The translations under genes and the position numbers were made by a program. This document shows, in pieces, positions 1 through 64,000 of a stretch of DNA of 64,000 bases. Positions within the stretch are counted from its first letter, which is position 1. Each line of letters starts with the position of its first letter. The notes below the pieces were generated by a model. That model was not told where the DNA came from, made no database searches, and saw only the letters and a program-made list of their open reading frames with translations. The DNA is from Marivivens geojensis (lineage in GTDB: Bacteria; Pseudomonadota; Alphaproteobacteria; Rhodobacterales; Rhodobacteraceae), in NCBI RefSeq assembly GCF_023540835.1, contig NZ_JALKCU010000002.1, forward strand, positions 1 through 64,000, read 5' to 3'.

Positions 1-3000
1 CCACCGATGAGGACACGGCTGTCACCATCGACGTGCTCGACAACGACAGCGATCCGGACAACCAGCCGCTGACCATCACCGAGGCGACGGTTCCGGCAGA
101 GCAGGGCTCGGTCGAGATCGTGAACGGTCAGCTGGTGTTCACACCTGCCGATGACTTCAACGGTGAGGCAACGATCAGCTACACGGTCTCCGATCCGGAT
201 GGGAACACGGACACGGCGACTGTTGTTGTGACGGTGAATCCTGTTGAGGATGCGCCGGAAGCGTTGGACGACACTGCGACCACGGATGAGGACACGGCTG
301 TCACCATCGACGTGCTCGACAACGACAGCGATCCGGACAACCAGCCGCTGACCATCACCGAGGCGACGGTTCCTGCCGAGCAGGGTTCGGTCGAGATCGT
401 GAACGGTCAGCTGGTGTTCACACCTGCCGATGACTTCAACGGTGAGGCAACGATCAGCTACACGGTCTCCGATCCTGATGGCAACACGGACACGGCGACT
501 GTTGTTGTGACGGTGAATCCTGTCGAGGATGCGCCGGAAGCCAACGACGACACTGCGACCACCGATGAGGACACGGCTGTCACCATCGACGTACTCGACA
601 ACGACAGCGATCCGGACAACCAGCCGCTGACCATCACCGAGGCGACGGTTCCGGCAGAGCAGGGCTCGGTCGAGATCGTCAACGGTCAGCTGGTGTTCAC
701 ACCTGCCGATGACTTCAACGGTGAGGCGACGATCAGCTACACGGTTGCTGATCCTGATGGGAACACGGACACGGCGACTGTTGTTGTGACGGTGACGCCT
801 GTAAACGACCTCGTTGCGGTGGATGACGTTGCCCAGACGGATGAAGATACGCCTGTAACGATTGACGTTGTGGCCAACGACCAGAACCCAGATGGCGGTA
901 CGCCGACTGTGATTGCTGCGACTGTACCAGCAGCTCAAGGCACCGTGGCAATTGTTGGTAATAAACTCGTCTTTACACCTGCTGCGAACTTCTATGGTGA
1001 GGCGACGATCGACTACACCATCGAGGACGAAGAGGGTGCGGTTGATGTGGCAAAAGTCACTGTCACCGTGAACAGCGTTCTTGAATCGCCGATTGCAGTT
1101 GATGATGTTGAAACGACTGACTTTGACACGGCAGTCACTATCGACGTTCTTGAAAATGACAGCGATCCAGATGGCACTGTCCTAACGGTGATAGACGCAT
1201 CTGTCCCTGATGTTCAGGGTAGCGTCGCAATCGTTGACAATAAGGTTGTGTTTACACCTGCAGCTGGCTTTGAGGGTGAGGCGACAATCAGCTATACCAT
1301 CGAAGATGCGGATGGTCTGACCGCTGATGCTGTTGTCACTGTGACGGTGAATGATGCTCCGCCGCCACCTCCGCCGTCGCCAGATGGCACGGTCGAAGGC
1401 ACCTCAGGCGACGATATCATTGACGATACCTATGCGGGCGATCCGAATGGTGATTTCGTTGATAATGATGACGCGATCCTGCCTGGCGATACGGGCGATG
1501 ACGACCTGATCTATGGCTATGAAGGGGATGATATTATCCTCTCGGGCGATGGGAACGATGAAGTCTACGGTGGCGTCGGCAACGATACGATCCTTGATGA
1601 AAATGGATCGGATACTGTGTTCGGCGACGAAGGCGACGATTTCATCGATACATCTGGTAGACAGCAGAGCCCAGATACAGCCTATCCTGGATTGTTCCCT
1701 GCTGACACTGATCCGCTCAATGATCGTGACACTGTCTACGGTGGTGACGGCAACGATACGATCCTGACGGGTGATGACAATGACACCATTCATGGTGGCG
1801 CTGGCGATGACTTCATCGATGGTGGTGTCGATGACGACGTCATCTATGGTGAAGATGGTATGGACACCATTATCGGTAGCGAAGGTGATGACCGGATCTA
1901 CGGCGGTGATGGCGACGACCTGATTTATGGTGGTTTGACGACTGATGTGCTTGACCTGCCCGATGATTTGGATGGTGACGGCGATAGCAACGACATCGGT
2001 GAGGATCTTGTAACCAATAACAACAAAGACGTTATTTCTGGTGGCGCGGGTAACGATACCATCTATGGCGGTGATGATGACGATCTAATCAGCGGTGGTG
2101 AAGGGAACGACTTTATCGATGGTGGCATCGATGATGACGTCGTGTTGGGTAACGCTGGCGATGACACATTGACCGGTGGTCAAGGCAATGACCTTCTCGA
2201 CGGTGGTGATGGCAATGACATCATCACGGGTGGAGATGGCAATGACAGGTTGCTTGGTGGCCTCGGCAATGACACCTTCATCGGTGGCAACGGCGGTGAT
2301 GTGGTCATCGGTGGTGAGGATGCGGATGGACTGGACATCGACGTTCTGAACCTGACAGGCAGCGGTGTCGATCACATCATCTACAATGATACCGATCCTG
2401 AAGCAGGCACCGTGTTCTTTAACGACGGTTCCACGATGACTTTCTCGGAGATCGAGAACGTTATTCCTTGCTTCACGCCAGGTACTTTGATTGCAACGCC
2501 GCGCGGTCAAGTTCCTGTGGAACAACTCCATGTTGGGGACAAGATCATCACCCGTGACAACGGCATCCAAGAGATTGCTTGGTTGGGTCAGAAAGAGATG
2601 CCGGGCAAGCAACTGATTGCGAACCCGCACCTCAAGCCGATCCTGATCAAAGCTGGTGCCTTGGGTAACGGATTGCCGGAACGTGATATGCTTGTGTCGC
2701 CTAACCACCGTGTTCTGGTCGCGTCTGACCTCACGCAACTCTATTTCGAAGAGCGTGAAGTTCTGGCTGCGGCGAAACACTTGGTCGGTAGCGCGGGTAT
2801 CCATCAGGTTGATGTGACCAACACGACTTACATTCACTTCATGTTCGAACGCCATGAAGTGGTGCTGTCGGACGGCGCATGGACGGAAAGCTTCCAGCCG
2901 GGTGACTACAGCCTCAAGGGTATCGGCAATAGCCAGCGGAACGAGATTTTCGAACTCTTCCCAGAGCTGAAAGAGAAAGCGGGCATTCAGGATTATCAAT

Positions 3001-3047
3001 GGAGGAGGTGTAAGTTAGGTATTTATTATCAATGGCTTGCGCAGTAA
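1..3047 (+). CDS. RTX/Hint secreted surface protein, 5'-partial, with island-derived C-terminus
   Basis: The reading frame is open from the window edge (codons in phase with position 3), so the N-terminus lies outside. From the left: tandem cadherin-like/Big_9 Ig-fold repeats of 93 residues (to about 1350), a Pro-rich linker near 1360-1380, glycine/aspartate-rich RTX calcium-binding nonapeptides of the GGxGxD type (about 1390-2330), then a Hint domain (about 2468-2960) that begins with Cys in CFTPGTLI and carries SPNHRVLV, as in self-processing Hedgehog/intein domains. Such proteins are usually exported by type I secretion and act outside the cell; that is inferred. The last 15 residues after GIQDYQ are foreign: they are encoded by the integrated element that begins at about 3001. 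The native C-terminus is at 22980-23029. Confidence 0.9.
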   Translation, partial: TDEDTAVTIDVLDNDSDPDNQPLTITEATVPAEQGSVEIVNGQLVFTPADDFNGEATISYTVSDPDGNTDTATVVVTVNPVEDAPEALDDTATTDEDTAVTIDVLDNDSDPDNQPLTITEATVPAEQGSVEIVNGQLVFTPADDFNGEATISYTVSDPDGNTDTATVVVTVNPVEDAPEANDDTATTDEDTAVTIDVLDNDSDPDNQPLTITEATVPAEQGSVEIVNGQLVFTPADDFNGEATISYTVADPDGNTDTATVVVTVTPVNDLVAVDDVAQTDEDTPVTIDVVANDQNPDGGTPTVIAATVPAAQGTVAIVGNKLVFTPAANFYGEATIDYTIEDEEGAVDVAKVTVTVNSVLESPIAVDDVETTDFDTAVTIDVLENDSDPDGTVLTVIDASVPDVQGSVAIVDNKVVFTPAAGFEGEATISYTIEDADGLTADAVVTVTVNDAPPPPPPSPDGTVEGTSGDDIIDDTYAGDPNGDFVDNDDAILPGDTGDDDLIYGYEGDDIILSGDGNDEVYGGVGNDTILDENGSDTVFGDEGDDFIDTSGRQQSPDTAYPGLFPADTDPLNDRDTVYGGDGNDTILTGDDNDTIHGGAGDDFIDGGVDDDVIYGEDGMDTIIGSEGDDRIYGGDGDDLIYGGLTTDVLDLPDDLDGDGDSNDIGEDLVTNNNKDVISGGAGNDTIYGGDDDDLISGGEGNDFIDGGIDDDVVLGNAGDDTLTGGQGNDLLDGGDGNDIITGGDGNDRLLGGLGNDTFIGGNGGDVVIGGEDADGLDIDVLNLTGSGVDHIIYNDTDPEAGTVFFNDGSTMTFSEIENVIPCFTPGTLIATPRGQVPVEQLHVGDKIITRDNGIQEIAWLGQKEMPGKQLIANPHLKPILIKAGALGNGLPERDMLVSPNHRVLVASDLTQLYFEEREVLAAAKHLVGSAGIHQVDVTNTTYIHFMFERHEVVLSDGAWTESFQPGDYSLKGIGNSQRNEIFELFPELKEKAGIQDYQWRRCKLGIYYQWLAQ
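33..869 (+). repeat. Three near-identical 279-bp tandem repeats (93-aa cadherin-like modules)
   Basis: Copies begin at 33, 312 and 591 (period exactly 279 bp) and differ by only a few silent or single-base changes, for example gtg versus gta at the first codon and gcgttg versus gccaac near the module joint. Two further modules (about 870-1350) are related in protein but clearly diverged in DNA. The identity suggests recent duplication or gene conversion. The array probably continues to the left of the window, and the copy number may be miscounted in assemblies. Confidence 0.9.
2989..3000 (+). other. attL core (left junction of the element)
   Basis: AGGATTATCAAT lies in the Hint gene codons for Q-D-Y-Q. 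It matches the anticodon-loop segment of the tRNA-Phe fragment at 22968-22979 except for one A/T. The crossover must fall within this block, since chromosomal coding sequence precedes it and element sequence follows it. A further copy of ATTATCAATGG at 3025-3035, just inside the element, repeats the junction sequence at 2992-3002. Confidence 0.85.
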
Positions 3048-3223
3048 TTTTTTTGGTGTGCGTGTAAGTGTGTTTTTAGTGTCATTTTGAGGGTAGGGCG
3101 GAAACACTGTGTTGAACACTGTGAATATTGACCAACAATAAAGTTACCCAACCACAGCAATTTTTGCAAATGCTAAGGTTGCAGGCTAACAACGATGTCG
3201 CCGCGGCCTAGTGAAAGCAATCC
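3048..3223. other. Element left-end noncoding segment with AACACTGTG motifs
   Basis: AAACACTGTGTT at 3102-3113 is followed by AACACTGTG at 3115-3123. A GTGTGTTTTT segment near 3067-3077 resembles one at the right end near 22864-22874. Together with the upstream TATCAATGGCTT (3027-3038), which recurs at 13733-13744, this marks the segment as a terminal control region of the element, possibly a recombinase or partition/replication protein binding site. The promoter of the following histidine kinase must also lie here, but no clear -35/-10 pair is evident. Confidence 0.5.
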
Positions 3224-5074
3224 TTGATGATTTTTAATACTACTATCAAAAAACTACTCGCTAGGATCGCAGCGTTCCTTTTTTTGGTGTGCCTTGCTGC
3301 AAAGGCTGTAGCTAACTCAGATCAAATTCAAGTTAGACACGCCGTGGGTGATTTCAGCATTGAGGAAGTTGTTAAATCTAGCGCTTCGTCATTCTCAAAT
3401 TTCAGCCTTGGTGAAAACCTTGGCTTTCAAACGGAACCAGTTTGGTTTCGCCTTGATGTTTCAAAAGAAACGGCAGTCACTGACCAGCACCTAATTATTA
3501 CGCCAGTTCACATCGACAGTATTACGGTTTGGGCAGGGGGAGCTGATGGATACGAGCAGATTCTTAATGCAGGGGATCAGTCAACATCACCCTTAAGCAT
3601 GATCCCGGACGGCTATACAGTCAGGGTCACAGATGATCAGTTTAATGAACCTATTTATATCAGGCTTGCGTCCCACAACGTCATTCATCCTTTTTTTGAG
3701 CTGGTGGGCGTTAACGAAGTCCGCAAAATGGCCAGTACATCTGTCTTCCTATTCTCTATTACTATAGCAATCACGGTGCTTTATTTTGCTTGGGCTGTGA
3801 GCGCAGCGATCCATAGCCCGCAGGCATTGATCTTTGTGTTTATTTTGAGATTGGTGCTGTTTGTGTTCACGTTCTCAATACATTCAGGACTCTGGCGCTT
3901 TCTGGTTGGCGGTGAAGAGCTGCCACCGCAGGATATGCTACACAACGTGTCTGGGCTGGCTTATATCACCATCGCCCAGTTGTTTGATTTAGCATTGTTG
4001 AGAACGCTTTATACTAAAAAAGCGATTAAGGCGTTTTTGGCGATTATTTTAATTAGTACGTTTGCAAAAGTGGGATTGTTTATCTCAGGCGAGGTGTCGC
4101 TTGCACTCACGATAAACAATACTTCAGCGCTTTTAACGCTTGTTGCTGGAGGATTCATGGTGCTCCTTCCGCGCCAGAGTGCAGAAGATAACTCGAAGAT
4201 CCAACTGTCTCGTACTGCTGTTGGTGCTTACTTTGCTCTGCAAGCGTTTCCGCTAATTGTTTTGGTCATTCTTACGTATCTTGGAAACAGTAACTATCTG
4301 CGTGTATTTGCCCTAATGTTCATCAACTACGCCTTGGTTCCTGGTGGGTTTATTGCTTACGCAATGTTTAGACAGCAACAGCGTGTCTTTCGTAGCAAGA
4401 CAGAATTAGAGCTATATGCAAAGCACCTGGCTGAGCTCTCGCGCCTTGAGCAGAATAAGCGGGTCGAAATGAAGAGGTTGTTGGAAACACTTGCTCACGA
4501 AATCAAAACTCCGCTAGCGACCTTGCAGATGGCTGAGGCAGTAGGCCGGATTGATCAAAAGCTTTTGCATAGAGCGACAAGCAGCATAGGAGCTGCTCTT
4601 GCTCAAATGAGCAAAGCTGAACGTATTGAACGAGGATCTTTCGCGCTGGATAAAGAAGAGTTGGCGTTATGCAGTCTCATTGACAAGGTGGTAGCAAATC
4701 TAGGAAGCACTGCAAAAGTGCAATGCGCTGAGACAGTCATACAGGCCGATTGGAATGCATTGTACATTGTGCTCACCAACCTTATCGGAAATGCAGAAAA
4801 CTACAAAGCTCCCAACACTCAGGTGTTTGTTCAGGTCGAGCAGAATGATGAACGTGTAACAATATTAATCGGAAACGCGTTAAGTAGACCGATCCGAGAG
4901 CCTGATCGGCTATTCGAAAAGTACTTCAGAGACCGAACGACTGCAAAAGAGCCCGGGACTGGCCTTGGATTGTATTTGTCTAAGTCTCTCGTCGAGGCCT
5001 TTGGCGCAAAAATTAAGATCGTCAGCAGTCAGGCGCAATTTTTAGTACAGCTAACGTTCGAGAAGCGAGTGTAG
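3224..5074 (+). CDS. 7TMR-DISM-type sensor histidine kinase
   Basis: The 616-aa protein has a signal peptide (about 1-31), a periplasmic 7TMR-DISMED2-like domain (about 35-165, with EPVWFRLDV and IYIRLAS), about seven membrane segments (about 170-385), then a HisKA domain with LAHEIKTPL (phospho-acceptor His425), and a HATPase domain with the N-box NLIGNAEN and the G-box GTGLGLYLSK. It should autophosphorylate at the inner membrane in response to an external, possibly carbohydrate-like, signal and pass phosphate to the regulator encoded 53 bp downstream. It is the first gene inside the left end of the element, and its AT-richer coding sequence differs from the core genes. The ligand cannot be told from sequence. 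Confidence 0.9.
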   Translation: MMIFNTTIKKLLARIAAFLFLVCLAAKAVANSDQIQVRHAVGDFSIEEVVKSSASSFSNFSLGENLGFQTEPVWFRLDVSKETAVTDQHLIITPVHIDSITVWAGGADGYEQILNAGDQSTSPLSMIPDGYTVRVTDDQFNEPIYIRLASHNVIHPFFELVGVNEVRKMASTSVFLFSITIAITVLYFAWAVSAAIHSPQALIFVFILRLVLFVFTFSIHSGLWRFLVGGEELPPQDMLHNVSGLAYITIAQLFDLALLRTLYTKKAIKAFLAIILISTFAKVGLFISGEVSLALTINNTSALLTLVAGGFMVLLPRQSAEDNSKIQLSRTAVGAYFALQAFPLIVLVILTYLGNSNYLRVFALMFINYALVPGGFIAYAMFRQQQRVFRSKTELELYAKHLAELSRLEQNKRVEMKRLLETLAHEIKTPLATLQMAEAVGRIDQKLLHRATSSIGAALAQMSKAERIERGSFALDKEELALCSLIDKVVANLGSTAKVQCAETVIQADWNALYIVLTNLIGNAENYKAPNTQVFVQVEQNDERVTILIGNALSRPIREPDRLFEKYFRDRTTAKEPGTGLGLYLSKSLVEAFGAKIKIVSSQAQFLVQLTFEKRV

Positions 5075-5127
5075 CATGCGTAGGAATATCAGCGTCATGT
5101 ATGGTAGGGCTGCGGCGGGAGATATGT

Positions 5128-5805
5128 ATGACTACAATAGCCGTTGTCGAAGATAATGATGATCTACGAGAGTTCACTGCACTTTTCTTAGAGCAGCATG
5201 GCTATCAAGTCTTGCCATGTGTCGACGCTGAAAGTTTCTTAGAGACCAATGCTATAATTGACCTGTTTTTAGTTGATATAAACCTTCCTGAAATGGACGG
5301 TTTTACCTTAGTGCGATCCATTCGGGAAAGTGATCCAAATGCGGCAATCATTGTTTTGTCGGCTCGCGATTGGGATGCTGACATTGCTATGGGGTATGAT
5401 GTTGGCGCAGATATCTATCTAACAAAACCTACTGATCCAAACGTGCTTTTGTCTGCGGTGCGACGCTTGACGCAGCGCAGCTCAGGGCAGACGGGTCGGT
5501 CTGGTTATCTCGAAGTTGATCGTGCTCAGCAGGTCATGTGCTTCAAGGCATCTTCCTGTTCCATCACGTCGAGTGAGCTAGCGATACTAAATCGCTTGGC
5601 GATTGCAGGGATACGTGGGCTGGAACGGTTCGAAATGGCTGAGGTGCTTGATTTAGACCTTGATAGCGGGTCGCGCAAAGCAATGGACGTACGTATCGTT
5701 CGTCTACGCAAGAAATTGGCATCAATTGGCTGTGCAAGAAGTGCATTGGAAACCATGCGTGGCTTTGGTTATCGGCTCAATTTACCAGTGCAATTTTCAA
5801 GGTAG
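5128..5805 (+). CDS. OmpR-family response regulator
   Basis: A 225-aa two-domain regulator: receiver domain with acidic pair ED at 8-9, phospho-acceptor Asp50 in LVDINLPEMDG and Lys in YLTKPTDP, then a winged-helix Trans_reg_C domain (about 125-222, with VRIVRLRKKLA and GFGYRLN). The start at 5128 is preferred over the in-frame 5101 ATG because GGGAG sits at a proper distance and the receiver fold begins at MTTIAVVED. It follows the histidine kinase on the same strand and is its probable partner. The targets are likely the lipoprotein and autotransporter genes just downstream; this is inference from position only. Confidence 0.9.
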   Translation: MTTIAVVEDNDDLREFTALFLEQHGYQVLPCVDAESFLETNAIIDLFLVDINLPEMDGFTLVRSIRESDPNAAIIVLSARDWDADIAMGYDVGADIYLTKPTDPNVLLSAVRRLTQRSSGQTGRSGYLEVDRAQQVMCFKASSCSITSSELAILNRLAIAGIRGLERFEMAEVLDLDLDSGSRKAMDVRIVRLRKKLASIGCARSALETMRGFGYRLNLPVQFSR

Positions 5806-5863
5806 AGCACATCTCTCCGACGTAACCTTAAGAAAACATCAATCTATAGAAAAGAGAGAAGCA

Positions 5864-6223
5864 ATGAAGGCAACACTCAAAGTAATGATTGTTAGCGCTG
5901 TTTGCCTTGGCTTGGCCGGATGTGGAGGGCCTGATCTTGGCACCCGTATAGCGGGCTCAAAAATGGCAGGTGATGGTCTTTCTGCGGAAGCTCAGCCTAT
6001 CTCCGGAGCTGCAATTTTGATGAAGCCGCGAGTTGAGGATCTGACGGAAAATGGCTTTAACATTCGTTACATTGAAATGGGTTTCGGCTCAGGAACGCCA
6101 GCATCGGTTCGTGATCTTGCGGTTAAACAGTGCGCTGAGTTTGATAAAGAAGCTGTATTCAAAGCGGCGTCACGTGGTCTCGTTCAGTTGAACACCGTCA
6201 AAGCATACTATCAGTGCGTTTGA
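5864..6223 (+). CDS. Small predicted lipoprotein, unknown function
   Basis: A 119-aa protein with a type II signal peptide and lipobox LGLAGC (Cys at about residue 21), preceded by AGAGAG about 6 nt before the ATG. The mature part has two further Cys residues (KQCAEF and the C-terminal YYQCV) that could form a disulfide. I do not recognise a family. It lies 58 bp after the response regulator and before an autotransporter, so it may belong to the same surface-related unit. The start at 5864 is chosen because it creates a clean lipoprotein signal; the longer open frame overlaps the regulator. Confidence 0.75.
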   Translation: MKATLKVMIVSAVCLGLAGCGGPDLGTRIAGSKMAGDGLSAEAQPISGAAILMKPRVEDLTENGFNIRYIEMGFGSGTPASVRDLAVKQCAEFDKEAVFKAASRGLVQLNTVKAYYQCV

Positions 6224-7062
6224 TTGGGAAAAGTGATCATTAAAACCATCTAAAATATCAAATGCGAGTGCGACCAAAATAAACTTATGATAGCGCAGCG
6301 AAAGTTTCGCTGCGCGAAATAGCTATTTTGGTATTCCTACTGCCTGGCCGTGCTTTTCTTTTCCTCATGTACATCAATACGCCTGGTGGCTTGCGTAAAG
6401 CCATGCAGGGTATCAACCATAGATCTGTTCCTCGGTTAACCTGGACCTGGTCTTGAGTTTTATATTTTCGATGATCGGCGTTGGAGGAGTAATTCCCTCT
6501 CATTCCACGCCAGCCCCGACGTGGCGCTATCCGACAATGTAGCATATGTAGCACTTGCATTTTCGAGTTTGTTACTCACTCGGTATGAACAGCTTATTTG
6601 CAAATATTATTAATGAACGTAAGCGATTATTTGGATTGTATGGTCAGACGCTAGTTGTACCAGTACGCGGTTGCGGGAGCATATCAGCACCGAAGAACCG
6701 CAACAATGCAAAACATAAAGTCGGTAAAGCCAATAATTTTAAATTTGGAGATATCGGCGCGACTTTCCCTATGCTGTGCCTGAAAACGTGTCGCTATGTA
6801 GTACTGACCTGCTCCGCGTTGATCCTTGTTCGGCCATTGGGTGGGGTTAGAATAGCAATTGCAGCTATCGTCCGTGTATTAATTGGGCCACTTGCCTGTG
6901 GCTTCGAGTTAGTTGACTGCCATTACGACCGCTTGGGGCTTCGTCTCTGTTCGCTCACATTGGCACGCCATCAGCAAAAACCGAACCGGCCTTGTGCTTA
7001 TAGGTTCAGCGGCAATGTTTGCACAAATGCGGTTGGCCGCCTTTTCCCCTAGGATAATTATT
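6224..7062. other. 839-bp AT-rich gap without a convincing gene
   Basis: Short open frames exist on both strands, but none has a good ribosome-binding site, known motif or protein-like composition. The segment is likely to hold the autotransporter promoter and long leader. An 11-bp inverted repeat (GCGCAGCGAAA at 6293-6303, TTTCGCTGCGC at 6305-6315) followed by AT-rich sequence may end the upstream operon. It could also be the remains of a decayed gene. Confidence 0.5.
6293..6315 (+). terminator. Stem-loop after the lipoprotein gene
   Basis: The arms GCGCAGCGAAA and TTTCGCTGCGC are perfectly complementary. There is no strict T-run, but an AT-rich stretch follows within 15 nt. It lies 69 nt after the lipoprotein stop codon. 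A weak rho-independent terminator is the simplest reading; a protein-binding palindrome is the alternative. Confidence 0.45.
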
Positions 7063-10000
7063 ATGTGCGTACAAAAATTAGTACTATCAGTAGTGGTTGC
7101 ATTGGCTTCCATGTGGGGGGCTCAGGGGTTTGGCCTTCCCACAGATAGCGCGAGTTATGGCACTGAAGTCATTGTTGGCAGCTGTAAGGTTGAGAAGGAC
7201 TTTGAAAATAGTGGTGCTACCGGAGTCTTTCTTGTCATTGAAGGGAGTCGCAGATTTTCGGGTGGCTTTATGTACGAAGACCGTGACCTGATTGTTGAGC
7301 TTCCAGTTATTACAGAAAGCGACATGAGCACTTGCTTTGATGACTACATTGCAGGCTCGCTTGTGCAACAAAGCGTTGTCGCAACCAGTTTTGCAGCTCA
7401 ATCAAATATGGGCTTTGGGTATCGTTCGAATAACGGAAATTGGGTGCCCTATGTGATCGGTTCTGGCACGCTTGAGCCTCAAAGTGCTGATGCGCCCACT
7501 GAGTTGGTCGCCACGCCCGGTGACGAGGAGGTTTCTGTAGATTTCGTACCTCCGGCCAATACAGGTGATTCAGCTATTACTGATTACGAGTATAAGCTTG
7601 ATAGCGGATCATGGGTCAGCTCAGGCGTGTCCGCCAGTCCTGTTATCATCAGCGGGCTAATCAATGGTCGTTCTTATAGTATCAAGCTTCGGGCAGTAAC
7701 CTCCCCTGCCGCTGGGGGCGGCACAGAAACAACAGCCGTCATAAGCACTCCTGCCGCTGTGGAGCCACTTGAGCTTGTCTCCTCTTTACCCAGCGATAAT
7801 GCAACTGATATTGCAATTGACCAAGACATTGTTTTGACTTTTAGCGACGATGTGAGCGTGCAGCCGAACGCGCTTGCTCTTTATGATAGCTCAGATTCTG
7901 TGATAGATGCGGTGATAACGCTGTCAGGTCCAAATGTAACGATAAGTCCAACTAGCAATCTGAAGTATTCGGCTGGGTATTATATAAAAGTAGCAGCTAA
8001 CGCAGTTGAACAATCGAACGAAACGATACCTGCCTTCGCAGGTATTGCAGACAAAACCACACTTAACTTTACCACAGCTGCTTCGCCGTTGCTCGATGAT
8101 AGTCGCTCAGTTGATGAGGTTTTCGGGAATAATGGGTGTATCATTTCGAAATATTTTAGCTCTGGTGAGCAATCAGCATGGGTATATTTAGATACTGGCA
8201 ATTCAATTTTATACGATAGCGATGCTGGTTACTGGGACACAGGGAGCAAAAAGCAATCTGGCAGTCCTATCGATAAGTATGTGATTGCAGAATGCTTAGG
8301 GACCCAGGGCGAAAATATTGCGGGGCTGGTTCAAAAAGGTGCTGATGCATCAAGTTTTGGAGAGCAAGAGTACATGGGCTTTGCTTTCACTCTCCTTAAG
8401 GAAAGTGGCGGCTTGGGTGTTGGTCTCCACGAATACTTTGTAGGATCAGCACCGGCCACGGTTACTACACCTAGTGTGCCGACGAACTTTAGCGCGATCG
8501 GTGGTAATGGTGAAATTTCTGTATTATTTGCAAGTCCTGTAAGCAATGGCGGCGCTAGCATTTCGGATTACCAGTATGAGATAGATGGTAATGAGACATG
8601 GATCAGTGTTGGAACAACAACATCGCCTTTTGTGATTACAGGATTAGATGTCGGTGAGAGCTATGCAGTGAAGTTGCGCGCGGTCAACAGCATTGGTTAT
8701 GGATTAGCAACTGACGCTGTGACCAGTACAACTTTAAGCAAGCCTACAGCACCAACTGACTTAATTCCATCTGCTGGGGACAGACAGGTAACACTCGCAT
8801 TTACAGAGCCATCAGATAATGGTGGATCGAGTATTACTGACTACGAGTATGAGCTGGACAGTAGTGGTACGATTGTGAGTGCTGGTATTGTCACTTCTCC
8901 ATTAGTAATTACTGACCTTATTAATGGAAGGACCTATTCTATTAGGCTCCGTGCTAGGAATAGTGTCGGCGGTGGTGTTGTATCGGAAGCTGTGACATTT
9001 ACGACTTCCGTAGTTCACTCCCCACCAACAAACTCAGCTCCAGTTGCAGACGCAGGTCCTGACGAAACAGTAGCTTATGCTGCAACTGTGACGCTGGATG
9101 GTTCAGGATCGTCTGATGCCGACAGCGGCGACACGTTAACCTATGCCTGGACGCAAACGTCGGGCACAACTGTGACACTGTCCAGCGCGACGGTACAGCA
9201 ACCCACATTCACAGCTCCCACACTCAACGTTGGTGATGCAGATGCTGTGTTGGTGTTCTCGCTTGTGGTCAATGACACTACAGTCAACAGCGCAGCGGAT
9301 ACGGTCACGATTACCGTTGAAGCCCCATTGCCTACACCAGCGTCAGAATTTGCAGAACATGAAGCAGAAATCCGTAACACGCTAGTTGGTGACGCCTCTC
9401 GCAGCCTGCGTAGCTCGGTCAGTGCAAATCAACGCATGACCCAAAGTGCTCGCAGCAGGTTCATCAGTGTTCGCCAAACCCAAGCGCGTGAAGAAGACGT
9501 CACACGGGCTCTGATCCCCTTCGACGTTGATGGCAACTTCACCCTGTCTGAGACTGGCTTAAGCACTGCTGGTAACTTCTTCCAGCAAGTTGGCAATGCA
9601 GAGGGCACATACCGCCGTTTGTTCTTTGGTGACTTTGATGTGCAGCACGATAATGACACTGACAGCACCACTGCGACGCTGACAGGCCGCATGGCTTGGG
9701 AGCAGATGACGTCTGAGCGAACCATGCTGGGCTACTTCATTGGTGGTGAACTGGCTACCAGCACCATCGGTGGCAGCTTTGAAGGTGATCAGGACCGCAT
9801 TGGTGTCACGGCTGGGGGCTATGTTGTGCATAAGCTGTCCGAGCAGGTTTACTTCGATGGCTTTGCAAGTGTTGGAGCAGGTCGCAACAACCTTGAGATG
9901 GCCAATGACACCTTGGCGCTTGAGAGTGAGTACACCACGCAAACAGCAACATTGGGTGGGGCAATCACAGGCGTTTACAGTCAAAAGGGCTATGACTTTA

Positions 10001-10386
10001 AGCCTGAGCTTGCGTTCAGCTATGGCAAGACATGGTTGGGAGACATCGGGTTTACAGGACGTGCTTACGGTCTGGTTGACAATACGCTGAGCCTTGATGC
10101 TGGCTACGTATCCATTGCCAGCTTCACGTTCCGCCCAGAAGCGCTCATCCCAATTGGCGCTGACTTTGTGGCAGACACCAACACGCAGCTCTCCTTTGCG
10201 CCGCGTCTTGTTTGTGAGCAGATCAAAAGCACGACCAAAACATCTGACTGTGGCACAGGTGGTGAGCTTGGGTTCAGCAGCACGTCAGAAGATGGGCTAA
10301 GCTCAGCCGACATGCGCATTCTGTTAGACCGCATCAACGGTGGCACACGATCCAGCTTTGCGTTCAGTGTAGAGCACAAGTTCTGA
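7063..10386 (+). CDS. Autotransporter with fibronectin III/Ig passenger and beta-barrel
   Basis: About 1107 residues from the preferred start at 7063, where AGGA and a Sec signal peptide (MCVQKLVLSVVVALASMWGA) are found; the frame is open further upstream. The passenger has a Cys-pair module, an fn3 domain, a Big_5-like domain (starting LVSSLPSDNATDIAIDQ), a second diverged copy of the Cys-pair module, two more fn3 domains and a PKD/REJ-like domain (NSAPVADAGPDETV). The last roughly 280 residues form an autotransporter beta-barrel ending in Phe (SVEHKF). It should be exposed on the outer membrane, perhaps as an adhesin. It is large cargo of the element, close to a dedicated-looking two-component system. 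Confidence 0.85.
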   Translation: MCVQKLVLSVVVALASMWGAQGFGLPTDSASYGTEVIVGSCKVEKDFENSGATGVFLVIEGSRRFSGGFMYEDRDLIVELPVITESDMSTCFDDYIAGSLVQQSVVATSFAAQSNMGFGYRSNNGNWVPYVIGSGTLEPQSADAPTELVATPGDEEVSVDFVPPANTGDSAITDYEYKLDSGSWVSSGVSASPVIISGLINGRSYSIKLRAVTSPAAGGGTETTAVISTPAAVEPLELVSSLPSDNATDIAIDQDIVLTFSDDVSVQPNALALYDSSDSVIDAVITLSGPNVTISPTSNLKYSAGYYIKVAANAVEQSNETIPAFAGIADKTTLNFTTAASPLLDDSRSVDEVFGNNGCIISKYFSSGEQSAWVYLDTGNSILYDSDAGYWDTGSKKQSGSPIDKYVIAECLGTQGENIAGLVQKGADASSFGEQEYMGFAFTLLKESGGLGVGLHEYFVGSAPATVTTPSVPTNFSAIGGNGEISVLFASPVSNGGASISDYQYEIDGNETWISVGTTTSPFVITGLDVGESYAVKLRAVNSIGYGLATDAVTSTTLSKPTAPTDLIPSAGDRQVTLAFTEPSDNGGSSITDYEYELDSSGTIVSAGIVTSPLVITDLINGRTYSIRLRARNSVGGGVVSEAVTFTTSVVHSPPTNSAPVADAGPDETVAYAATVTLDGSGSSDADSGDTLTYAWTQTSGTTVTLSSATVQQPTFTAPTLNVGDADAVLVFSLVVNDTTVNSAADTVTITVEAPLPTPASEFAEHEAEIRNTLVGDASRSLRSSVSANQRMTQSARSRFISVRQTQAREEDVTRALIPFDVDGNFTLSETGLSTAGNFFQQVGNAEGTYRRLFFGDFDVQHDNDTDSTTATLTGRMAWEQMTSERTMLGYFIGGELATSTIGGSFEGDQDRIGVTAGGYVVHKLSEQVYFDGFASVGAGRNNLEMANDTLALESEYTTQTATLGGAITGVYSQKGYDFKPELAFSYGKTWLGDIGFTGRAYGLVDNTLSLDAGYVSIASFTFRPEALIPIGADFVADTNTQLSFAPRLVCEQIKSTTKTSDCGTGGELGFSSTSEDGLSSADMRILLDRINGGTRSSFAFSVEHKF

Positions 10387-10413
10387 TCATCAGCGTCAAA
10401 CACAAGCAACACA

Positions 10414-10440
10414 GTAGGGCGGCCTTCGGGTCGCCCTTAG
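10414..10440 (+). terminator. Rho-independent-type terminator after the autotransporter gene
   Basis: The G/C-rich arms around AGGGCGGCC and GGTCGCCCT enclose a TTCG tetraloop about 30 nt after the stop codon. The T-run is short and broken (TTAGTGTTT). Confidence 0.65.
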
Positions 10441-10561
10441 TGTTTGTGAGACACAAAGAAGCGCTTTAGCATTTGAACTATGCCTGTAGATGCTTTGAGC
10501 AACCAAAAAGCAGCTGACGCACTGTGATCCGTATTTGTGTGCTTTAGGCTCAAAACGCAGC

Positions 10562-10590
10562 GTAGCGCAGTAACCCTAGTTACTGGCTAC
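10562..10590 (-). terminator. Strong hairpin downstream of the 120-aa gene
   Basis: GTAGC-G-CAGTAAC, loop CCTA, GTTACTG-GCTAC forms a 12-bp stem with one bulge. Read on the minus strand it is followed by GTTTTG and would end the gene whose stop is at 10661. Because an HUH Rep-like gene lies about 1 kb away, a replication-origin hairpin is an alternative that the sequence cannot exclude. Confidence 0.45.
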
Positions 10591-10660
10591 ACTGAGCGCA
10601 GACCTAACGTGGTCGCCCCCTACAGCCTGCGCACAGACGGCGTATGGAACCACACAATGT

Positions 10661-11023
10661 TCAGCTGCCAGATATTGGTCCCTGCGCGCCCTGCGGCTTG
10701 AGCCTGTCATAGTCTGCCTGTGATGTTGCAGTTGATGCAGCGGCAGGCATGCCACCACCTGCAGCGTCTGGCCCCGCCTGTTGTTGGCTTGGCAAAGTCG
10801 GCTTTGGGACGGGCGGAGCTGCAATGGCTTTGCCAATACGTGACTTTGGCTGTTTCTTGGCTTTGACGTCGCCACCCTTGAGGCGTGTCTCTAGCTTGTT
10901 GGCCAAGAAGCTTGTGGTGTTGGCAAAAATATTAATGTCTTCAATGGCTTGATCAAGCTGAACGCTGCTTGAAGCCTTCTCAATCACATCTATCAGTCGG
11001 CGTAGTTCATCGCGGTCAGTCAT
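10661..11023 (-). CDS. Small hypothetical protein of the element
   Basis: A 120-aa protein with a helical, charged N-terminal half (MTDRDELRRLIDVIEKA) and a low-complexity Ala/Pro/Gln-rich tail that looks disordered. GGGGG lies upstream of the ATG. I do not recognise a family. It follows the DUF6626-like gene on the same strand, separated by a terminator-like hairpin. Such short accessory proteins are common beside replication modules of mobile elements; no function is proposed. Confidence 0.6.
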   Translation of the reverse strand: MTDRDELRRLIDVIEKASSSVQLDQAIEDINIFANTTSFLANKLETRLKGGDVKAKKQPKSRIGKAIAAPPVPKPTLPSQQQAGPDAAGGGMPAAASTATSQADYDRLKPQGAQGPISGS

Positions 11024-11090
11024 GTGCGCCCCCAGTTAACAGGAGTGGGGTTAGTAAAAGGCCACCCCAAAAGCATAAGTACTTCCCTAT

Positions 11091-11117
11091 AAAAAACCGC
11101 AGCGCAGATTTTTGCGG
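11091..11117 (-). terminator. Terminator downstream of the DUF6626-like gene
   Basis: On the minus strand CCGCA and TGCGG arms are followed by six T residues (AAAAAA at 11091-11096 on the plus strand). It lies about 60 nt after the stop codon of the gene ending at 11177. Confidence 0.6.
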
Positions 11118-11176
11118 CGGCAGAACCCATTTCGGATGAGATACGTCATAAGTGACGCTGCAATGATTAAATCGCA

Positions 11177-11503
11177 TTATACTGCCATCCGTTCCGGAGC
11201 ACGCCACACTGCCTCTGACTGCTCAGCTATGGCTCTGTCACAAAGAGCCTTTAGATATGCCAAACGCTCACCCCATACTTGATGATCTTGCTGATCACTT
11301 GCGGCCAATCGCGCTGCATAATACCCGAGCTTGCTTGCACAAATGCTAAGGGTTTCCAGACTTGGTTCAGTGTTGTGATAGCGCAGCACGCGGATATAGC
11401 CCTCACTGCGTCCCAGCCAGCTGTGACAGAACTCTGGTGTGTTCTGTACAATGCCCGTTGCGATCAATTCATCGCGCATGTGTTCTAATAGTCTTATGCT
11501 CAT
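11177..11503 (-). CDS. DUF6626-like small protein
   Basis: A 108-aa protein starting MSIRLLEHMRDELIATG, with the motif FCHSWLGRSEGYIRVLR and EPSLETLSICASKLGYYA. The pattern of a tryptophan-containing helix-turn-helix-like segment matches my memory of the DUF6626 family in roseobacter mobile elements; the assignment is by eye. The start at 11503 is set by a strong GGAGG five bases upstream, which makes the longer frame up to 11779 unnecessary. It is divergent from the Rep-like gene (148 bp between starts), so the two could share a control region. Confidence 0.7.
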   Translation of the reverse strand: MSIRLLEHMRDELIATGIVQNTPEFCHSWLGRSEGYIRVLRYHNTEPSLETLSICASKLGYYAARLAASDQQDHQVWGERLAYLKALCDRAIAEQSEAVWRAPERMAV

Positions 11504-11651
11504 CCAATCCTCCAATGCGTTGTTTGCATTGTATTTATCAAAACACAGATGAGCTTGCACAGCTTGGCGAAGAGCGTGTGTAATAGAACACCACACTGCC
11601 GTTTCTGCCCCATTTTGCGTGTTCGTTGATAAATAAACATGGAGGTCCGCA

Positions 11652-12281
11652 ATGGGATTTGAGCAACGCAAACAAGAACGACAGGCATTGGTACAGCACT
11701 TGTTGGCACAAGACTGGAATGTGTTTGGCACGCTCAAGTTCGTAAACGGCAGAACCATTGGCAGGCACAGCGCCAGCAAGCTTCTACGCAGCTACTGGAA
11801 TAAAGTGGATCGCGTGATCTATGGTAAAGCCGCTGAGCGCCAGAACATGCGCGTGCCACGCTGGTGCTTTGCACATGAGGGATCAGACAGCGAGAACTTC
11901 CATGTTCACTTTGTGATGCCAAGCCCATTGCAGGACACGGAACACATGTGCTGTTTACTCAACGCTGTGTGGGCGCAGCATCACCTTCAAACAGCGCCGC
12001 TGGCAAAGAACTGGATCATGCCCGTACAAGACCGCACAGCTGTGACGAGCTATGTCACGCATGAGTATTGGCGCATGGGCAGTGATACAATTTCGGACAA
12101 TCTTTGCTGGAATGCAGAGCAGTCAAACTTTGCACTCAATGACAACTACACCCAACAACAGGCACATCGCATTACACGGGCAGCCAGCCCACTCTGGCTA
12201 CAGCAGGCACAACAGGCATTAAACACACAACAGGCAGCATATGAGGCAAGCGGTGATTTGCAGATGATGGAGCGTGGCTAA
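11652..12281 (+). CDS. HUH-type Rep-like protein (possible replication initiator)
   Basis: A 209-aa protein. The motif ENFHVHFVMP (His84, His86) fits the metal-binding HUH motif of rolling-circle Rep/relaxase proteins. FGTLKFVNG near residue 25 fits motif I, and SYVTHEYW (Tyr134, Tyr139) is a candidate for the catalytic Tyr segment. It resembles short replication proteins of inovirus Gp2-like type. It would nick DNA at the element's origin and start rolling-circle replication; this is an inference from the motifs. GGAGG six bases before the ATG fixes the start. It is followed by a good terminator at 12460-12494. The usual Lys after the Tyr is not evident, so activity is uncertain. Confidence 0.65.
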   Translation: MGFEQRKQERQALVQHLLAQDWNVFGTLKFVNGRTIGRHSASKLLRSYWNKVDRVIYGKAAERQNMRVPRWCFAHEGSDSENFHVHFVMPSPLQDTEHMCCLLNAVWAQHHLQTAPLAKNWIMPVQDRTAVTSYVTHEYWRMGSDTISDNLCWNAEQSNFALNDNYTQQQAHRITRAASPLWLQQAQQALNTQQAAYEASGDLQMMERG

Positions 12282-12698
12282 GCCCCTTTACGCAGCAAAC
12301 ACCTAAGCAGTTTGAACAACACAGATGCCCAAGGCGCAGGCCTTGGCACATCCTTGTTCACGAGCAAGTGTTCGAACTAACGAAGGTTCAAAAGAACACA
12401 GAACATCAACAAAGGCTCAAACGAACTTGATCAAACAGACAGAGACTTAACAATAAGGCAGCGTCAGCGGAGCAAACCGTTAGACGCTTTTTTTGTGGGC
12501 GTAGCTTCGGTGTGTGTGCCCTGCCTTTTATAGCCCGATCACTAAACCCAAACATTTGTGACCAATGCTGCACTTATCTATTCATTACTCGACAATTCAA
12601 TATTATCATATAAATTCAGATACTTGACTGTCTTTTCGGTCGTCCAATGTTTCATTTGAAAATACGCTTTAACTGTAACCAAACAGCTAGGAGCGGAT
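12282..12698. other. 417-bp control region with direct repeats and a terminator
   Basis: No gene is visible. Two 18-bp imperfect direct repeats (12380-12397 and 12409-12426, 15 of 18 matching, of the form ACRAAGGYTCAAAMGAAC) and a GTTCGAAC palindrome near 12369-12376 look iteron-like. A rho-independent terminator follows at 12460-12494. The rest is AT-rich and should hold the promoter of the DUF6641-like gene. Confidence 0.45.
12460..12494 (+). terminator. Rho-independent terminator after the Rep-like gene
   Basis: AGCGTC and GACGCT arms, with additional GCGG/CCGT pairing inside, are followed directly by seven T residues. Confidence 0.8.
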
Positions 12699-13157
12699 AT
12701 GACACATCTGGCAAAGCTTACATTTAAGACAGTTGATCGCAGTGCAAAACGCGATCCCATCATAGCACGACGTGATAAACTGGTCGCAGGGCTCAAAGAA
12801 CAAAAACTGGTGCATGCGGCAGCACTCAAGAAGCAAGACCATCGCGTCGAACGGCACAAGTGGATGACCAACGACATGGGAGAGCGTGTGCTGGTCAAAA
12901 CTCATCGTCGCATACGTCCATGGTTCTTTGAACAAGACAGCGGCTGGTATGTGCAGTGTCGTTATGGAGCACGTGTGATTGCAGCAGATGGCACCAACAA
13001 CGCGGTGTTTGTGAAGTCATTAGATGAGGTGGCTGCTGTTCTAGATGCCTTCCTCAATGCAGCTGCTGCAGGAGAATTAGATACAGCCATCACCCGAGTG
13101 TCAGAGCGGCAACCACGGATCAAACCTGGGGCAGCCAAGGCCGCAGCAAATGGGTGA
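12699..13157 (+). CDS. DUF6641-like hypothetical protein
   Basis: A 152-aa basic protein. The order of features (N-terminal LAKLTFKTVDR, a lysine/arginine-rich helix, RRIRPWFFEQDSGWYVQCRYGARVI, then a helical C-terminus) matches my memory of DUF6641, a family of unknown function found in roseobacter mobile elements. AGGAG lies five bases before the ATG. It overlaps the next gene by 8 bp, so the two are co-transcribed. Nucleic-acid binding is possible given the charge but is not shown. Confidence 0.7.
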   Translation: MTHLAKLTFKTVDRSAKRDPIIARRDKLVAGLKEQKLVHAAALKKQDHRVERHKWMTNDMGERVLVKTHRRIRPWFFEQDSGWYVQCRYGARVIAADGTNNAVFVKSLDEVAAVLDAFLNAAAAGELDTAITRVSERQPRIKPGAAKAAANG

Positions 13158-13500
13158 GGCAACTACACACCCTGATGCAACCACAGCTAAAATAGCAGCA
13201 CTTAATGATCGGGCGCGACAGCGTCTTGATCATTGTCGTTGGATACTCACTCAAGGCGTGTTGGCATGTGACCCTATCACAGTGGCAGAGCTGTTAATCG
13301 CTGTAGAGGACTTCGATGCATTCACGCCAGACAACGACCCTTATGCCGAGCACGACTTTGGGGTGATCACAATTGAGGGCACAACCTTTTTTTGGAAGTT
13401 TGACTATTACGATCTAGACCTGCAGGTGCACTCGCCTGACCCAACAGATACAAATGTAACCACCCGTGTGCTCACCATCATGCTTGCAGAAGAGTATTAA
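13150..13500 (+). CDS. DUF3768 family protein
   Basis: A 116-aa acidic protein with the DUF3768 signature: ALNDRARQ near the N-terminus, then FDAFTPDNDPYAEHDFG, TFFWKFDYYD and TTRVLTIMLAEEY at the C-terminus. The family is frequent on plasmids and islands of alphaproteobacteria and its function is unknown. The start overlaps the end of the DUF6641-like gene, which suggests translational coupling. Confidence 0.85.
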   Translation: MGEATTHPDATTAKIAALNDRARQRLDHCRWILTQGVLACDPITVAELLIAVEDFDAFTPDNDPYAEHDFGVITIEGTTFFWKFDYYDLDLQVHSPDPTDTNVTTRVLTIMLAEEY

Positions 13501-13594
13501 GGCCCAACTCACACATCATCCCAACACAAACACAGCAAATCTGCCCTACAAAAGGTCAGCACTGGTCTCTGCGCCAGCAGCACAAACGCAACTT

Positions 13595-13744
13595 AAACAC
13601 AGTGATCAGGTTTAGAGTTCAAACACAGTGTTTCGATTCACTGCGTCAAACATACATGTTGCAAACACTGTGTTTGCCATTTTTGCCAAACATACTAAAT
13701 CCAAACACAGTGTTTGCCTTATTACGCATTAATATCAATGGCTT
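13595..13744. repeat. Cluster of CAAACACWGTGTTTG palindromes
   Basis: Copies: AAACACAGTG at 13595-13604 (half), CAAACACAGTGTTTC at 13620-13634, GCAAACACTGTGTTTGC at 13661-13677 and CAAACACAGTGTTTG at 13702-13716. Each full copy is a palindrome around one central base, spaced about 41 bp, roughly four helical turns. The cluster ends in TATCAATGGCTT (13733-13744), also present at 3027-3038. This is typical of a protein-binding site such as a partition, copy-control or recombinase arm site. The same motif is present near both element ends. Confidence 0.8.
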
Positions 13745-13749
13745 AATTT

Positions 13750-14529
13750 TTACCGACGCAAGGCTTTGGGGAACTCTCCGCGCCCAACGTTGTCAATATA
13801 CTGCTCTGCCGTGCGCAAATATCGGTTGGTTTGGTTCGCAATGCTCGTGCGGGCCTGCTTGTTGTGGGCATCCGCTTTGATTGCGGCGCGTGTGCGCGTT
13901 TCACCATATTTAGGTGGGGCTAGAATGTTGGCTTTGAAGCCAGCGAGCACGCCTAGATCATATGCAGATGTGTCAGGGTGTGCACAGCGCAAATCCCAAA
14001 CAGTCAAAACCTTGTGCAGCGTATGCGCAGAAACATTTGTGTAAATTGGATATTTTGCAGACGAGCTTTGTTTGGGTGGAGCCACTGGCATGATCGCATG
14101 CGCGTGCATGTGAAAGGCTTTAATCTCTTCCTGAATCTGGCTCAACGGTCTTTTGGGATCAATGTGATACAATAAAATGGAGTTCAAAGGGTCTGCGCCA
14201 ACCTGTTCAATCAGCGCTGTCTTTTCTGCAAACAGCCCTTGATGGCACTGCCACCACGTTAAAAAATCACTTTCAAAAATATCGCCGAAGTCATGATAGA
14301 GGCCAGCAAGCTTACCTTGGCCCGATGTTGCGCAAGTGCGTTGATAGTCTGCGTTGCGCATCAAAAAGGCCCACCACCAATAATAAATGGACGCTTTGTA
14401 AGGTTCAGCGTCTCGATATGGCAGATTACGGCCTCCTCGAAACCTTCGCCGTGACGCCATGTGAATAATCGGTGGCGCTGTCTTGAAGCTCAGTACGTGC
14501 CGCGTTGCATTGGCCTTGTTTGTGACCAT
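13750..14529 (-). CDS. Hypothetical protein with YWWWAFL motif
   Basis: A 259-aa protein. The N-terminal part contains PYKASIYYWWWAFLMRNADY and later FGDIFESDFLTWW, an aromatic-rich pattern I recall from hypothetical proteins of alphaproteobacterial mobile elements; no function is known to me. The C-terminus is basic and helical. An alternative start is Met24 (MASRRRFRGG). Its stop abuts the palindrome cluster, and it is divergent from the next operon, so its promoter lies in 14530-14716. Confidence 0.65.
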   Translation of the reverse strand: MVTNKANATRHVLSFKTAPPIIHMASRRRFRGGRNLPYRDAEPYKASIYYWWWAFLMRNADYQRTCATSGQGKLAGLYHDFGDIFESDFLTWWQCHQGLFAEKTALIEQVGADPLNSILLYHIDPKRPLSQIQEEIKAFHMHAHAIMPVAPPKQSSSAKYPIYTNVSAHTLHKVLTVWDLRCAHPDTSAYDLGVLAGFKANILAPPKYGETRTRAAIKADAHNKQARTSIANQTNRYLRTAEQYIDNVGRGEFPKALRR

Positions 14530-14716
14530 GACTCCATCTCCCTCCGGTGGAACATGGAGTCAAAACTAGCCAAATCTTCCAACTATAACAGTCTCAATCT
14601 GATGGTTTTAATTTCGGTATATTGTGCAGCACAGCCACTGGCTGCTCAATTTCCTCAAAACCCAGATGCAAACACATGAGCCCATATGGGCGCAATTATT
14701 GATGAAGGAGACCATT

Positions 14717-15535
14717 ATGTCTGTTCAAAACGACCTCAAAAACAATATCCAAAAACGCCTTGATGCTATGCATGCGGCACGGGTGACATGGGAAGAAGGC
14801 ACATTGCGTGCCGCCAACGAAGAGCTCTACGCCATTCTTGAAGGTGTCTATGCGCTTTACGCTGAGCTTAAAGCTGAAGTGGGCAAACGCCGCGCATTTA
14901 CAGCACTGCTCACAGATTTGGAGATCAAAACTCAAGCCAATACCAGCCTGGCATTAAAGGTGGTTCGCTACGTCTTTGCAGGGCAAGGCCGCCGTGAAGT
15001 TGCCTACTCAAGTGTCATATCAATCGCTCACGACATGAAGGGGCCAGATCAGAGCTTCACCAGCTACGTGCAGGAATGTGGTGGCATTGAAGAAGTGCGC
15101 CGTGTGCCCAAATCCACAAAATCAGCGACCATGTCTAAAGAAGATTTTAAGAAGCTGGCGCTTGAGGGTCTGCAGGAAGTGCAAGTGGGCGTGAGCACGT
15201 TTGATCTTCCAACGTTCATCCAGCCCAATACCGATTACGAAGAAGACTATGCGGTCGCGCTGGTGCGCTGCAATGACAATGGCACAGGCACGATTGTTTA
15301 CGGGTGCAACGAAGCGGGCATCATTGACGCTGTCTTGGTATCATCGGGTAAAGACTTGGATGAACGCGCTCAAGAAAGCCTCGCCAAGCTTGACGCAGGT
15401 GATCTGGCAACCAAGCGTGCACGTGATGTGCGTGAGTTTGCGTCCAAAATGATCCGCGTTGGATCAGGTGCACAAGTCAGCGTGTCTGGCGGTGGAGTGC
15501 GCACAAACGGCGCAGCAACCCATACCTATGGATAA
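14717..15535 (+). CDS. Hypothetical protein, first gene of the AAA+ operon
   Basis: A 272-aa protein. The N-terminal half is helical and probably coiled-coil (about 1-80); the middle is rich in charged residues with KSATMSKEDFKKLALEGLQEV; the C-terminal part is mixed with a glycine/serine-rich tail. GAAGGAG lies six bases before the ATG at 14717, which makes this start better than the upstream ATG. I do not recognise the family. It lies 67 bp before an AAA+ ATPase gene on the same strand, so it may be a substrate or adaptor for that ATPase. Confidence 0.7.
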   Translation: MSVQNDLKNNIQKRLDAMHAARVTWEEGTLRAANEELYAILEGVYALYAELKAEVGKRRAFTALLTDLEIKTQANTSLALKVVRYVFAGQGRREVAYSSVISIAHDMKGPDQSFTSYVQECGGIEEVRRVPKSTKSATMSKEDFKKLALEGLQEVQVGVSTFDLPTFIQPNTDYEEDYAVALVRCNDNGTGTIVYGCNEAGIIDAVLVSSGKDLDERAQESLAKLDAGDLATKRARDVREFASKMIRVGSGAQVSVSGGGVRTNGAATHTYG

Positions 15536-15602
15536 AACTAACGGCGAGTGGGGCAGTCATATTTTGCCCCACTCCAACTACATGCATCCAAAGGAGCTGA
15601 GC

Positions 15603-16244
15603 ATGTCATTTGATCTTAAACACCTACCGCGCGGCTTTGACGATTTGGTCATTGCGGACCCGCTAAATGCCAGTGTCGTTCGCTCATATTGTGAGCTGCC
15701 ACCCGCCAAGCCTTTGTTGCTCGCAGGCCCACCAGGTGCAGGCAAGACAGAAGCGGCACGTGTGATCGCTCACAGTTACTTTAAGCATCACAATATTCAG
15801 CACATACAGTGGGAATTTAATGCTGCCAGCCTTGGTAAAGACTATGACGCCAAGATCATGTCTGAGGTAAACTATCAGATGTTTGGCAATCCTGACAAAG
15901 CCATGATCGTCATCAACGAGATCGATGAGATGGACCTACGCACAGTGCAGCCCAAGTTCCGCGAGTTTATGGATAGCAAACGGCATCTGATCCGTTTTGT
16001 GGCCACGACCAACCACAAGAGCCGCATCATGGGTGCCGTGCTCAGCAGGTTCCGCGTGATTGACCTAGACCCGCCCAGCAACCTTGATTGGGTCGATCGT
16101 GCAAAGGCTATCTTGGAAGCCGAGGGGCTGACCCCGGCAAGAGCTGATGTTGAGCAGATGCTGCAGAGCTTTCAAGGCAGCGCACGCGACTTGGTCGACT
16201 TACTCGAAGAGACGGTTATAGCCAGCAAAGCGTTAGCGTCATGA
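15603..16244 (+). CDS. AAA+ ATPase, clamp-loader-like
   Basis: A 213-aa single-domain AAA+ protein. Walker A is GPPGAGKT (42-49). The Walker B region is IVINEIDEMD (about 102-111), with Asn-Glu in place of the usual Asp-Glu start. Sensor 1 is FVATTNHKSRI and a candidate Arg finger is in LSRFRVIDL. The fold order and size resemble the ATPase part of RFC/DnaX-type clamp loaders. AAGGAG precedes the ATG at 15603. It ends by TCATGA overlap with the next gene. Within a mobile element carrying a Rep-like protein, a role in element replication is plausible but not shown. Confidence 0.75.
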   Translation: MSFDLKHLPRGFDDLVIADPLNASVVRSYCELPPAKPLLLAGPPGAGKTEAARVIAHSYFKHHNIQHIQWEFNAASLGKDYDAKIMSEVNYQMFGNPDKAMIVINEIDEMDLRTVQPKFREFMDSKRHLIRFVATTNHKSRIMGAVLSRFRVIDLDPPSNLDWVDRAKAILEAEGLTPARADVEQMLQSFQGSARDLVDLLEETVIASKALAS

Positions 16245-16972
16245 CCAATGCTTTAGACACATACAACAAATGCATCGCAGCGCTTCATCTAACCTGTCAG
16301 ATCGCCAACGAATACGATATGCGGCTGTGGCATATTGTTGAAGAGGAGGTGCCAGCTTCACATGCTGACCTTGATAGCCGTGATTACGCCTGTGAACTGG
16401 ACAGCGCTGTGTCTAAGATACCTTTTGACAGCAAAATCAGTTTAAGACCCCACAGCCTCATGCAAAAAATCGATGACGAGGTTTATCTTGTAAAGCTGCA
16501 GTCGACGTTTCGCTTTGCTGATAACGTTCATGACTATTTTACCCTCAATGGCCGTTCAGACCTATTTGACGGTTCGTTGGAAGAGCTGACTGCGACGTAT
16601 GCAGCGCCAGCTGTTGTTTTGGGCGCACTTGATCACGCCCTCTATGTTTCTAACAAAGCTGAACACAAAGACTTCGAATTGGCTGGCTTTTACGAAAGCC
16701 ACCTTCGCGACCTGGCACAAGAGCGCTTTGCTGAGTTTGCGGCGCTACTGCCTTGGCTTGAGCATTTTTGGACACGGCTAAGTGCTTTCAAAGCAGAACC
16801 TCAGTTTGCACATTTAGTAAAACAGCTGCAGGTGATCTTGCCCGCAATTGATCAAGTGCACTTGTATGACTTCGCCAAGTACAGAGTACTGCTCAAGATG
16901 GCGGGGGATTTCTCGCCCTTGGTCAATCATCTGCAATTGGCACAGCATCAAGTGGCAGTGAGCACGCCTTAA
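16241..16972 (+). CDS. Hypothetical protein coupled to the AAA+ ATPase
   Basis: A 243-aa, mostly helical, acidic protein without recognised motifs. The start codon overlaps the ATPase stop (ATGA, 16241-16244), so the two are translationally coupled and probably work together. It may be a partner subunit. No signal peptide or membrane segment is visible. Confidence 0.7.
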   Translation: MTNALDTYNKCIAALHLTCQIANEYDMRLWHIVEEEVPASHADLDSRDYACELDSAVSKIPFDSKISLRPHSLMQKIDDEVYLVKLQSTFRFADNVHDYFTLNGRSDLFDGSLEELTATYAAPAVVLGALDHALYVSNKAEHKDFELAGFYESHLRDLAQERFAEFAALLPWLEHFWTRLSAFKAEPQFAHLVKQLQVILPAIDQVHLYDFAKYRVLLKMAGDFSPLVNHLQLAQHQVAVSTP

Positions 16973-17167
16973 AGCCTTTAACTTCGCAGTTTTGTCTGAG
17001 CTGAACGACAGAGCTTAAAACCTCATAGAATGCACATTAGATGAGATTATTGCTTAACCCATTGAATTCATTGACGGACCATTCGGTGCCATTTCCGGTC
17101 GCCCAACCAATACCTCAGACTTTATACTCAAAGCACACAAAAGCTTAGGTTTTGAGGGGATCAGCAC

Positions 17168-17734
17168 ATGCGTCAAGCACAGACATTGAACGAGGCGCAG
17201 CTGCGCAGGGTTATACAGTATTGCCGCAGCAGGCGTCATCCAACACGGGATGAAACGATTATACTCACAAGCTTCTATGCAGGGCTGAGGGCCAAGGAGA
17301 TTGCAGCGCTCACAGTTGGCAATGTGTTTGATGAAGCGGGCAACGTGCGTGAGCAGTTCATTCTCAGTGCAGCACAAAGCAAGGGTGGGCACACACGCAC
17401 TGTGTATCTCAACCAGCGTTTGCGTAAAGCACTTGGAGACTATGGTGCGATCAAATACTTGGGCGACCCACAGCGCCCACTGTTCGAGAGCCAAAAGGGC
17501 GGGCACTTCTCAGCCAACACCATGTGCCAGCTGTTCTTGGATATCTACAAAGCGGTAGGGCTCAAGGATGCTTCAAGCCATTCGGGAAGGCGCACTTACA
17601 TTACGCGGTTGGCCAACAAAGGCGTAGGAGTGCGTTTGTTAGCTGAATTGGCGGGGCATTCGCATATATCGACTACTCAGCGGTATATCGACGTGAATGC
17701 TGAACAGTTGAGTGAAGCGGTGGAGCTGCTGTAG
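17168..17734 (+). CDS. Tyrosine recombinase, catalytic domain only
   Basis: A 188-aa integrase with the complete catalytic set: Arg41 (YAGLRAKEIA), Lys71 (SKGG), His137-x-x-Arg140 (HSGRR), His163 (GHSHIS) and nucleophile Tyr172 (TTQRYI). It lacks the N-terminal core-binding domain of full-length phage integrases, as do other short alphaproteobacterial recombinases. AGGGG is 8 bases upstream of the ATG. It may resolve or invert DNA of the element, or be left from an earlier insertion; the GC-rich LysR/EamA pair begins directly after it. Confidence 0.85.
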   Translation: MRQAQTLNEAQLRRVIQYCRSRRHPTRDETIILTSFYAGLRAKEIAALTVGNVFDEAGNVREQFILSAAQSKGGHTRTVYLNQRLRKALGDYGAIKYLGDPQRPLFESQKGGHFSANTMCQLFLDIYKAVGLKDASSHSGRRTYITRLANKGVGVRLLAELAGHSHISTTQRYIDVNAEQLSEAVELL

Positions 17735-17830
17735 GCGCTTTCGGCCCAAACCGGACCTTTGAGCAGTTAGCAGCGAACGGCGGCTTCGAGCCCATCCAAG
17801 ACATTCGCATCATCCTCGGAGCAGCATTGG

Positions 17831-18790
17831 TCAGCCAGAAATGGTGTCAGCACTGATGCTCAAGATTTCGCTTCGAAGCCAATTTCGCAACGCACTGATG
17901 CGTGGGTCGTCTGCCTCGCCATCCCGATAGACCAGATCGTAGCCGCGCCCTGCAGGCAGTGTGATGTCGGGAAAAAGCGCCACCAGTCGCCCTGCGGAAA
18001 TGTCGTCCGTTACAAGGACGCTGCGCCCCAGAGCCACGCCTTCACCACGCAAGGCGGCTTCGATGACAAGACTGCCATGGCTGAGCGTCGGCCCCTTGCG
18101 ATGGTCCCCTGCTACACCTGCGGTGGCGAACCATCGTTCCCAGTTCGGCAGGCGGCGATCATCGTGAAGCACCCGCTCCTCCCGGATCAGGTTGCAGGCC
18201 AGCAGGTCGGCGGGGGTGGCGATGCCTCCCACGCGCGCCCGATAGTCCGGCGCGCAGACAGGCGCGATCGTCTCGTCCAGCAGGCGTTCGCATGCTGCGC
18301 CGGGGTAAGGACCGTTGCCGTAGCGGATCGCCGCATCGACGCGTCCGTCGGTCAGGTCCACGTTGATGTCGCTCACGTCCAGCCGCACATCGACCTCGGG
18401 CATCTGTTGCATCAGACCGGCGAGGCGGGGGGCAAGCCATCGGCTAAAGGAGACGCTGGTCGTGAGGGTGAAACGCGTGCTGGTGTCCCTGGCGCGCAGG
18501 CGCTCGGCTTCTCGCGTCAATTCGGCAAGGCTTCTGCTGACCACCTGATGAAGGGCCGCGCCTTCCTCGGTCAATGCCAAGCTCCGTGTCATCCGGCGAA
18601 ACAGTCTGACGCCAAGATCGTCTTCAATCGTCCTGATCTGGCGGCTGACCGCGCCGGGAGTTACGTTCAGCTCCGCCGCCGCCAAGGCCATACTGAGCAG
18701 CCGTCCGGTCGCCTCGAAGGCTCTGAGCGTCTGTAGCGGCGGGGGCAATGCGGGCATCCTGGGCCTCATGATTGATCTGAGCGCAATCAT
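17831..18790 (-). CDS. LysR-family regulator (GcvA-like)
   Basis: A 319-aa LysR protein (longest start; Met8 or Met12 are also possible): winged HTH (about 15-75, LRAFEATGRLLSMALAAAEL, TPGAVSRQIRTIEDDLG) and a substrate-binding domain (about 100-310). The pattern SMALAAAELNVTPGAVS is that of the GcvA subgroup. It is divergent from the EamA transporter gene (81 bp between starts), which it probably regulates. Its GC content is visibly higher than that of the surrounding element genes, which suggests separate acquisition. Confidence 0.9.
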   Translation of the reverse strand: MIALRSIMRPRMPALPPPLQTLRAFEATGRLLSMALAAAELNVTPGAVSRQIRTIEDDLGVRLFRRMTRSLALTEEGAALHQVVSRSLAELTREAERLRARDTSTRFTLTTSVSFSRWLAPRLAGLMQQMPEVDVRLDVSDINVDLTDGRVDAAIRYGNGPYPGAACERLLDETIAPVCAPDYRARVGGIATPADLLACNLIREERVLHDDRRLPNWERWFATAGVAGDHRKGPTLSHGSLVIEAALRGEGVALGRSVLVTDDISAGRLVALFPDITLPAGRGYDLVYRDGEADDPRISALRNWLRSEILSISADTISG

Positions 18791-18871
18791 AACAGGAAAA
18801 ATGATCGTTTGTCAATTGGGTATATGGCGCGCCATAGGTGATCGAAACGCAACCAATACTGGGGGGCAGCC

Positions 18872-19789
18872 ATGTCTGACGCCACGATCACGCCAACATC
18901 ACTCAACGTCAGCCGCATCACTTTGCTCAGCGTGGCCGGGATGCTGCTTCTGGCGGTGATCTGGGGGCTGTCCATCCCGATCACGAAGCTCGGCCTTGAG
19001 ACCATGCCGCCGATGGCGCTGACTGCCCTGCGGTTCGGTGTCGCTGTGCCCTTCCTGTTTCTCTTCGCGATCGGGCGTCACCGCATTCCCCTGCGCGTCC
19101 TGCCCAAGGTCGCCGCCCTTGGATTGCTGGGGATCGGCGTCGGCCAGGTGTCCCAGACTTTCGGCATTGCAGGGGCGTCTGCCTCTGTCAGCACGATCAT
19201 CTCGGCGATGATCCCGATCTTCATCGTGATTTTCGCGGCCATTCGTCTGGGGCAGTCCGTGTCCCTGCGGCAGAAACTGGGTCTCGCGGGAGCCTTCGGT
19301 GGCATCGCCCTTGTCGCGCTGGATCGTGGCGGGGCGGCTGCCGGAGTCGTCGAAACCACACTCGCGGGCGCAGCCCTCGTCCTGCTCTCGGCGCTGACCA
19401 TTGCGTTCTACTATGTCTGGAGTGTGGAGCAGACCAACCGCTACGGAACAGTTACGGTGGCAGCGTGGAGCACTCTGGCGGGCTTCCTGGCCATCGTGCC
19501 ATTCGCCCTGCACGAAGCCGCCACGACGCCGTTCGCAGTTGAGCCGGAGGCGATCGCGTCGGCGGTCTACCTTGGACTGGCCGTGACTGCCGCGGGGCTG
19601 TTCCTGTGGCTCTGGTTGCTGCGCACCATCCCGGCCCGCGTTGCGGCCAGTGTCCAGTTCCTCCAGCCGGTCTTCGGGATCGGGGCTTCGGCGGCGCTCT
19701 TTGGTGACCGTATGGGCGGTCTCTTTTTGATCGGAGTTGCGTTTGTTCTTGCCGGGGTCGCGCTCACCGTCATCACGCAGCGAAAGTGA
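18872..19789 (+). CDS. EamA/DMT-superfamily transporter
   Basis: A 305-aa membrane protein with ten predicted hydrophobic segments and two EamA repeats (about 20-150 and 165-300). GGGGGG precedes the ATG. DMT transporters export or import metabolites such as amino acids, but the substrate cannot be predicted. It is paired with the divergent LysR gene and shares its high GC content. Confidence 0.9.
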   Translation: MSDATITPTSLNVSRITLLSVAGMLLLAVIWGLSIPITKLGLETMPPMALTALRFGVAVPFLFLFAIGRHRIPLRVLPKVAALGLLGIGVGQVSQTFGIAGASASVSTIISAMIPIFIVIFAAIRLGQSVSLRQKLGLAGAFGGIALVALDRGGAAAGVVETTLAGAALVLLSALTIAFYYVWSVEQTNRYGTVTVAAWSTLAGFLAIVPFALHEAATTPFAVEPEAIASAVYLGLAVTAAGLFLWLWLLRTIPARVAASVQFLQPVFGIGASAALFGDRMGGLFLIGVAFVLAGVALTVITQRK

Positions 19790-19878
19790 AGGCAGGGCAA
19801 CGGCAGCTAGGTCCGCTTAGCAGCCATCGGTGCAACGCGCAGCGAAAGTCAGGTTTCCGCCGTTTACGTTGATTCTTA

Positions 19879-21120
19879 TCAGTCATCCTCACTCTGGCGA
19901 TCTTCAAAATCATCCCTGCTCAACTCATACCTCTTGCCCGTGAGCATGTCCTTCTTCAAGCGAGGCGTAAGATGACTGTAATGCCGCTCAATCATGCCAA
20001 TGCTGGTGCCCATCTGAACAGAGAGTGCATGTATATCCATCCCATCGTTAAGCAGCGCAAAGGTCGCATAGGTGTGGCGTAGGCTGTAGAGGGTGCGGTT
20101 CTGCCCTGTGCGCGGACATGTGATCAGCCCTGTGTCTGTAAGGAACTTGCGGAACGTCTGGTGGATGTTCTTGCTGACAGTGCCATCGGGCAGTCTAAAC
20201 ACAGGCAGATCAACACGCTGCTTGAGCAGGTCTTCAAACGGGATGTGGCGTATGTCCTCTGACCGCTCGTGTATGCGCTTTAGGTAATTGATGGTACCAC
20301 TGCGACAGATAATATCCCTGCGCCCAGTTTTGCCTGAGACGCTCATCTCCAAATACTGCAGATCCTTTTCTTCAAACAGCGTCACATGCTTCCACTTGAG
20401 GTTTAGCGCCTCCGTGCCGTGCCGCATGCCCGTATTGGCCATGATCAACACATAGTCCCGCATAAGGTGCCGCATGTCTGTGGGCTTGCCTGCTTTGCCT
20501 ACATTGATCCAACTGGGCAGCTTGCGGATAAGTGTAGCGTACTCCTCACGGGTAAAGTCAGGACGGCGTTCGCTCTTTTCACCACGATTCACCAGCAAAG
20601 GCACATTCTTGTGCGCTAAAAATCCTCGCGCCACAGCTTCATCGAACACGCGGTTCATAGCGGAGTTATGGGTATTCAAAGTAGATGCCTTTGGCTCACG
20701 CCCCATCTTAGCCCGCCGCCACTCGTAGAACTGCTGGATTTTCTCATAATCGATTGAGGTCACGTACTGTGCGCCAAAGAACGGGATCAGATAGCGTTCG
20801 ATGCAGACGATGTAGTCACGGTACACCTTCTTGCCCAAGCCCGCGTCCAGCTGTTTGCGCATGTCCACAATCGCCAGTCTTGCCACGTCAGAGAATTTCT
20901 TAGTGACAATGGGCAGATCGTTTTTGTGGCGGAACTTGTATTCGAGGAATGTGTCGCGGGCGTATTCTTTAGCTTCAGAAAGGTCACGCTTGCCTGTGCT
21001 GATGCGGATGGTGTGCCCATCGATATTAAACGATGCTTGCCAGCGCTTGCTGCGCTCACGCCGGTACACACGCACCTCGCCGTCCAGTATCAGATGTGTG
21101 TCATCACGCAGTTGCCGCAT
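19879..21120 (-). CDS. Phage-type site-specific integrase of the element
   Basis: A 413-aa tyrosine recombinase: N-terminal arm-binding-like part (1-70), core-binding domain (about 75-175), catalytic domain with Arg233 (NTGMRHG), Lys264 (SGK), Arg348-His349 (YSLRHTYAT) and Tyr381 (ERHYSHL). The usual His at the start of the third motif is Ser/Tyr (YSLRH), which is a tolerated variation. AAGGAG lies six bases before the ATG. It lies about 1.8 kb from the right junction, whose attP has the tRNA-Phe 3' half, and is the best candidate for the enzyme that integrated the element. Confidence 0.9.
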   Translation of the reverse strand: MRQLRDDTHLILDGEVRVYRRERSKRWQASFNIDGHTIRISTGKRDLSEAKEYARDTFLEYKFRHKNDLPIVTKKFSDVARLAIVDMRKQLDAGLGKKVYRDYIVCIERYLIPFFGAQYVTSIDYEKIQQFYEWRRAKMGREPKASTLNTHNSAMNRVFDEAVARGFLAHKNVPLLVNRGEKSERRPDFTREEYATLIRKLPSWINVGKAGKPTDMRHLMRDYVLIMANTGMRHGTEALNLKWKHVTLFEEKDLQYLEMSVSGKTGRRDIICRSGTINYLKRIHERSEDIRHIPFEDLLKQRVDLPVFRLPDGTVSKNIHQTFRKFLTDTGLITCPRTGQNRTLYSLRHTYATFALLNDGMDIHALSVQMGTSIGMIERHYSHLTPRLKKDMLTGKRYELSRDDFEDRQSEDD

Positions 21121-21333
21121 GTTGTGCTCCTTGCAGCAACACTATGGCAGCGCATACCAACAAGTCTACGAAAGTGTGTGTTTGTAGCGTGAACTTTCCA
21201 GAACAGCCCAATAGTGGATAACGATTCTGAAGCTCCGATCAGCGCAGTATCGCTTGACAACTGCGGACAATACAAAGCATTTTTGGCATAACCGTGGGTT
21301 AAATGCCTGACAATTAGCTTACGAGATCGATTT

Positions 21334-22344
21334 ATGTGTGCCTCCCTCTTCAAAACCATTTCTGTGTTCTTTGCGGTCGTTGTAACATTTTCTTCCTCCG
21401 CGTTCGCGGGCGAACAAGCGAGGTGTGTCCAAAGTGAATTGGCCAACCTAGGGTTCCAGCCTGGACCTGCCGACGGAGTGCTGGGGCGCAGGTCCTTCGG
21501 TGCAGCAAGCCAGTTCCAGGAAGAAGCTGATATCGATCTGCCTGAGCTGACCAAAGACAGCGCTGAACTATGGTGTGAAGTACTCCGTGAGTTCTCTACT
21601 AGTCCTACTGCAATGGCGATAAGGGACCAAACACTCGCTTTTGAAGAAGTGAGATGGAATGGCGCTGATCCGATATATGAAGACAGTGTCGTCACTTTCG
21701 CGCTTCAGTCAGGGCAATGTGGCGCGAGAACTTACGGAGACGGTCGAGGAGAGAGCGACTGCAATGGAGGCAGGGTGCGTTCTCAACTACAGTCGCCTGA
21801 TACCGTCAGAGTGAACAGCGAAGTTGAGTACTACTTTGAGTTCTTCATACCTGACGACTTCTCGTATTGGGGGGATCAATGGTACCCTTCTGGCTCTCGT
21901 CTTCTGATCGCCGAATGGAAGCGAACCCAAGGCATAAAGAACCATATCTACGAGATCCTTCTGGATAATCGTAGAGGGGTCACATTCGAACGGGAGACTT
22001 GCATAACTAGTGACCACTACGGGAAGTGGAACTCGTTCTCCCTACGCATAAGGTGGTCTCGGGGAGACGATGGATATCTTGAAGCCCGCTGTAACGATCG
22101 ATTGATACTAGAGCGTCGTGGCGATCAAACAGTTATCCCGCCAGACTGTGACACAGACTACAAGCTTCAATGCGAAGTCCGGCACCAACGTCCGAATGCA
22201 AACATTCAGTGGGCTATTGGCCCAAACTTCAGCGGGTACGGACGCGACTATGAAAGGCTCGGAAAGAGCTCTCCCTTTGCTCCGTTCCCACCAGACGGAA
22301 TAGAGATCAGGGTAAGAAATCTCTATGTCGGTGGCATTCAGTAG
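21334..22344 (+). CDS. Secreted protein with peptidoglycan-binding and lyase-like domains
   Basis: A 336-aa protein: Sec signal peptide (1-25, ending SSAFAG), a PG_binding_1-type motif (LANLGFQPGPADGVLGRRSF, about 36-58), then a jelly-roll domain (about 105-336; VEYYFEFFIPDDF, WYPSGSRLLIAEWKR, WNSFSLRIRWS) resembling the polysaccharide lyase family of the heparin-lyase fold (PF14099). It may cleave a polysaccharide in the periplasm or outside. The upstream control region (21121-21333) is shared with the divergent integrase. The ribosome-binding site is weak. Confidence 0.7.
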   Translation: MCASLFKTISVFFAVVVTFSSSAFAGEQARCVQSELANLGFQPGPADGVLGRRSFGAASQFQEEADIDLPELTKDSAELWCEVLREFSTSPTAMAIRDQTLAFEEVRWNGADPIYEDSVVTFALQSGQCGARTYGDGRGESDCNGGRVRSQLQSPDTVRVNSEVEYYFEFFIPDDFSYWGDQWYPSGSRLLIAEWKRTQGIKNHIYEILLDNRRGVTFERETCITSDHYGKWNSFSLRIRWSRGDDGYLEARCNDRLILERRGDQTVIPPDCDTDYKLQCEVRHQRPNANIQWAIGPNFSGYGRDYERLGKSSPFAPFPPDGIEIRVRNLYVGGIQ

Positions 22345-22933
22345 CCCTAATTAATCTCCCGGCAATCTCCGCCTACAAGGAAGCACCTAGAGCAAACTCA
22401 CATTCAGTGTAGCCTGATGGCTGCGATTAGCGCTGAGAATCAGGCTTAGTGCGATTCAACCCGGCATACCGAAATAGCCTCTCAACAGGCTCCGTGGCTT
22501 GCCCTAGTGGCGATCCGAACATGACCTTAGCCCATCACTCAAGGTCCAAAGCTGCCGTTCGTCGCGGTAGGCTTAAACGTCAGGTTGGGGCCGATAGCAT
22601 CAAGCACTACCCACATGCCAAGCGCCAACCCAAAATAGGCAGCAAGCAACAAATACAGCCAGTTCCAAAGCTAGGTTTACGTGCGCAACGCCACTGACCG
22701 TAAACAGTGTTCTTGGCAACAACCTCAAACAGTGTGTTGGAAGACTGTGTTATAGAACTTGCCTGCAACACAGCAGCCAACACTGTGTCTCAACACACAA
22801 ACCCCAAACACTGTGTTCAACATAGCGATTCCGCTCATAAACACGGCAAAAAGTGTGTTTAAGGTGTGTTTTTGATTTACGCAACTTATGCGCGTGACGC
22901 GCTAATCTAAGCCATTGTTTTTGTTTGTAAAAA
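22345..22933. other. Element right-end noncoding region with palindromes
   Basis: No convincing gene in 589 bp; an 82-codon open frame at 22449-22697 lacks a good ribosome-binding site. An 8-bp hairpin (22411-22418 with 22439-22446) may end the lyase-like gene. The last 250 bp hold degenerate and full copies of the element's motif: AAACAGTGTT at 22702-22711, CAAACAGTGTGTT near 22726-22738, CCAACACTGTGT near 22777-22788 and CAAACACTGTGTT at 22805-22817, then GTGTGTTTTT near 22864-22874, like the left end. Confidence 0.65.
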
Positions 22934-22979
22934 TGGTGCCCAGGGGCGGATTTGAACCACCGACACGAGGATTTTCAAT
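22934..22979 (-). pseudogene. 3' half of tRNA-Phe (GAA) carried by the element attP
   Basis: Read on the minus strand the segment gives the anticodon loop TTGAAAA (anticodon GAA), the 3' side of the anticodon stem, a variable loop, a T arm (GGTGG-TTCAAAT-CCGCC), acceptor 3' strand and CCA. The sequence to the right of 22979 is Hint-gene coding DNA, and no D arm or 5' acceptor strand is present. So it is a fragment, not a working tRNA. It is what an integrase specific for the tRNA-Phe 3' end would carry on its attP so as to rebuild the gene after integration. Confidence 0.85.
22968..22979 (+). other. attR core (right junction of the element)
   Basis: AGGATTTTCAAT, the plus-strand view of the tRNA-Phe anticodon arm. 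It matches attL at 2989-3000 except for one base. The next base to the right begins the displaced Hint-gene end. Confidence 0.85.
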
Positions 22980-23029
22980 CCGCTCGTCGTGCGCTGAAAA
23001 AACACGAGGCCAAACTTCTGGTCCGTTAA
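22980..23029 (+). pseudogene. Displaced native 3' end of the Hint gene
   Basis: In the frame continued from 3000 (codon completed by the shared T), this reads S-A-R-R-A-L-K-K-H-E-A-K-L-L-V-R and a stop at 23027-23029. This is the usual basic C-terminal end of rhodobacteral Hint proteins. It has no start codon or ribosome-binding site of its own and is separated from the rest of its gene by 20 kb. Confidence 0.9.
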
Positions 23030-23040
23030 GACGTGCAGCT

Positions 23041-23066
23041 GACCGGAAGTGGCTACTTTTCCGGTC
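23041..23066 (+). terminator. Hairpin after the displaced Hint end
   Basis: GACCGGAA and TTCCGGTC are perfect arms around a 10-nt loop, 11 nt after the stop. It was probably the terminator of the uninterrupted gene. There is no T-run after it. Confidence 0.45.
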
Positions 23067-23092
23067 GCAAGTCTGAAGGTGGGTCAGACAGC

Positions 23093-23141
23093 CATCCCGA
23101 TGATCTTGGGCGACACCCTCGTGGCCCGAGACATCGGGATG
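23093..23141. repeat. Inverted repeat between Hint end and MocA-like gene
   Basis: CATCCCGATG (23093-23102) and CATCGGGATG (23132-23141) are exact inverted repeats and the pairing extends inward through TCTTGGG and CCCGAGA with a bulge. It may serve as a bidirectional terminator between the convergent Hint and MocA-like genes. Confidence 0.45.
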
Positions 23142-23148
23142 TTGCGTT

Positions 23149-23766
23149 TCAGCGGCCTGTTTCTGCGCGAAAAGCGGCCCACTCTTCGGGCGTGTCGAGG
23201 TCGCGTCGGGCGCGTTGATCGGGCAGGGGGACGAGGTGCATTCGGTCCCGATAAGGGCGCACGATGCAGTTACCGCCTTGATCGCCGCTGATCGTGGCAA
23301 AATTTTCGCGTAACGAGCCGTCGAATAGGATCGGATGACCGGGTTGAAGGTCTTCGGTTGCGCCGCGCCAGATGAGGGCTTCGGGCGCTTGGTCAAGTCC
23401 TGCCAAAACCGCAGCCATATCCGCAGTTTCAATTTCGACCAAATCAGGCAACACCATCAGCAAATGGGACCACACTGGCATTTGCCCGACTGCACCGCGC
23501 ATGGAACCCGACATACCCTCGGATGCCTCTGGAACAAAGAGAGGGGTCACGGGCAGGTCCGCGATGAGTGCTAAACGCGGATGGTCAGCCGATGGCAGGG
23601 CGACGTAGACGGGTAGGCCGAGGCCGAGCGCTCGTTCACACTGAAGCCGCAACAACGGCAAGCCATCGACAAGCTCGCACAGTTTATCTCCGCCGCGCAT
23701 TCGCGACGACTGACCTGCGGCGAGGATTAGAACGACAGTACCAACGGTGAGGGCTGGCGCTGTCAT
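23149..23766 (-). CDS. MocA/MobA-like nucleotidyltransferase
   Basis: A 205-aa NTP-transferase. LILAAGQSSRMRGGDKL near the N-terminus is the nucleotide-binding signature, with Lys in GGDKL; VLPDLVEI is the metal-binding segment (Asp); GHPILFDGSL follows the pattern of molybdenum-cofactor cytidylyltransferases (MocA). It probably transfers CMP or GMP to molybdopterin; which one cannot be told. The start at 23766 was chosen because the longer frame runs into the upstream gene. It starts only 5 bp after the stop of the SYLF gene, so the two form an operon. Confidence 0.8.
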   Translation of the reverse strand: MTAPALTVGTVVLILAAGQSSRMRGGDKLCELVDGLPLLRLQCERALGLGLPVYVALPSADHPRLALIADLPVTPLFVPEASEGMSGSMRGAVGQMPVWSHLLMVLPDLVEIETADMAAVLAGLDQAPEALIWRGATEDLQPGHPILFDGSLRENFATISGDQGGNCIVRPYRDRMHLVPLPDQRARRDLDTPEEWAAFRAETGR

Positions 23767-23770
23767 AATC

Positions 23771-24325
23771 TTACGGAAGGATGCGGGTGTATTTTGTGCC
23801 TTCGAGAGTTGCCCCAACGCGGAACCCAGCCTGAGCGAACACGACCGCAATCACGGGCGACAACGATGTCGTCGTCTGAGCGCGCAATGTATCGCCTTGA
23901 TCGTTCAGCGCGTATTCGATGTCTGCACCAGCGGCCCAACCGGGTGAAGAGCGGAATTCCATCAGCGCTTCTTCGGTCATGAAAAACAGGACGTGGCTGT
24001 ATTGCTGACCGCCAAGCTGGAGGCCCGCGCTCGCCGATGCGGCAGAGTAGTAATCGACGGTGGACTGGCTGATCCGTAGGGCGCCACGACCGAACGACCC
24101 ACCGAGGCCAAAGCCAACTTCGGTGACGAGCGGCATAACCAGCATACCGGCGGCTTTCATCGAAAGATCGCGGGTCGCAGGGTAGGTGCTATACATATAC
24201 GACAGCGTGCTATCGACGCGGGCGTCAATTGTCGCGGCGGCGTTTGTGCCAACACCGTTGGAACATGCGGCGACAGTCGTTGCCAAAGAGCCTAGCGCAA
24301 AATTGCGGCGGGTAAGAAGGGTCAT
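23771..24325 (-). CDS. SYLF (YSC84)-domain lipoprotein
   Basis: A 184-aa protein with a twin-arginine-like signal (TRRNFALGSLATTVAACS) that also holds a lipobox-like AAC, followed by a SYLF/YSC84 domain (about 45-184; GFGLGGSFGRGAL, GLQLGGQQYSHVLFF). Proteins of this kind bind lipids and lie in the periplasm or outer envelope. It begins 101 bp downstream of hemB on the same strand and precedes the MocA-like gene. Confidence 0.85.
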   Translation of the reverse strand: MTLLTRRNFALGSLATTVAACSNGVGTNAAATIDARVDSTLSYMYSTYPATRDLSMKAAGMLVMPLVTEVGFGLGGSFGRGALRISQSTVDYYSAASASAGLQLGGQQYSHVLFFMTEEALMEFRSSPGWAAGADIEYALNDQGDTLRAQTTTSLSPVIAVVFAQAGFRVGATLEGTKYTRILP

Positions 24326-24426
24326 TGCTCGTGCCTCTATCTGGGGGCGGCTTTTGCCGCTCTATCACGCAAACTATAGGCGCGATTTTCGCGCCTGTCA
24401 TCCACTACATAAGGTGCGCGCGGGTG

Positions 24427-25425
24427 TCAGCCGTTTAAGAGCCGCGCTGCTTCGGGGGCGAAATACGTCAGAATGCCGTCGCAGCCCGCGCGTTTGAAGC
24501 ACAAGAGGCTTTCGAGCATGACTTTTTCCCCGTCGAGCCACCCGTTCTGCACAGCGGCTTGGATCATCGCATATTCGCCAGAGACTTGATACGCATAGGT
24601 CGGTACGCCAAAGCTGTCTTTGACGCGACGACAGATGTCGAGGTACGGCATGCCGGGTTTCACCATAACCATATCCGCGCCTTCCATCAGGTCACGCTCG
24701 ACGAGGCGGAGCGCCTCATCACTGTTACCCGGATCCATTTGGTAGGTCTTTTTATCGCCCTTTAGCGCTCCCGATGCGCCAACTGCGTCACGGAACGGAC
24801 CATAAAAGCCCGACGCGTATTTCGCGGTATATGACAAGATCGCAACGTTTTGGTGGCCTTCGCTCTCAAGCGCTGAGCGCATAGCGCCGATACGACCATC
24901 CATCATATCAGACGGGCCAAGGATATCTGCGCCAGCCTCAGCCTGAGCCAATGCCATTTTCACCAGCGCCTCTACCGTTTCATCATTGATGATTTCGCCA
25001 TCCACCACATAACCGTCGTGCCCATTAATATTATAGGGGTCGAGCGCGATGTCCGTCATGATTGCCATTTCAGGAACGGCATCTTTGATCGCGCGGATTG
25101 CGGTGTTCGTCAGATTGTCGGGCGACCACGCCATCGCGCAATCTTCGGTCCGATGTTCCATCGAGGTGTAGGGAAACAGGCACATCGCGGGGATGCCCAG
25201 TGCGTGCGCTTCTTTGGCGGCCTTTACCACGCGGTCAATCGTTTTGCGGGTCACCCCTGGCATCGACGCGATTGAGGTTTCATCGTCGTGGCCTTCCATG
25301 AGGAATACGGGCCAGATGAAATCGTCTGTGGTCAACGTGTTTTCACGAACCAAAGCGCGAATGGCAGGGGATTTACGAACGCGGCGCAAACGAGCGGCAG
25401 GGTATTGGGCGACGGTGGGTTTCAT
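24427..25425 (-). CDS. hemB: Delta-aminolevulinic acid dehydratase (porphobilinogen synthase)
   Basis: A 332-aa HemB joins two 5-aminolevulinate molecules into porphobilinogen for heme and bacteriochlorophyll synthesis. The two catalytic lysines are in SYTAKYASGFYG and MVMVKPGMPYLD. The metal site reads DIALDPYNINGHDG, with Asp and no Cys, which is the Mg-dependent form known from other alphaproteobacteria, not the Zn-cysteine form. Length is normal for the family. The start is supported by ORF context and PTVAQYPAARLRRVRKSPAIR, a usual N-terminus. Confidence 0.97.
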   Translation of the reverse strand: MKPTVAQYPAARLRRVRKSPAIRALVRENTLTTDDFIWPVFLMEGHDDETSIASMPGVTRKTIDRVVKAAKEAHALGIPAMCLFPYTSMEHRTEDCAMAWSPDNLTNTAIRAIKDAVPEMAIMTDIALDPYNINGHDGYVVDGEIINDETVEALVKMALAQAEAGADILGPSDMMDGRIGAMRSALESEGHQNVAILSYTAKYASGFYGPFRDAVGASGALKGDKKTYQMDPGNSDEALRLVERDLMEGADMVMVKPGMPYLDICRRVKDSFGVPTYAYQVSGEYAMIQAAVQNGWLDGEKVMLESLLCFKRAGCDGILTYFAPEAARLLNG

Positions 25426-25538
25426 AGCGGGCCTTTCATGTCACACACGATGGGTGCCACGGAAATTTCATGACGACAAGTCTAGGCTTTGCCGCAGGTG
25501 AAGTTTAGGTTGGCGAAAAACAAAGATCAGGCACGACA

Positions 25539-26063
25539 GTGAACTGGACCCAGACGGTATTTGAAGTCATCGATTTACGCTCTTTCTCGAACCTTTGGTT
25601 CTGGATTGCGCTTGCTGTGTTGTGGTCGACGACTAGTCATTGGGTGATTGGTGTTCCTTTTGACCTTATTCAACGGGCCGCCCGTGAGGGTGGAGAGCCG
25701 TTTGCAGACCTCCAAGCGATTGTTCGGGTCAATGTGAACCGTCTTCTTTATATTTCTCATCAATCTGGGCTATGGCTGACGGGATTCATGTGCTTTGTGC
25801 TGACGGGTTTGTTTTTGTTGGCTTTCGTCTACCATATCGAATTCGCAGAAGCGCTGTTCCTCCTCGGGTTTCCGTTGTCTTTGGTCGGTCTGTTGTCGAT
25901 CAATACGGCGATGTTGATCAGGTCCGAGGGGATGGAGCCCGAAGTGCTGTTTCGTCGTTTACGCCGTCACCGTACCTACGTGCAATTCATCGGAATGTTC
26001 TCGATCTTTGTGACTGCGACCTACGGGATGTATCAGAACCTTGGCGGTGCTTACGGGTTCTGA
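25539..26063 (+). CDS. Conserved rhodobacteral membrane protein upstream of mfd
   Basis: A 174-aa protein with four hydrophobic segments (about 18-42, 80-100, 102-122 and 148-168) and a conserved-looking cytoplasmic loop with EPEVLFRRLRRHRTYVQF. I recall proteins of this kind in Rhodobacterales being labelled "component of SufBCD complex", but nothing in the sequence proves that role. It lies 35 bp before mfd on the same strand and may be co-transcribed with it. Confidence 0.75.
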   Translation: MNWTQTVFEVIDLRSFSNLWFWIALAVLWSTTSHWVIGVPFDLIQRAAREGGEPFADLQAIVRVNVNRLLYISHQSGLWLTGFMCFVLTGLFLLAFVYHIEFAEALFLLGFPLSLVGLLSINTAMLIRSEGMEPEVLFRRLRRHRTYVQFIGMFSIFVTATYGMYQNLGGAYGF

Positions 26064-26098
26064 GTTGACTTTGGCCTGTGGCGGGGTAGGTCTCGCGC

Positions 26099-29000
26099 AT
26101 GAAATCACAATCCCACATTACCGTTTGCGGCGCCCCCGAAGGGTTTGACGCGAAACTGATCCTTGATGAAGTCGGTAAATCCGGCGCTCCCGTGCTCCAC
26201 ATCGCGCGGGATGATCGTCGATTGTCCGAAATGCAGGCGGCCTTGGCGTTTTACGCGCCAGAGATGCCTGTAGTTGTTTTTCCTGCGTGGGATTGTTTGC
26301 CATATGACCGCGTGTCGCCGAACGCTGATATTTGTGCGGCGCGTATGGCAACATTGGCGGCATTGGCGCATGGGATGCCAAAGCAGTTCGTTCTTCTGAC
26401 GACTTTGAATGCAGCGACACAGCGTGTTCCTGCGCGGGGATTGTTGAAAGAGGCGTCCTTTACGGCGCGGGTGAATAGCCGCATCGATGAAGCGGCACTG
26501 AAGCAGTACCTCGTTCGCATGGGCTTTACCCAATCGCCGACGGTGATGGAGGCTGGTGATTATGCGGTTCGGGGCGGGATCATTGATATTTTCCCTCCGG
26601 GTGAAGCGGGGCCAGTCCGACTAGACCTCTTTGGTGACGTACTGGATAGTGCGCGACGGTTTGATCCTGCGAGCCAGAGGACCACGGAAAAGCTCGATGT
26701 CGTAGAACTCGCACCTGTCTCAGAGGTGATCCTCGATGAGGCAGCGATCACGCGGTTCCGTCAGAACTATCGCATCGAATTTGGCGCGGCTGGCACCGAC
26801 GATCCATTGTACGAGGCGATCAGTGCGGGCCGCAAACATGCAGGCGCGGAACATTGGCTTGGGTTTTTCCATGACCACCTCGAGACTCTGTTTGATTACG
26901 TCCCAACTGCAACGGTGACGCTTGACGATCAGGTTACGCCAACACGGCTCGCCCGATGGACAATGATCGAAGATGCCTATGACACGCGGATGTTTGCCCT
27001 GAAACAAAAGGGGCGTATGGACAGCGTTTATAAGCCGGCGCCGCCTGCCTTGATGTATTTGGACGACCCTAATTGGGAAGCCGTCACCGCGGATCGTCGC
27101 GTGCTGCAATTTACGCCGCTCAAACAATCGACTGGGTTAGGTGTGATCGACGCAGGCGGCCGAATTGGTCGTGATTTTGCGCCCGAACGTCAGCAAGAAA
27201 ACGTAAACCTTTTCAAAGCTTTGATGCTGCACGTTAAGGCGCGATCTTCTGATGGTCCTGTTGTAGTGGCCTCATACTCCGAGGGCGCCCGCGAACGTCT
27301 GATGGGGCTTTTGGAAGATGAGGGCGCGGGTGAAGTGATCCCCGTGCAGAACTTCTCTCGCGTCGGGAAATCGGGCCTGCATCTCGCCATTTGGCCTCTC
27401 GAAAAAGGGTTTGAAACCAAAGGCCTGACGGTCATTTCTGAACAGGACGTTCTGGGTGATCGCCTCATTCGTCAGACAAAGAAGAAGCGTAAAGCAGAGA
27501 ATTTCCTCACCGAAACTCAGAGCCTCACACCCGGTGATTTGGTTGTGCACGTCGATCATGGTGTCGGGCGCTATAAGGGGCTTGAGGTCGTTCAAGCCTT
27601 GGGGGCGGCGCATGAGTGTATTCTTCTCGAATATGCCGAAGGATCAAAGCTTTACCTACCAGTTGAAAACATCGAACTGCTGTCCAAATTCGGGCATGAG
27701 GACGGTCTCTTAGATCGTCTAGGCGGTGGTGCGTGGCAGGCAAAGAAAGCCCGCATGAAAGAGCGTATCCGCCAGATGGCAGAACGTTTGATCCGCGTTG
27801 CTGCGGAACGCGAGCTTCGCAAAGCGCCTGTCCTATCTCCGCCTGATGGGATGTGGGATCAGTTTCTTGCGCGGTTCCCTTATGCGGAAACCGAGGATCA
27901 GCTCCAGGCTATTTCCGACGTACTCGAGGATCTGGATTCTGGTCGTCCGATGGATCGTTTGATCTGCGGTGACGTGGGCTTTGGTAAGACTGAAGTTGCG
28001 ATCCGCGCGGCCTTTGTCGCGGCGATGTCGGGCGTTCAGGTTGCGGTGATTGCGCCGACAACCCTGCTTGCGCGTCAGCATTATAAGAACTTCGCCGAAC
28101 GGTTCCGTGGCTTCCCGATCAACGTCGCGCCTCTGTCGCGGTTTGTCAGTGCTGGGAATGCGGCAAAAACGCGTGAGGGCATGGCAAACGGGCAAGTGGA
28201 TATTGTTGTTGGAACTCATGCGCTACTGGCGAAAAGTGTTAAGTTCAACAACATTGGTCTGCTGATCATCGATGAAGAGCAGCACTTTGGCGTTCAGCAT
28301 AAGGAACGCCTGAAACAACTGCGCTCTGACATTCACGTCCTCACGCTGACCGCGACGCCGATCCCACGGACGCTGCAATTGTCGCTCTCTGGCGTACGCG
28401 ATTTGTCGATCATCGGCACGCCGCCCATCGACCGTTTGGCGATCCGCACCTATGTCAGCGAATTCGACACAATCACGATCCGCGAAGCGCTTTTGCGCGA
28501 ACATTATCGCGGTGGCCAGTCGTTCTTTGTCGTGCCGCGTCTGTCTGATCTGCCTGAGATGGAGGATTGGCTCAAACGCGAGGTGCCCGAGGTGTCGTTT
28601 GTCGTGGCACACGGTCAAATGGCGGCGGGTGAGCTTGATGATCGTATGAACGCGTTTTACGACGGGAAATACGATGTGCTGTTGGCGACAACGATCGTCG
28701 AAAGCGGGTTGGATATTCCGACCGCGAACACGATGATCGTGCACCGTGCTGATATGTTCGGTCTCGCGCAGCTTTATCAAATTCGGGGCCGCGTTGGCCG
28801 ATCAAAGACACGAGCCTATGCCTATCTGACGACGAAACCACGTGCGAAACTGACGCCTCAGGCGGAAAAACGGCTTCGGGTGTTGGGGAGCCTCGATACA
28901 CTTGGGGCTGGATTTACTCTTGCGTCTCAAGACCTTGATATCCGCGGTGCGGGTAACCTCCTAGGTGAGGAACAGTCGGGCCACATCAATGAGGTCGGGT

Positions 29001-29551
29001 ACGAGCTTTATCAGCAAATGCTCGAAGACGAGATTGCGCGGATCAAGTCTGGCGCGATTGGATTGTCGGATGATGACGGACAGTGGGCGCCGCAGATCAA
29101 CCTTGGCGTTTCTGTATTGATCCCAGAGACTTATGTCGCTGACCTCGATGTGCGTTTGGGCCTCTATCGTCGTTTGTCTGCCTTGACGAAGAAGGTTGAA
29201 CTCGAAGGGTTCGCCGCAGAGCTCATAGACCGTTTCGGCCCGTTGCCGAAAGAGGTGAACACACTGATGCTGATCGTGCGGATCAAGGCGATGTGCAAAC
29301 GCGCGGGTATCAGCCAGCTAGATGGTGGACCTAAGGGTGCTACCATTCGGTTCCACAACGATAAATTTGCATCACCCAAAGGGTTGGTCGAATTTATTCA
29401 GGCGCAAAAAGGCATGGCGAAGGTCAAAGATAACAAGATCGTCGTTGGTCGTGAGTGGAAAACTGAAGCGGACAAAATCAAAGGGGCCTTTGCGATTGCC
29501 AAAGACCTTGCTGAGAAAGTTGCTGAAGAGAAGAAAAGTAAGCAGGCGTAA
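26099..29551 (+). CDS. mfd: Transcription-repair coupling factor
   Basis: The 1150-aa Mfd removes stalled RNA polymerase and recruits UvrA. It has an N-terminal UvrB-like part (1-350), an RNA polymerase-interaction domain near 475-560 (LTPGDLVVHVDHGVGRYKGLE), helicase motifs with Walker A GDVGFGKTEVA and the DEEQ box (IIDEEQHFGV), TATPIPRTL, a second RecA lobe with QIRGRVGRS, and a C-terminal TRCF domain (about 1000-1100). Length is typical of the family. It is a core gene. Confidence 0.98.
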   Translation: MKSQSHITVCGAPEGFDAKLILDEVGKSGAPVLHIARDDRRLSEMQAALAFYAPEMPVVVFPAWDCLPYDRVSPNADICAARMATLAALAHGMPKQFVLLTTLNAATQRVPARGLLKEASFTARVNSRIDEAALKQYLVRMGFTQSPTVMEAGDYAVRGGIIDIFPPGEAGPVRLDLFGDVLDSARRFDPASQRTTEKLDVVELAPVSEVILDEAAITRFRQNYRIEFGAAGTDDPLYEAISAGRKHAGAEHWLGFFHDHLETLFDYVPTATVTLDDQVTPTRLARWTMIEDAYDTRMFALKQKGRMDSVYKPAPPALMYLDDPNWEAVTADRRVLQFTPLKQSTGLGVIDAGGRIGRDFAPERQQENVNLFKALMLHVKARSSDGPVVVASYSEGARERLMGLLEDEGAGEVIPVQNFSRVGKSGLHLAIWPLEKGFETKGLTVISEQDVLGDRLIRQTKKKRKAENFLTETQSLTPGDLVVHVDHGVGRYKGLEVVQALGAAHECILLEYAEGSKLYLPVENIELLSKFGHEDGLLDRLGGGAWQAKKARMKERIRQMAERLIRVAAERELRKAPVLSPPDGMWDQFLARFPYAETEDQLQAISDVLEDLDSGRPMDRLICGDVGFGKTEVAIRAAFVAAMSGVQVAVIAPTTLLARQHYKNFAERFRGFPINVAPLSRFVSAGNAAKTREGMANGQVDIVVGTHALLAKSVKFNNIGLLIIDEEQHFGVQHKERLKQLRSDIHVLTLTATPIPRTLQLSLSGVRDLSIIGTPPIDRLAIRTYVSEFDTITIREALLREHYRGGQSFFVVPRLSDLPEMEDWLKREVPEVSFVVAHGQMAAGELDDRMNAFYDGKYDVLLATTIVESGLDIPTANTMIVHRADMFGLAQLYQIRGRVGRSKTRAYAYLTTKPRAKLTPQAEKRLRVLGSLDTLGAGFTLASQDLDIRGAGNLLGEEQSGHINEVGYELYQQMLEDEIARIKSGAIGLSDDDGQWAPQINLGVSVLIPETYVADLDVRLGLYRRLSALTKKVELEGFAAELIDRFGPLPKEVNTLMLIVRIKAMCKRAGISQLDGGPKGATIRFHNDKFASPKGLVEFIQAQKGMAKVKDNKIVVGREWKTEADKIKGAFAIAKDLAEKVAEEKKSKQA

Positions 29552-29570
29552 GTCATTACGCCTACCTTCC

Positions 29571-30215
29571 TTATGCGTCTGTTGCGATTATGTCTTTGAT
29601 ATCGGCGATGACTTTCGACCATAGGTCTGTCGGTTGAGCGCCAGCAATAGCGTGTTGGCCGCCGACGATATAGGTCGGCACAGAACGCACACCCATTTCG
29701 CGGCTGTGTGCCTCACGTTTGAGGATACTTTCGACATCTGAGTCCGATTTCAAAAGACGTGCAATAACAGCGGCATCTAGACCGATGCTGTCGGCGATAT
29801 CGCAAAGGACTTCGGCGCTTCCGATATCCCGTCCTTCGCTCCAGTATGCTTTCAGCAGGGAAGACATAGCTGCCGTTTGGCGGCCTTCGATTCCTGCCCA
29901 AAACACGAGGCGATGTGCGTCCAAGGTGTTAGGGGTTGTTGTCATCGCATCGAAGTTGAACGTCACACCCGCTTGATCCGCGTGTTTTTGCAGCTCAACA
30001 TGTGCGGCGACCGCTGCTTCTTTGCTGCCAAAGATCCCTTCGAGGTAAGCGGCACGATCGACGCCACCTTTGGGCAGAGCGGGGTTCAGCTGGAACGGAT
30101 GCCATTCGACGGTAAAGGGATGGTCTGGTGTTTGTTCGAGGGCGCGGTCCAGATAGGTCTTGCCAACATAGCACCACGGGCAGGACGGATCGGCGAAAAT
30201 ATCAAGCTTGACCAT
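29571..30215 (-). CDS. DsbA-family oxidoreductase, FrnE-like
   Basis: A 214-aa protein of the DsbA/FrnE class. The active-site motif is CPWC in DPSCPWCYVGK, followed by a helical insertion and a C-terminal thioredoxin part with VRSVPTYIVGG (cis-Pro). There is no signal peptide, so it is cytoplasmic. Start at 30215: GGGAGG lies 8 bases upstream and the longer frame lacks any of this. It overlaps the end of the acyl-CoA synthetase gene by 14 bp on the same strand. Confidence 0.9.
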   Translation of the reverse strand: MVKLDIFADPSCPWCYVGKTYLDRALEQTPDHPFTVEWHPFQLNPALPKGGVDRAAYLEGIFGSKEAAVAAHVELQKHADQAGVTFNFDAMTTTPNTLDAHRLVFWAGIEGRQTAAMSSLLKAYWSEGRDIGSAEVLCDIADSIGLDAAVIARLLKSDSDVESILKREAHSREMGVRSVPTYIVGGQHAIAGAQPTDLWSKVIADIKDIIATDA

Positions 30216-31725
30216 GTGTGGCCTCCCAATCGGCGCGCAAGTTGCGGCGCAATAGTTTGTTGTTTGCGCCACGCGGTAACACAGAGACACGTACAAAGAT
30301 ACGAGGGCACTTATAGCGGGCAATGCGTGAGGCTGCAAAAGCCTCGAGCGTGTCAGTTTCGATTTCTTTGGTGCTGGTGTAAAAAGCGGCGATAACGGTT
30401 GTGTCGGCTTTGACGGTGACTTCGCTGGCGGCGACTTCATGGATGTCGGGGTGCGTGGCAAGGGCTTCCTCGACTTCGACAGGCGAGACGCGATATCCGC
30501 CTGCGTTCATCATGTCGTCCGCGCGGCCCTCGTATTTAATGGCGCCATCCTCTGACATGCGGCCAACATCGCCCGTGAGGAACCAATCGCCAACAAATCG
30601 CGCTGCAGTTTCGTCGGGTTGATCGAGGTAGCCGATCATCAGCCCGAGATCGGATTTGTGGACCGCGATGGTGCCTGCTGAGCCAATTGGCACGGGACTC
30701 TTTTCATCAATTAATGCGATCCGTCGACCTTTCTGAGGGAAACCGAGCGTCCCAGAGGGCGCAGGGCGTGACGGCGAACTCGATAGGAAGGTGGAACATT
30801 CTGACATGCCGTAGGCTTCGTAGAGATTGGTGCCGGTCGCCGCTGTCCACGTGTTACGCAGGCTTTCGGGAAGTTTCTCGCCGGCGGAAAACCCGTGTCT
30901 GAGGCTCGGCATGGCTGGAATGTCTGTGCGCAACATTTGCCGGTACACACCTGGTGCAGCGGCAATGAGTGTCGCCTGATGCGCGGTAATAAGGGTAGGA
31001 AGGTCAGTTGGTTTCGTCCCATTTGCAGGGATAAGGGCGGTTGCGCCTGCGGCCCAAGGGTCCATTAGCCCCGTGCCCAGCGTATAAGTCCAGTTGAACG
31101 CGCCTGCGTGCATCAGGCGGTCTGTCGGACGCAAATCATACCAGCCTGTCCACATCATTTGACGCGCCCATACAGCGCGGTGGGCGTGAACGACGGCCCG
31201 CGGTTTTCCAGAGGTGCCAGAGGTGTAGATTATGTAGGCAGGACGAGTAGACGACCCAAAATCAAACGGCGCAGGGTCAAGGCTGTGAAACGCTTGTAAG
31301 TCCGAGGCCATCAGGACGGGGGCTGTGTGGTCTGGTAGCGCGATGCCGTGGTCGGCAACGATAAGGGCCGGATCAATCTCTTTGGCGATTTTGCTGATCT
31401 CTGTGGACGTAAGCTGCGACGACGTTGGGACGGGGATAAGTCCGACGGCAATGGACGCAAGATAGCAAATCGGGAACTCAGGCGTATTGCCTAAGCGCAT
31501 CAAAACGCGGTCGCCAGCGGTTAATCCTTGGGCCAGAAGTCCCGCAGCGACGCCACGGATTGCGGTTTCTAGCTCCGCAAAGGTCCAGTCTTCGGACGTG
31601 TCGTCGTTGATCACAGACAGCGCGACTTTGTCAGGTGTTGCACGGCCCGCCTGTAGGACATGGTCAGCCATGTTGAACGGCTCGGGGCAGGCGGTGAAAG
31701 GGCCGGTGTCGATTTCGCTAATCAT
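30202..31725 (-). CDS. AMP-binding acyl-CoA synthetase
   Basis: A 507-aa class I adenylate-forming enzyme. The P-loop-like motif is YTSGTSGKPRAV, the A5/A8 region holds YGMSECS and TGDVGRMSEDGAIKYEGRADDM, and the C-terminal swivel domain has GGYRVSPVEVEEAL and near the end RGANNKLLRR (with catalytic Lys). It activates a carboxylic acid to acyl-AMP and acyl-CoA; the substrate is unknown but the size and neighbours suggest short or medium chains. It is divergent from an XRE-cupin regulator, 65 bp apart, which may control it. Confidence 0.92.
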   Translation of the reverse strand: MISEIDTGPFTACPEPFNMADHVLQAGRATPDKVALSVINDDTSEDWTFAELETAIRGVAAGLLAQGLTAGDRVLMRLGNTPEFPICYLASIAVGLIPVPTSSQLTSTEISKIAKEIDPALIVADHGIALPDHTAPVLMASDLQAFHSLDPAPFDFGSSTRPAYIIYTSGTSGKPRAVVHAHRAVWARQMMWTGWYDLRPTDRLMHAGAFNWTYTLGTGLMDPWAAGATALIPANGTKPTDLPTLITAHQATLIAAAPGVYRQMLRTDIPAMPSLRHGFSAGEKLPESLRNTWTAATGTNLYEAYGMSECSTFLSSSPSRPAPSGTLGFPQKGRRIALIDEKSPVPIGSAGTIAVHKSDLGLMIGYLDQPDETAARFVGDWFLTGDVGRMSEDGAIKYEGRADDMMNAGGYRVSPVEVEEALATHPDIHEVAASEVTVKADTTVIAAFYTSTKEIETDTLEAFAASRIARYKCPRIFVRVSVLPRGANNKLLRRNLRADWEATHGQA

Positions 31726-31790
31726 GCGACATCGCTAGAAGGGCTTTGAAGTCATTGCAAGCATATCAAGCAAAGCCGTATAGAGATGCC

Positions 31791-32414
31791 ATGACAAAAA
31801 ACGACAATACGAGCCTCATCCGAATTGCCCGCGAAAGCGGCGAAACTGAATCGGCATTGCCACTCGATCTGGGGGTGCGGGTTCGTGAGTTGCGCAAAGA
31901 ACGGGATTGGACGCTTGAGCAAGCCGCCCAACAGGCGGGGCTTGCGCGGTCGACCTTGTCAAAAATTGAAAACGGTCAGATGTCGCCGACCTATGACGCG
32001 CTGAAAAAGCTCGCCGTGGGGTTGGGCATTTCCGTGCCTCAGTTGTTCACGCCGCCCAGTCGGACCCAAGTGAATGGCCGCATGGTCATGACCCGTGGTG
32101 GCGAAGGTGGTGCGCATATCACCGCAACTTATGAACATGAGATGCTGGCTGACCAGTTGACCAAAAAGCAAATGCTGCCGTATCGCGCTCGAGTGCGGGC
32201 ACGCAGCATGGATGAATTCGACGGTTGGGTGCGCCATGATGGCGAAGAGTTTTTGTATGTGCTGACGGGCACGGTCAAACTCTTCACTGAATTCTACGAG
32301 CCTGTGGAAATGAAACGCGGCGATAGTGCCTATTACGACGCGTCGATGGGGCACAACGTTGTGTCGACGAGCCCCGAAGATGCACTTATCCTCTGGGTCA
32401 CATCGCTCGCTTAA
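31791..32414 (+). CDS. XRE-family regulator with cupin domain
   Basis: A 207-aa protein: N-terminal HTH_3 domain (about 23-78, VRELRKERDWTLEQAAQQAGL, ARSTLSKIENGQMSPTYDALKKLA), then a cupin_2 domain (about 125-205, GEEFLYVLTGTVKLF, GDSAYYDASMGHNVV). The cupin usually binds a small metabolite. The start at 31791 follows the usual XRE start; the longer frame is not supported. The position divergent from the acyl-CoA synthetase gene suggests control of that gene. Confidence 0.88.
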   Translation: MTKNDNTSLIRIARESGETESALPLDLGVRVRELRKERDWTLEQAAQQAGLARSTLSKIENGQMSPTYDALKKLAVGLGISVPQLFTPPSRTQVNGRMVMTRGGEGGAHITATYEHEMLADQLTKKQMLPYRARVRARSMDEFDGWVRHDGEEFLYVLTGTVKLFTEFYEPVEMKRGDSAYYDASMGHNVVSTSPEDALILWVTSLA

Positions 32415-32420
32415 TGAAAA

Positions 32421-32438
32421 GGGCCGGCGAACCGGCCC
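32421..32438. terminator. Bidirectional terminator-like hairpin
   Basis: GGGCCGG, loop CGAA, CCGGCCC lies between the convergent XRE-cupin and entericidin-like genes, 7 bp after the stop of the former. A short A/T tract flanks it on both sides. Confidence 0.65.
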
Positions 32439-32453
32439 GAATTTCAGATTAGA

Positions 32454-32573
32454 TTAGAACCACGTTTGAACCGTGCGTGCACCGCCGGCGATATCTTCGC
32501 CGACACCTGCGACCGTGTTGCAGCCAGCGAGGGCTAAAAGCGTCGCAGCGATCAGGACGGCCTTAGTTTTCAT
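32454..32573 (-). CDS. Entericidin-like small lipoprotein
   Basis: A 39-aa peptide, MKTKAVLIAATLLALAGC then NTVAGVGEDIAGGARTVQTWF. The lipobox LAGC and the motif NTVAGVGEDI are those of entericidin A/B-like lipoproteins. The usual annotation threshold may miss it. It starts 10 bp inside the end of the solute-binding protein gene (which stops at 32563), so it is translated from the same transcript or a promoter inside it. Confidence 0.85.
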   Translation of the reverse strand: MKTKAVLIAATLLALAGCNTVAGVGEDIAGGARTVQTWF

Positions 32574-34380
32574 GCCACCAGACATCCGGTTGCCAGCCTG
32601 GCCAGTCGCCAAAGATGGGCATTTCTGCGGGGTAGTGGAGGTCTTTGTCATGCGCAATCCGTGTAATGTTCCATTGATAGATCGGTAGGACGTATCGCCC
32701 CGAAGTCAGGACGCGGTCAAGCGCCCGCACCGCCGCTACAAAATCGTCTTGGCTCTCTGAGGTCAAGAGTCGCCCGATTAAAGCGTCTACGGCTTCGGAC
32801 TTTACACCCATGAGGTTACGCCCGCCTTGGGTATCGGCATATTCGGAGCCGTAGTAGGCGTATTGTTCGTTGCCAGGTGAAAGAGACAAGCCACGACGGT
32901 AATAGGTCACGTCGAAATCATAAGTGCCGTTGCGTTCTGCAAACTGGGCGCTGTCGACGTTCGTCACCTTAGCCTGAACGCCGACCCGCTGGAGGGCCTG
33001 AACATACATATCGGCGATGGCTTCGATTTCGCTCGCACCGGTTTGGATCAGGATTTCGAACTCAAAGGCCTGACCGTTAGCGTTGCGTAGAACACCTTCG
33101 GTGTCTGGCGTCCATCCTGCTTCTTCGAACATGGCGAGAGCCGCGCGCACCCCTCGACGGTTTAGTTCGCTGCCATCGCTGACGGGGAGTTCGTATCCGT
33201 CAATCGCACCCGGCAGGAGGCTATCGGCGAAGGGTTCTAGGAATTCACGAACGCGGCCCTCAGCAGGACCGTTTTTCATTCCGAGAGGTGAGTTCGAATA
33301 ATAAGAGGTAATGCGCGGTTGGGTGCCGCCTGTCATTGCCTCGTTGATGAATTCAAAGTTGAACACTTGAAGCATTGCATCACGCACGCGCCAATCGTCG
33401 AACGGGGCACGACGGGTGTTCATCACAAACCCTGTCATGCCAGAGGGACGTTCGTGGGTGAGGACCGCCTTTACCACGTCGCCATTCTGAACGCGGGGGA
33501 AGTCGTATTGGCTGTCCCAGCGGGCCTCATTGAATTCACGGGTGAAATTAACCTCGCCCGTTTTAAAGGCTTCGAATGCAGGGGTTTCGTCACCGAAGAA
33601 TTCAATGCGCAGGGTGTCAAAGTTCGCCGTTCCACGGCGGAATGGGACATCTTTGCCCCAGTAATCGGGGTTACGGGTCAATTCGACGTAACGGCCCATT
33701 TCATAGTCGGTAATGACGTAGGGCGACGAGGTGATCGGGATCATGTCTGGCCCATCGTTGGCGAAATCAACGCCGTCGAACTGGGCCTTCTGCAGGATTG
33801 GACGTAGCCCCGCGAGGAGTGCGAGTTCGCGGTCTTGGGTATTGAAAGTCAGGCGGACGGTGCGGTCGCCTGTGGCCCCAATGCTTTCGACCTTAGACCA
33901 GAAACCACGGTAGCGACCGTTGCCGACCGTGCCGAGCGTTTCAAAGGACCAGATCACGTCGTCAACGGTCACGGGACTACCGTCCGAGAATGCAGCTTCA
34001 GGACGCAAGGTGAATTCGACCCATTCGCGGTTCGGGCCTGTCTCAACGTTCTCGGCCAGAAGGCCGTATAGAGAGAAAGGTTCATCCAAAGACCGGCCCA
34101 TCAGGCTTTCACCCGCGAGGTAGCTGATCTGCCACGGCACCTTGCCGCTGTCGGTATAGGGATTGAGGCTGTCAAAGCTGCCGACCTCGGCAGTGACCAT
34201 AGCGCCACCCTTTGGTGCATCTGGATTGGCATAGGGCAGGGATATAAAACCATCCTCTAATGCGGGCTCACCATACATCGAAATGCCATGCATCGGTTCT
34301 GCGTAGGCAAACGTGGAGGCAAACAAAAGCGGAAGCGCAGTGACCGACCGGCACAAATTCCTGAAAAACACTGGTCTCAT
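32563..34380 (-). CDS. Family 5 extracellular solute-binding protein (peptide ABC)
   Basis: A 605-aa periplasmic protein with a Sec signal peptide (1-27, ending FAYAEP) and the SBP_bac_5 fold (about 65-520). It has GFVMNTRRAPFDDWRVRDAMLQVF and the tail WQPDVWWHEN, typical of the YejA type of oligopeptide or microcin C binding proteins. It captures peptides for an ABC transporter whose permease genes are not in this window. On its 5' side is the sRNA candidate region at 34480-34570. Confidence 0.9.
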   Translation of the reverse strand: MRPVFFRNLCRSVTALPLLFASTFAYAEPMHGISMYGEPALEDGFISLPYANPDAPKGGAMVTAEVGSFDSLNPYTDSGKVPWQISYLAGESLMGRSLDEPFSLYGLLAENVETGPNREWVEFTLRPEAAFSDGSPVTVDDVIWSFETLGTVGNGRYRGFWSKVESIGATGDRTVRLTFNTQDRELALLAGLRPILQKAQFDGVDFANDGPDMIPITSSPYVITDYEMGRYVELTRNPDYWGKDVPFRRGTANFDTLRIEFFGDETPAFEAFKTGEVNFTREFNEARWDSQYDFPRVQNGDVVKAVLTHERPSGMTGFVMNTRRAPFDDWRVRDAMLQVFNFEFINEAMTGGTQPRITSYYSNSPLGMKNGPAEGRVREFLEPFADSLLPGAIDGYELPVSDGSELNRRGVRAALAMFEEAGWTPDTEGVLRNANGQAFEFEILIQTGASEIEAIADMYVQALQRVGVQAKVTNVDSAQFAERNGTYDFDVTYYRRGLSLSPGNEQYAYYGSEYADTQGGRNLMGVKSEAVDALIGRLLTSESQDDFVAAVRALDRVLTSGRYVLPIYQWNITRIAHDKDLHYPAEMPIFGDWPGWQPDVWWHEN

Positions 34381-34479
34381 TTCGACAACAATCCCCCATT
34401 GGCCTGTATTGTTTGAATCAAACCGTATCTAGGGTTCTGATCCATTTCAAACTTTTAGCTTGGATAGTGGCAATGGATT

Positions 34480-34570
34480 GCTTATAAAGAGGGCACTGCT
34501 CGATAGGTTTCTTGCCTGTATGAAACCTGCCTCAATGACTTAACGCCGGCCTTGTGCCGGCGTTTTTTTC
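34480..34570 (+). ncRNA. Candidate intergenic small RNA with own terminator
   Basis: There is a strong terminator (ACGCCGGC-CTTGT-GCCGGCGT then seven T, 34543-34569) on the plus strand, but no plus-strand gene upstream of it: the neighbour ending at 34380 is on the minus strand. Before it lies a 7-bp stem-loop, AGGTTTC (34505-34511) with GAAACCT (34522-34528), and a possible promoter with CTTGGA near 34459 and TATAAA near 34483. These elements together fit a short trans-acting RNA of about 70 nt. No family was recognised. Confidence 0.5.
34543..34569 (+). terminator. Rho-independent terminator without an upstream plus-strand gene
   Basis: Perfect 8-bp stem ACGCCGGC/GCCGGCGT with loop CTTGT and a run of seven T. 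It precedes bdhA (34724) by about 150 bp. Confidence 0.85.
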
Positions 34571-34723
34571 TTGGGCTTTCCCGCAAATGTGATCCTGCAT
34601 GACCCTCTTGGGAATCGGTTCCCATTTGGGGCGATTCTTTTTCGTTTGGGAGGAAGATTCGTTGAATTATTTTGCAGTTGCAGCATTATGGTGCCCAACG
34701 AGTAATCGAATAGGGGACCATCT

Positions 34724-35497
34724 ATGTCACTCAAAGGTAAGACCGCCGTCGTCACAGGTTCAAACTCGGGTATCGGTCTGGGTGTAGCGCGTGAACTCGC
34801 CAAGGCGGGTGCGGACATTGTTTTGAACTCCTTTACTGATCGTCCAGAGGATCACGACCTTGCGGCCTCTATGGCTGCGGAGTTCGGGGTGACGGTTCGC
34901 TATATTCAGGCGGATATGTCAAAAGGCGAGGACTGTCGTGCCCTGATCGAGAAAGCAGGTGTCTGCGATATCCTCGTGAACAACGCGGGTATTCAGTATG
35001 TGTCGCCGATCGATGAATTCCCTGTAGAGAAATGGGATGCGATCATTGCGATCAATATGAATTCTGCATTCCATACAACGGCTGCGGCCTTGCCGATGAT
35101 GCGTCAGGCGGGTTGGGGGCGTGTGGTGAACATCGCGTCTGCGCATGGTCTGACCGCATCGCCGTTTAAATCGGCCTATGTTGCTGCGAAACATGGTGTA
35201 GTTGGTATGACTAAGGTGATTGCGCTTGAGACCGCTCAAGAAGACATCACCTGTAATGCGATTTGCCCTGGCTACGTGCTGACGCCGTTGGTCGAACAGC
35301 AAATCCCTGCGACGGCTAAGGAATACAACCTGACCGAAGAAGAAGCGGTGGCTCAGGTCATTCTCTCGCGCCAGCCGTCCAAACAGTTTGCGACCACAGA
35401 ACAAATCGGCGGGACGGCTGTGTTCCTGTGTTCGGATGCTGCGGCCCAAATCACGGGCACGACAATTAGCGTCGATGGTGGCTGGACTGCGCTGTAA
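34724..35497 (+). CDS. bdhA: 3-hydroxybutyrate dehydrogenase
   Basis: A 257-aa short-chain dehydrogenase that oxidises 3-hydroxybutyrate to acetoacetate with NAD, in the breakdown of polyhydroxybutyrate. Coenzyme motif TGSNSGIG (11-18), NNAG (about 88-91), catalytic Ser and YxxxK in SAYVAAKHG, and the substrate-specific tail ATTEQIGGTAVFLCSDAA. The patatin-like gene follows 115 bp later on the same strand, which is a known roseobacter arrangement in my memory. Confidence 0.92.
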   Translation: MSLKGKTAVVTGSNSGIGLGVARELAKAGADIVLNSFTDRPEDHDLAASMAAEFGVTVRYIQADMSKGEDCRALIEKAGVCDILVNNAGIQYVSPIDEFPVEKWDAIIAINMNSAFHTTAAALPMMRQAGWGRVVNIASAHGLTASPFKSAYVAAKHGVVGMTKVIALETAQEDITCNAICPGYVLTPLVEQQIPATAKEYNLTEEEAVAQVILSRQPSKQFATTEQIGGTAVFLCSDAAAQITGTTISVDGGWTAL

Positions 35498-35505
35498 TCT
35501 AGCGA

Positions 35506-35526
35506 TTGGCGCCTATCAGGGCGCCA
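35506..35526 (+). terminator. Hairpin after bdhA
   Basis: TGGCGCC and GGCGCCA arms with a 6-nt loop, about 10 nt after the stop. No T-run, so it may be weak and allow read-through to the patatin-like gene. Confidence 0.4.
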
Positions 35527-35612
35527 GTTGACCCTCCGACGGGGTATTTGTCGGGAAAGTTTCTGTACTAGAGCGGCTTATTTTTCGCCGCTTGCTGCAT
35601 GGTTGGGGAATT

Positions 35613-36647
35613 ATGACCTATAAAATCAATCTTGCCCTTCAGGGCGGGGGTGCTCATGGCGCTTTTACATGGGGTGTGCTGGATCGTTTGCTCGACGAGA
35701 GTGACGTTGAGGTCGCGGCTATCTCAGGCACCTCGGCGGGCGCGTTGAATGGGGCTGCGTTCAAAGCTGGTTTTGTGAATGGTGGCCGAGAAGGCGCTCG
35801 CGAGAGCCTGAATTGGGTGTGGCGTCAGGTTGGTGCTGTCACGGATACAAATCTTGCCAAATGGATTGCGCCATTTGCGCCTGCGACCGAACTTTACACC
35901 CAAGCGCTAACCTATTCGCCGGCCTATTTCTGGTGGGATACAGCGGCGCGTGCTTTCTCGCCTTATGCCTTTGGTGGCGTGATCACGAACCCGCTAGACC
36001 GCGTTATCCGTGAATTGGAATGGGATGCCGTCTGTGCGTCCGACGGCCCCGAACTACATGTGTGTGCCACTAATGTTAGGACGGGCAAGATCCGCGTGTT
36101 CAAGGATGACGAGGTGACGACCAAAGCGATCCTCGCGTCGGCATGCTTGCCGACCTTGTTCGAGGCCGTTGAAATCGACGATCCCAAAACAGGTAAGACA
36201 GAAGCTTATTGGGATGGCGGATATACGGGAAATCCTGCTCTTTTCCCGCTATTTCCCAACCACTTGCCAGACGACATTGTGATCGTGAACATCAACCCAT
36301 TGTATCGCGATACGGTTCCTCAAGACAGCCAATCCATTCAGAACCGTATTAATGAAATCAGCTTTAACACCTCGCTATTGCGCGAGTTGCGGGCGATCAA
36401 TTTTGTGAAACGGCTGATCGCTGAGGGCTCGGTTAAAAAGGGTCGGATGAAGGACGTGAACGTTCATCTGATCGAAGACGACGCCCTGATGACGGAACTC
36501 AGCGTCGCGACAAAGATGATCGCGATGCCTGTCATCCTGTCACGCCTCAAAGAAGCTGGACGGTTGGCGATGGATGACTTCTTGCGCAATCACAAACACA
36601 CCATCGGAAAGTCGAGTAGTTTCGACCTTGCTGAGATGTTCGATTAG
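35613..36647 (+). CDS. Patatin-like phospholipase
   Basis: A 344-aa protein with the patatin fold: oxyanion glycines in LQGGGAHGAFTWG, nucleophile Ser in GTSAGALNG and catalytic Asp in DGGYTGNP. It lacks a signal peptide, so it acts in the cytoplasm, possibly at lipid or polyhydroxybutyrate granule surfaces; the latter follows from its place after bdhA and is a guess. The start at 35613 follows GGGG; the frame opens 21 bp upstream. Confidence 0.9.
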   Translation: MTYKINLALQGGGAHGAFTWGVLDRLLDESDVEVAAISGTSAGALNGAAFKAGFVNGGREGARESLNWVWRQVGAVTDTNLAKWIAPFAPATELYTQALTYSPAYFWWDTAARAFSPYAFGGVITNPLDRVIRELEWDAVCASDGPELHVCATNVRTGKIRVFKDDEVTTKAILASACLPTLFEAVEIDDPKTGKTEAYWDGGYTGNPALFPLFPNHLPDDIVIVNINPLYRDTVPQDSQSIQNRINEISFNTSLLRELRAINFVKRLIAEGSVKKGRMKDVNVHLIEDDALMTELSVATKMIAMPVILSRLKEAGRLAMDDFLRNHKHTIGKSSSFDLAEMFD

Positions 36648-37387
36648 GGCTTTGGCGCTGTTTTCGCGTCCGAGGGGATGACTTTTTTGTCGTTGGGATA
36701 CACGAGGCCCGCAGAGATCACCAATTTCGCGGCATCTTCGACCGTCATGTCGAGGTAGGTGATATCGGACTCAGGCACGAATAACAGAAAACCAGATGTT
36801 GGGTTTGGTGTGGTCGGCAAGAACACTGTCATGATCCTGTCTTCGCTTTCGACCTTTGTGGCGATCTCGCCTTTGGCTTTGATCGAGATGAAGCCGACCG
36901 CCCAAATGCCTTTACGCGGGTATTCGATCATACAAGCGCGATCAAAGCTGGTCTCTGTTTGGGCAAAAACGGTTTCAGCAAGCTGTTTCGCACCGTTGTA
37001 GATCGAACGTACGACGGGCATGCGGGAGACGAGCCCTTCGCCCCAGCTGATAAAACTGCGTCCAATCAGGCCTTTTGCGATCCAACCGGTGAGGATCGTG
37101 ACGATAAAGAAAAGCACGACACCGAGGCCACGAACGTTAATCGTGATGTGGTCAGGGCTCAGCGGACTTGGGTCACCGAACCAACGGTTGATTAGTGCTT
37201 CTGGATGGTAGGAACCAGGCACAAACGGCCAAACGAACCCATCAACCCAGCCCACAACGGTCCAGATCAGCCAAGCGGTCAGACCGATCGGCGCAATCAC
37301 CACGAGACCCGCAAGGAAATTGTTGCGTAGGCCGCTGATCATAGAGTGGCGGCGCTTGGGTGGTTCGATGTGGGAGAATTCGTTCAC
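36644..37387 (-). CDS. DUF502 membrane protein
   Basis: A 247-aa protein with two membrane segments (about 28-50 and 90-112) and a DUF502 C-terminal region (PVVRSIYNGAKQLAETVF, VFLPTTPNPTSGFLLFVPESDI). The family function is not known. An alternative start is Met17 (MISGLRNN). Its 3' end overlaps that of the patatin-like gene by 4 bp on the opposite strand. Confidence 0.9.
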   Translation of the reverse strand: MNEFSHIEPPKRRHSMISGLRNNFLAGLVVIAPIGLTAWLIWTVVGWVDGFVWPFVPGSYHPEALINRWFGDPSPLSPDHITINVRGLGVVLFFIVTILTGWIAKGLIGRSFISWGEGLVSRMPVVRSIYNGAKQLAETVFAQTETSFDRACMIEYPRKGIWAVGFISIKAKGEIATKVESEDRIMTVFLPTTPNPTSGFLLFVPESDITYLDMTVEDAAKLVISAGLVYPNDKKVIPSDAKTAPKP

Positions 37388-37466
37388 GATTAAGCCGATC
37401 GGTTAAGTCAGTGTAATAAGTAGGGTCTGGGCGAATGCTCTGCAATCGCCCAAACACTCGAATACC

Positions 37467-38384
37467 TCACTTATGTGTCAGTTCATGCAGAGCCGCTGCA
37501 ATTTTGGCCGCCAAACGCGCATTATTTAGCACGAGTGCAATATTGGCGGTCAGACTGCGGCCTTCGGTCATTTGATACATCCGATCAAGGAGAAACGGCG
37601 TGACCTCTTTGGCGGTGATGCCTTGGGCCTCTGCATCCCTCAGCGCGGCCTCGATCACTGGCGCGAGTTCGGAGGCAGAAATTTCAGCCTCAACTGGGAT
37701 CGGGTTGGCAACGAGCTGTCCACCTGGCAGGTCGAGTAGGCCGCGCATTTGGTGGGCGCGGGCAATCTCTTCGGCACTGTCCATACGCAAAGGTGCTGGG
37801 ATGCCTGACGAACGGGACCAAAACGCAGGCAATTCGTCTTGACCAAAGGCGATTACTGGAACGCCATAGGTTTCCAAGACCTCAAAGGTTTTCGGGAGAT
37901 CGAGGATCGCTTTGGCACCAGCAGCTACGACTGTTACGGGCGTTTGAGCGAGTTCGGGCAAGTCAGCCGAGATGTCAAAGGTTTGATCTGCACCGCGGTG
38001 CACGCCACCGATCCCGCCCGTTGCAAACACGCTAATGCCTGCGTGGTGCGCAGCGATCATCGTTGCGGCCACTGTCGTCGCGCCCGTGCCACCAGACGCG
38101 AGGCAGGCAGCAATGTCTGCGCGGCTAAGCTTTGCCACACCATCCGCCTGACCGAACATCTCGAGCTGCGCGTCATCAAGGCCGATGCACAGAACGCCGT
38201 CGATCACCGCGATTGTGGCTGGTGCTGCGCCGTTCGTGCGGACTTCTGCTTCGACTAGTCGGGCGGTTTCGACGTTTTGCGGGTAAGGCATCCCGTGGCT
38301 GATGATGGTGCTTTCGAGCGCCACAATCGGTGTGCCGTTTTTCATGGCCTCAGAGACTTCGGGGGAAAAGGACATGGGGATCAT
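37467..38384 (-). CDS. psuG: Pseudouridine-5'-phosphate glycosidase
   Basis: A 305-aa PsuG splits pseudouridine 5'-phosphate into uracil and ribose 5-phosphate. Characteristic segments: ALESTIISHGMPYPQN near the N-terminus, ATGGIGGVHRG, and AGAKAILDLPKTFEVLETYGVPV, which holds the catalytic Lys. Overlaps the end of psuK by 4 bp (ATGA-type), so the two enzymes are made together. Confidence 0.96.
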   Translation of the reverse strand: MIPMSFSPEVSEAMKNGTPIVALESTIISHGMPYPQNVETARLVEAEVRTNGAAPATIAVIDGVLCIGLDDAQLEMFGQADGVAKLSRADIAACLASGGTGATTVAATMIAAHHAGISVFATGGIGGVHRGADQTFDISADLPELAQTPVTVVAAGAKAILDLPKTFEVLETYGVPVIAFGQDELPAFWSRSSGIPAPLRMDSAEEIARAHQMRGLLDLPGGQLVANPIPVEAEISASELAPVIEAALRDAEAQGITAKEVTPFLLDRMYQMTEGRSLTANIALVLNNARLAAKIAAALHELTHK

Positions 38385-39274
38385 CGAGGGAGCTCTCCTG
38401 AAACGTAGGTTGCGGCAGCGGAAAGAGCGCGGTGTAGTGCGTCTTCGCGATTTGCGCCAGCGTGTTCGGCAGCGATATGCGCGGCCATGAATGTATCACC
38501 AGCACCCGTCACGCGGGTCACGAGCACTTGCGGCGGAGTTTGTGTGAGGACGCTATCGCCTGTTGCCTCGGATGCGGATTTTCCGCCGTCGGTCACCAGA
38601 ACCCGTTTCGCACCGCGTGCGATCAGTCCTCTGGCTCCGTCTTCGGAGGTTTCAAACGTTTGACGGCATAAGAGGCCAGCCTCTTCGAGGTTCACGTAAA
38701 GCGTGGCTGATGGATGGCCGAGTAGGGCCAAGAGGCGGTCAGCTTTGCCGGGGCTTGCCGGAGCAACGCGAAGGTCGGCGGCGGAAAAGAGAGGTGAGAC
38801 GGCAATATCCCGCAATAGGTCCACCGTTAGGTTACCGTCGAGGGCGACGGGTCCAGCGTAGGGAGCCTCTGCAGTTCCAAGCGCTCCGTTCGACAACGGA
38901 CGAAGAATTTTATCGCCTGCTTGTTCGAGGGAATGCGCATCTGCAATCGCAGCAATAAGACCGTTCGCACCTTCCACAGCCATATAGGTGTCGGTCGGCA
39001 AGTCCTCGGAGCGATAGACGTGATCGGTCAGGATGCCCATCCGCTGACATTCGCCGACCAGTTCGTCGCCTTCGTTGTCGCGGCCAATGGCGGTGAGTAG
39101 GGTTGGTGTCATTCCAAAACGAGTGAGCGTCATAGCGATATTCATCGCGACGCCGCCAGGAATACGAGTGATGCGGCCAGGCACGTCTGACCCGACGCGC
39201 ATGACCACTGAGGACCGTCCGATCACGTCCCAGAGGACTGACCCGATGCATAAGATGTCAGCTTTGGTTTTCAT
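38381..39274 (-). CDS. psuK: PfkB-family pseudouridine kinase
   Basis: A 297-aa ribokinase-like enzyme. The N-terminal GG motif region has GGVAMNIAMTLTRFG and the C-terminal catalytic motif is TGAGDTFMAAHIA. Coupling to psuG in one operon gives the substrate: pseudouridine to pseudouridine 5'-phosphate. Pseudouridine from RNA breakdown could thus be used as a carbon or uracil source. Confidence 0.93.
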   Translation of the reverse strand: MKTKADILCIGSVLWDVIGRSSVVMRVGSDVPGRITRIPGGVAMNIAMTLTRFGMTPTLLTAIGRDNEGDELVGECQRMGILTDHVYRSEDLPTDTYMAVEGANGLIAAIADAHSLEQAGDKILRPLSNGALGTAEAPYAGPVALDGNLTVDLLRDIAVSPLFSAADLRVAPASPGKADRLLALLGHPSATLYVNLEEAGLLCRQTFETSEDGARGLIARGAKRVLVTDGGKSASEATGDSVLTQTPPQVLVTRVTGAGDTFMAAHIAAEHAGANREDALHRALSAAATYVSGELPR

Positions 39275-39310
39275 AAAGCTGTCATGACGCGGCTAAGCTG
39301 CCGCTGCAAG

Positions 39311-40105
39311 CTATTCTGGAACGGCAAAGGTTAGGTTGGCCCATAGCGTCTCATAAACGGCCTCTGTTTGATCATCGGCGGACGGCTCACGGATCACAAC
39401 GGCATCCAACATGTAAGCGTGACCCGCTGTGACGGGCAGAGTTACGATCCCTTGGTCATCTGTGCGTAGTCGTTCAACCGTCACGGTGCCGTCGGGTGCT
39501 TTGTCAAAAACTTCGACCTGCTCATTTGCGCGAACGTCATCGTGGTAGAACAGCTGAGCGGCAAAGCCGTTGGACAGATCATCTGTGTAAGGGTTCATGA
39601 GCGCGACGAGTTCGGTCTCTAACCCTACACGTCTATCCGCTCCCGCTGAATCTGCGACCCCAACGAGCGATTTCGAAAATCGTATGTAGGTTTCTTTGAA
39701 GTTAGCGTCGGGGATACCGCGTGCATCATGATCGGACCGTTCAATTCGCAGGTCTTTGTGTTCGACAAAGCGGGCAAATTTTTCCCAATTTTCGTAATTC
39801 AACAGTGTCGGAGTAGACTGATACACGAGAATTTGGAGCCCATCAGTTGGTGCATTCATGGCAAGGGCAGGGCGGTCGCCTGCGCGGCCAGCCACCTCTG
39901 TTTCTAGATCAGCACTAACCACCTCAAACCGTTCGAAGCGTTGGGGAAGGTAGACCAGATTTGGGCCTTCAAAATTTTGTCCGTTGACAATATTGGCCTC
40001 AATTCTACCCTGACTACTCACCTGATAGGCGAGCGGTTCGAGCCAAAGCTCGTGGGACATCGCTGGCGTTGCCAGCAAGAGCAGAGCGAGTGAGACATTA
40101 CGCAT
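39311..40105 (-). CDS. DUF4198-like periplasmic protein
   Basis: A 264-aa protein with a Sec signal peptide (ending ATPAMSHEL) and a beta-rich domain that fits DUF4198 or CbiK-type periplasmic proteins, often linked to metal transport. HELWLEPLAY starts the mature protein; the first His could bind metal. The start at 40105 (ATG) has AAGGA 8 bases upstream. Its start codon overlaps the start codon of the divergent HupE-like gene. Confidence 0.75.
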   Translation of the reverse strand: MRNVSLALLLLATPAMSHELWLEPLAYQVSSQGRIEANIVNGQNFEGPNLVYLPQRFERFEVVSADLETEVAGRAGDRPALAMNAPTDGLQILVYQSTPTLLNYENWEKFARFVEHKDLRIERSDHDARGIPDANFKETYIRFSKSLVGVADSAGADRRVGLETELVALMNPYTDDLSNGFAAQLFYHDDVRANEQVEVFDKAPDGTVTVERLRTDDQGIVTLPVTAGHAYMLDAVVIREPSADDQTEAVYETLWANLTFAVPE

Positions 40106-41255
40106 GATCAAATCCTTTTTAGACCTAGCAAAGGTGATCTTTGCTGGTGTTCTGTCAACTCTCGTTTCGGTGATGATCGTAGCCTCGTCGGCCCAAGCGC
40201 ATGAAGTTCAACCCGCCGTTGCGGATTTGGTTTATGTCGATGGACGGATCGAACTGACTTTGGAAATGAACCTAGAGGGTGTTCTGGCTGGGATCGACCT
40301 TGGTTCTGTTCTTGATACGAACGAAGCCCCGCAGGCGGCACGATATGATGCTCTACATGCTTTGACGGGTGCGGATTTAGCGGGCGAGTTCACCGCCGCG
40401 TGGCCCATTTTTGCTAAAGGTATTTTTCTTTCTGTTGACGGAACGTCTGTGCCCCTAGACTTGGCCGCCGTAATTTCGCCTGATGTCGAAAATCCCGACG
40501 TTCCTCGTCTATCGACAGTGTCGATTTTTGCCGACGTTGGGGCAGAAGCAAATGAGGCGGCTTTCGAATGGGCGCCAAACTACGGAACAATTGTTCTGCG
40601 TCAGGTCGGGGTGAATGAGCCGTACACGGGATACCTTGCTGGGGGCGAAAACTCTGGTCCGATCCCCCTCGGCGGTGGTGGTGCTTTGCCGATTTGGCAA
40701 ACCTTTGTCAGTTACATTCCAACTGGCTTTGCTCACATCGTACCGATGGGCTTGGATCACATCCTATTCGTGCTCGGCCTGTTTTTCCTCTCGACGCGTA
40801 TGAAACCGCTTCTATGGCAAGTTTCTGCGTTTACAGCGGCACATACGATCACGCTTGCATTGGCGTCCTTGGGGTACGTTGCTGTGCCCGGATCGATTGT
40901 TGAACCGCTAATTGCGGCGTCGATCGCATATGTGGCGATTGAGAATATCTTTATGAAGGGCCAATTGACCCCGTGGCGACCCTTCCTGATCTTTGGGTTC
41001 GGGTTATTGCACGGCCTCGGCTTTGCGTCCGTGCTCGAGGAATTCGGCCTGCCGCAGCATGGTTTCGTTGCCGCACTGATCGGATTTAATATCGGCGTTG
41101 AACTGGGCCAGTTGTTCGTCATAGCCGTGGCCTTCCTTGCGGTCGGTCTGTGGTTTGGAAATAAGCCGTGGTATCGTCGTGTGATCGCGGTCCCAGCCTC
41201 GGCTGCGATTGCGATGATGGGGATTTGGTGGGTGATTGAGCGCACCATTCTATAA
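40104..41255 (+). CDS. HupE/UreJ-2 family membrane protein
   Basis: A 383-aa protein: signal peptide (1-32), a periplasmic N-terminal domain (about 33-185), then six to seven membrane segments (about 200-380) with HIVPMGLDHILFVLGLFFLS and TAAHTITLALASLG, the His-containing HupE/UreJ_2 signature. The family is linked to nickel or cobalt uptake. The pairing with a DUF4198-like protein supports a metal-related role. Start at 40104 gives a proper signal peptide, but its ribosome-binding site is weak. Confidence 0.85.
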   Translation: MIKSFLDLAKVIFAGVLSTLVSVMIVASSAQAHEVQPAVADLVYVDGRIELTLEMNLEGVLAGIDLGSVLDTNEAPQAARYDALHALTGADLAGEFTAAWPIFAKGIFLSVDGTSVPLDLAAVISPDVENPDVPRLSTVSIFADVGAEANEAAFEWAPNYGTIVLRQVGVNEPYTGYLAGGENSGPIPLGGGGALPIWQTFVSYIPTGFAHIVPMGLDHILFVLGLFFLSTRMKPLLWQVSAFTAAHTITLALASLGYVAVPGSIVEPLIAASIAYVAIENIFMKGQLTPWRPFLIFGFGLLHGLGFASVLEEFGLPQHGFVAALIGFNIGVELGQLFVIAVAFLAVGLWFGNKPWYRRVIAVPASAAIAMMGIWWVIERTIL

Positions 41256-41416
41256 CATATGTAAAACGGGTTGCGTCTTGTGTGGGTGTAGTATAGACGC
41301 GCACCACTTCAACTCCGCAGGCGGGGGCGGGTGCTATGGGGAGAAATCCCATACCATCCTCCGGTTGGACAAATGTCTGATCCCCCGCTGAGGCTAAACC
41401 GGTAAGGAATAACGAC
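41256..41416 (+). promoter_or_regulatory. rpsB leader with stem-loop
   Basis: A possible promoter lies at about 41271-41297 (TTGCGT, TATAGA with 15-bp spacing, so weak). A stem-loop TATGGG (41335-41340) with CCCATA (41348-41353) extends by GG/CC pairs. Autoregulation of rpsB-tsf by S2 through leader structure is known in other bacteria; whether this leader is of that kind is inference. Confidence 0.4.
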
Positions 41417-42199
41417 ATGGCTCTTCCAGAGTTCACCATGCGTCAGCTGCTTGAAGCTGGCGTTCACTTCGGCCACCAGAAACAGCGCTGGAACCCGAAG
41501 ATGCAGAAATACATCTACGGTTCGCGTAACGGCATCCACATTTTTGACCTGACTCAGACAGTTCCGATGCTGGACCAGGCTCTGAACGTCATTCGTGACA
41601 CCGTTGCTAAAGGCGGCCGCGTTCTCTTCGTTGGCACAAAGCGTCAGGCTCAGAAGCCTGTTGCTGAAGCTGCAGAGAAATGCGCTCAGTACTACATGAA
41701 CCATCGTTGGCTCGGCGGCACTCTGACCAACTGGCAGACCGTTTCGCAGTCGATCAACCGTCTGAAGGCAATCGACGAATCCGCAGAGCGCGGCTTTGAA
41801 GGCCTGACCAAGAAAGAGCGTCTGAACGCTGAACGTGAGCAGGCAAAACTGCAAGCGTCCTTGGGCGGTATTCGCGAAATGGGCGGCATTCCGGACCTGA
41901 TGGTCGTTATCGACGTAAACAAAGAAGACCTGGCCATCCTCGAAGCAAACAAACTGGGTATTCCGGTTGTTGGCATCGTCGACACCAACTCTTCGCCGGA
42001 CGGCGTTGACTACGTTGTTCCGGGCAACGACGACGCTGCACGCGCTATTGCTCTTTACTGCGATCTGGCTGCACGTGCTGCTCTGGACGGCATGTCCGCT
42101 CAGATGGCTAAAGCTGGCTTTGACCTCGGTGCCGTTGAAGAAATGGCTGAAGAAGTACTGGCTGACGAAGCTGCTGCAGCTGCGGCTGCTGCAAACTAA
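41417..42199 (+). CDS. rpsB: 30S ribosomal protein S2
   Basis: A 260-aa S2 with the family start [51 protein letters not shown] and an Ala-rich tail. It is part of the small subunit near the 3' end of 16S rRNA. Strong codon bias, as expected of a highly expressed gene. The tsf gene follows 78 bp later on the same strand, the usual arrangement. Confidence 0.99.
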
Positions 42200-42277
42200 T
42201 CGCGGCACTGTCGCAATATCGTTACCGGGCGCTTGCTATCTCGGCGCCCGGACACCCAAATTTGCAGGAGATGTGAA

Positions 42278-43150
42278 ATGGCTATCACCGCAGCTATGGT
42301 GAAAGAACTGCGCGAGTCGACCGGCGCAGGCATGATGGACGCTAAAAAAGCGTTGACCGAAACTGATGGCGACATGGAAGCAGCTGTAGACTGGCTGCGC
42401 ACCAAAGGCCTCGCAAAAGCGGCGAAAAAAGCTGACCGTACCGCTGCTGAAGGCCTCGTCGCCGTTGCAGTTTCTGGCGGCAAAGGCGTTGCGATCGAAG
42501 TTAACTCTGAGACCGACTTCGTTGCTAAAAACGCAGAATTCCAGGGCATGGTTACTGCAATCGCAGGCGCCGCACTGACCGTTTCTGACGTTGATGCGCT
42601 GAAAGCAGCTGAAATTAACGGTAAAACCGTTGAATCGACAGTTACCGACGCGATCGCGAAAATCGGTGAAAACCTGACCCTGCGCCGCATGGCTGTGATC
42701 GAAGGCGCATCGGTTGTGACCTACGTGCACAACGCTGCTGCTGACGGCATGGGCAAAATCGGTGTTCTGGTCGCTCTCTCGGGCGAGAACGAAGCATTCG
42801 GTAAGCAAGTTGCAATGCACATCGCTGCTGCGTCGCCTGCTGCACTCAGCGAAGCGGACATGGATCCGGCCCTCGTTGAAAAAGAGCGCGCTGTTCAGAT
42901 CGAGATCGCACGCGAATCCGGCAAGCCGGACGCAGTGATTGAGAAGATGATCGTTGGCCGTATGGCTAAATTCGTTGCTGAATCGACCCTGCTGGGCCAA
43001 GCGTTCGTTGTGAACCCTGACCTGACCGTCGAAGCTGCTGCGAAAGAAGCCGGCGTTGAAATCACTGGCTTCATCCGCATGGCTGTTGGCGAAGGCATCG
43101 AAAAAGAAGTCAGCGACTTCGCAGCTGAAGTTGCTGCAATGAACAAATAA
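42278..43150 (+). CDS. tsf: Elongation factor Ts
   Basis: A 290-aa EF-Ts, the nucleotide exchange factor of EF-Tu. N-terminal UBA-like domain ([20 protein letters not shown]), then TDFVAKN and the dimerisation domain with [10 protein letters not shown]. Start at 42278: AGGAG 8 bases upstream; the longer frame is not supported. Codon bias is as strong as in rpsB. Confidence 0.98.
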
Positions 43151-43173
43151 TTCTGCGTTTGCAGTATTAGGGA

Positions 43174-43203
43174 AGGGGCCTGCCAGTTTGGCGGGCCTTT
43201 TTC
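43174..43203 (+). terminator. rpsB-tsf terminator
   Basis: GGCCTGCC, loop AGTTT, GGCGGGCC then five T residues, starting 24 nt after the tsf stop. Confidence 0.9.
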
Positions 43204-43227
43204 GTTTCAGGTTTTGATAGTGACATA

Positions 43228-43262
43228 AAAAGCGGCGCGACATCGGGAGAACGTCGCGCCGC
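43228..43262 (-). terminator. Rho-independent terminator on the minus strand
   Basis: Perfect 10-bp stem GCGGCGCGAC/GTCGCGCCGC with an 11-nt loop, followed on the minus strand by five T. It ends either the luxR-type transcript (stop at 43532, about 270 nt upstream) or the candidate RNA. Confidence 0.8.
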
Positions 43263-43480
43263 AAAATCATGCAGATATCAGGATGGGATGGACACCCACA
43301 TGCTTTTAAGGGCTGGGCCATCAAGGCAAACCTTAATACCCCAGCAACCGGTTAGACCGGAGCGATACGGTTATCCTGACAATTAACAGGGGTTCCGCAC
43401 CGCTTTGTCCCAGGCCCAAGGCCACCACTCACGGACAATCGTAGGTAACCGTAAAAGTTTAGGGGCGAAAAGTACGGTAA
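43228..43480 (-). ncRNA. Candidate structured RNA ending in a strong terminator
   Basis: On the minus strand the segment ends in GCGGCGCGAC / GTCGCGCCGC with a five-T run (plus 43233-43262, T-run at 43228-43232). Upstream there are possible long-range pairs: TGGGCC with GGCCCA, ACCCC with GGGGT, and a hairpin CCGGT-CTA-ACCGG, giving an irregular rod of about 150-190 nt like 6S RNA. It contains no open frame of note. I could not match it to a known family with confidence. It may instead be the long 3' UTR of the luxR-type gene. Confidence 0.4.
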
Positions 43481-43531
43481 ACCTGACCTTTAAATTAGTA
43501 TCAGCTGTGTACTTTGCGCGCCTAGATTGCA

Positions 43532-44284
43532 TCAGTTGTCTATCACGAACATCTGGTTGAAAAATGCTGCCTTTAGAACGGCTTGTGCGGTGGTGTCCAC
43601 GTCGAGGTTGTCACGCGCTAGGCGAAGATGTTTTTCTACGGTCGCCGCTGTGAGGCCCATAATCTGCGCAATGTCTTGCGTCGTTTTTCCGTCACCAACC
43701 CACTCAAGAACTTCACGCTGACGTTTTGTCAGTGGGCGAGCATGTGAGTAGGGTAGGGTCATCAATTTAAGGTAAGACACGTTGTTTATAAGGACGATTT
43801 CTCGGCCATGTTCGGCCCAAATGCGATCCACATCGGCTTGGCTCAGACCTTTTCGGGCAGTCAGCGCTATCGCGCCTTTGGTCCGAGCGGAAATAGAACT
43901 GAAACTGATCGTGTAGCCAGCGACGACATCCATCGAACGATTAAACTCTAACGCTGCGAGTTCTGCGGCACTCAGTTCGCCAGCTTCGATCCGATCTTGG
44001 AGCCAAGACCAGCTACAGGCGCCTTCATTTTCCAGAGCCCAACGCACCATCGGAGCGTTGAAATACAAACCTTCATCGATGAAGTGCCGCATGTATTCTG
44101 GCGACTGGTTCGTCAACAGAACCCAGTCGAGTGGATCGCCCAAAGAATGTTCGGTCCGATACCGCGTGTAACCAAAAATCAAGCGATCAAAGCCGTATCC
44201 CGCCATAGCCTCAGTCATCAAGCTCCAAAGCACGTCAACGCGCGGAGCGTTCGTGATTTCTTCGAGGAGACGGATAAAGTTCAT
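43532..44284 (-). CDS. LuxR-family regulator, solo
   Basis: A 250-aa protein with an N-terminal autoinducer-binding-like domain (about 10-165) and a C-terminal GerE-type HTH (about 180-240, PLTKRQREVLEWVGDGKTTQDIAQIMGLTAATVEKHL). No luxI-type synthase gene is near. The pocket segment reads SPEYMRHFIDEGLYFNAPMV, where canonical receptors have Trp, Tyr and Asp-Pro, so it may bind another ligand or none. Convergent/adjacent to the candidate RNA region. Confidence 0.88.
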   Translation of the reverse strand: MNFIRLLEEITNAPRVDVLWSLMTEAMAGYGFDRLIFGYTRYRTEHSLGDPLDWVLLTNQSPEYMRHFIDEGLYFNAPMVRWALENEGACSWSWLQDRIEAGELSAAELAALEFNRSMDVVAGYTISFSSISARTKGAIALTARKGLSQADVDRIWAEHGREIVLINNVSYLKLMTLPYSHARPLTKRQREVLEWVGDGKTTQDIAQIMGLTAATVEKHLRLARDNLDVDTTAQAVLKAAFFNQMFVIDN

Positions 44285-44602
44285 ACTATGGGCGTTCTGA
44301 TGTGATCTTTGTCGCTAAAGTTGATACCATTGTAAGGTGTTCTGTCCAAGACTTAGTTCCCGCGCCATTTATTTACATAATACTGATTATGCGTTATTTA
44401 TACTGTGGCAAATGACACTTCGAGCTTTTGAATATCATTGTCCCTTTTTCATGCCCTACAGCTCGATCAGATGTGCAACTATCTGATCCTAATGATTTAT
44501 AAATCTATTTGATATTGTATCGTGCAAGATTTCATTGGGCGTTGATGCTCTGTTTGGCTACCCTCGTTTCGATTAAATACGCGACGGGAGGCGCTGAATT
44601 TC
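44285..44602. other. 318-bp AT-rich divergent control region
   Basis: Lies between the divergent LuxR-type and GMC oxidoreductase genes. No gene is visible. It should hold two promoters. AT-rich -10-like sequences are frequent (for example TATACT near 44400), but no operator palindrome stands out. GGGAGG lies near 44586-44591, about 12 nt before the GMC start. Confidence 0.5.
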
Positions 44603-46267
44603 ATGAGCTCTACGACCTTTGACTATGTCGTTGTTGGCGCTGGGACAGCTGGATGTCTTCTGGCGAACCGCTTGTCTGCCAATCCTAGAAACCGTGTTTT
44701 GCTGCTTGAGGCTGGCAAAAAGGATAACTACCCGTGGATCCATATCCCCGTTGGTTATCTCTATTGCATTGGCAATCCTCGGACTGATTGGCTTTTTAAC
44801 ACCGAGTCCGAACCAGGTTTGAACGGGCGTTCATTGCGCTATCCGCGCGGTAAGACGCTCGGTGGTTGTTCGTCGATCAACGGAATGATCTACATGCGTG
44901 GTCAAGCGCGCGATTATGACAACTGGGCGGACCTTACGGGTGATGAAGATTGGTCGTGGGAAAACACCCTGCCCGCCTTCAAGGCCCATGAGAACCACTA
45001 CAAACTAGATGACGACGCTGATCCTGCAGATGGCGACAATGGGCGTTTTTCGGATTTGCACGGTCATGGTGGTGAATGGCGCATCGAAAAACAACGGCTA
45101 AGATGGGATATTCTGGACAGTTTTGCAGAAGCTGCCGAACAATCTGGCGTGCGTCGCGTCGATGATTTCAATACCGGAGACAACGAAGGTGTTGGATATT
45201 TTGAAGTAAATCAACGGTCTGGCTGGCGCTGGAACAGTTCCAAGGCATTTCTGCGGCCAGCGTCCAAACGCTCAAATCTGACTATCTGGACTGAGGCTCA
45301 GGTCGAGAAACTAACCTTTGAAACCGATGCAAATGGTCAGTTGAAATGCACAGGCGCGGTTGTGAACCGCAAAGGTGCTCGGGTCACTGTCACGGCTGAC
45401 AAAGAAGTCGTTTTGTCCGCTGGTGCAATCGGTTCGCCGCAAATTTTGATGTTGTCAGGGGTCGGTCCAGCCGAAGAGCTTACATCGAATGGAATCCCTG
45501 TTGTCGCCAATGTTCAAGGCGTCGGTCGCAATCTTCAAGACCATCTGCAAATTCGGACTGTTTTCAAGATTGAAGGTGCTAAGACGCTGAATACGCTTGC
45601 GAATAGTTTGATTGGCAAGGCGATGTTCGGGCTTGAATATGCGATCAAACGCTCCGGTCCTATGAGCATGTCACCCTCTCAACTTGGGGCGTTTACGCGG
45701 TCCGATACATCTCGCACCCACGCTAATTTGCAGTATCATGTGCAACCGCTGAGCCTCGATGCGTTTGGTGATCCATTGCACGATTTCCCTGCTTTCACGG
45801 CGAGCGTCTGTAACCTCAACCCGACTTCGACCGGCAGTGTTTCGCTTCGGTCAGCAAACCCGTTTGATGCCCCAAAAATCGCGCCGAATTACCTCTCAAC
45901 TGAAGAGGACCGTTTGGTCGCGGCTGAGAGTATCCGTCAGGTCCGCAATATCGTGGCGCAGCCTGCCTTGGCAAAATACAAGCCCGTCGAATGGAAACCC
46001 GGTCCCCAGTTCCAAACAGACGAGGAATTGGCCCGCCTCGCTGGTGATATCGCGAGCACGATTTTCCATCCTGTCGGCACGACGAAAATGGGTCGCGCGG
46101 ACGATGATACGGCCGTGGTCGATAGCCGTTTGCGTGTCAAAGGTATCAAAGGGTTGCGCGTTGCAGATGCGGGCGTGATGCCAAAGATTACCTCGGGCAA
46201 TACGAATTCGCCAACTCTCATGATTGCTGAAAAAGCGGCGGGATATATCCTCGCTGATGCACACTAA
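44603..46267 (+). CDS. GMC-family FAD oxidoreductase (choline dehydrogenase-like)
   Basis: A 554-aa flavoprotein: FAD-binding VVVGAGTAGCLLANRLS (about 8-24), the GMC signature RGKTLGGCSSINGMIYMRGQ (about 82-100), SAGAIGSPQILMLSGVGP, and C-terminal HPVGTTKMG with the catalytic His and NTNSPTLMIAEKAAG. It oxidises an alcohol to the aldehyde; the substrate is not told by the sequence. The next gene is 24 bp downstream on the same strand, so alcohol oxidation and a CoA-related step may be linked. Confidence 0.92.
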   Translation: MSSTTFDYVVVGAGTAGCLLANRLSANPRNRVLLLEAGKKDNYPWIHIPVGYLYCIGNPRTDWLFNTESEPGLNGRSLRYPRGKTLGGCSSINGMIYMRGQARDYDNWADLTGDEDWSWENTLPAFKAHENHYKLDDDADPADGDNGRFSDLHGHGGEWRIEKQRLRWDILDSFAEAAEQSGVRRVDDFNTGDNEGVGYFEVNQRSGWRWNSSKAFLRPASKRSNLTIWTEAQVEKLTFETDANGQLKCTGAVVNRKGARVTVTADKEVVLSAGAIGSPQILMLSGVGPAEELTSNGIPVVANVQGVGRNLQDHLQIRTVFKIEGAKTLNTLANSLIGKAMFGLEYAIKRSGPMSMSPSQLGAFTRSDTSRTHANLQYHVQPLSLDAFGDPLHDFPAFTASVCNLNPTSTGSVSLRSANPFDAPKIAPNYLSTEEDRLVAAESIRQVRNIVAQPALAKYKPVEWKPGPQFQTDEELARLAGDIASTIFHPVGTTKMGRADDDTAVVDSRLRVKGIKGLRVADAGVMPKITSGNTNSPTLMIAEKAAGYILADAH

Positions 46268-46291
46268 CACCTCTTCTTCAGGATTTCGGAA

Positions 46292-48805
46292 ATGTCTATC
46301 CCTTCCCGTGACACGCTTCCTCTCTCTGGCGTCAAAGTCATTGATTTTGGACAATATATCGCGGGTCCCGCGGTTGCGATGATCCTTGGCGATCTGGGCG
46401 CTACAGTGGTGCATATCGACCCGCCCGGTGGTCCGATGTGGCAGAGCCCCGCGAATGCGACCCTCAACCGCAATAAGATGATTGTGACGATTGACCTTAA
46501 GTCTGAAGAAGGTGTCGAACAGGCCAAAGCCCTAATCGCGGAAGCTGACATCGTGATCGAGAACTTTCGTCCGGGAAAACTGGCAAAGCTCGGGATTGAT
46601 TTTGCTGAATTGCGCCAGTCGCAGCCTGACTTGATCACCGTCTCGATCCCCGGTTTTGCCTCTGCGGACGACGAACGTCGTGAATTGCGCGCTTATGAGA
46701 GTGTCATCGCGGCGAGTTCGGGCGTGTTTACGGACATGGGTTTGAACCGTGTTCTGATGGGCGTGAACCCGTCATTCTCTCCCCTGCCCCTCGCCTCGTC
46801 ATACGGCGCGATGATGGCAGCATCCGCTGCGGTTCTGGCGCTTCAGGCGAGGGAACGCACGGGGCTGGGTGATCAGATTGAGGTACCGCTGGCGAGCGCG
46901 GTTATGGAAGGCCTGTGTTACAACTCGATCAAGATCGACGGATTGCCGGAACGCTACATTACCCAGCGTGAACAAGAAATCACGCGTCGTCGGACCGAAG
47001 GCCTGCCGATGAATGTAACCTATGAAGAGCTGCAAGAGCTCCTTGACCCATTCTATCGCAGCTACCTCTGCAAGGACGGTCGAATGTTCTATGTCGTCTG
47101 CCCGAGCCATAAGACCCACGCGAAGCGGTGTCTGCAAACGCTCGGCATCTATGACGATCTCGTGGCCGAAGGTCTTCAGGAAGAGGATGATACTTACAAA
47201 CCAACCAGCGAATGGTCATCCGATGTATCGCTCGGTGTTTATCCACTGCCGAAATTCTGGGCGGATAAAATCGCGGCAAAGATGAAAGAGGTATTCATCA
47301 CGCGAACCGCCAAAGAGTGGGAACGCATTTTTGGCCGCAACAAATTCCCCGGTGCGCCGCAGCGCTGGTTGCAGGAGTGGATCAACGACGACCACGCGGA
47401 AACATCGGGTCTGATGATCGATGTTGAGGATCCTGAATACGGAATGATGATCCAACCTGGACCTGTCGTCTGGCTAGAGGAAAGCGGCGAAGCAGCGCTC
47501 TATCCGATCCCCCGCCGTTGGGTGGATGTGAGCAGCGCGCTTGCTCAGTTGAAGAGACAACGCACCAAACTGCCGCGTGTAACCAATCCGAACGATCGGT
47601 CTGGCTGGCTGGAAGGTGTCCGTGTGCTTGATCTTTGCAACGTGATCGCGGGTCCGCATTCGGTGAGCTATCTGGCCCGTTTTGGGGCTGAGGTGATCAA
47701 GCTTGATCCGTCAAAGCCGATGTATGACGCTTGGAACACGGTGATCTTTGGCATGTCCCACATGCGCGGCAAAAAGTCAGTTCTGACAGACATCACGTCC
47801 GAGCATGGGCGTAAGGTGTTCGAAGACCTTGTAAAGTCCGTCGATGTGATTGTGTGGAACGCGCCCGATAACCAGATCAAAGCTATGGGATTGGACGCGG
47901 ATAACCTCGCACGGCTGAACCCTGATGCGATCTTCTGTAAGCTTGATTGTTTCAGCGGCGTGCGTCGTGGTCCGCGGACCGACTATGTGGGCTACGATGA
48001 CCTTGTGCAGGCGACGACAGGGATCATGTTGCGCTTTGGCGGGCTGATGAGTGAGCCAGAGGAACACGCACACGTTGGAACGATTGATGTGATGTGCGGG
48101 TTCGGTGGTGCATTGGGCGTCGCAACGGCGCTTTATCAAAAGCTTAAGACAGGCAAAACAGGTCGCGGTCGCACATCGCTTTCTGCCAACAGCGGGCTTT
48201 TGCAGGTGCCATTCTGCTATGACTACACAGGGCGTGGTTTGTTCGATGAACCGTCAGGGCGTTACGTGAACGGCTACGATGCGTTGTCGCGGTTCTACTA
48301 CACGGCCTCAGGTGAATACCTGCTGCTTTCGACCTACGAGAAAGACATCGGACGCCTAGAGGCGATCGAGGCTTTTGCGGGGCTATCCGCCCTGCCCCAC
48401 GAGGAGCGTGAAGGGTTCCTCGCCGGCGTGTTTGCGAATGATACCTCTGCGGCGTGGCTCGAGGTTTTGCGGGCGAATGATATTGGCGCGGCGGTCTGCG
48501 ACAACATTGACGCCTTGCGCGCAGCCTACGTTCGGACGCCAGATGGCATTCCAGGTATTGATCGTGGTAGCTATTCGTTCTCGGTTTATGAGGATCACCC
48601 GAGCGGCCATACAGTCACGCAGCTCGATCCATTTGCCGTTCGCCCCATGCGCGGTGCTGTGAATATGATGGATCCTGCCGAAAAATACGGAGCCTCAACG
48701 CGCTCGGTCTTGATTGAGCTTGGCTATAGTGAGACCGACATTGACGTGATGCTGCAAAACGGATCGATCAGCGAAACGTGGAGCAAAGAATATCTGCCGA
48801 GTTAA
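46292..48805 (+). CDS. Tandem CaiB/BaiF CoA-transferase-like protein
   Basis: An 837-aa protein with two CaiB/BaiF (family III CoA-transferase) domains: first half from GVKVIDFGQYIAGPAVAMILG (about 9), second from GVRVLDLCNVIAGPHSVSYLA (about 440). By alignment to formyl-CoA transferase by eye, the catalytic Asp position is Ser202 in PLASAVM and Ser634 in SANSGLL, so neither half shows the usual residue. Typical family members are about 400 aa and form interlocked dimers; a fused pair could form that pseudo-dimer in one chain. It may bind CoA thioesters without transfer, or use another residue. Its stop overlaps that of the LysR gene. Confidence 0.88.
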   Translation: MSIPSRDTLPLSGVKVIDFGQYIAGPAVAMILGDLGATVVHIDPPGGPMWQSPANATLNRNKMIVTIDLKSEEGVEQAKALIAEADIVIENFRPGKLAKLGIDFAELRQSQPDLITVSIPGFASADDERRELRAYESVIAASSGVFTDMGLNRVLMGVNPSFSPLPLASSYGAMMAASAAVLALQARERTGLGDQIEVPLASAVMEGLCYNSIKIDGLPERYITQREQEITRRRTEGLPMNVTYEELQELLDPFYRSYLCKDGRMFYVVCPSHKTHAKRCLQTLGIYDDLVAEGLQEEDDTYKPTSEWSSDVSLGVYPLPKFWADKIAAKMKEVFITRTAKEWERIFGRNKFPGAPQRWLQEWINDDHAETSGLMIDVEDPEYGMMIQPGPVVWLEESGEAALYPIPRRWVDVSSALAQLKRQRTKLPRVTNPNDRSGWLEGVRVLDLCNVIAGPHSVSYLARFGAEVIKLDPSKPMYDAWNTVIFGMSHMRGKKSVLTDITSEHGRKVFEDLVKSVDVIVWNAPDNQIKAMGLDADNLARLNPDAIFCKLDCFSGVRRGPRTDYVGYDDLVQATTGIMLRFGGLMSEPEEHAHVGTIDVMCGFGGALGVATALYQKLKTGKTGRGRTSLSANSGLLQVPFCYDYTGRGLFDEPSGRYVNGYDALSRFYYTASGEYLLLSTYEKDIGRLEAIEAFAGLSALPHEEREGFLAGVFANDTSAAWLEVLRANDIGAAVCDNIDALRAAYVRTPDGIPGIDRGSYSFSVYEDHPSGHTVTQLDPFAVRPMRGAVNMMDPAEKYGASTRSVLIELGYSETDIDVMLQNGSISETWSKEYLPS

Positions 48806-49719
48806 GTCGGCCAAACGTCGTCAATGGCATCAAAGGCAAGCTGAACAACTGGATCATCGCGGCGTTGCGCAAGGCTGACAAAACTCAGCGATGTATCCAG
48901 TCGTTTGCCTGCTAGGATGGTGACGTTGCCAGACTGGGCTTCTCGGAGCGCAATGGATTCACGCGCGAGGCTAAGGCCAACGCCTGTGCGCACCATAGCC
49001 AGCATCGACGATTCCTGATCGACCTGTGCGACTTGGTTTTGACGTAGACCCATCCTATCAAAAACCTTTGTCAGCAAACGGTTGTGAACCGATGCCGGCG
49101 GCGTTCCGATCCAAGGCAATGTAGCCAATTCGCGCCAATCGTAGTCTTTGGCCGATCCTAAGAGCGCTGGCGGGGCCACCACGCAATACGTCAGCGTAGA
49201 TAGGTGACGCGCGTGGAACTGTTCCAGGTCTGTTGGTTGATCCAAGTCACCGAGGTAAAACCCGACGTCCAAAGTATCATTTCGCAGATAGTCGAGCACT
49301 TCACCACTGATCCCGTGACGAAGTGAAGTCGAAACCCCTGGCCCGACTTGCAGCATCTGCTGCAAAAAGGCGCCCAAACGGGTGAATTCAGGGTCAATGA
49401 TGGTGCCCACGCGCAAGGTGCCCTGCAAATGGGTCCGCATCGTTTGTAAAAGGCGGTTGAAGTCTTGGACCGAGCCTAGAACTTGCTCAGCCTTCGTCGC
49501 TAAAAGTGCACCGTCTTTGGTTAACTCTAGCCCCGTCGCCGTTCGTTTGAATAGCACGAGGCCGCTCAATTGACCTAGCTTGCGCAACTGGAAACTCACC
49601 GCAGGTTGGGAGAGGTTCAGGATATCTGCGGCACGCGTCACGTTGCCCTCACGGGCCACGACGACGAGTGCGCGCAGCAGTTTCAGGTCATGGACGGCAA
49701 GACGTTCGACATCGCTCAT
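48802..49719 (-). CDS. LysR-family regulator
   Basis: A 305-aa LysR protein: N-terminal HTH (about 8-66, LLRALVVVAREGNVTRAADIL, LSQPAVSFQLRKLG) and ligand-binding domain (about 95-295). It is convergent with the CoA-transferase-like gene and followed on its 5' side by the M24 hydrolase gene on the same strand, 26 bp upstream. It may regulate this local catabolic group. Confidence 0.9.
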   Translation of the reverse strand: MSDVERLAVHDLKLLRALVVVAREGNVTRAADILNLSQPAVSFQLRKLGQLSGLVLFKRTATGLELTKDGALLATKAEQVLGSVQDFNRLLQTMRTHLQGTLRVGTIIDPEFTRLGAFLQQMLQVGPGVSTSLRHGISGEVLDYLRNDTLDVGFYLGDLDQPTDLEQFHARHLSTLTYCVVAPPALLGSAKDYDWRELATLPWIGTPPASVHNRLLTKVFDRMGLRQNQVAQVDQESSMLAMVRTGVGLSLARESIALREAQSGNVTILAGKRLDTSLSFVSLAQRRDDPVVQLAFDAIDDVWPT

Positions 49720-49745
49720 CGCCGCCCTCCTCTGTGTTGCACCGA

Positions 49746-50933
49746 TTACGACTTGATAACGATACCGCTAGGGGTTTTGCAAAGCAGTTCGTGACCTGTT
49801 TCGGTGATAACAATAGGTTCAGTCGTTTCAATGCCACCGTCGTCGAGCCAAAGTGCAGGCATAAAATGGAAGGTCATTCCCGGACGCAGAACCGTTTTGT
49901 CGCCTGCGCGGAACGACATTGTGCGTTCACCCCAATCCGGCGGATAGCTGAGGCCGATGGCATAACCGCAGCGGCTGTCTTTGACAAAACCGAGCTTGTT
50001 GAGGGTTTGGTTAAAGGCGTTGGCGACATCTTCGCAGAGGTTTCCCGGTTTTGCTTGTTCGAGGGCCGCAGCTGTGGCTTCAGTTACCGCATGTTCCGCA
50101 TCGATGAACTTTTGCGGCATGGTTCCAAAGAACAGCGTGCGCGACTGCGGGCAATGGTAGCGACGATGCACGCCCGCAATTTCAAAGAACGTTGTTTCGC
50201 CCGTGCGCAGTGGCGTGTCATCCCAAGTCAGGTGCGGTGCGGTCGCGTCGAGGCCAGACGGCGCCATTGGCACGATGGCTGGATAGTCGCCCCAGTGGCC
50301 ACCGACGCCCTTGATCGCCGTATGATAAATCTCAGCAACCAAGTGATGCTTTGGCATGCCGGGTTCAGCGACTTCGGCGATACGCGCGTGCATGGCTTGA
50401 ACGATGTCGGCGGCACGGCGCATGTAGGTCAGTTCGGTCGGGCTTTTGATCGCGCGCTGCCAGTTCACGAGGCCTGTCGTGTCGACGAAGGTCGCCTTTG
50501 GCAGACCTTTGATCAGTGATCCATAAGCCGCCGCGCTGAAATAGTAATTGTCCATTTCGACGCCGACGCGACCCGCGTCCCAGCCATAACCCTCAATAAC
50601 CCGCGACAGGTCTTCCATCGGGTGTTTGTCGGGGTTCTGAACGTAGCTATCCTCATACCCAAAGATGTTGTCTTCTTGCATGAAAACGGTGCGCAAGGCA
50701 CCCGCTGCATCCATTCCACGACCCCACCAGATAGGTTCCCCTTCCATGCCAAGGATCACGGCCTGATGAACGTAGAACGACCAGCCATCGTAGCCTGTGA
50801 GCCACGCCATATTGGACGGGTCAGAGACGATGATGGTATCAACGCCCGCGGCTTCCATCGCCGCGCGGGTTTTCTCAATACGATCCCAGTATTCTGAATC
50901 TGCAAACGATGGGCTTGTGCGCGTGCTTGGCAT
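49746..50933 (-). CDS. M24-family hydrolase, DoeA (ectoine hydrolase)-like
   Basis: A 395-aa pita-bread-fold protein. N-terminal creatinase-like domain (about 1-165, VDTIIVSDPSNMAWLTGYDGWSFY) and a C-terminal peptidase M24 domain with HRRYHCPQSRTLFFG and GLSYPPDWGERTMSF. Sequence and length resemble ectoine hydrolase DoeA/EutD, but the classic metal ligands of aminopeptidase P are not all visible, as in DoeA. The partner genes doeB, eutB and eutC are not in this window. The start has AAAGG upstream. Confidence 0.8.
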   Translation of the reverse strand: MPSTRTSPSFADSEYWDRIEKTRAAMEAAGVDTIIVSDPSNMAWLTGYDGWSFYVHQAVILGMEGEPIWWGRGMDAAGALRTVFMQEDNIFGYEDSYVQNPDKHPMEDLSRVIEGYGWDAGRVGVEMDNYYFSAAAYGSLIKGLPKATFVDTTGLVNWQRAIKSPTELTYMRRAADIVQAMHARIAEVAEPGMPKHHLVAEIYHTAIKGVGGHWGDYPAIVPMAPSGLDATAPHLTWDDTPLRTGETTFFEIAGVHRRYHCPQSRTLFFGTMPQKFIDAEHAVTEATAAALEQAKPGNLCEDVANAFNQTLNKLGFVKDSRCGYAIGLSYPPDWGERTMSFRAGDKTVLRPGMTFHFMPALWLDDGGIETTEPIVITETGHELLCKTPSGIVIKS

Positions 50934-51001
50934 AGTGAAACCTTTCGAAGTGGTTCGCCTACGCTACGCGATAAATTAGCGTTTAAAAGCCCAAAAACGC
51001 C

Positions 51002-51688
51002 TTAGCCTAGCGCATATCCGGCACCGCGAACTGTGCGCACTGGGTCATTACCACCATGGGCGGTAAGCGCTTTTCTCAGTCGCCCGACGTGCACGTCAAC
51101 AGTACGGGTATCGACGTAAATATCGCGTCCCCAAACACGATCGAGCAGTTGATCACGCGACCAAACACGGCCTGGTTTTTCTATGAAGGTTGACAAGAGA
51201 CGAAACTCTGTTGGGCCGAGTTTCAACTGTTCACCGTCACGGGTGACGCGGTGGGTTTCGCTGTCGAGTTGAATATCCTCAAACACCATAACCTGACCCG
51301 CCATAGTCGGACGCGAGCGACGCAACTGTGACCTCACGCGGGCCAGTAGTTCTGTCACAGAATAGGGTTTGGTCACATAGTCGTCGGCGCCTGTTTCAAG
51401 ACCACGAACCTTGTCGCCCTCCTCGGACCGTGCGGAGAGCATGATGACGGGAATTTCACGTGTCTCAGGGCGCGTTTTCACCTGACGGCACACCTCAATC
51501 CCAGAGACATTCGGAAGCATCCAGTCCAGAACAATCACATCAGGGAGTTCTTCGCTGATCATCAGAAGTGCTTCTTCGCCATTTACAGCGAAAGACACCG
51601 TGTAACCTTCTGATTCGAGGTTGTATTTCAGAACCTCACGTTGCGCGGGTTCATCTTCGACGACGAGAACGAGGGGTTGCTGAGCCAT
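51002..51688 (-). CDS. phoB: Phosphate regulon response regulator
   Basis: A 228-aa OmpR-type regulator: receiver domain with VVEDEPAQRE, phospho-acceptor Asp in VLDWMLPNVSG and Lys in YVTKPYS; winged helix (about 130-225) with LLDRVWGRDIYVDTRTVDVHVGRLRKAL. It overlaps the end of phoU by one base, the last gene of the pst-pho operon. When phosphorylated by PhoR it should bind the Pho box found at 57221-57262. Confidence 0.97.
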   Translation of the reverse strand: MAQQPLVLVVEDEPAQREVLKYNLESEGYTVSFAVNGEEALLMISEELPDVIVLDWMLPNVSGIEVCRQVKTRPETREIPVIMLSARSEEGDKVRGLETGADDYVTKPYSVTELLARVRSQLRRSRPTMAGQVMVFEDIQLDSETHRVTRDGEQLKLGPTEFRLLSTFIEKPGRVWSRDQLLDRVWGRDIYVDTRTVDVHVGRLRKALTAHGGNDPVRTVRGAGYALG

Positions 51689-52398
51689 TAATCAACCTTG
51701 GAAATATACGAGGTACTATCGGCTTTGGGGCGGCTATCTTCGGGTAGTTCGCCTGTCACCAAATAGATGACTTGTTCAGCCATATTGGTCACCAGATCGC
51801 CCATGCGTTCGATGTTCTTAGCGATGAAATGCAGGTGCATACAGGCCGTGATGTTGCGCGGGTCTTCCATCATGAACGTGAGGAATTCGCGGAACATTGC
51901 GTTATACATCTGGTCGACGTCATGGTCGTGCTCTCGGACCTGTTCAGCCAGTTTCGCGTCACGTTGAATGTAGGCATCCAAAACGTCACGTAACATGCCT
52001 TCGACTTCGCGTGCCATACGCCGCAGGGAGGCGTCAGGGCCTGGGATTTCGCGCATCTCAACCAGAACATTTGTGCGTTTCGCCATGTTCTTTGCATAGT
52101 CGCCGATACGCTCGAGGCTGCCAGCCAGTTTGAGCGTGGTCAGTACAGTGCGCAGGTCTTTGGAGACAGGCGCGCGCAGAGCGATGCAACGTGCGGCCTC
52201 TTCGTTGATGCGCAGTTCCAGCTCGTCGATTGCCTTATCATTGGCGCGGACCTTTTCTGCCAATTCAACGTCGCGGGTTTCCAGCGATTGTGCGCCGTCA
52301 AGAATTGCAGCCTCGACGAGGCCCCCCATTTTCATAACCAAAGCCTGAATGGATTCGAGGTCGCGGTCGTAGGCGGATAGGATGTGTTGGTCACTCAT
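51688..52398 (-). CDS. phoU: Phosphate transport regulator PhoU
   Basis: A 236-aa all-helical PhoU with two repeated helical bundles (about 12-105 and 120-210; ETRDVELAEKVRANDKAIDELE and ERIGDYAKNMAKRT, NIERMGDLVTNMAEQV). It links the Pst transporter to PhoR and keeps the regulon off when phosphate is sufficient. Lies 12 bp after pstB. Confidence 0.97.
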   Translation of the reverse strand: MSDQHILSAYDRDLESIQALVMKMGGLVEAAILDGAQSLETRDVELAEKVRANDKAIDELELRINEEAARCIALRAPVSKDLRTVLTTLKLAGSLERIGDYAKNMAKRTNVLVEMREIPGPDASLRRMAREVEGMLRDVLDAYIQRDAKLAEQVREHDHDVDQMYNAMFREFLTFMMEDPRNITACMHLHFIAKNIERMGDLVTNMAEQVIYLVTGELPEDSRPKADSTSYISKVD

Positions 52399-52410
52399 TA
52401 TGTGCGCTCC

Positions 52411-53208
52411 TTAGCCGATGCGGCCGGAAATGTAGCTCTCGGTGCGGGGATCAACCGGATTGGTAAAGATCTGACCCGTCTCGCCGTATTCAACGAGGTT
52501 CCCGAGGTGGAAGAAGGCTGTCTTTTGGCTCACCCGTGCAGCCTGTTGCATCGAGTGGGTCACGATCACGACCGAGAAGTTGGACCGCAGTTCGTCGATC
52601 AGTTCTTCAACCTGCGCTGTCGCGATCGGGTCGAGCGCCGAACAAGGTTCGTCCATCAACAGGACTTCAGGCTGGGTCGCGACGGCACGTGCAATACAAA
52701 GACGCTGCTGCTGACCACCAGAAAGACCGGTGCCGGGCGCATCAAGGCGATCCTTGACCTCGTTCCAAAGCGCCGCACGCTTTAGAGAGCTTTCGACGAT
52801 CTCATCGAGATCAGTCTTGTTCTTCGCAAGGCCGTGGATGCGCGGACCATAGGCAATATTGTCATAGATCGATTTAGGGAACGGGTTCGGCTTTTGAAAC
52901 ACCATGCCGACCTTTGCACGCAGTTGCACAGGGTCAACGCGTTTGTCGTAGATGTCTTCGCCGTCCAAAAGGATATCACCCTCGACACGGCAAATATCGA
53001 TGGTGTCGTTCATCCGGTTCAACGAACGCAAGAACGTGGATTTACCACAACCCGACGGACCGATGAAAGCAGTCACGGTTTTATCCGCGATATCAACATT
53101 CACGTCTTTGATGGCATGAGTGGTTCCGTAGTAGACCTGCACGTTGCGGGCCGAAAATTTGATGTCCTTCATGTCCACCGCTCTATCTATTAGTCGCATA
53201 TCGTTCAT
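52411..53208 (-). CDS. pstB: Phosphate ABC transporter ATP-binding protein
   Basis: A 265-aa ATPase: Walker [10 protein letters not shown], signature LSGGQQQRL, Walker [17 protein letters not shown]-loop THSMQQA. It drives phosphate uptake with PstC and PstA. The start at 53208 ([11 protein letters not shown]) is preferred by length; a start 21 bp upstream would overlap pstA. Ribosome-binding site is weak, which fits translational coupling to pstA. Confidence 0.96.
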
Positions 53209-53222
53209 GGTTTTAGACTTTC

Positions 53223-54551
53223 TTACCACCGACGTTCAAAACGGCGGCGCAGGATGACCGCGATTACGTTCATAGCGAGGAGGAACACCAACAAGATGAT
53301 GATACCCCCCCAAGCCCGTTCGTAATAGGCTGGATCAGCGCGTTTGGCCCATTCGTAGATTTGAGCAGGCATTGCGGAGTTCGGAGACAGGAAGCCGTCG
53401 ATCGGACCTGTCGGATAGTTCGTCGCGATAAAGCCAACCATACCGATCAACAAAAGCGGTGCAGTTTCACCCAACGCCTGCGCCAAGCCGATGATTGTGC
53501 CCGTCAAAATTCCGGGCATGGCGAGAGGTAGGACATGGTGAAACACTGACTGCATTTTCGAGGCCCCTACCCCAAGCGCGGCTTCGCGGATCGACGGTGG
53601 AACAGCTTTGAGCGCGGCGCGGGTCGAGATAATGATCGTCGGCAGGGTCATCAATGTCAGCACCAGACCGCCAACCAGAGGCGCGGACTTGGGCAGATGG
53701 CCGATCTGGATGAATACCGCAACGCCCAAGATACCGAACACGATCGACGGTACCGCCGCGAGGTTCGAGATGTTCACCTCGATCAAGTCTGTCCAGCGGC
53801 TCTTTGGCGCGAATTCTTCGAGGTAGATCGATGCTGCAACACCAATCGGGAGCGACAGCAAAAGAACGACAAACATCATGAACAGCGAGCCGAGGATGGA
53901 TACGCCCATGCCCGCTTGCTCTGGACGTTCCTCGGACGCATCCGAGCCGATGATGAAATCGATATTGAACCGTTTTACGACCATGCCAATGTCACGCATC
54001 TGGTCAACCAGATCGAGGTGAGCCGCATCGAGGTTCTTATCGTTCGCGAGAGAGTCGCGGGTCACGCGGCCTTTCAAATAGCCATCGACGCGCGAGGAGG
54101 TCAGGAAATCAAAGGAAACCGTGTCGCCGATGCGGTTAGGGTTCGCCAAAACGAATTCACGCATTTGCGCAGGCGCCGAGGACGATAGCATGTCACCGAG
54201 TTTACCAGCATCCATATCTGTTTCGATGTTCGCCTCAGCCACTTCGGTCAAAAGCGCCGCTTCGATCATCTTGCGATACTGCGACGTTTTCATCATCGAT
54301 GCTTCAGCCGCTTCAATCGCAGCCGCGTCGAGGGTCACAGGAACCGTTACAAACGTCTGACGGAACGCGCGGCTACCGTTGAATGTAATCGCGGTCACAA
54401 GAAGGATCAGAAATACGCAGCCGATGGCAATTGCGGTGATGCCATACCACTTGAATCGCGCCTCAACAGCATTGCGTTTGCGCGTGCGGGCATCCTGAAC
54501 GAGCAGCGATGATTTACCCGATGCGGAGTTATTTGCGGACGCGTCGGTCAT
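53223..54551 (-). CDS. pstA: Phosphate ABC transporter permease PstA
   Basis: A 442-aa permease, longer than the E. coli protein because of an N-terminal DUF3333-type periplasmic domain (about 70-215) after the first membrane segment, as in other alphaproteobacteria. The C-terminal half has the ABC permease domain with [29 protein letters not shown]. It overlaps the pstC end by 4 bp. Confidence 0.95.
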
Positions 54552-56020
54552 TCGTATTGCTCCCGATATTTACGGACAATGTAGAGGGCGAGAATGTTCA
54601 GCCCGAGGGTAACGACAAAAAGTGTCATACCCAACGCAAAGGCGACCAGGGCGGTGGCCGAAGCAAAATCGGTGTCACCCGTCAGCTGGGCCACGATACG
54701 GGTGGTGACAGTGGTCATCGCATCGAACGGGTTCAACGATAGCTGCGCCGCAGCCCCTGCCCCGAGCACAACGATCATCGTTTCACCGATGGCGCGCGAT
54801 GCCGCCAAAAGAACCGCCCCGACAATACCAGGCAGAGCAGCGGGTAATACGACTTGCTTGATCGTCTCCGACTTTGTTGCGCCGAGGCCATAAGAGCCAT
54901 CGCGCATTGCCTGAGGCACAGCGTTGATGATGTCGTCAGAGAGCGACGAAACGAAGGGGATCAACATGATGCCCATGACGAGGCCAGCAGTCATCGCAGC
55001 ATCGGCACTGCCCATCCACTGAACGCCCAAGACCCCACCGTCGCCAAAGGCAGACTTCAACAGTGGTCCAACGGTCAGAAGAGCAAACAAACCGTAAACG
55101 ATAGTCGGGATGCCTGCCAGAACCTCTAGCGCGGGTTTGGCGACGGCACGAACCCCTTTGGAGGCATATTCAGACAGGTAGATCGCAGCGAAAAGTCCAA
55201 TTGGAACAGCCACGAGAAGCGCGATGATCGAGATGTACACGGTGCCCCACATCAACGGCAGAATGCCTAGATCGCTTTCGCCTTGGAAACGGGGGAGCCA
55301 GCTCAAACCAAAGAAAAAGTCAGTGGCCGAATACATGCCGAAGAACTTCACGGTATTGAAGATCAGGGACAGAACGATGCCGATTGTGGTCAGGATAGCG
55401 ATCGATGCGGCCGTGATCAGTACGTAGCGCACAAAGGTTTCAACCTGATTGCGGGCCCAGAGGTCTGGACGAATTTTTGTCAGGGCAAAGGCGCCGCCTG
55501 CAATAGCTGCAGCCAAAACAACGATGGTTTTAAACAGTGTTCCCGTCGCGTTCATGTCACGTGATGCACGTGCGGCGTCGAGGATTTCAGGGGTGATATC
55601 AGAGCCTACGACCTTTCCGACTTGGGACAGAAGGCCTTTGATGTTGTCTGTCTCAGCATTCAGTGCCGCAACTTCGTTATCTGTGATCGCGCCTGCAGCA
55701 ATCGCGGCGTCCAGACCTTCGGAAACATTTGTAACGTTAGACAAAACCAGACCCAGCGTCGCACTGTCAGACGCCTCAACCGATGTAATCATCGGGGCAA
55801 TCGACATGTTCACGATAATGGGCTGAGCGATCATCCAAACGGCAAGGATCACAATCGACGGAACCATCGCGCCAATTGCCGTATTCCAGCCGTAAAATCC
55901 AGGGAGAGAATGAAGTTTGCGAGAGTCGCCGCCTGCACTCTGTACTGCACGCTGCCGGCCCAAAACAAACGCAACCGATGCGATGATGATGAGGGCAATT
56001 AAAATCCAGAGAAACGGCAT
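54548..56020 (-). CDS. pstC: Phosphate ABC transporter permease PstC
   Basis: A 490-aa permease with a long N-terminal extension (two membrane segments and a periplasmic part, about 1-180) and the permease core, with AMRDGSYGLGATKSETIKQVVLPAALPGIVGA. The long form is usual in alphaproteobacteria. It follows a terminator-like hairpin downstream of pstS, so it is probably expressed at a lower level than PstS. Confidence 0.95.
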   Translation of the reverse strand: MPFLWILIALIIIASVAFVLGRQRAVQSAGGDSRKLHSLPGFYGWNTAIGAMVPSIVILAVWMIAQPIIVNMSIAPMITSVEASDSATLGLVLSNVTNVSEGLDAAIAAGAITDNEVAALNAETDNIKGLLSQVGKVVGSDITPEILDAARASRDMNATGTLFKTIVVLAAAIAGGAFALTKIRPDLWARNQVETFVRYVLITAASIAILTTIGIVLSLIFNTVKFFGMYSATDFFFGLSWLPRFQGESDLGILPLMWGTVYISIIALLVAVPIGLFAAIYLSEYASKGVRAVAKPALEVLAGIPTIVYGLFALLTVGPLLKSAFGDGGVLGVQWMGSADAAMTAGLVMGIMLIPFVSSLSDDIINAVPQAMRDGSYGLGATKSETIKQVVLPAALPGIVGAVLLAASRAIGETMIVVLGAGAAAQLSLNPFDAMTTVTTRIVAQLTGDTDFASATALVAFALGMTLFVVTLGLNILALYIVRKYREQYE

Positions 56021-56063
56021 GGGGACCCCAAATGCGTAAATTCTTGTTTGTGCCTTTAGACAT

Positions 56064-56096
56064 GAAAAAGCGGAAGGACGGAACCCGTCCCTCCGC
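56064..56096 (-). terminator. Attenuating terminator between pstS and pstC
   Basis: On the minus strand GCGGAGGGACGG, loop GTT, CCGTCCTTCCGC then five T residues. It sits 15 nt after the pstS stop and before pstC. Partial read-through gives more PstS than membrane components, as known for other binding-protein operons. Confidence 0.85.
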
Positions 56097-56110
56097 GTAT
56101 TCGAGGTCGA

Positions 56111-57148
56111 TTAGTTCGAACCCATGGTCACTTCGTTAGCAACCATTGCTTGGGTTGCTGCCAGTTCCGGATCCGAAACCAGACCGTAAGCTGCGAGCGG
56201 GCCATCAGGACCAGCGAGTTCGTCAGAAACGAAGAACTGAGCGTACTCTTTCAGGCCAGGGATTGCGCCGATGTGAGCTGCTTTGATGTAGAAGTACAGC
56301 GGACGCGATACAGGGTATTCTGCTGCAGCGATCGATGCAGTCGAAGGAACAACGCCGTTCATGGTCGCAACCTGAAGTTTGTCAGTGTTGTTTTCGTAGA
56401 ATGCCAGACCGAACACGCCGATGCCGTTGGTGTCAGCAGCGATACGTGCGAGGGTCTCAGTGTAGTCGCCGTCGATGTCCACAGACAGACCGTCGCCACG
56501 GATGGTCATACATGCTTCTTCAGCAGCGTCTTCGTCACCACCGTTGATCTCGAGAATTGCAGCCATCGCGCCAGTGTCTTCACAACCCTGAAGGATAACT
56601 TTCTCGTCGAATACTTCGCGGGTACCGTGCTTGGTGCCTGGGATGAAGGCTTGGATCGGCTGGTCAGCGAATTTTTCGTTTACTTCAGCCCAGTTGGTGT
56701 TCGGGTTTGCAACCATTGCACCGTCAACTGGCAGTTCAGCAGCCAGAGCAAGGTACCAGTCAGACGGCGTGAACTCGAACGAGTTGCCGTTGATGTCGGA
56801 TGCGAACACGATGCCGTCATAGCCAATGCGAACTTGGATAATGTCGGTTACGCCGTTTGCAGCGCATGTTTCAATTTCCGACGATTTGATAGCGCGCGAA
56901 GCGTTTGCGATGTCGATGGTGTTCTCGCCTACGCCTTCACAGAAAGCTTTGAGGCCAGCAGACGAACCGCCCGATTCTACAACGGGGGTCGGGAAATCGG
57001 TGTTTTCACCGAATGCTTCTGCAACGATCGAAGCGTAAGGCAGAACGGTCGACGAACCAGCGATCTGGACGTTGTCACGTGCTACTGCTGCAGTTGCGGA
57101 TACGGCGGCGATCGCCAGGGTCGAGGCGGTCAGTTTCATGAACGACAT
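56111..57148 (-). CDS. pstS: Phosphate-binding periplasmic protein
   Basis: A 345-aa binding protein with a Sec signal peptide (1-23, ending ATAAVA). Phosphate-binding loops: AGSSTVLPY near the N-terminus and ESGGSSAGLKAFCEG. Codon bias is strong and the Pho box lies 73-114 bp upstream. Binds phosphate and passes it to PstC-PstA. Confidence 0.96.
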   Translation of the reverse strand: MSFMKLTASTLAIAAVSATAAVARDNVQIAGSSTVLPYASIVAEAFGENTDFPTPVVESGGSSAGLKAFCEGVGENTIDIANASRAIKSSEIETCAANGVTDIIQVRIGYDGIVFASDINGNSFEFTPSDWYLALAAELPVDGAMVANPNTNWAEVNEKFADQPIQAFIPGTKHGTREVFDEKVILQGCEDTGAMAAILEINGGDEDAAEEACMTIRGDGLSVDIDGDYTETLARIAADTNGIGVFGLAFYENNTDKLQVATMNGVVPSTASIAAAEYPVSRPLYFYIKAAHIGAIPGLKEYAQFFVSDELAGPDGPLAAYGLVSDPELAATQAMVANEVTMGSN

Positions 57149-57220
57149 TAATAAACTCCTGTCTGTCAGACATGGGCCACACGCGAGCCGCGTGACCTAT
57201 GCGCCCCAACTAAGGACGGC

Positions 57221-57262
57221 GTGACAACCTTTTGTGACAGTTTTGTAAGAGTTTTATGACAG
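57221..57262 (-). promoter_or_regulatory. Pho box upstream of pstS
   Basis: On the minus strand: CTGTCATAAAA, CTCTTACAAAA, CTGTCACAAAA and a partial GGTTGTCAC, that is 11-bp direct repeats in a row. This is the PhoB-binding pattern CTGTCAYAAAA. It lies between phoR and pstS and should activate pstS-pstCAB-phoU-phoB in low phosphate. Confidence 0.9.
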
Positions 57263-57284
57263 CCTAAGATTTTTGCAGAAAACT

Positions 57285-58376
57285 TCACTCAACAGGCAAA
57301 ATGACTGCGAACTCAGTGCCCTCATTCACGACCGAATTAATTCTCAGGCGCCCGCGATGACGGCTGATGATATGTTTTACGATTGCAAGCCCAAGGCCAG
57401 TGCCGCCAACCTCGCGGCTACGGTGACTATCAACACGGTAGAATCGTTCAGTCAGGCGAGCAATGTGATGCGCTGCAATACCTTCACCGTAATCCCGAAC
57501 GCGTACTGTAATACCCTGCCCACGCAAAAGTGCGCTTTCTTGGGCCTCGTCGATGATGACGTCGATCTTGCCGCCACGCGCCCCGTATTTGATCGCGTTT
57601 TCGATGAGATTGCGAAACACCTGTCGCAATTGGTTTTCATCACCCGGAATGGGAGGAACCGTGGTCGGGAAATGTGTGGTGATTGTGACGGACGCCTTTT
57701 CCGCTACAGGCGCAAGGGCGAGGATTGTCGAATTGAGGATCGCATCGAGGTTAACAGGTTGAACGGGACGAATGCGTTCGTTCTCCTCAACCTTACTCAG
57801 CGACAAGAGGTCCGAGACAAGCTGCGACATCCGTGTGGCTTCTTGTTCCATAATGGACAAAAACCGATCCTGCGCCTTGGGGTCATTCCGTGCAGGCCCA
57901 CGCAGCGTTTCGATAAAGCCCATCAGCGCGGTAAGTGGCGTTTTCAGTTCATGACTGACGTTGGCCACAAAATCGCGACGCATCTTACCCGCATCTTCAA
58001 TATCGGTGAGGTCTTCGAAGGTGATTAGGACAGAAGTCCCTTTGCCCGTTTCAATCGGAGCAATGTTGACCCGAAACGTCGTATCGCGCCCGCTATCACG
58101 CCCGAGGTAGCGTGATTCTTGTTTTGTCTTTGTGCGAAAAACCGTCTCGATCGCGTCGAGGATATTGGGTTGTCGTAACCCCGTAATGCAGTGGCGCCCT
58201 ACGATTTCCTGACCCAACAAGGATCGGGCATGCCCATTGGCAACGGTGATCCGTTCGTCTGGTCCAATGATCAAAGCCACGAGTGGCAGTGCTTGGACGA
58301 TTTGGGCGGGCGTTGGGATATCTGGCGTCATGCCGCTATTCGTAGCGTCCGTTTGTTTCCTCGCAAGTCTTTTCAA
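57285..58376 (-). CDS. phoR: Phosphate regulon sensor histidine kinase, soluble form
   Basis: Up to 363 aa: PAS domain (about 25-110, LPLVALIIGPDERITVAN), HisKA with NVSHELKTPLTALMGF and HATPase with RNLIENAIKYG and GGTGLGLAIVKH. There is no N-terminal membrane segment, unlike the E. coli protein, so it is soluble or held at the membrane by PhoU/PstB. The longest start is TTG at 58376, close to a GGGGGAG; ATG at 58331 is an alternative. Its place next to pstS fixes the role. Confidence 0.9.
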   Translation of the reverse strand: MKRLARKQTDATNSGMTPDIPTPAQIVQALPLVALIIGPDERITVANGHARSLLGQEIVGRHCITGLRQPNILDAIETVFRTKTKQESRYLGRDSGRDTTFRVNIAPIETGKGTSVLITFEDLTDIEDAGKMRRDFVANVSHELKTPLTALMGFIETLRGPARNDPKAQDRFLSIMEQEATRMSQLVSDLLSLSKVEENERIRPVQPVNLDAILNSTILALAPVAEKASVTITTHFPTTVPPIPGDENQLRQVFRNLIENAIKYGARGGKIDVIIDEAQESALLRGQGITVRVRDYGEGIAAHHIARLTERFYRVDSHRSREVGGTGLGLAIVKHIISRHRGRLRINSVVNEGTEFAVILPVE

Positions 58377-58481
58377 CTCCCCCTTAACGGTGATTGCGAC
58401 ATGAGAAATACTCCGTATAATTGTATACGCAGTGGGTGACTCTGACTGCGTGACGAACGACTAAGAGTGGGGAAATCGGGG

Positions 58482-58862
58482 ATGGGAACCCTAAGAGCAA
58501 CGCGCCTGCGCAGTACTGCGCAGCGATCTGTGATGCTTGTGATCGGACAGAAATCCGATTGGGCTGATCCGGGTATTGCAGCCGAGGTTGCCGATTACCA
58601 CTACGTCGATTTTTCAGAATTAGACCAAACGCTTCTGGCGCGCATTCAACCCGACACTGTTGTGTCGTCCCTCTTTGGTCATGGGTTTGATGCGATTGAT
58701 ATTGCAAAGCAACTTTATCAGCTTAGGTTTACGGGGCGCTACCGCGCGCTCACTGGAAACTTGCCAAACCCCGACATGGTCCGACGCGAAGTCGCACAAG
58801 TTGCACCAGGTTTGGATTTTGACGTTCTCAACTTCTTAGCGCCTAAAATCACTCTGCATTGA
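58482..58862 (+). CDS. Conserved hypothetical protein
   Basis: A 126-aa protein ([12 protein letters not shown]) with a Rossmann-like or receiver-like pattern ([61 protein letters not shown]). The Asp residues of a true receiver domain are not all present. A start 15 bp upstream (58467) is possible. It ends 14 bp inside the convergent carbonic-anhydrase-like gene. No function is known to me. Confidence 0.7.
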
Positions 58863-59376
58863 TCGCTCTGAGTCCGGTGCGATAACGCTCCGCATTTTTC
58901 TGATAGCTCAGCGCGGATCTGGTCAGACCTTCGATTGCGTCTTCGGTCAGGGTGCGAATGATTTTACCTGGTGCGCCCATGACGAGTGAGCCATCGGGGA
59001 TAACCTTGCCTTCGGTGATTAACGCCCCTGCCCCGATCAGGCAGTTTTTACCAACCACGGCACCGTTCATCACCATCGCACCCATCCCGATCAATGTGTT
59101 GTCGCCAATAGTGCAGCCGTGCAGCATAACCTTGTGACCGATGGTGCAGTTTTTACCGATGGTGAGCGGATACCCCATATCGGTGTGAAGCACGCTGTTT
59201 TCTTGGATATTGCTGCCCTCGCCGAGCGTGAGCATTTCGTTATCACCGCGCAGCGTTGACCCAAACCAGACCGACGATTTCGCTGCCAGTGTCACCTTGC
59301 CGATAAGGTTTACATCGTCGGCAACCCACGCAGTGTCATCGATAATCGGGGCGATTCCATCGAGTTCGTAAATCAT
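58849..59376 (-). CDS. Gamma carbonic anhydrase family protein
   Basis: A 175-aa left-handed beta-helix protein with hexapeptide repeats ([49 protein letters not shown]). The metal-binding His residues occur in GHKVMLHG. Members hydrate CO2 or have lost the activity (YrdA/PaaY type); the sequence alone does not settle this. It overlaps gmk by 4 bp on the same strand. Confidence 0.9.
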
Positions 59377-60020
59377 CTGGCTTCAAACTCCTTGTTCAAT
59401 GCGCGGACAAATTCATTCAACCCTGGTTGACGATTAGCACGGGACCGCTCGGCCATGAGGATCGTTTTCAGCTCGGCCTCGGCTGCATCCACGTCGCGGT
59501 TCACGATCACGTAGTCATATTCGGCCCAATGGCTGATTTCATCGCGGCTTTGGGCCATGCGGTTCGCAATCACCTCGTCGCTGTCTTGGGCACGTCCACG
59601 CAGGCGCGTTTCCAGATCGGCTATCGACGGAGGAAGAATGAAGATCGACACAACATCATTTGCCAAAGCTGAACGTCTGATTTGCTGACCGCCTTGCCAA
59701 TCGATGTCGAAAATTGTGTCACGACCAGCCATCATTGCTGTCTCAACAGGACCTTTCGGGGTCCCGTAGTAGTTCCCGAAAACCTCCGCATGTTCGAGCA
59801 TTTCACCCGCATCGACCATAGCTTCAAATTCGGCCTTGGTTTTGAAGTAATACTCGACACCATTGGTTTCACCGGGGCGTGGATCGCGCGTCGTGGCGGA
59901 CACCGAGAATGAGAGTGTGGGGTCCCATGCCATCAATCGTTTGGCCAACGTGGATTTCCCTGCCCCAGACGGCGAAGACAAAATGATCAAAAGACCACGG
60001 CGTTGGATGTCAGACATCAA
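59373..60020 (-). CDS. gmk: Guanylate kinase
   Basis: A 215-aa enzyme that converts GMP to GDP. P-loop [11 protein letters not shown] near the N-terminus; [21 protein letters not shown], and GYYG-type GNYYGTP. The start may be Met1 or Met2. It follows the YicC gene with no gap, a known pairing. Confidence 0.97.
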
Positions 60021-60911
60021 TTACTCCACATTCTGAATTTGTTCGCGCATCTGTTCGATGACGGCTTTTAGCTCTAACCCAACGGCCGTAAGCGCAACAG
60101 CCTGAGATTTCGAACACAGGGTATTGGCTTCACGGTTAAATTCCTGCGCGAGGAAGTCGAGCTTGCGTCCTGCAGGAGCAGGATCGCTGATCAATTCACG
60201 GGCTGCGGCGACATGGGCGCGAAGGCGATCCAATTCTTCGGTTACGTCCTGTTTTACCGCAAGGACAGCGAGCTCTTGGGCAAGTCGTTGATCATCGACC
60301 TCTGCAATATCATCGAGCACGCGTTTCATTGCAGACGTGAGTGCCGTGCGAACATCAGCCTTTCGTTCTTCGGCAGTAATTTTAGCCTTTTCAATGAGTT
60401 CTTCGATCTTGTTCAGTTGATCCGTCACAACCGCATGAAGCGCCCGCCCTTCCGTTGCCCGCATCGCGGCGAAATCGTCGAGCAAGGGGCCAAAGTCGTC
60501 GGTCAAATGTTTGAGTAGGCCTTCGTCATCTTCTGTCAGGTTTGTCGGAACGAAAACGCCTTTGATATTGAGAATTTCAGCCGAAGTTGGGGTGTTGACC
60601 TGCAACCCCATTGCCGCGGCACGTGCTTCAATACGGCCGATCGCTTCTAACGCGCGGTCCAATGCTGCTGTGTCGACATCAAGTTTTTTATCGGTCTCGT
60701 CCCGCGTGAGGCGCAGGTTCAACGTGATGTTGCCCCGCGAAAACCGTTTGGTCAAAGACGCGCGCACCGACTGTTCCAGCCCTTCAATGCCGTCTGGGAG
60801 ACGCAGACGAAGGTCGAGTCCCCGTGCGTTCACGCTGCGGATATCCCAACTCCATTGGGTCCCGCCATGTGCGCCCGTGCGGCTGGCGAATGCGGTCATT
60901 GATCGGATCAC
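60021..60911 (-). CDS. yicC: YicC/YloC family endoribonuclease-like protein
   Basis: A 297-aa protein starting (V)IRSMTAFASRTG. The GTG start at 60911 is supported by AAAGGAG 8 bases upstream; the frame opens further but without support. N-terminal YicC domain (about 1-155, GTQWSWDIRSVNARGLDLRLRLPDG) and C-terminal DUF1732 (about 205-297, KLDFLAQEFNREANTLCSK). E. coli YicC is reported to affect RNA stability. Adjacent to gmk. Confidence 0.93.
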   Translation of the reverse strand: MIRSMTAFASRTGAHGGTQWSWDIRSVNARGLDLRLRLPDGIEGLEQSVRASLTKRFSRGNITLNLRLTRDETDKKLDVDTAALDRALEAIGRIEARAAAMGLQVNTPTSAEILNIKGVFVPTNLTEDDEGLLKHLTDDFGPLLDDFAAMRATEGRALHAVVTDQLNKIEELIEKAKITAEERKADVRTALTSAMKRVLDDIAEVDDQRLAQELAVLAVKQDVTEELDRLRAHVAAARELISDPAPAGRKLDFLAQEFNREANTLCSKSQAVALTAVGLELKAVIEQMREQIQNVE

Positions 60912-61062
60912 GATGGCCTCTCCTTTTGTATCCAATGGCTTAATGCAAATTGGGGCACTGCGGCAAGTGGCGCGAGGGCCTGTTAACCTTGATGCGCGAA
61001 GGGTCGTGTCAATTTGAATGAATTGTTTTATGAATTTGAAAGACCCGTTAAGGATGTGCGAC

Positions 61063-61677
61063 ATGGACACGCCACACCAATCAAATAACGAAACGCTCAA
61101 GGTGCTAGAAACCTATTGGCATGAACTGCGTGGTCCGCAGACACTGCCTGAACGTCGTGCCATTGATCCGACGCGGATCGACGCGGCATTACCGTTTTCC
61201 TTCATTCTAGAACGTGTAGCCCCTGGCGTTGGTCGCTTGCGCGTCAGTGGGCAAAAAATCAACGACCTCTTAATGATGGAGGCGCGCGGTATGCCTTTGT
61301 CTATGCTGTTTGAACCCTCTGAAAGGGATCGTTTGCAGACCTATGTTGAGGCGTGCTTTGCCGATCCAGCGATTGTCGAACTGTCACTGACCACACAACG
61401 CGGTTTGTCGCGGCCAAAGTTTATTGGTCGGCTCCTTTTGATGCCGCTCGCGGGTGTGAACGGTATCCCTACGCGAGCGCTCGGTGCGATTGTCACTGAA
61501 GGGATTCAGGGTCGTAGCGCGCGACGGTTCTCAATCGATGGAGCCGTCCCTATACGCCATGAGAAAACTAACATGGCCCCCATGCAGGCCTTTGATCAGG
61601 CGCTCTATGCGGGCGAACGAAAAAGGCCGACCCAACGGCCGGCCCTTCGTTTGGTTGTCGACAACGACCGCGATTAA
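61063..61677 (+). CDS. PAS_5-type domain protein
   Basis: A 204-aa protein with a PAS_5-like domain (about 15-150; [51 protein letters not shown]). Common in Rhodobacterales, function unknown. Start at 61063 has AAGGA 8 bases upstream; other Met residues in the frame are less well placed. Its end overlaps that of the DAHP synthase gene by 4 bp on the opposite strand. Confidence 0.85.
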
Positions 61678-63044
61678 GCGTTTGCCGCTGCTGCCAGCTT
61701 TTCGCGACGCGCAGAGAGCTCTTCCGCAACGAGGAACGCGAGCTCCAACGATTGCGATGCGTTTAGACGCGGGTCGCAGGCTGTGTGGTAACGATCGCTG
61801 AGATCCTCATCGGTCACAGCGCGAACACCACCAGTGCATTCGGTCACGTCTTTACCAGTCATCTCAAAGTGCACACCACCCGGGATCGACCCTTCCGCGT
61901 TGTGAACTGCAAAGAATTCGCGGACCTCACGCAGCACGCTGTCGAACGGACGGGTTTTGTAGCCTGTCGATGACTTGATCGTGTTGCCATGCATCGGGTC
62001 ACAGGTCCAAACAACGTTTGCGCCCTCTTCCTGAACAGCTTTGATCAGTCGCGGCAGATGTTCACCAACGTTGCCCGCACCGAAGCGCGCGATAAGCGTC
62101 AGACGACCTGCTTCGTTTTCGGGGTTCAGCGACGCCATCAGCGATTTCAGGTGACCAGAGGTCATCGAAGGACCGCATTTCAGGCCGATCGGGTTCTGAA
62201 CGCCTTTGCAGAATTCAACGTGAGCCCCGTCAGGCTGACGCGTGCGGTCGCCGATCCAGATCATGTGACCAGAACCCGCAAGCCATTTGCCCGAGGTCGA
62301 ATCCAGACGGCATAGCGCTTCTTCGTATTCCAAAAGCAATGCTTCGTGGCTGGTGAAGAAGTCGACGGTCTGCATCGCATGGTTCGCCTCATCACGAATG
62401 CCAGCAGCATTCATGAAGTCAAGCGTATCGCTGATGCGGGTTGCCAGCTCGCGGTAACGCTCTGCCTCAGGCGAAGCGGTAAAACCAAGCGTCCAAGAGT
62501 GCACTTTGTGCAGGTCGGCGTAGCCACCCGTCGAAAACGCACGAAGAAGGTTTAGTGTTGCAGCGGCTTGCGTGTAGGCCTGCAGCATACGGTCTGGGTC
62601 AGGAATACGAGCTTCCGGTGTGAAGTCGAAACCATTGACGATATCACCACGGTAGCTCGGCAGTTCCGCGCCATTGATCACTTCGGTCGGTGCCGAACGC
62701 GGCTTTGCCATCTGGCCAGCCATACGGCCAACTTTAACGACGGGAACTTTGGCGCCGTAGGTCAGAACCATTGCCATCTGCAACATCACCTTAAAGGTGT
62801 CACGGATGTTATCAGCCGAAAATTCAGCAAAGCTCTCAGCGCAGTCACCACCCTGAAGAAGGAAGGCCTCGCCACGTGAAACCGCACCAAGTTTCGCTTT
62901 GAGTTTGCGTGCCTCGCCAGCAAAGACCAAGGGCGGATAGCTTGCGAGCTTCGCTTCTACAGCGTTCAGCTTTGCCTCATCCGTATAGTCGGGCATCTGA
63001 ACCCGCGGTTTTGCACGCCAGTCCGTTTTCTGCCACTCGGTCAT
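61674..63044 (-). CDS. Class II 3-deoxy-7-phosphoheptulonate synthase
   Basis: A 456-aa type II DAHP synthase joins erythrose 4-phosphate and phosphoenolpyruvate in the first step of the shikimate pathway. Motifs: [58 protein letters not shown]. The start at 63044 has GGAG upstream; the longer frame adds nine residues. Type II is the plant- and actinobacteria-like type also usual in alphaproteobacteria. Confidence 0.96.
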
Positions 63045-63224
63045 TGTCTCGCTCCGTTTTGCGTTCAATTTCGACCCGCATAGTCTATTTTAGCGGTATC
63101 AGGACGCGTTTATAGCCTTTGACTTTGACACGGCAACGTAAAAATCACTTTGCCTAAATTATGGTCCGTCCTTTAGCGACATTGGCGTCGCAAACAAACA
63201 ACTCTTGCCTTTGTCGAGAAAAAG

Positions 63225-64000
63225 ATGTTGTGGTCGAAAATCACCTCCGTTTTCGAGACCCAAATGGACACAGAAATTCAAATCGTCGAAGTCGAAGCGC
63301 CCAAGAAAGCAAAGCGTTTTGTCTTCGTGCTCTTGGAACAATTTACGATGCTGTCCTTTGCCAGCGCGGTGGAGTGTTTGCGCATTGCAAACCGTATGTC
63401 GAATGCGGACCTGTATTCATGGGCGCTTGCAGGTGATGGCGGCGAAATGGTCGCCTGTTCGAACGGAACTGAATTTAAGCTTCAGATGGACCTCGACGAA
63501 CTCACCCGCGACGACGTTGTTATCGTGTGTGGCGGAATCGATGTTCAGAAAGCTACGAACAAACGCGTTCTGAATTGGCTCCGCCGCGAGGCGCGTCGTG
63601 GCGTGGTCATGGGCGGTCTTTGCACGGCGAGCTACGCGCTCGCGAAGGCTGGTCTCCTCGATGGTAAACGTGCGACGATCCACTGGGAAAACCAAGACAG
63701 CTTTTCAGAGGAATTTGAAGAAGTAGACCTGACGAAATCAGTGTTTGTCGTCGATGGGAATCGTATCACGGCTGCGGGTGGCACGGCGTCCCTCGATCTT
63801 ATGCTGAAAATCATCGCGGACGATCACGGCGAAGAGCTCGCCAGCGCAGTGGCGGATCAGCTGATCTATTCATCGATCCGAACGGACCAAGACACGCAAC
63901 GCCTATCTATCCCGACCCGCATCGGTGTTCGCCACCCAAAACTGAGCCGTGTGATTCAGATGATGGAACAGAACATCGAAGAGCCAATCAGCCCCGCGAC
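63225..64000 (+). CDS. GlxA-family (AraC-type) regulator, 3'-partial
   Basis: The frame is open from ATG at 63225 to the window end (258 codons); ATG at 63264 is an alternative start. N-terminal DJ-1/PfpI-like domain (about 25-190, KRFVFVLLEQFTMLSFASAVECLRIANRM, GGLCTASYALAKAGLLDGKRATIHWEN), followed by the beginning of an AraC HTH (RIGVRHPKLSRVIQMMEQNIEEP). Related rhodobacteral regulators control glycine betaine, carnitine or amino-acid catabolism; the target here is not told. Divergent from the DAHP synthase gene. Confidence 0.92.
   Translation, partial: MLWSKITSVFETQMDTEIQIVEVEAPKKAKRFVFVLLEQFTMLSFASAVECLRIANRMSNADLYSWALAGDGGEMVACSNGTEFKLQMDLDELTRDDVVIVCGGIDVQKATNKRVLNWLRREARRGVVMGGLCTASYALAKAGLLDGKRATIHWENQDSFSEEFEEVDLTKSVFVVDGNRITAAGGTASLDLMLKIIADDHGEELASAVADQLIYSSIRTDQDTQRLSIPTRIGVRHPKLSRVIQMMEQNIEEPISPA

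Follow-up and report, generated by a model that had tools for sequence, protein, structure and literature searches.

The window, which is the whole 64-kb stretch of DNA analysed here, contains an integrative element of the tRNA-Phe type that almost certainly entered a secondary attachment site (attB) in the last codons of a surface-protein gene that encodes a Hint_2 domain. Integration at a secondary site is claimed because the element carries half of a tRNA-Phe gene and because relatives of its integrase lie downstream of tRNA-Phe in most of the genomes compared (15 of 23). The element has a core-to-core length of 19,979 bp and is bounded by two near-identical 12-bp cores, namely AGGATTATCAAT on the left (2989-3000), the chromosomal allele, which has the same sequence as the uninterrupted site in G117, a genome of the same genus, and AGGATTTTCAAT on the right (22968-22979), the allele of the element and the tRNA. 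The original prediction, that an element had split the Hint gene at these two junctions, was borne out, with the cores found at these positions and the flanks adjoining in G117, while the tRNA-Phe half, the crossover core of the integrase and the secondary-site nature of the insertion had all been overlooked.

The 5' part of the interrupted gene occupies positions 3-2988 of the plus strand and comprises repeat domains, RTX-like repeats and Hint_2 (the repeat types were named by eye, and the 5' end of the gene lies off the contig). The Hint_2 domain is complete (2466-2906, plus strand; PF13403, profile positions 1-147 of 147, E 2.5e-59). The open frame, which extends from 3 to 3047, reads through position 3000 and ends QDYQ-WRRCKLGIYYQWLAQ-stop, and the chimeric protein thus carries a tail of 15 foreign codons before its stop (3000-3047, plus strand), as had been predicted. 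The displaced 3' end of the gene (the rest of an S codon, then ARRALKKHEAKLLVR and a stop) lies at 22980-23029 on the plus strand; this 50-bp fragment had been recognised beforehand as the missing C-terminal end, and in G117 it directly adjoins the Hint domain, the uninterrupted protein there ending SARRALKKHEAKLLVR. The element has therefore swapped the last 16 residues of the Hint_2-domain protein for 15 foreign ones. Relatives without the element were not found to have the foreign tail already, as an ARRxL-type tail is present in 23 of the 24 Hint loci scored (L021-L044, of 30 fetched), the only locus without it being that of the window, and the equivalent of 22980-23029 follows directly 3' of the Hint domain in G117. 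The protein would appear to be missing a C-terminal tail that is otherwise conserved. That the frame is restored upon excision is to be expected of any conservative site-specific recombination, and no special device is involved here.

The two flanks were compared one by one, unjoined, with the contiguous Hint gene of G117 (locus L022). Window positions 1000-3000 align to 35-2035 of the reverse complement of this locus, and those from 22968 onward align from 2024 onward; therefore, exactly 12 bp are common to both. On a larger scale, 1-3000 and 22968-37844 are collinear with contig C8 of G117, with nothing in between. Outside the element, 141/150 positions match in the stretch that adjoins the left junction and 79/80 in the stretch that starts at 22968, and the figures drop to 27/100 and 33/100 immediately within it; this base-by-base comparison of the empty site rests on one genome, G117, whose DNA is 8-14% different there.

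The 3' half of a tRNA-Phe(GAA) gene, 48 nt in length, is present at the right end of the element (22934-22981, minus strand) and is identical at 48/48 positions to the intact gene of the host on contig C12, which is the one intact tRNA-Phe found elsewhere in this genome. Its last two bases, 22980-22981, fit the Hint gene as well. The tRNA-Phe locus of the host holds no element, and 15.6 kb there align collinearly with G117 at 91.7% identity and with seven gap openings. As in genomic islands, then, the element carries a 3' fragment of its target tRNA; the copy in the window does not lie between the tRNA gene and this fragment, and it is therefore regarded as a secondary-site integrant. ARAGORN reported no tRNA in the 64-kb window, missing the half, and an Rfam search of positions 1-26000 gave no match, the half included.

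The element encodes a tyrosine integrase of 413 aa (19879-21120, minus strand; PF00589, E 8.4e-7; phrog_1, E 8.4e-42), which is single-copy in the genome and belongs to a family of 52 loci found mostly at tRNA-Phe. R233, K264, R348 and Y381 are invariant across seven aligned integrases, and we take these to be the catalytic residues; Y345 and T372 seem, by eye, to occupy positions where histidines are usual, and activity is predicted. Of the 23 genomes with both an integrase relative and an intact tRNA-Phe, 15 have the integrase on the same strand and contig as the tRNA gene and downstream of it (one entry in this count, G279, rests on a fragment of 112 residues). In the other eight, the two were not found in this order on one contig; contig breaks may explain several of these, and in G288 (89% identical) and G045 (66-67%) the integrase is located on long contigs and not near tRNA-Phe. 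Four further full-length copies of 66-67% identity (G284, contig C79; G292, contigs C2, C21 and C32) fall outside this count, and none of them shares a contig with the tRNA. As for regions with a tRNA half, 16 of the 43 fetched share contig and strand with the intact tRNA-Phe and lie downstream of it; the remaining regions are on other contigs, many of them, as judged by eye, behind an element-like end. At L053, L054, L056 and L101, a far end meets a near end across a single tRNA half, as in tandem copies, and both ends of the element in the window match the family ends seen at these four loci. Only distant relatives of the integrase were found in the plasmid collection (six records, at most 32% identity), and a PDB sequence search with it gave no match.

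The Hint site, GGATTGATAATCCT, matches the 14-bp anticodon core of the tRNA, GGATTGAAAATCCT, at 13 of 14 bp and is the only site with one mismatch in G117 besides the tRNA itself, the other 26 non-tRNA sites listed there having two mismatches each. The true pattern gave 28 sites in G117 and 26 in G000, and the reversed pattern, used as a control, 2 and 6; because the reversed words were not matched in frequency, no claim about chance is drawn from these counts, and by a rough calculation a random 14-mer would have about one site with at most one mismatch in a genome of such size. This close match, together with the single-copy integrase, could also mean that the enzyme regularly prefers the Hint gene as its target and that the tRNA half is a relic; such a reading is very improbable, as the relatives are placed at tRNA-Phe in 15 of 23 genomes, the core differs at 4-11 positions in 22 other Hint homologues and the tail is kept in 23 of 24 loci. 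A secondary site, on the other hand, is supported by a different and known primary site, resemblance to the primary core and an uninterrupted counterpart in a relative (G117).

Comparison with tRNA-Phe and with the family ends places the probable 7-bp crossover region at 2993-2999 on the minus strand (TTGATAA, the attB allele), as the counterpart of the anticodon loop TTGAAAA. The single-base difference between the two cores fits a mismatch between attB and attP within this region, and the repeats are better explained as the core at which a tyrosine integrase crosses over than as a target duplication. A transposon or composite insertion with a 12-bp target-site duplication would account for the near-repeat on both sides of the element; its probability is nevertheless minimal, since the cores differ at one base exactly as the Hint site differs from tRNA-Phe, one end bears the 48-nt tRNA half, and the element encodes a tyrosine recombinase with relatives at the same tRNA. 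It is just as improbable that the element truly resides in tRNA-Phe and that the assembly linked it to the Hint gene through the shared core: the element has 48 bp in common with the tRNA-Phe gene, but both of its ends are within the Hint gene, with which only about 12-14 bp are in common, and the tRNA-Phe locus was assembled intact, element-free and collinear with G117, contigs C11 and C12 being 799 kb and 310 kb.

For secondary-site integration, we propose that an integrase with relatives mostly at tRNA-Phe(GAA) recombined instead at the near-matching site in the Hint gene, with strand exchange probably taking place within the region TTGAAAA/TTGATAA. The lone mismatch would then have been sorted so that the chromosomal base was kept at the left end and that of the element at the right end. 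Excision would regenerate the Hint gene, and might be impaired.

At the far end of the element (3001-3250), the first ~130 bp resemble family ends, and the near end (22680-22933) is likewise similar to family near ends; end comparison and counts of motifs, which were chosen after the ends had been viewed, suggest both as candidate integrase arm sites. The cargo comprises a sensor histidine kinase with a 7TMR-DISM extracellular domain (3224-5074, plus strand), a response regulator (5101-5805, plus), a large surface-type protein with fn3/PKD domains (6913-10386, plus), part of which recurs in L064, L077 and L079, a LysR regulator (17831-18790, minus; local GC ~63%), an EamA transporter (18872-19789, plus) and a polysaccharide-lyase-like protein (21334-22344, plus). 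Genes recurring among the 52 loci include a second tyrosine recombinase of 188 aa, with the catalytic domain only (17168-17734, plus; 25 loci), a DUF6626 protein (11177-11779, minus; 12), a DUF3768 protein (13150-13500, plus; 11), a clamp-loader-like AAA ATPase (15459-16244, plus; 10) and ORFs at 10661-11023 (minus; 5), 12699-13157 (plus; phrog_31551; 12), 13750-14529 (minus; 7) and 14624-15535 (plus; 10); an ORF of unknown function (16241-16972, plus) occurs in one locus. A HUH-like protein with an invariant HxH (11652-12281, plus; 7 of 52 loci) is a candidate replication or mobilisation nuclease; its model has a pLDDT of 68, and its fold weakly resembles 2x3g (E 8.7e-3), while no match was obtained in a PDB sequence search and no relative in the plasmid collection. 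Apart from this candidate, no relaxase, coupling protein or type IV secretion gene was recognised (Pfam for 18 element ORFs, NCBIfam for 10), and PADLOC, run on 10 proteins, gave only weak partial matches to the AAA protein and the histidine kinase. A prophage is not supported, with no structural match in PHROGs (10 of the 18 element ORFs) or Pfam; integrase relatives were absent from 50,697 phage records, and none was confirmed in viral_contigs.

Two other copies look ectopic, namely L180 (a Yoonia MAG) and L147/L183 (Marimonas lutisalis). At L180, chromosomal-type genes lie upstream and the near end is 82% like that of the window; a search of 60 genomes showed no empty site for it, since conservation of the flank stops ~175-195 bp before the junction. 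For L147/L183, the intact tRNA-Phe is on another contig of >1 Mb. L173-L175 were left out for poor matches (23/45, 37/45 and 35/45).

As a tentative proposal that falls somewhat short of probable, the element might represent an undescribed integrative family of the Rhodobacteraceae, with a tRNA-Phe integrase, the 188-aa recombinase, the HUH-like nuclease and the clamp-loader-like ATPase, which stands in tandem at tRNA-Phe and naturally leaks to next-best sites. If so, the specificity of the integrase and the fate of ectopic copies could be read from sequenced genomes. Natural secondary-site cases such as the present one show which insertions persist. All of the pieces are visible in the present case, i.e., the occupied site, the empty site of a relative, the free primary site, the sole near-match in G117 and the fate of the core mismatch. 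A blind spot of annotation is likely, as ARAGORN and Rfam leave the tRNA half unreported and 20 kb separate the 50-bp end of the Hint gene from the rest of it.

The element is likened by description to tycheposons and additive flexible genomic islands, which are tRNA-associated and carry a tyrosine recombinase and cargo, and repeated tRNA ends mark the additive islands of aquatic bacteria as they do the family described here; the tRNA and the hosts are different from those of tycheposons and Methylophilaceae islands (PMC10872708). Islander tRNA-gene islands share with it a tyrosine integrase, an element-borne 3' tRNA fragment and, at the level of the family, tandem arrays, as well as anticodon-centred att sites, in line with the anticodon-loop crossover presumed here (PMC4383910). 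Unlike those islands, the copy in the window is away from its tRNA gene, and therefore a finder that pairs a tRNA with its fragment probably would not bracket it. SGI1 likewise has tandem arrays and a defined second attB resembling the first; this second site is intergenic and was used with the first deleted or, in the wild type, along with the first. The element in the window, in contrast, is in a coding gene and its primary site is empty (PMC2297512). ICEBs1 has a tRNA-gene primary site with inverted repeats around a 7-bp crossover and some secondary sites with few mismatches, where the ends come to differ at the mismatch; its secondary-site insertions were obtained in the laboratory, and the work on this element argues that such events have about 10^-4 to 10^-3 the frequency of integration at the primary site and are selected against (PMC3715440). 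ICEBs1 is conjugative, whereas no conjugation genes were recognised in the element of the window. The mechanism is already known from SGI1 and ICEBs1, and the Hint gene insertion is an unusually clean natural case of it.

Alignment to G117, a genome of the same genus with an uninterrupted Hint site, places positions 1000-3000 of the window and those from 22968 onwards on adjacent parts of one locus, which bears out the original prediction of a Hint-domain gene split by an insertion; the comparison was made with this natural uninterrupted gene and not with joined flanks. The two flanks overlap on the G117 locus by exactly 12 bp, and the cores said to border the element were found as described, AGGATTATCAAT at 2989-3000 and AGGATTTTCAAT at 22968-22979, giving a core-to-core size of 19,979 bp. 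Both flanks are collinear with the G117 locus over ~18 kb, while identity to G117 just inside the element is at background (27/100 on one side and 33/100 on the other). The 15 foreign residues predicted at the end of the interrupted protein are also present, as the frame crosses 3000 and, with QDYQ-WRRCKLGIYYQWLAQ as its last residues, ends at 3047. The G117 protein, 99% identical over 174 aa, has the C-terminal end QDYQSARRALKKHEAKLLVR.

The Hint_2 domain is intact in the interrupted gene (Pfam profile 1-147 of 147), and the foreign residues replace an ARRxL...HEA-type tail, the ARRxL part of which occurs in 23/24 scored Hint loci; a function of this tail in secretion or processing would be guesswork. 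The Hint query has six matches in the window's genome, five besides the interrupted gene, and loss of the latter may, therefore, be tolerated by the host.

The right end of the element carries the 3' half of a tRNA-Phe(GAA) gene at 22934-22981 on the reverse strand (48 nt), identical at 48/48 positions to the intact tRNA-Phe on contig C12 of the host. As expected of only half a gene, it was missed by ARAGORN (no tRNA within the 64-kb window) and by Rfam (no tRNA in window 1-26000). A junction-sequence search of the window's genome matched only the window and one tRNA-Phe gene, whose locus is element-free and aligns collinearly with its G117 counterpart over 15.6 kb.

The element encodes a 413-aa tyrosine integrase (19879-21120), the sole match in its own genome at E <= 1e-20. 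Relatives were found at 52 loci in genome_contigs, borne by roseobacter-type genera, by Rhodobacteraceae/Paracoccaceae bacteria and by MAGs classified only to class, phylum or domain level. Of 248 genomes sampled from the family to which the window belongs, 13 have a match at E <= 1e-30, its own genome among them. No relatives were found in the phage collection and none were confirmed in viral_contigs; those in the plasmid collection are distant only. The tRNA-Phe gene was searched in 30 genome entries, 26 of them distinct (four pairs are the same genome by coordinates), and the integrase in 27. In 15 of the 23 genomes that combine a relative at >= 64% identity with an intact tRNA-Phe, the integrase lies no more than 100 kb downstream of that tRNA gene and shares its strand and contig; G279 counts among the 15 through an integrase fragment where a contig ends. 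The window's genome and G117 do not enter into these figures, nor do G281 and G283, in both of which an intact tRNA-Phe was not found. Contig breaks may explain several of the eight exceptions. In G288 and G045, the integrase is carried by a long contig and lies apart from tRNA-Phe. The G288 copy (C1:486497, L064) is 89% identical on a 1.19-Mb contig, where a tRNA-Phe half was not found. The G045 copy and further 66-67% copies in G292, which are outside the 23-genome count, have longer open frames, of 530-545 codons, and may form a subgroup with another site.

The tRNA-Phe anticodon core is GGATTGAAAATCCT. A scan of G117 with this core at <= 2 mismatches gave 28 sites, namely the tRNA (0), the Hint site GGATTGATAATCCT (1) and 26 others (2), while the equivalent codons of 22 other Hint homologues (L023-L044; six more, L045-L050, are excluded from the scoring) carry 4 to 11 mismatches. 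Among the genomes compared, this pseudo-attachment site is therefore confined to the lineage that comprises G117 and the window's genome, and in the latter it is occupied by the element. On the best reading, strand exchange by the tyrosine integrase would take place within the 7 bp of the anticodon loop, where attP has TTGAAAA and the Hint attB has TTGATAA. At the mismatch, read on the tRNA strand, the chromosomal T is kept at the left junction and the element's A is found at the right.

On the tRNA-Phe contig, two tRNA halves are present in G282 and three in G294, and at four loci (L053, L054, L056 and L101) a far end and a near end flank a single tRNA half; these arrangements show that elements of the integrase family occur as tandem copies. 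In Nereida ignava (G278), eight tRNA-Phe 3' halves (L139, L152-L156, L164 and L169) were fetched from contigs C12, C15, C17, C18, C20, C24, C32 and C47, most of them, by eye, behind a family-like element end; this genome has several integrase copies, and related elements are apparently in tandem, split up by draft assembly.

The far and near ends of the window's element align with family ends over ~130-220 bp. GTGTTT/AAACAC, a motif picked after inspecting the element ends, has 2 and 4 copies in the two terminal ~250-bp stretches (8.0 and 15.7 per kb); its density in the interior of the element is 1.24 per kb. These terminal motifs are candidate arm-type integrase sites. The words CACAGTGTT / AACACTGTG occur twice in each of 22680-22934 and 3001-3250 (~8 per kb) and at 0.15 per kb in the interior.

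L180 (Yoonia MAG GYT0_bin.1) has at ~16985 a near end with 82% similarity to that of the window. It is preceded by chromosomal-type genes and not by a tRNA 5' half and probably represents a second natural ectopic insertion, for which a search of 60 genomes revealed no empty site. At ~2550 of L183 (Marimonas lutisalis, contig C13), an element end with a tRNA-Phe half adjoins non-tRNA sequence among transposase-like ORFs (named by eye); the intact tRNA-Phe is on a different contig.

The cargo comprises a two-component system, a large fn3/PKD surface-type protein, a polysaccharide-lyase-like protein, and LysR and EamA genes of higher GC. The 18 element ORFs scanned with Pfam, 10 of them also with PHROGs and NCBIfam, include none recognised as a conjugation gene or a phage structural gene. 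Across the 52 loci, many of which are short so that counts are lower bounds, a 188-aa tyrosine recombinase recurs at 25, DUF6626 and ORF 12699 at 12 each, DUF3768 at 11, a clamp-loader-like AAA protein and ORF 14624 at 10 each, ORF 13750 and a HUH-like protein at 7 each, and ORF 10661 at 5. The stand-alone recombinase (17168-17734) has a catalytic domain only, has relatives up to 98% identical, and lies on the strand opposite to the integrase in 25/25 loci having it. The HxH of the HUH-like protein is invariant in six aligned sequences. Modelling of this protein gave a structure of moderate quality (pLDDT 68), for which the best fold match is a weak one, to the SIRV1 ORF119 protein (E 8.7e-3, with no fold match found below 0.001); a HUH role is, therefore, suggestive only.

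In the mainly open literature, no description of the family was recognised among work on roseobacter/Rhodobacteraceae tRNA-gene islands or tycheposons, and no paper on DUF3768/DUF6626 was found; the terms 'genomic island', 'integrase' and 'mobile' are absent from the main text of the Nereida ignava genome paper (PMC4770636). Secondary-site integration is already well known, and the window's element is a further case of that kind. In Islander, the database of tRNA-gene islands, anticodon-centred att sites account for 2083/3919 islands and a 3' fragment for 3760 (PMC4383910). Even with the primary site available, ICEBs1 integrates at secondary sites at ~10^-4 to 10^-3 of the primary-site level, and its excision is reduced or eliminated at the secondary sites analysed (PMC3715440); by analogy, the element in the Hint gene may be poorly excisable. 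A secondary attB together with tandem arrays is described for SGI1 as well (PMC2297512).
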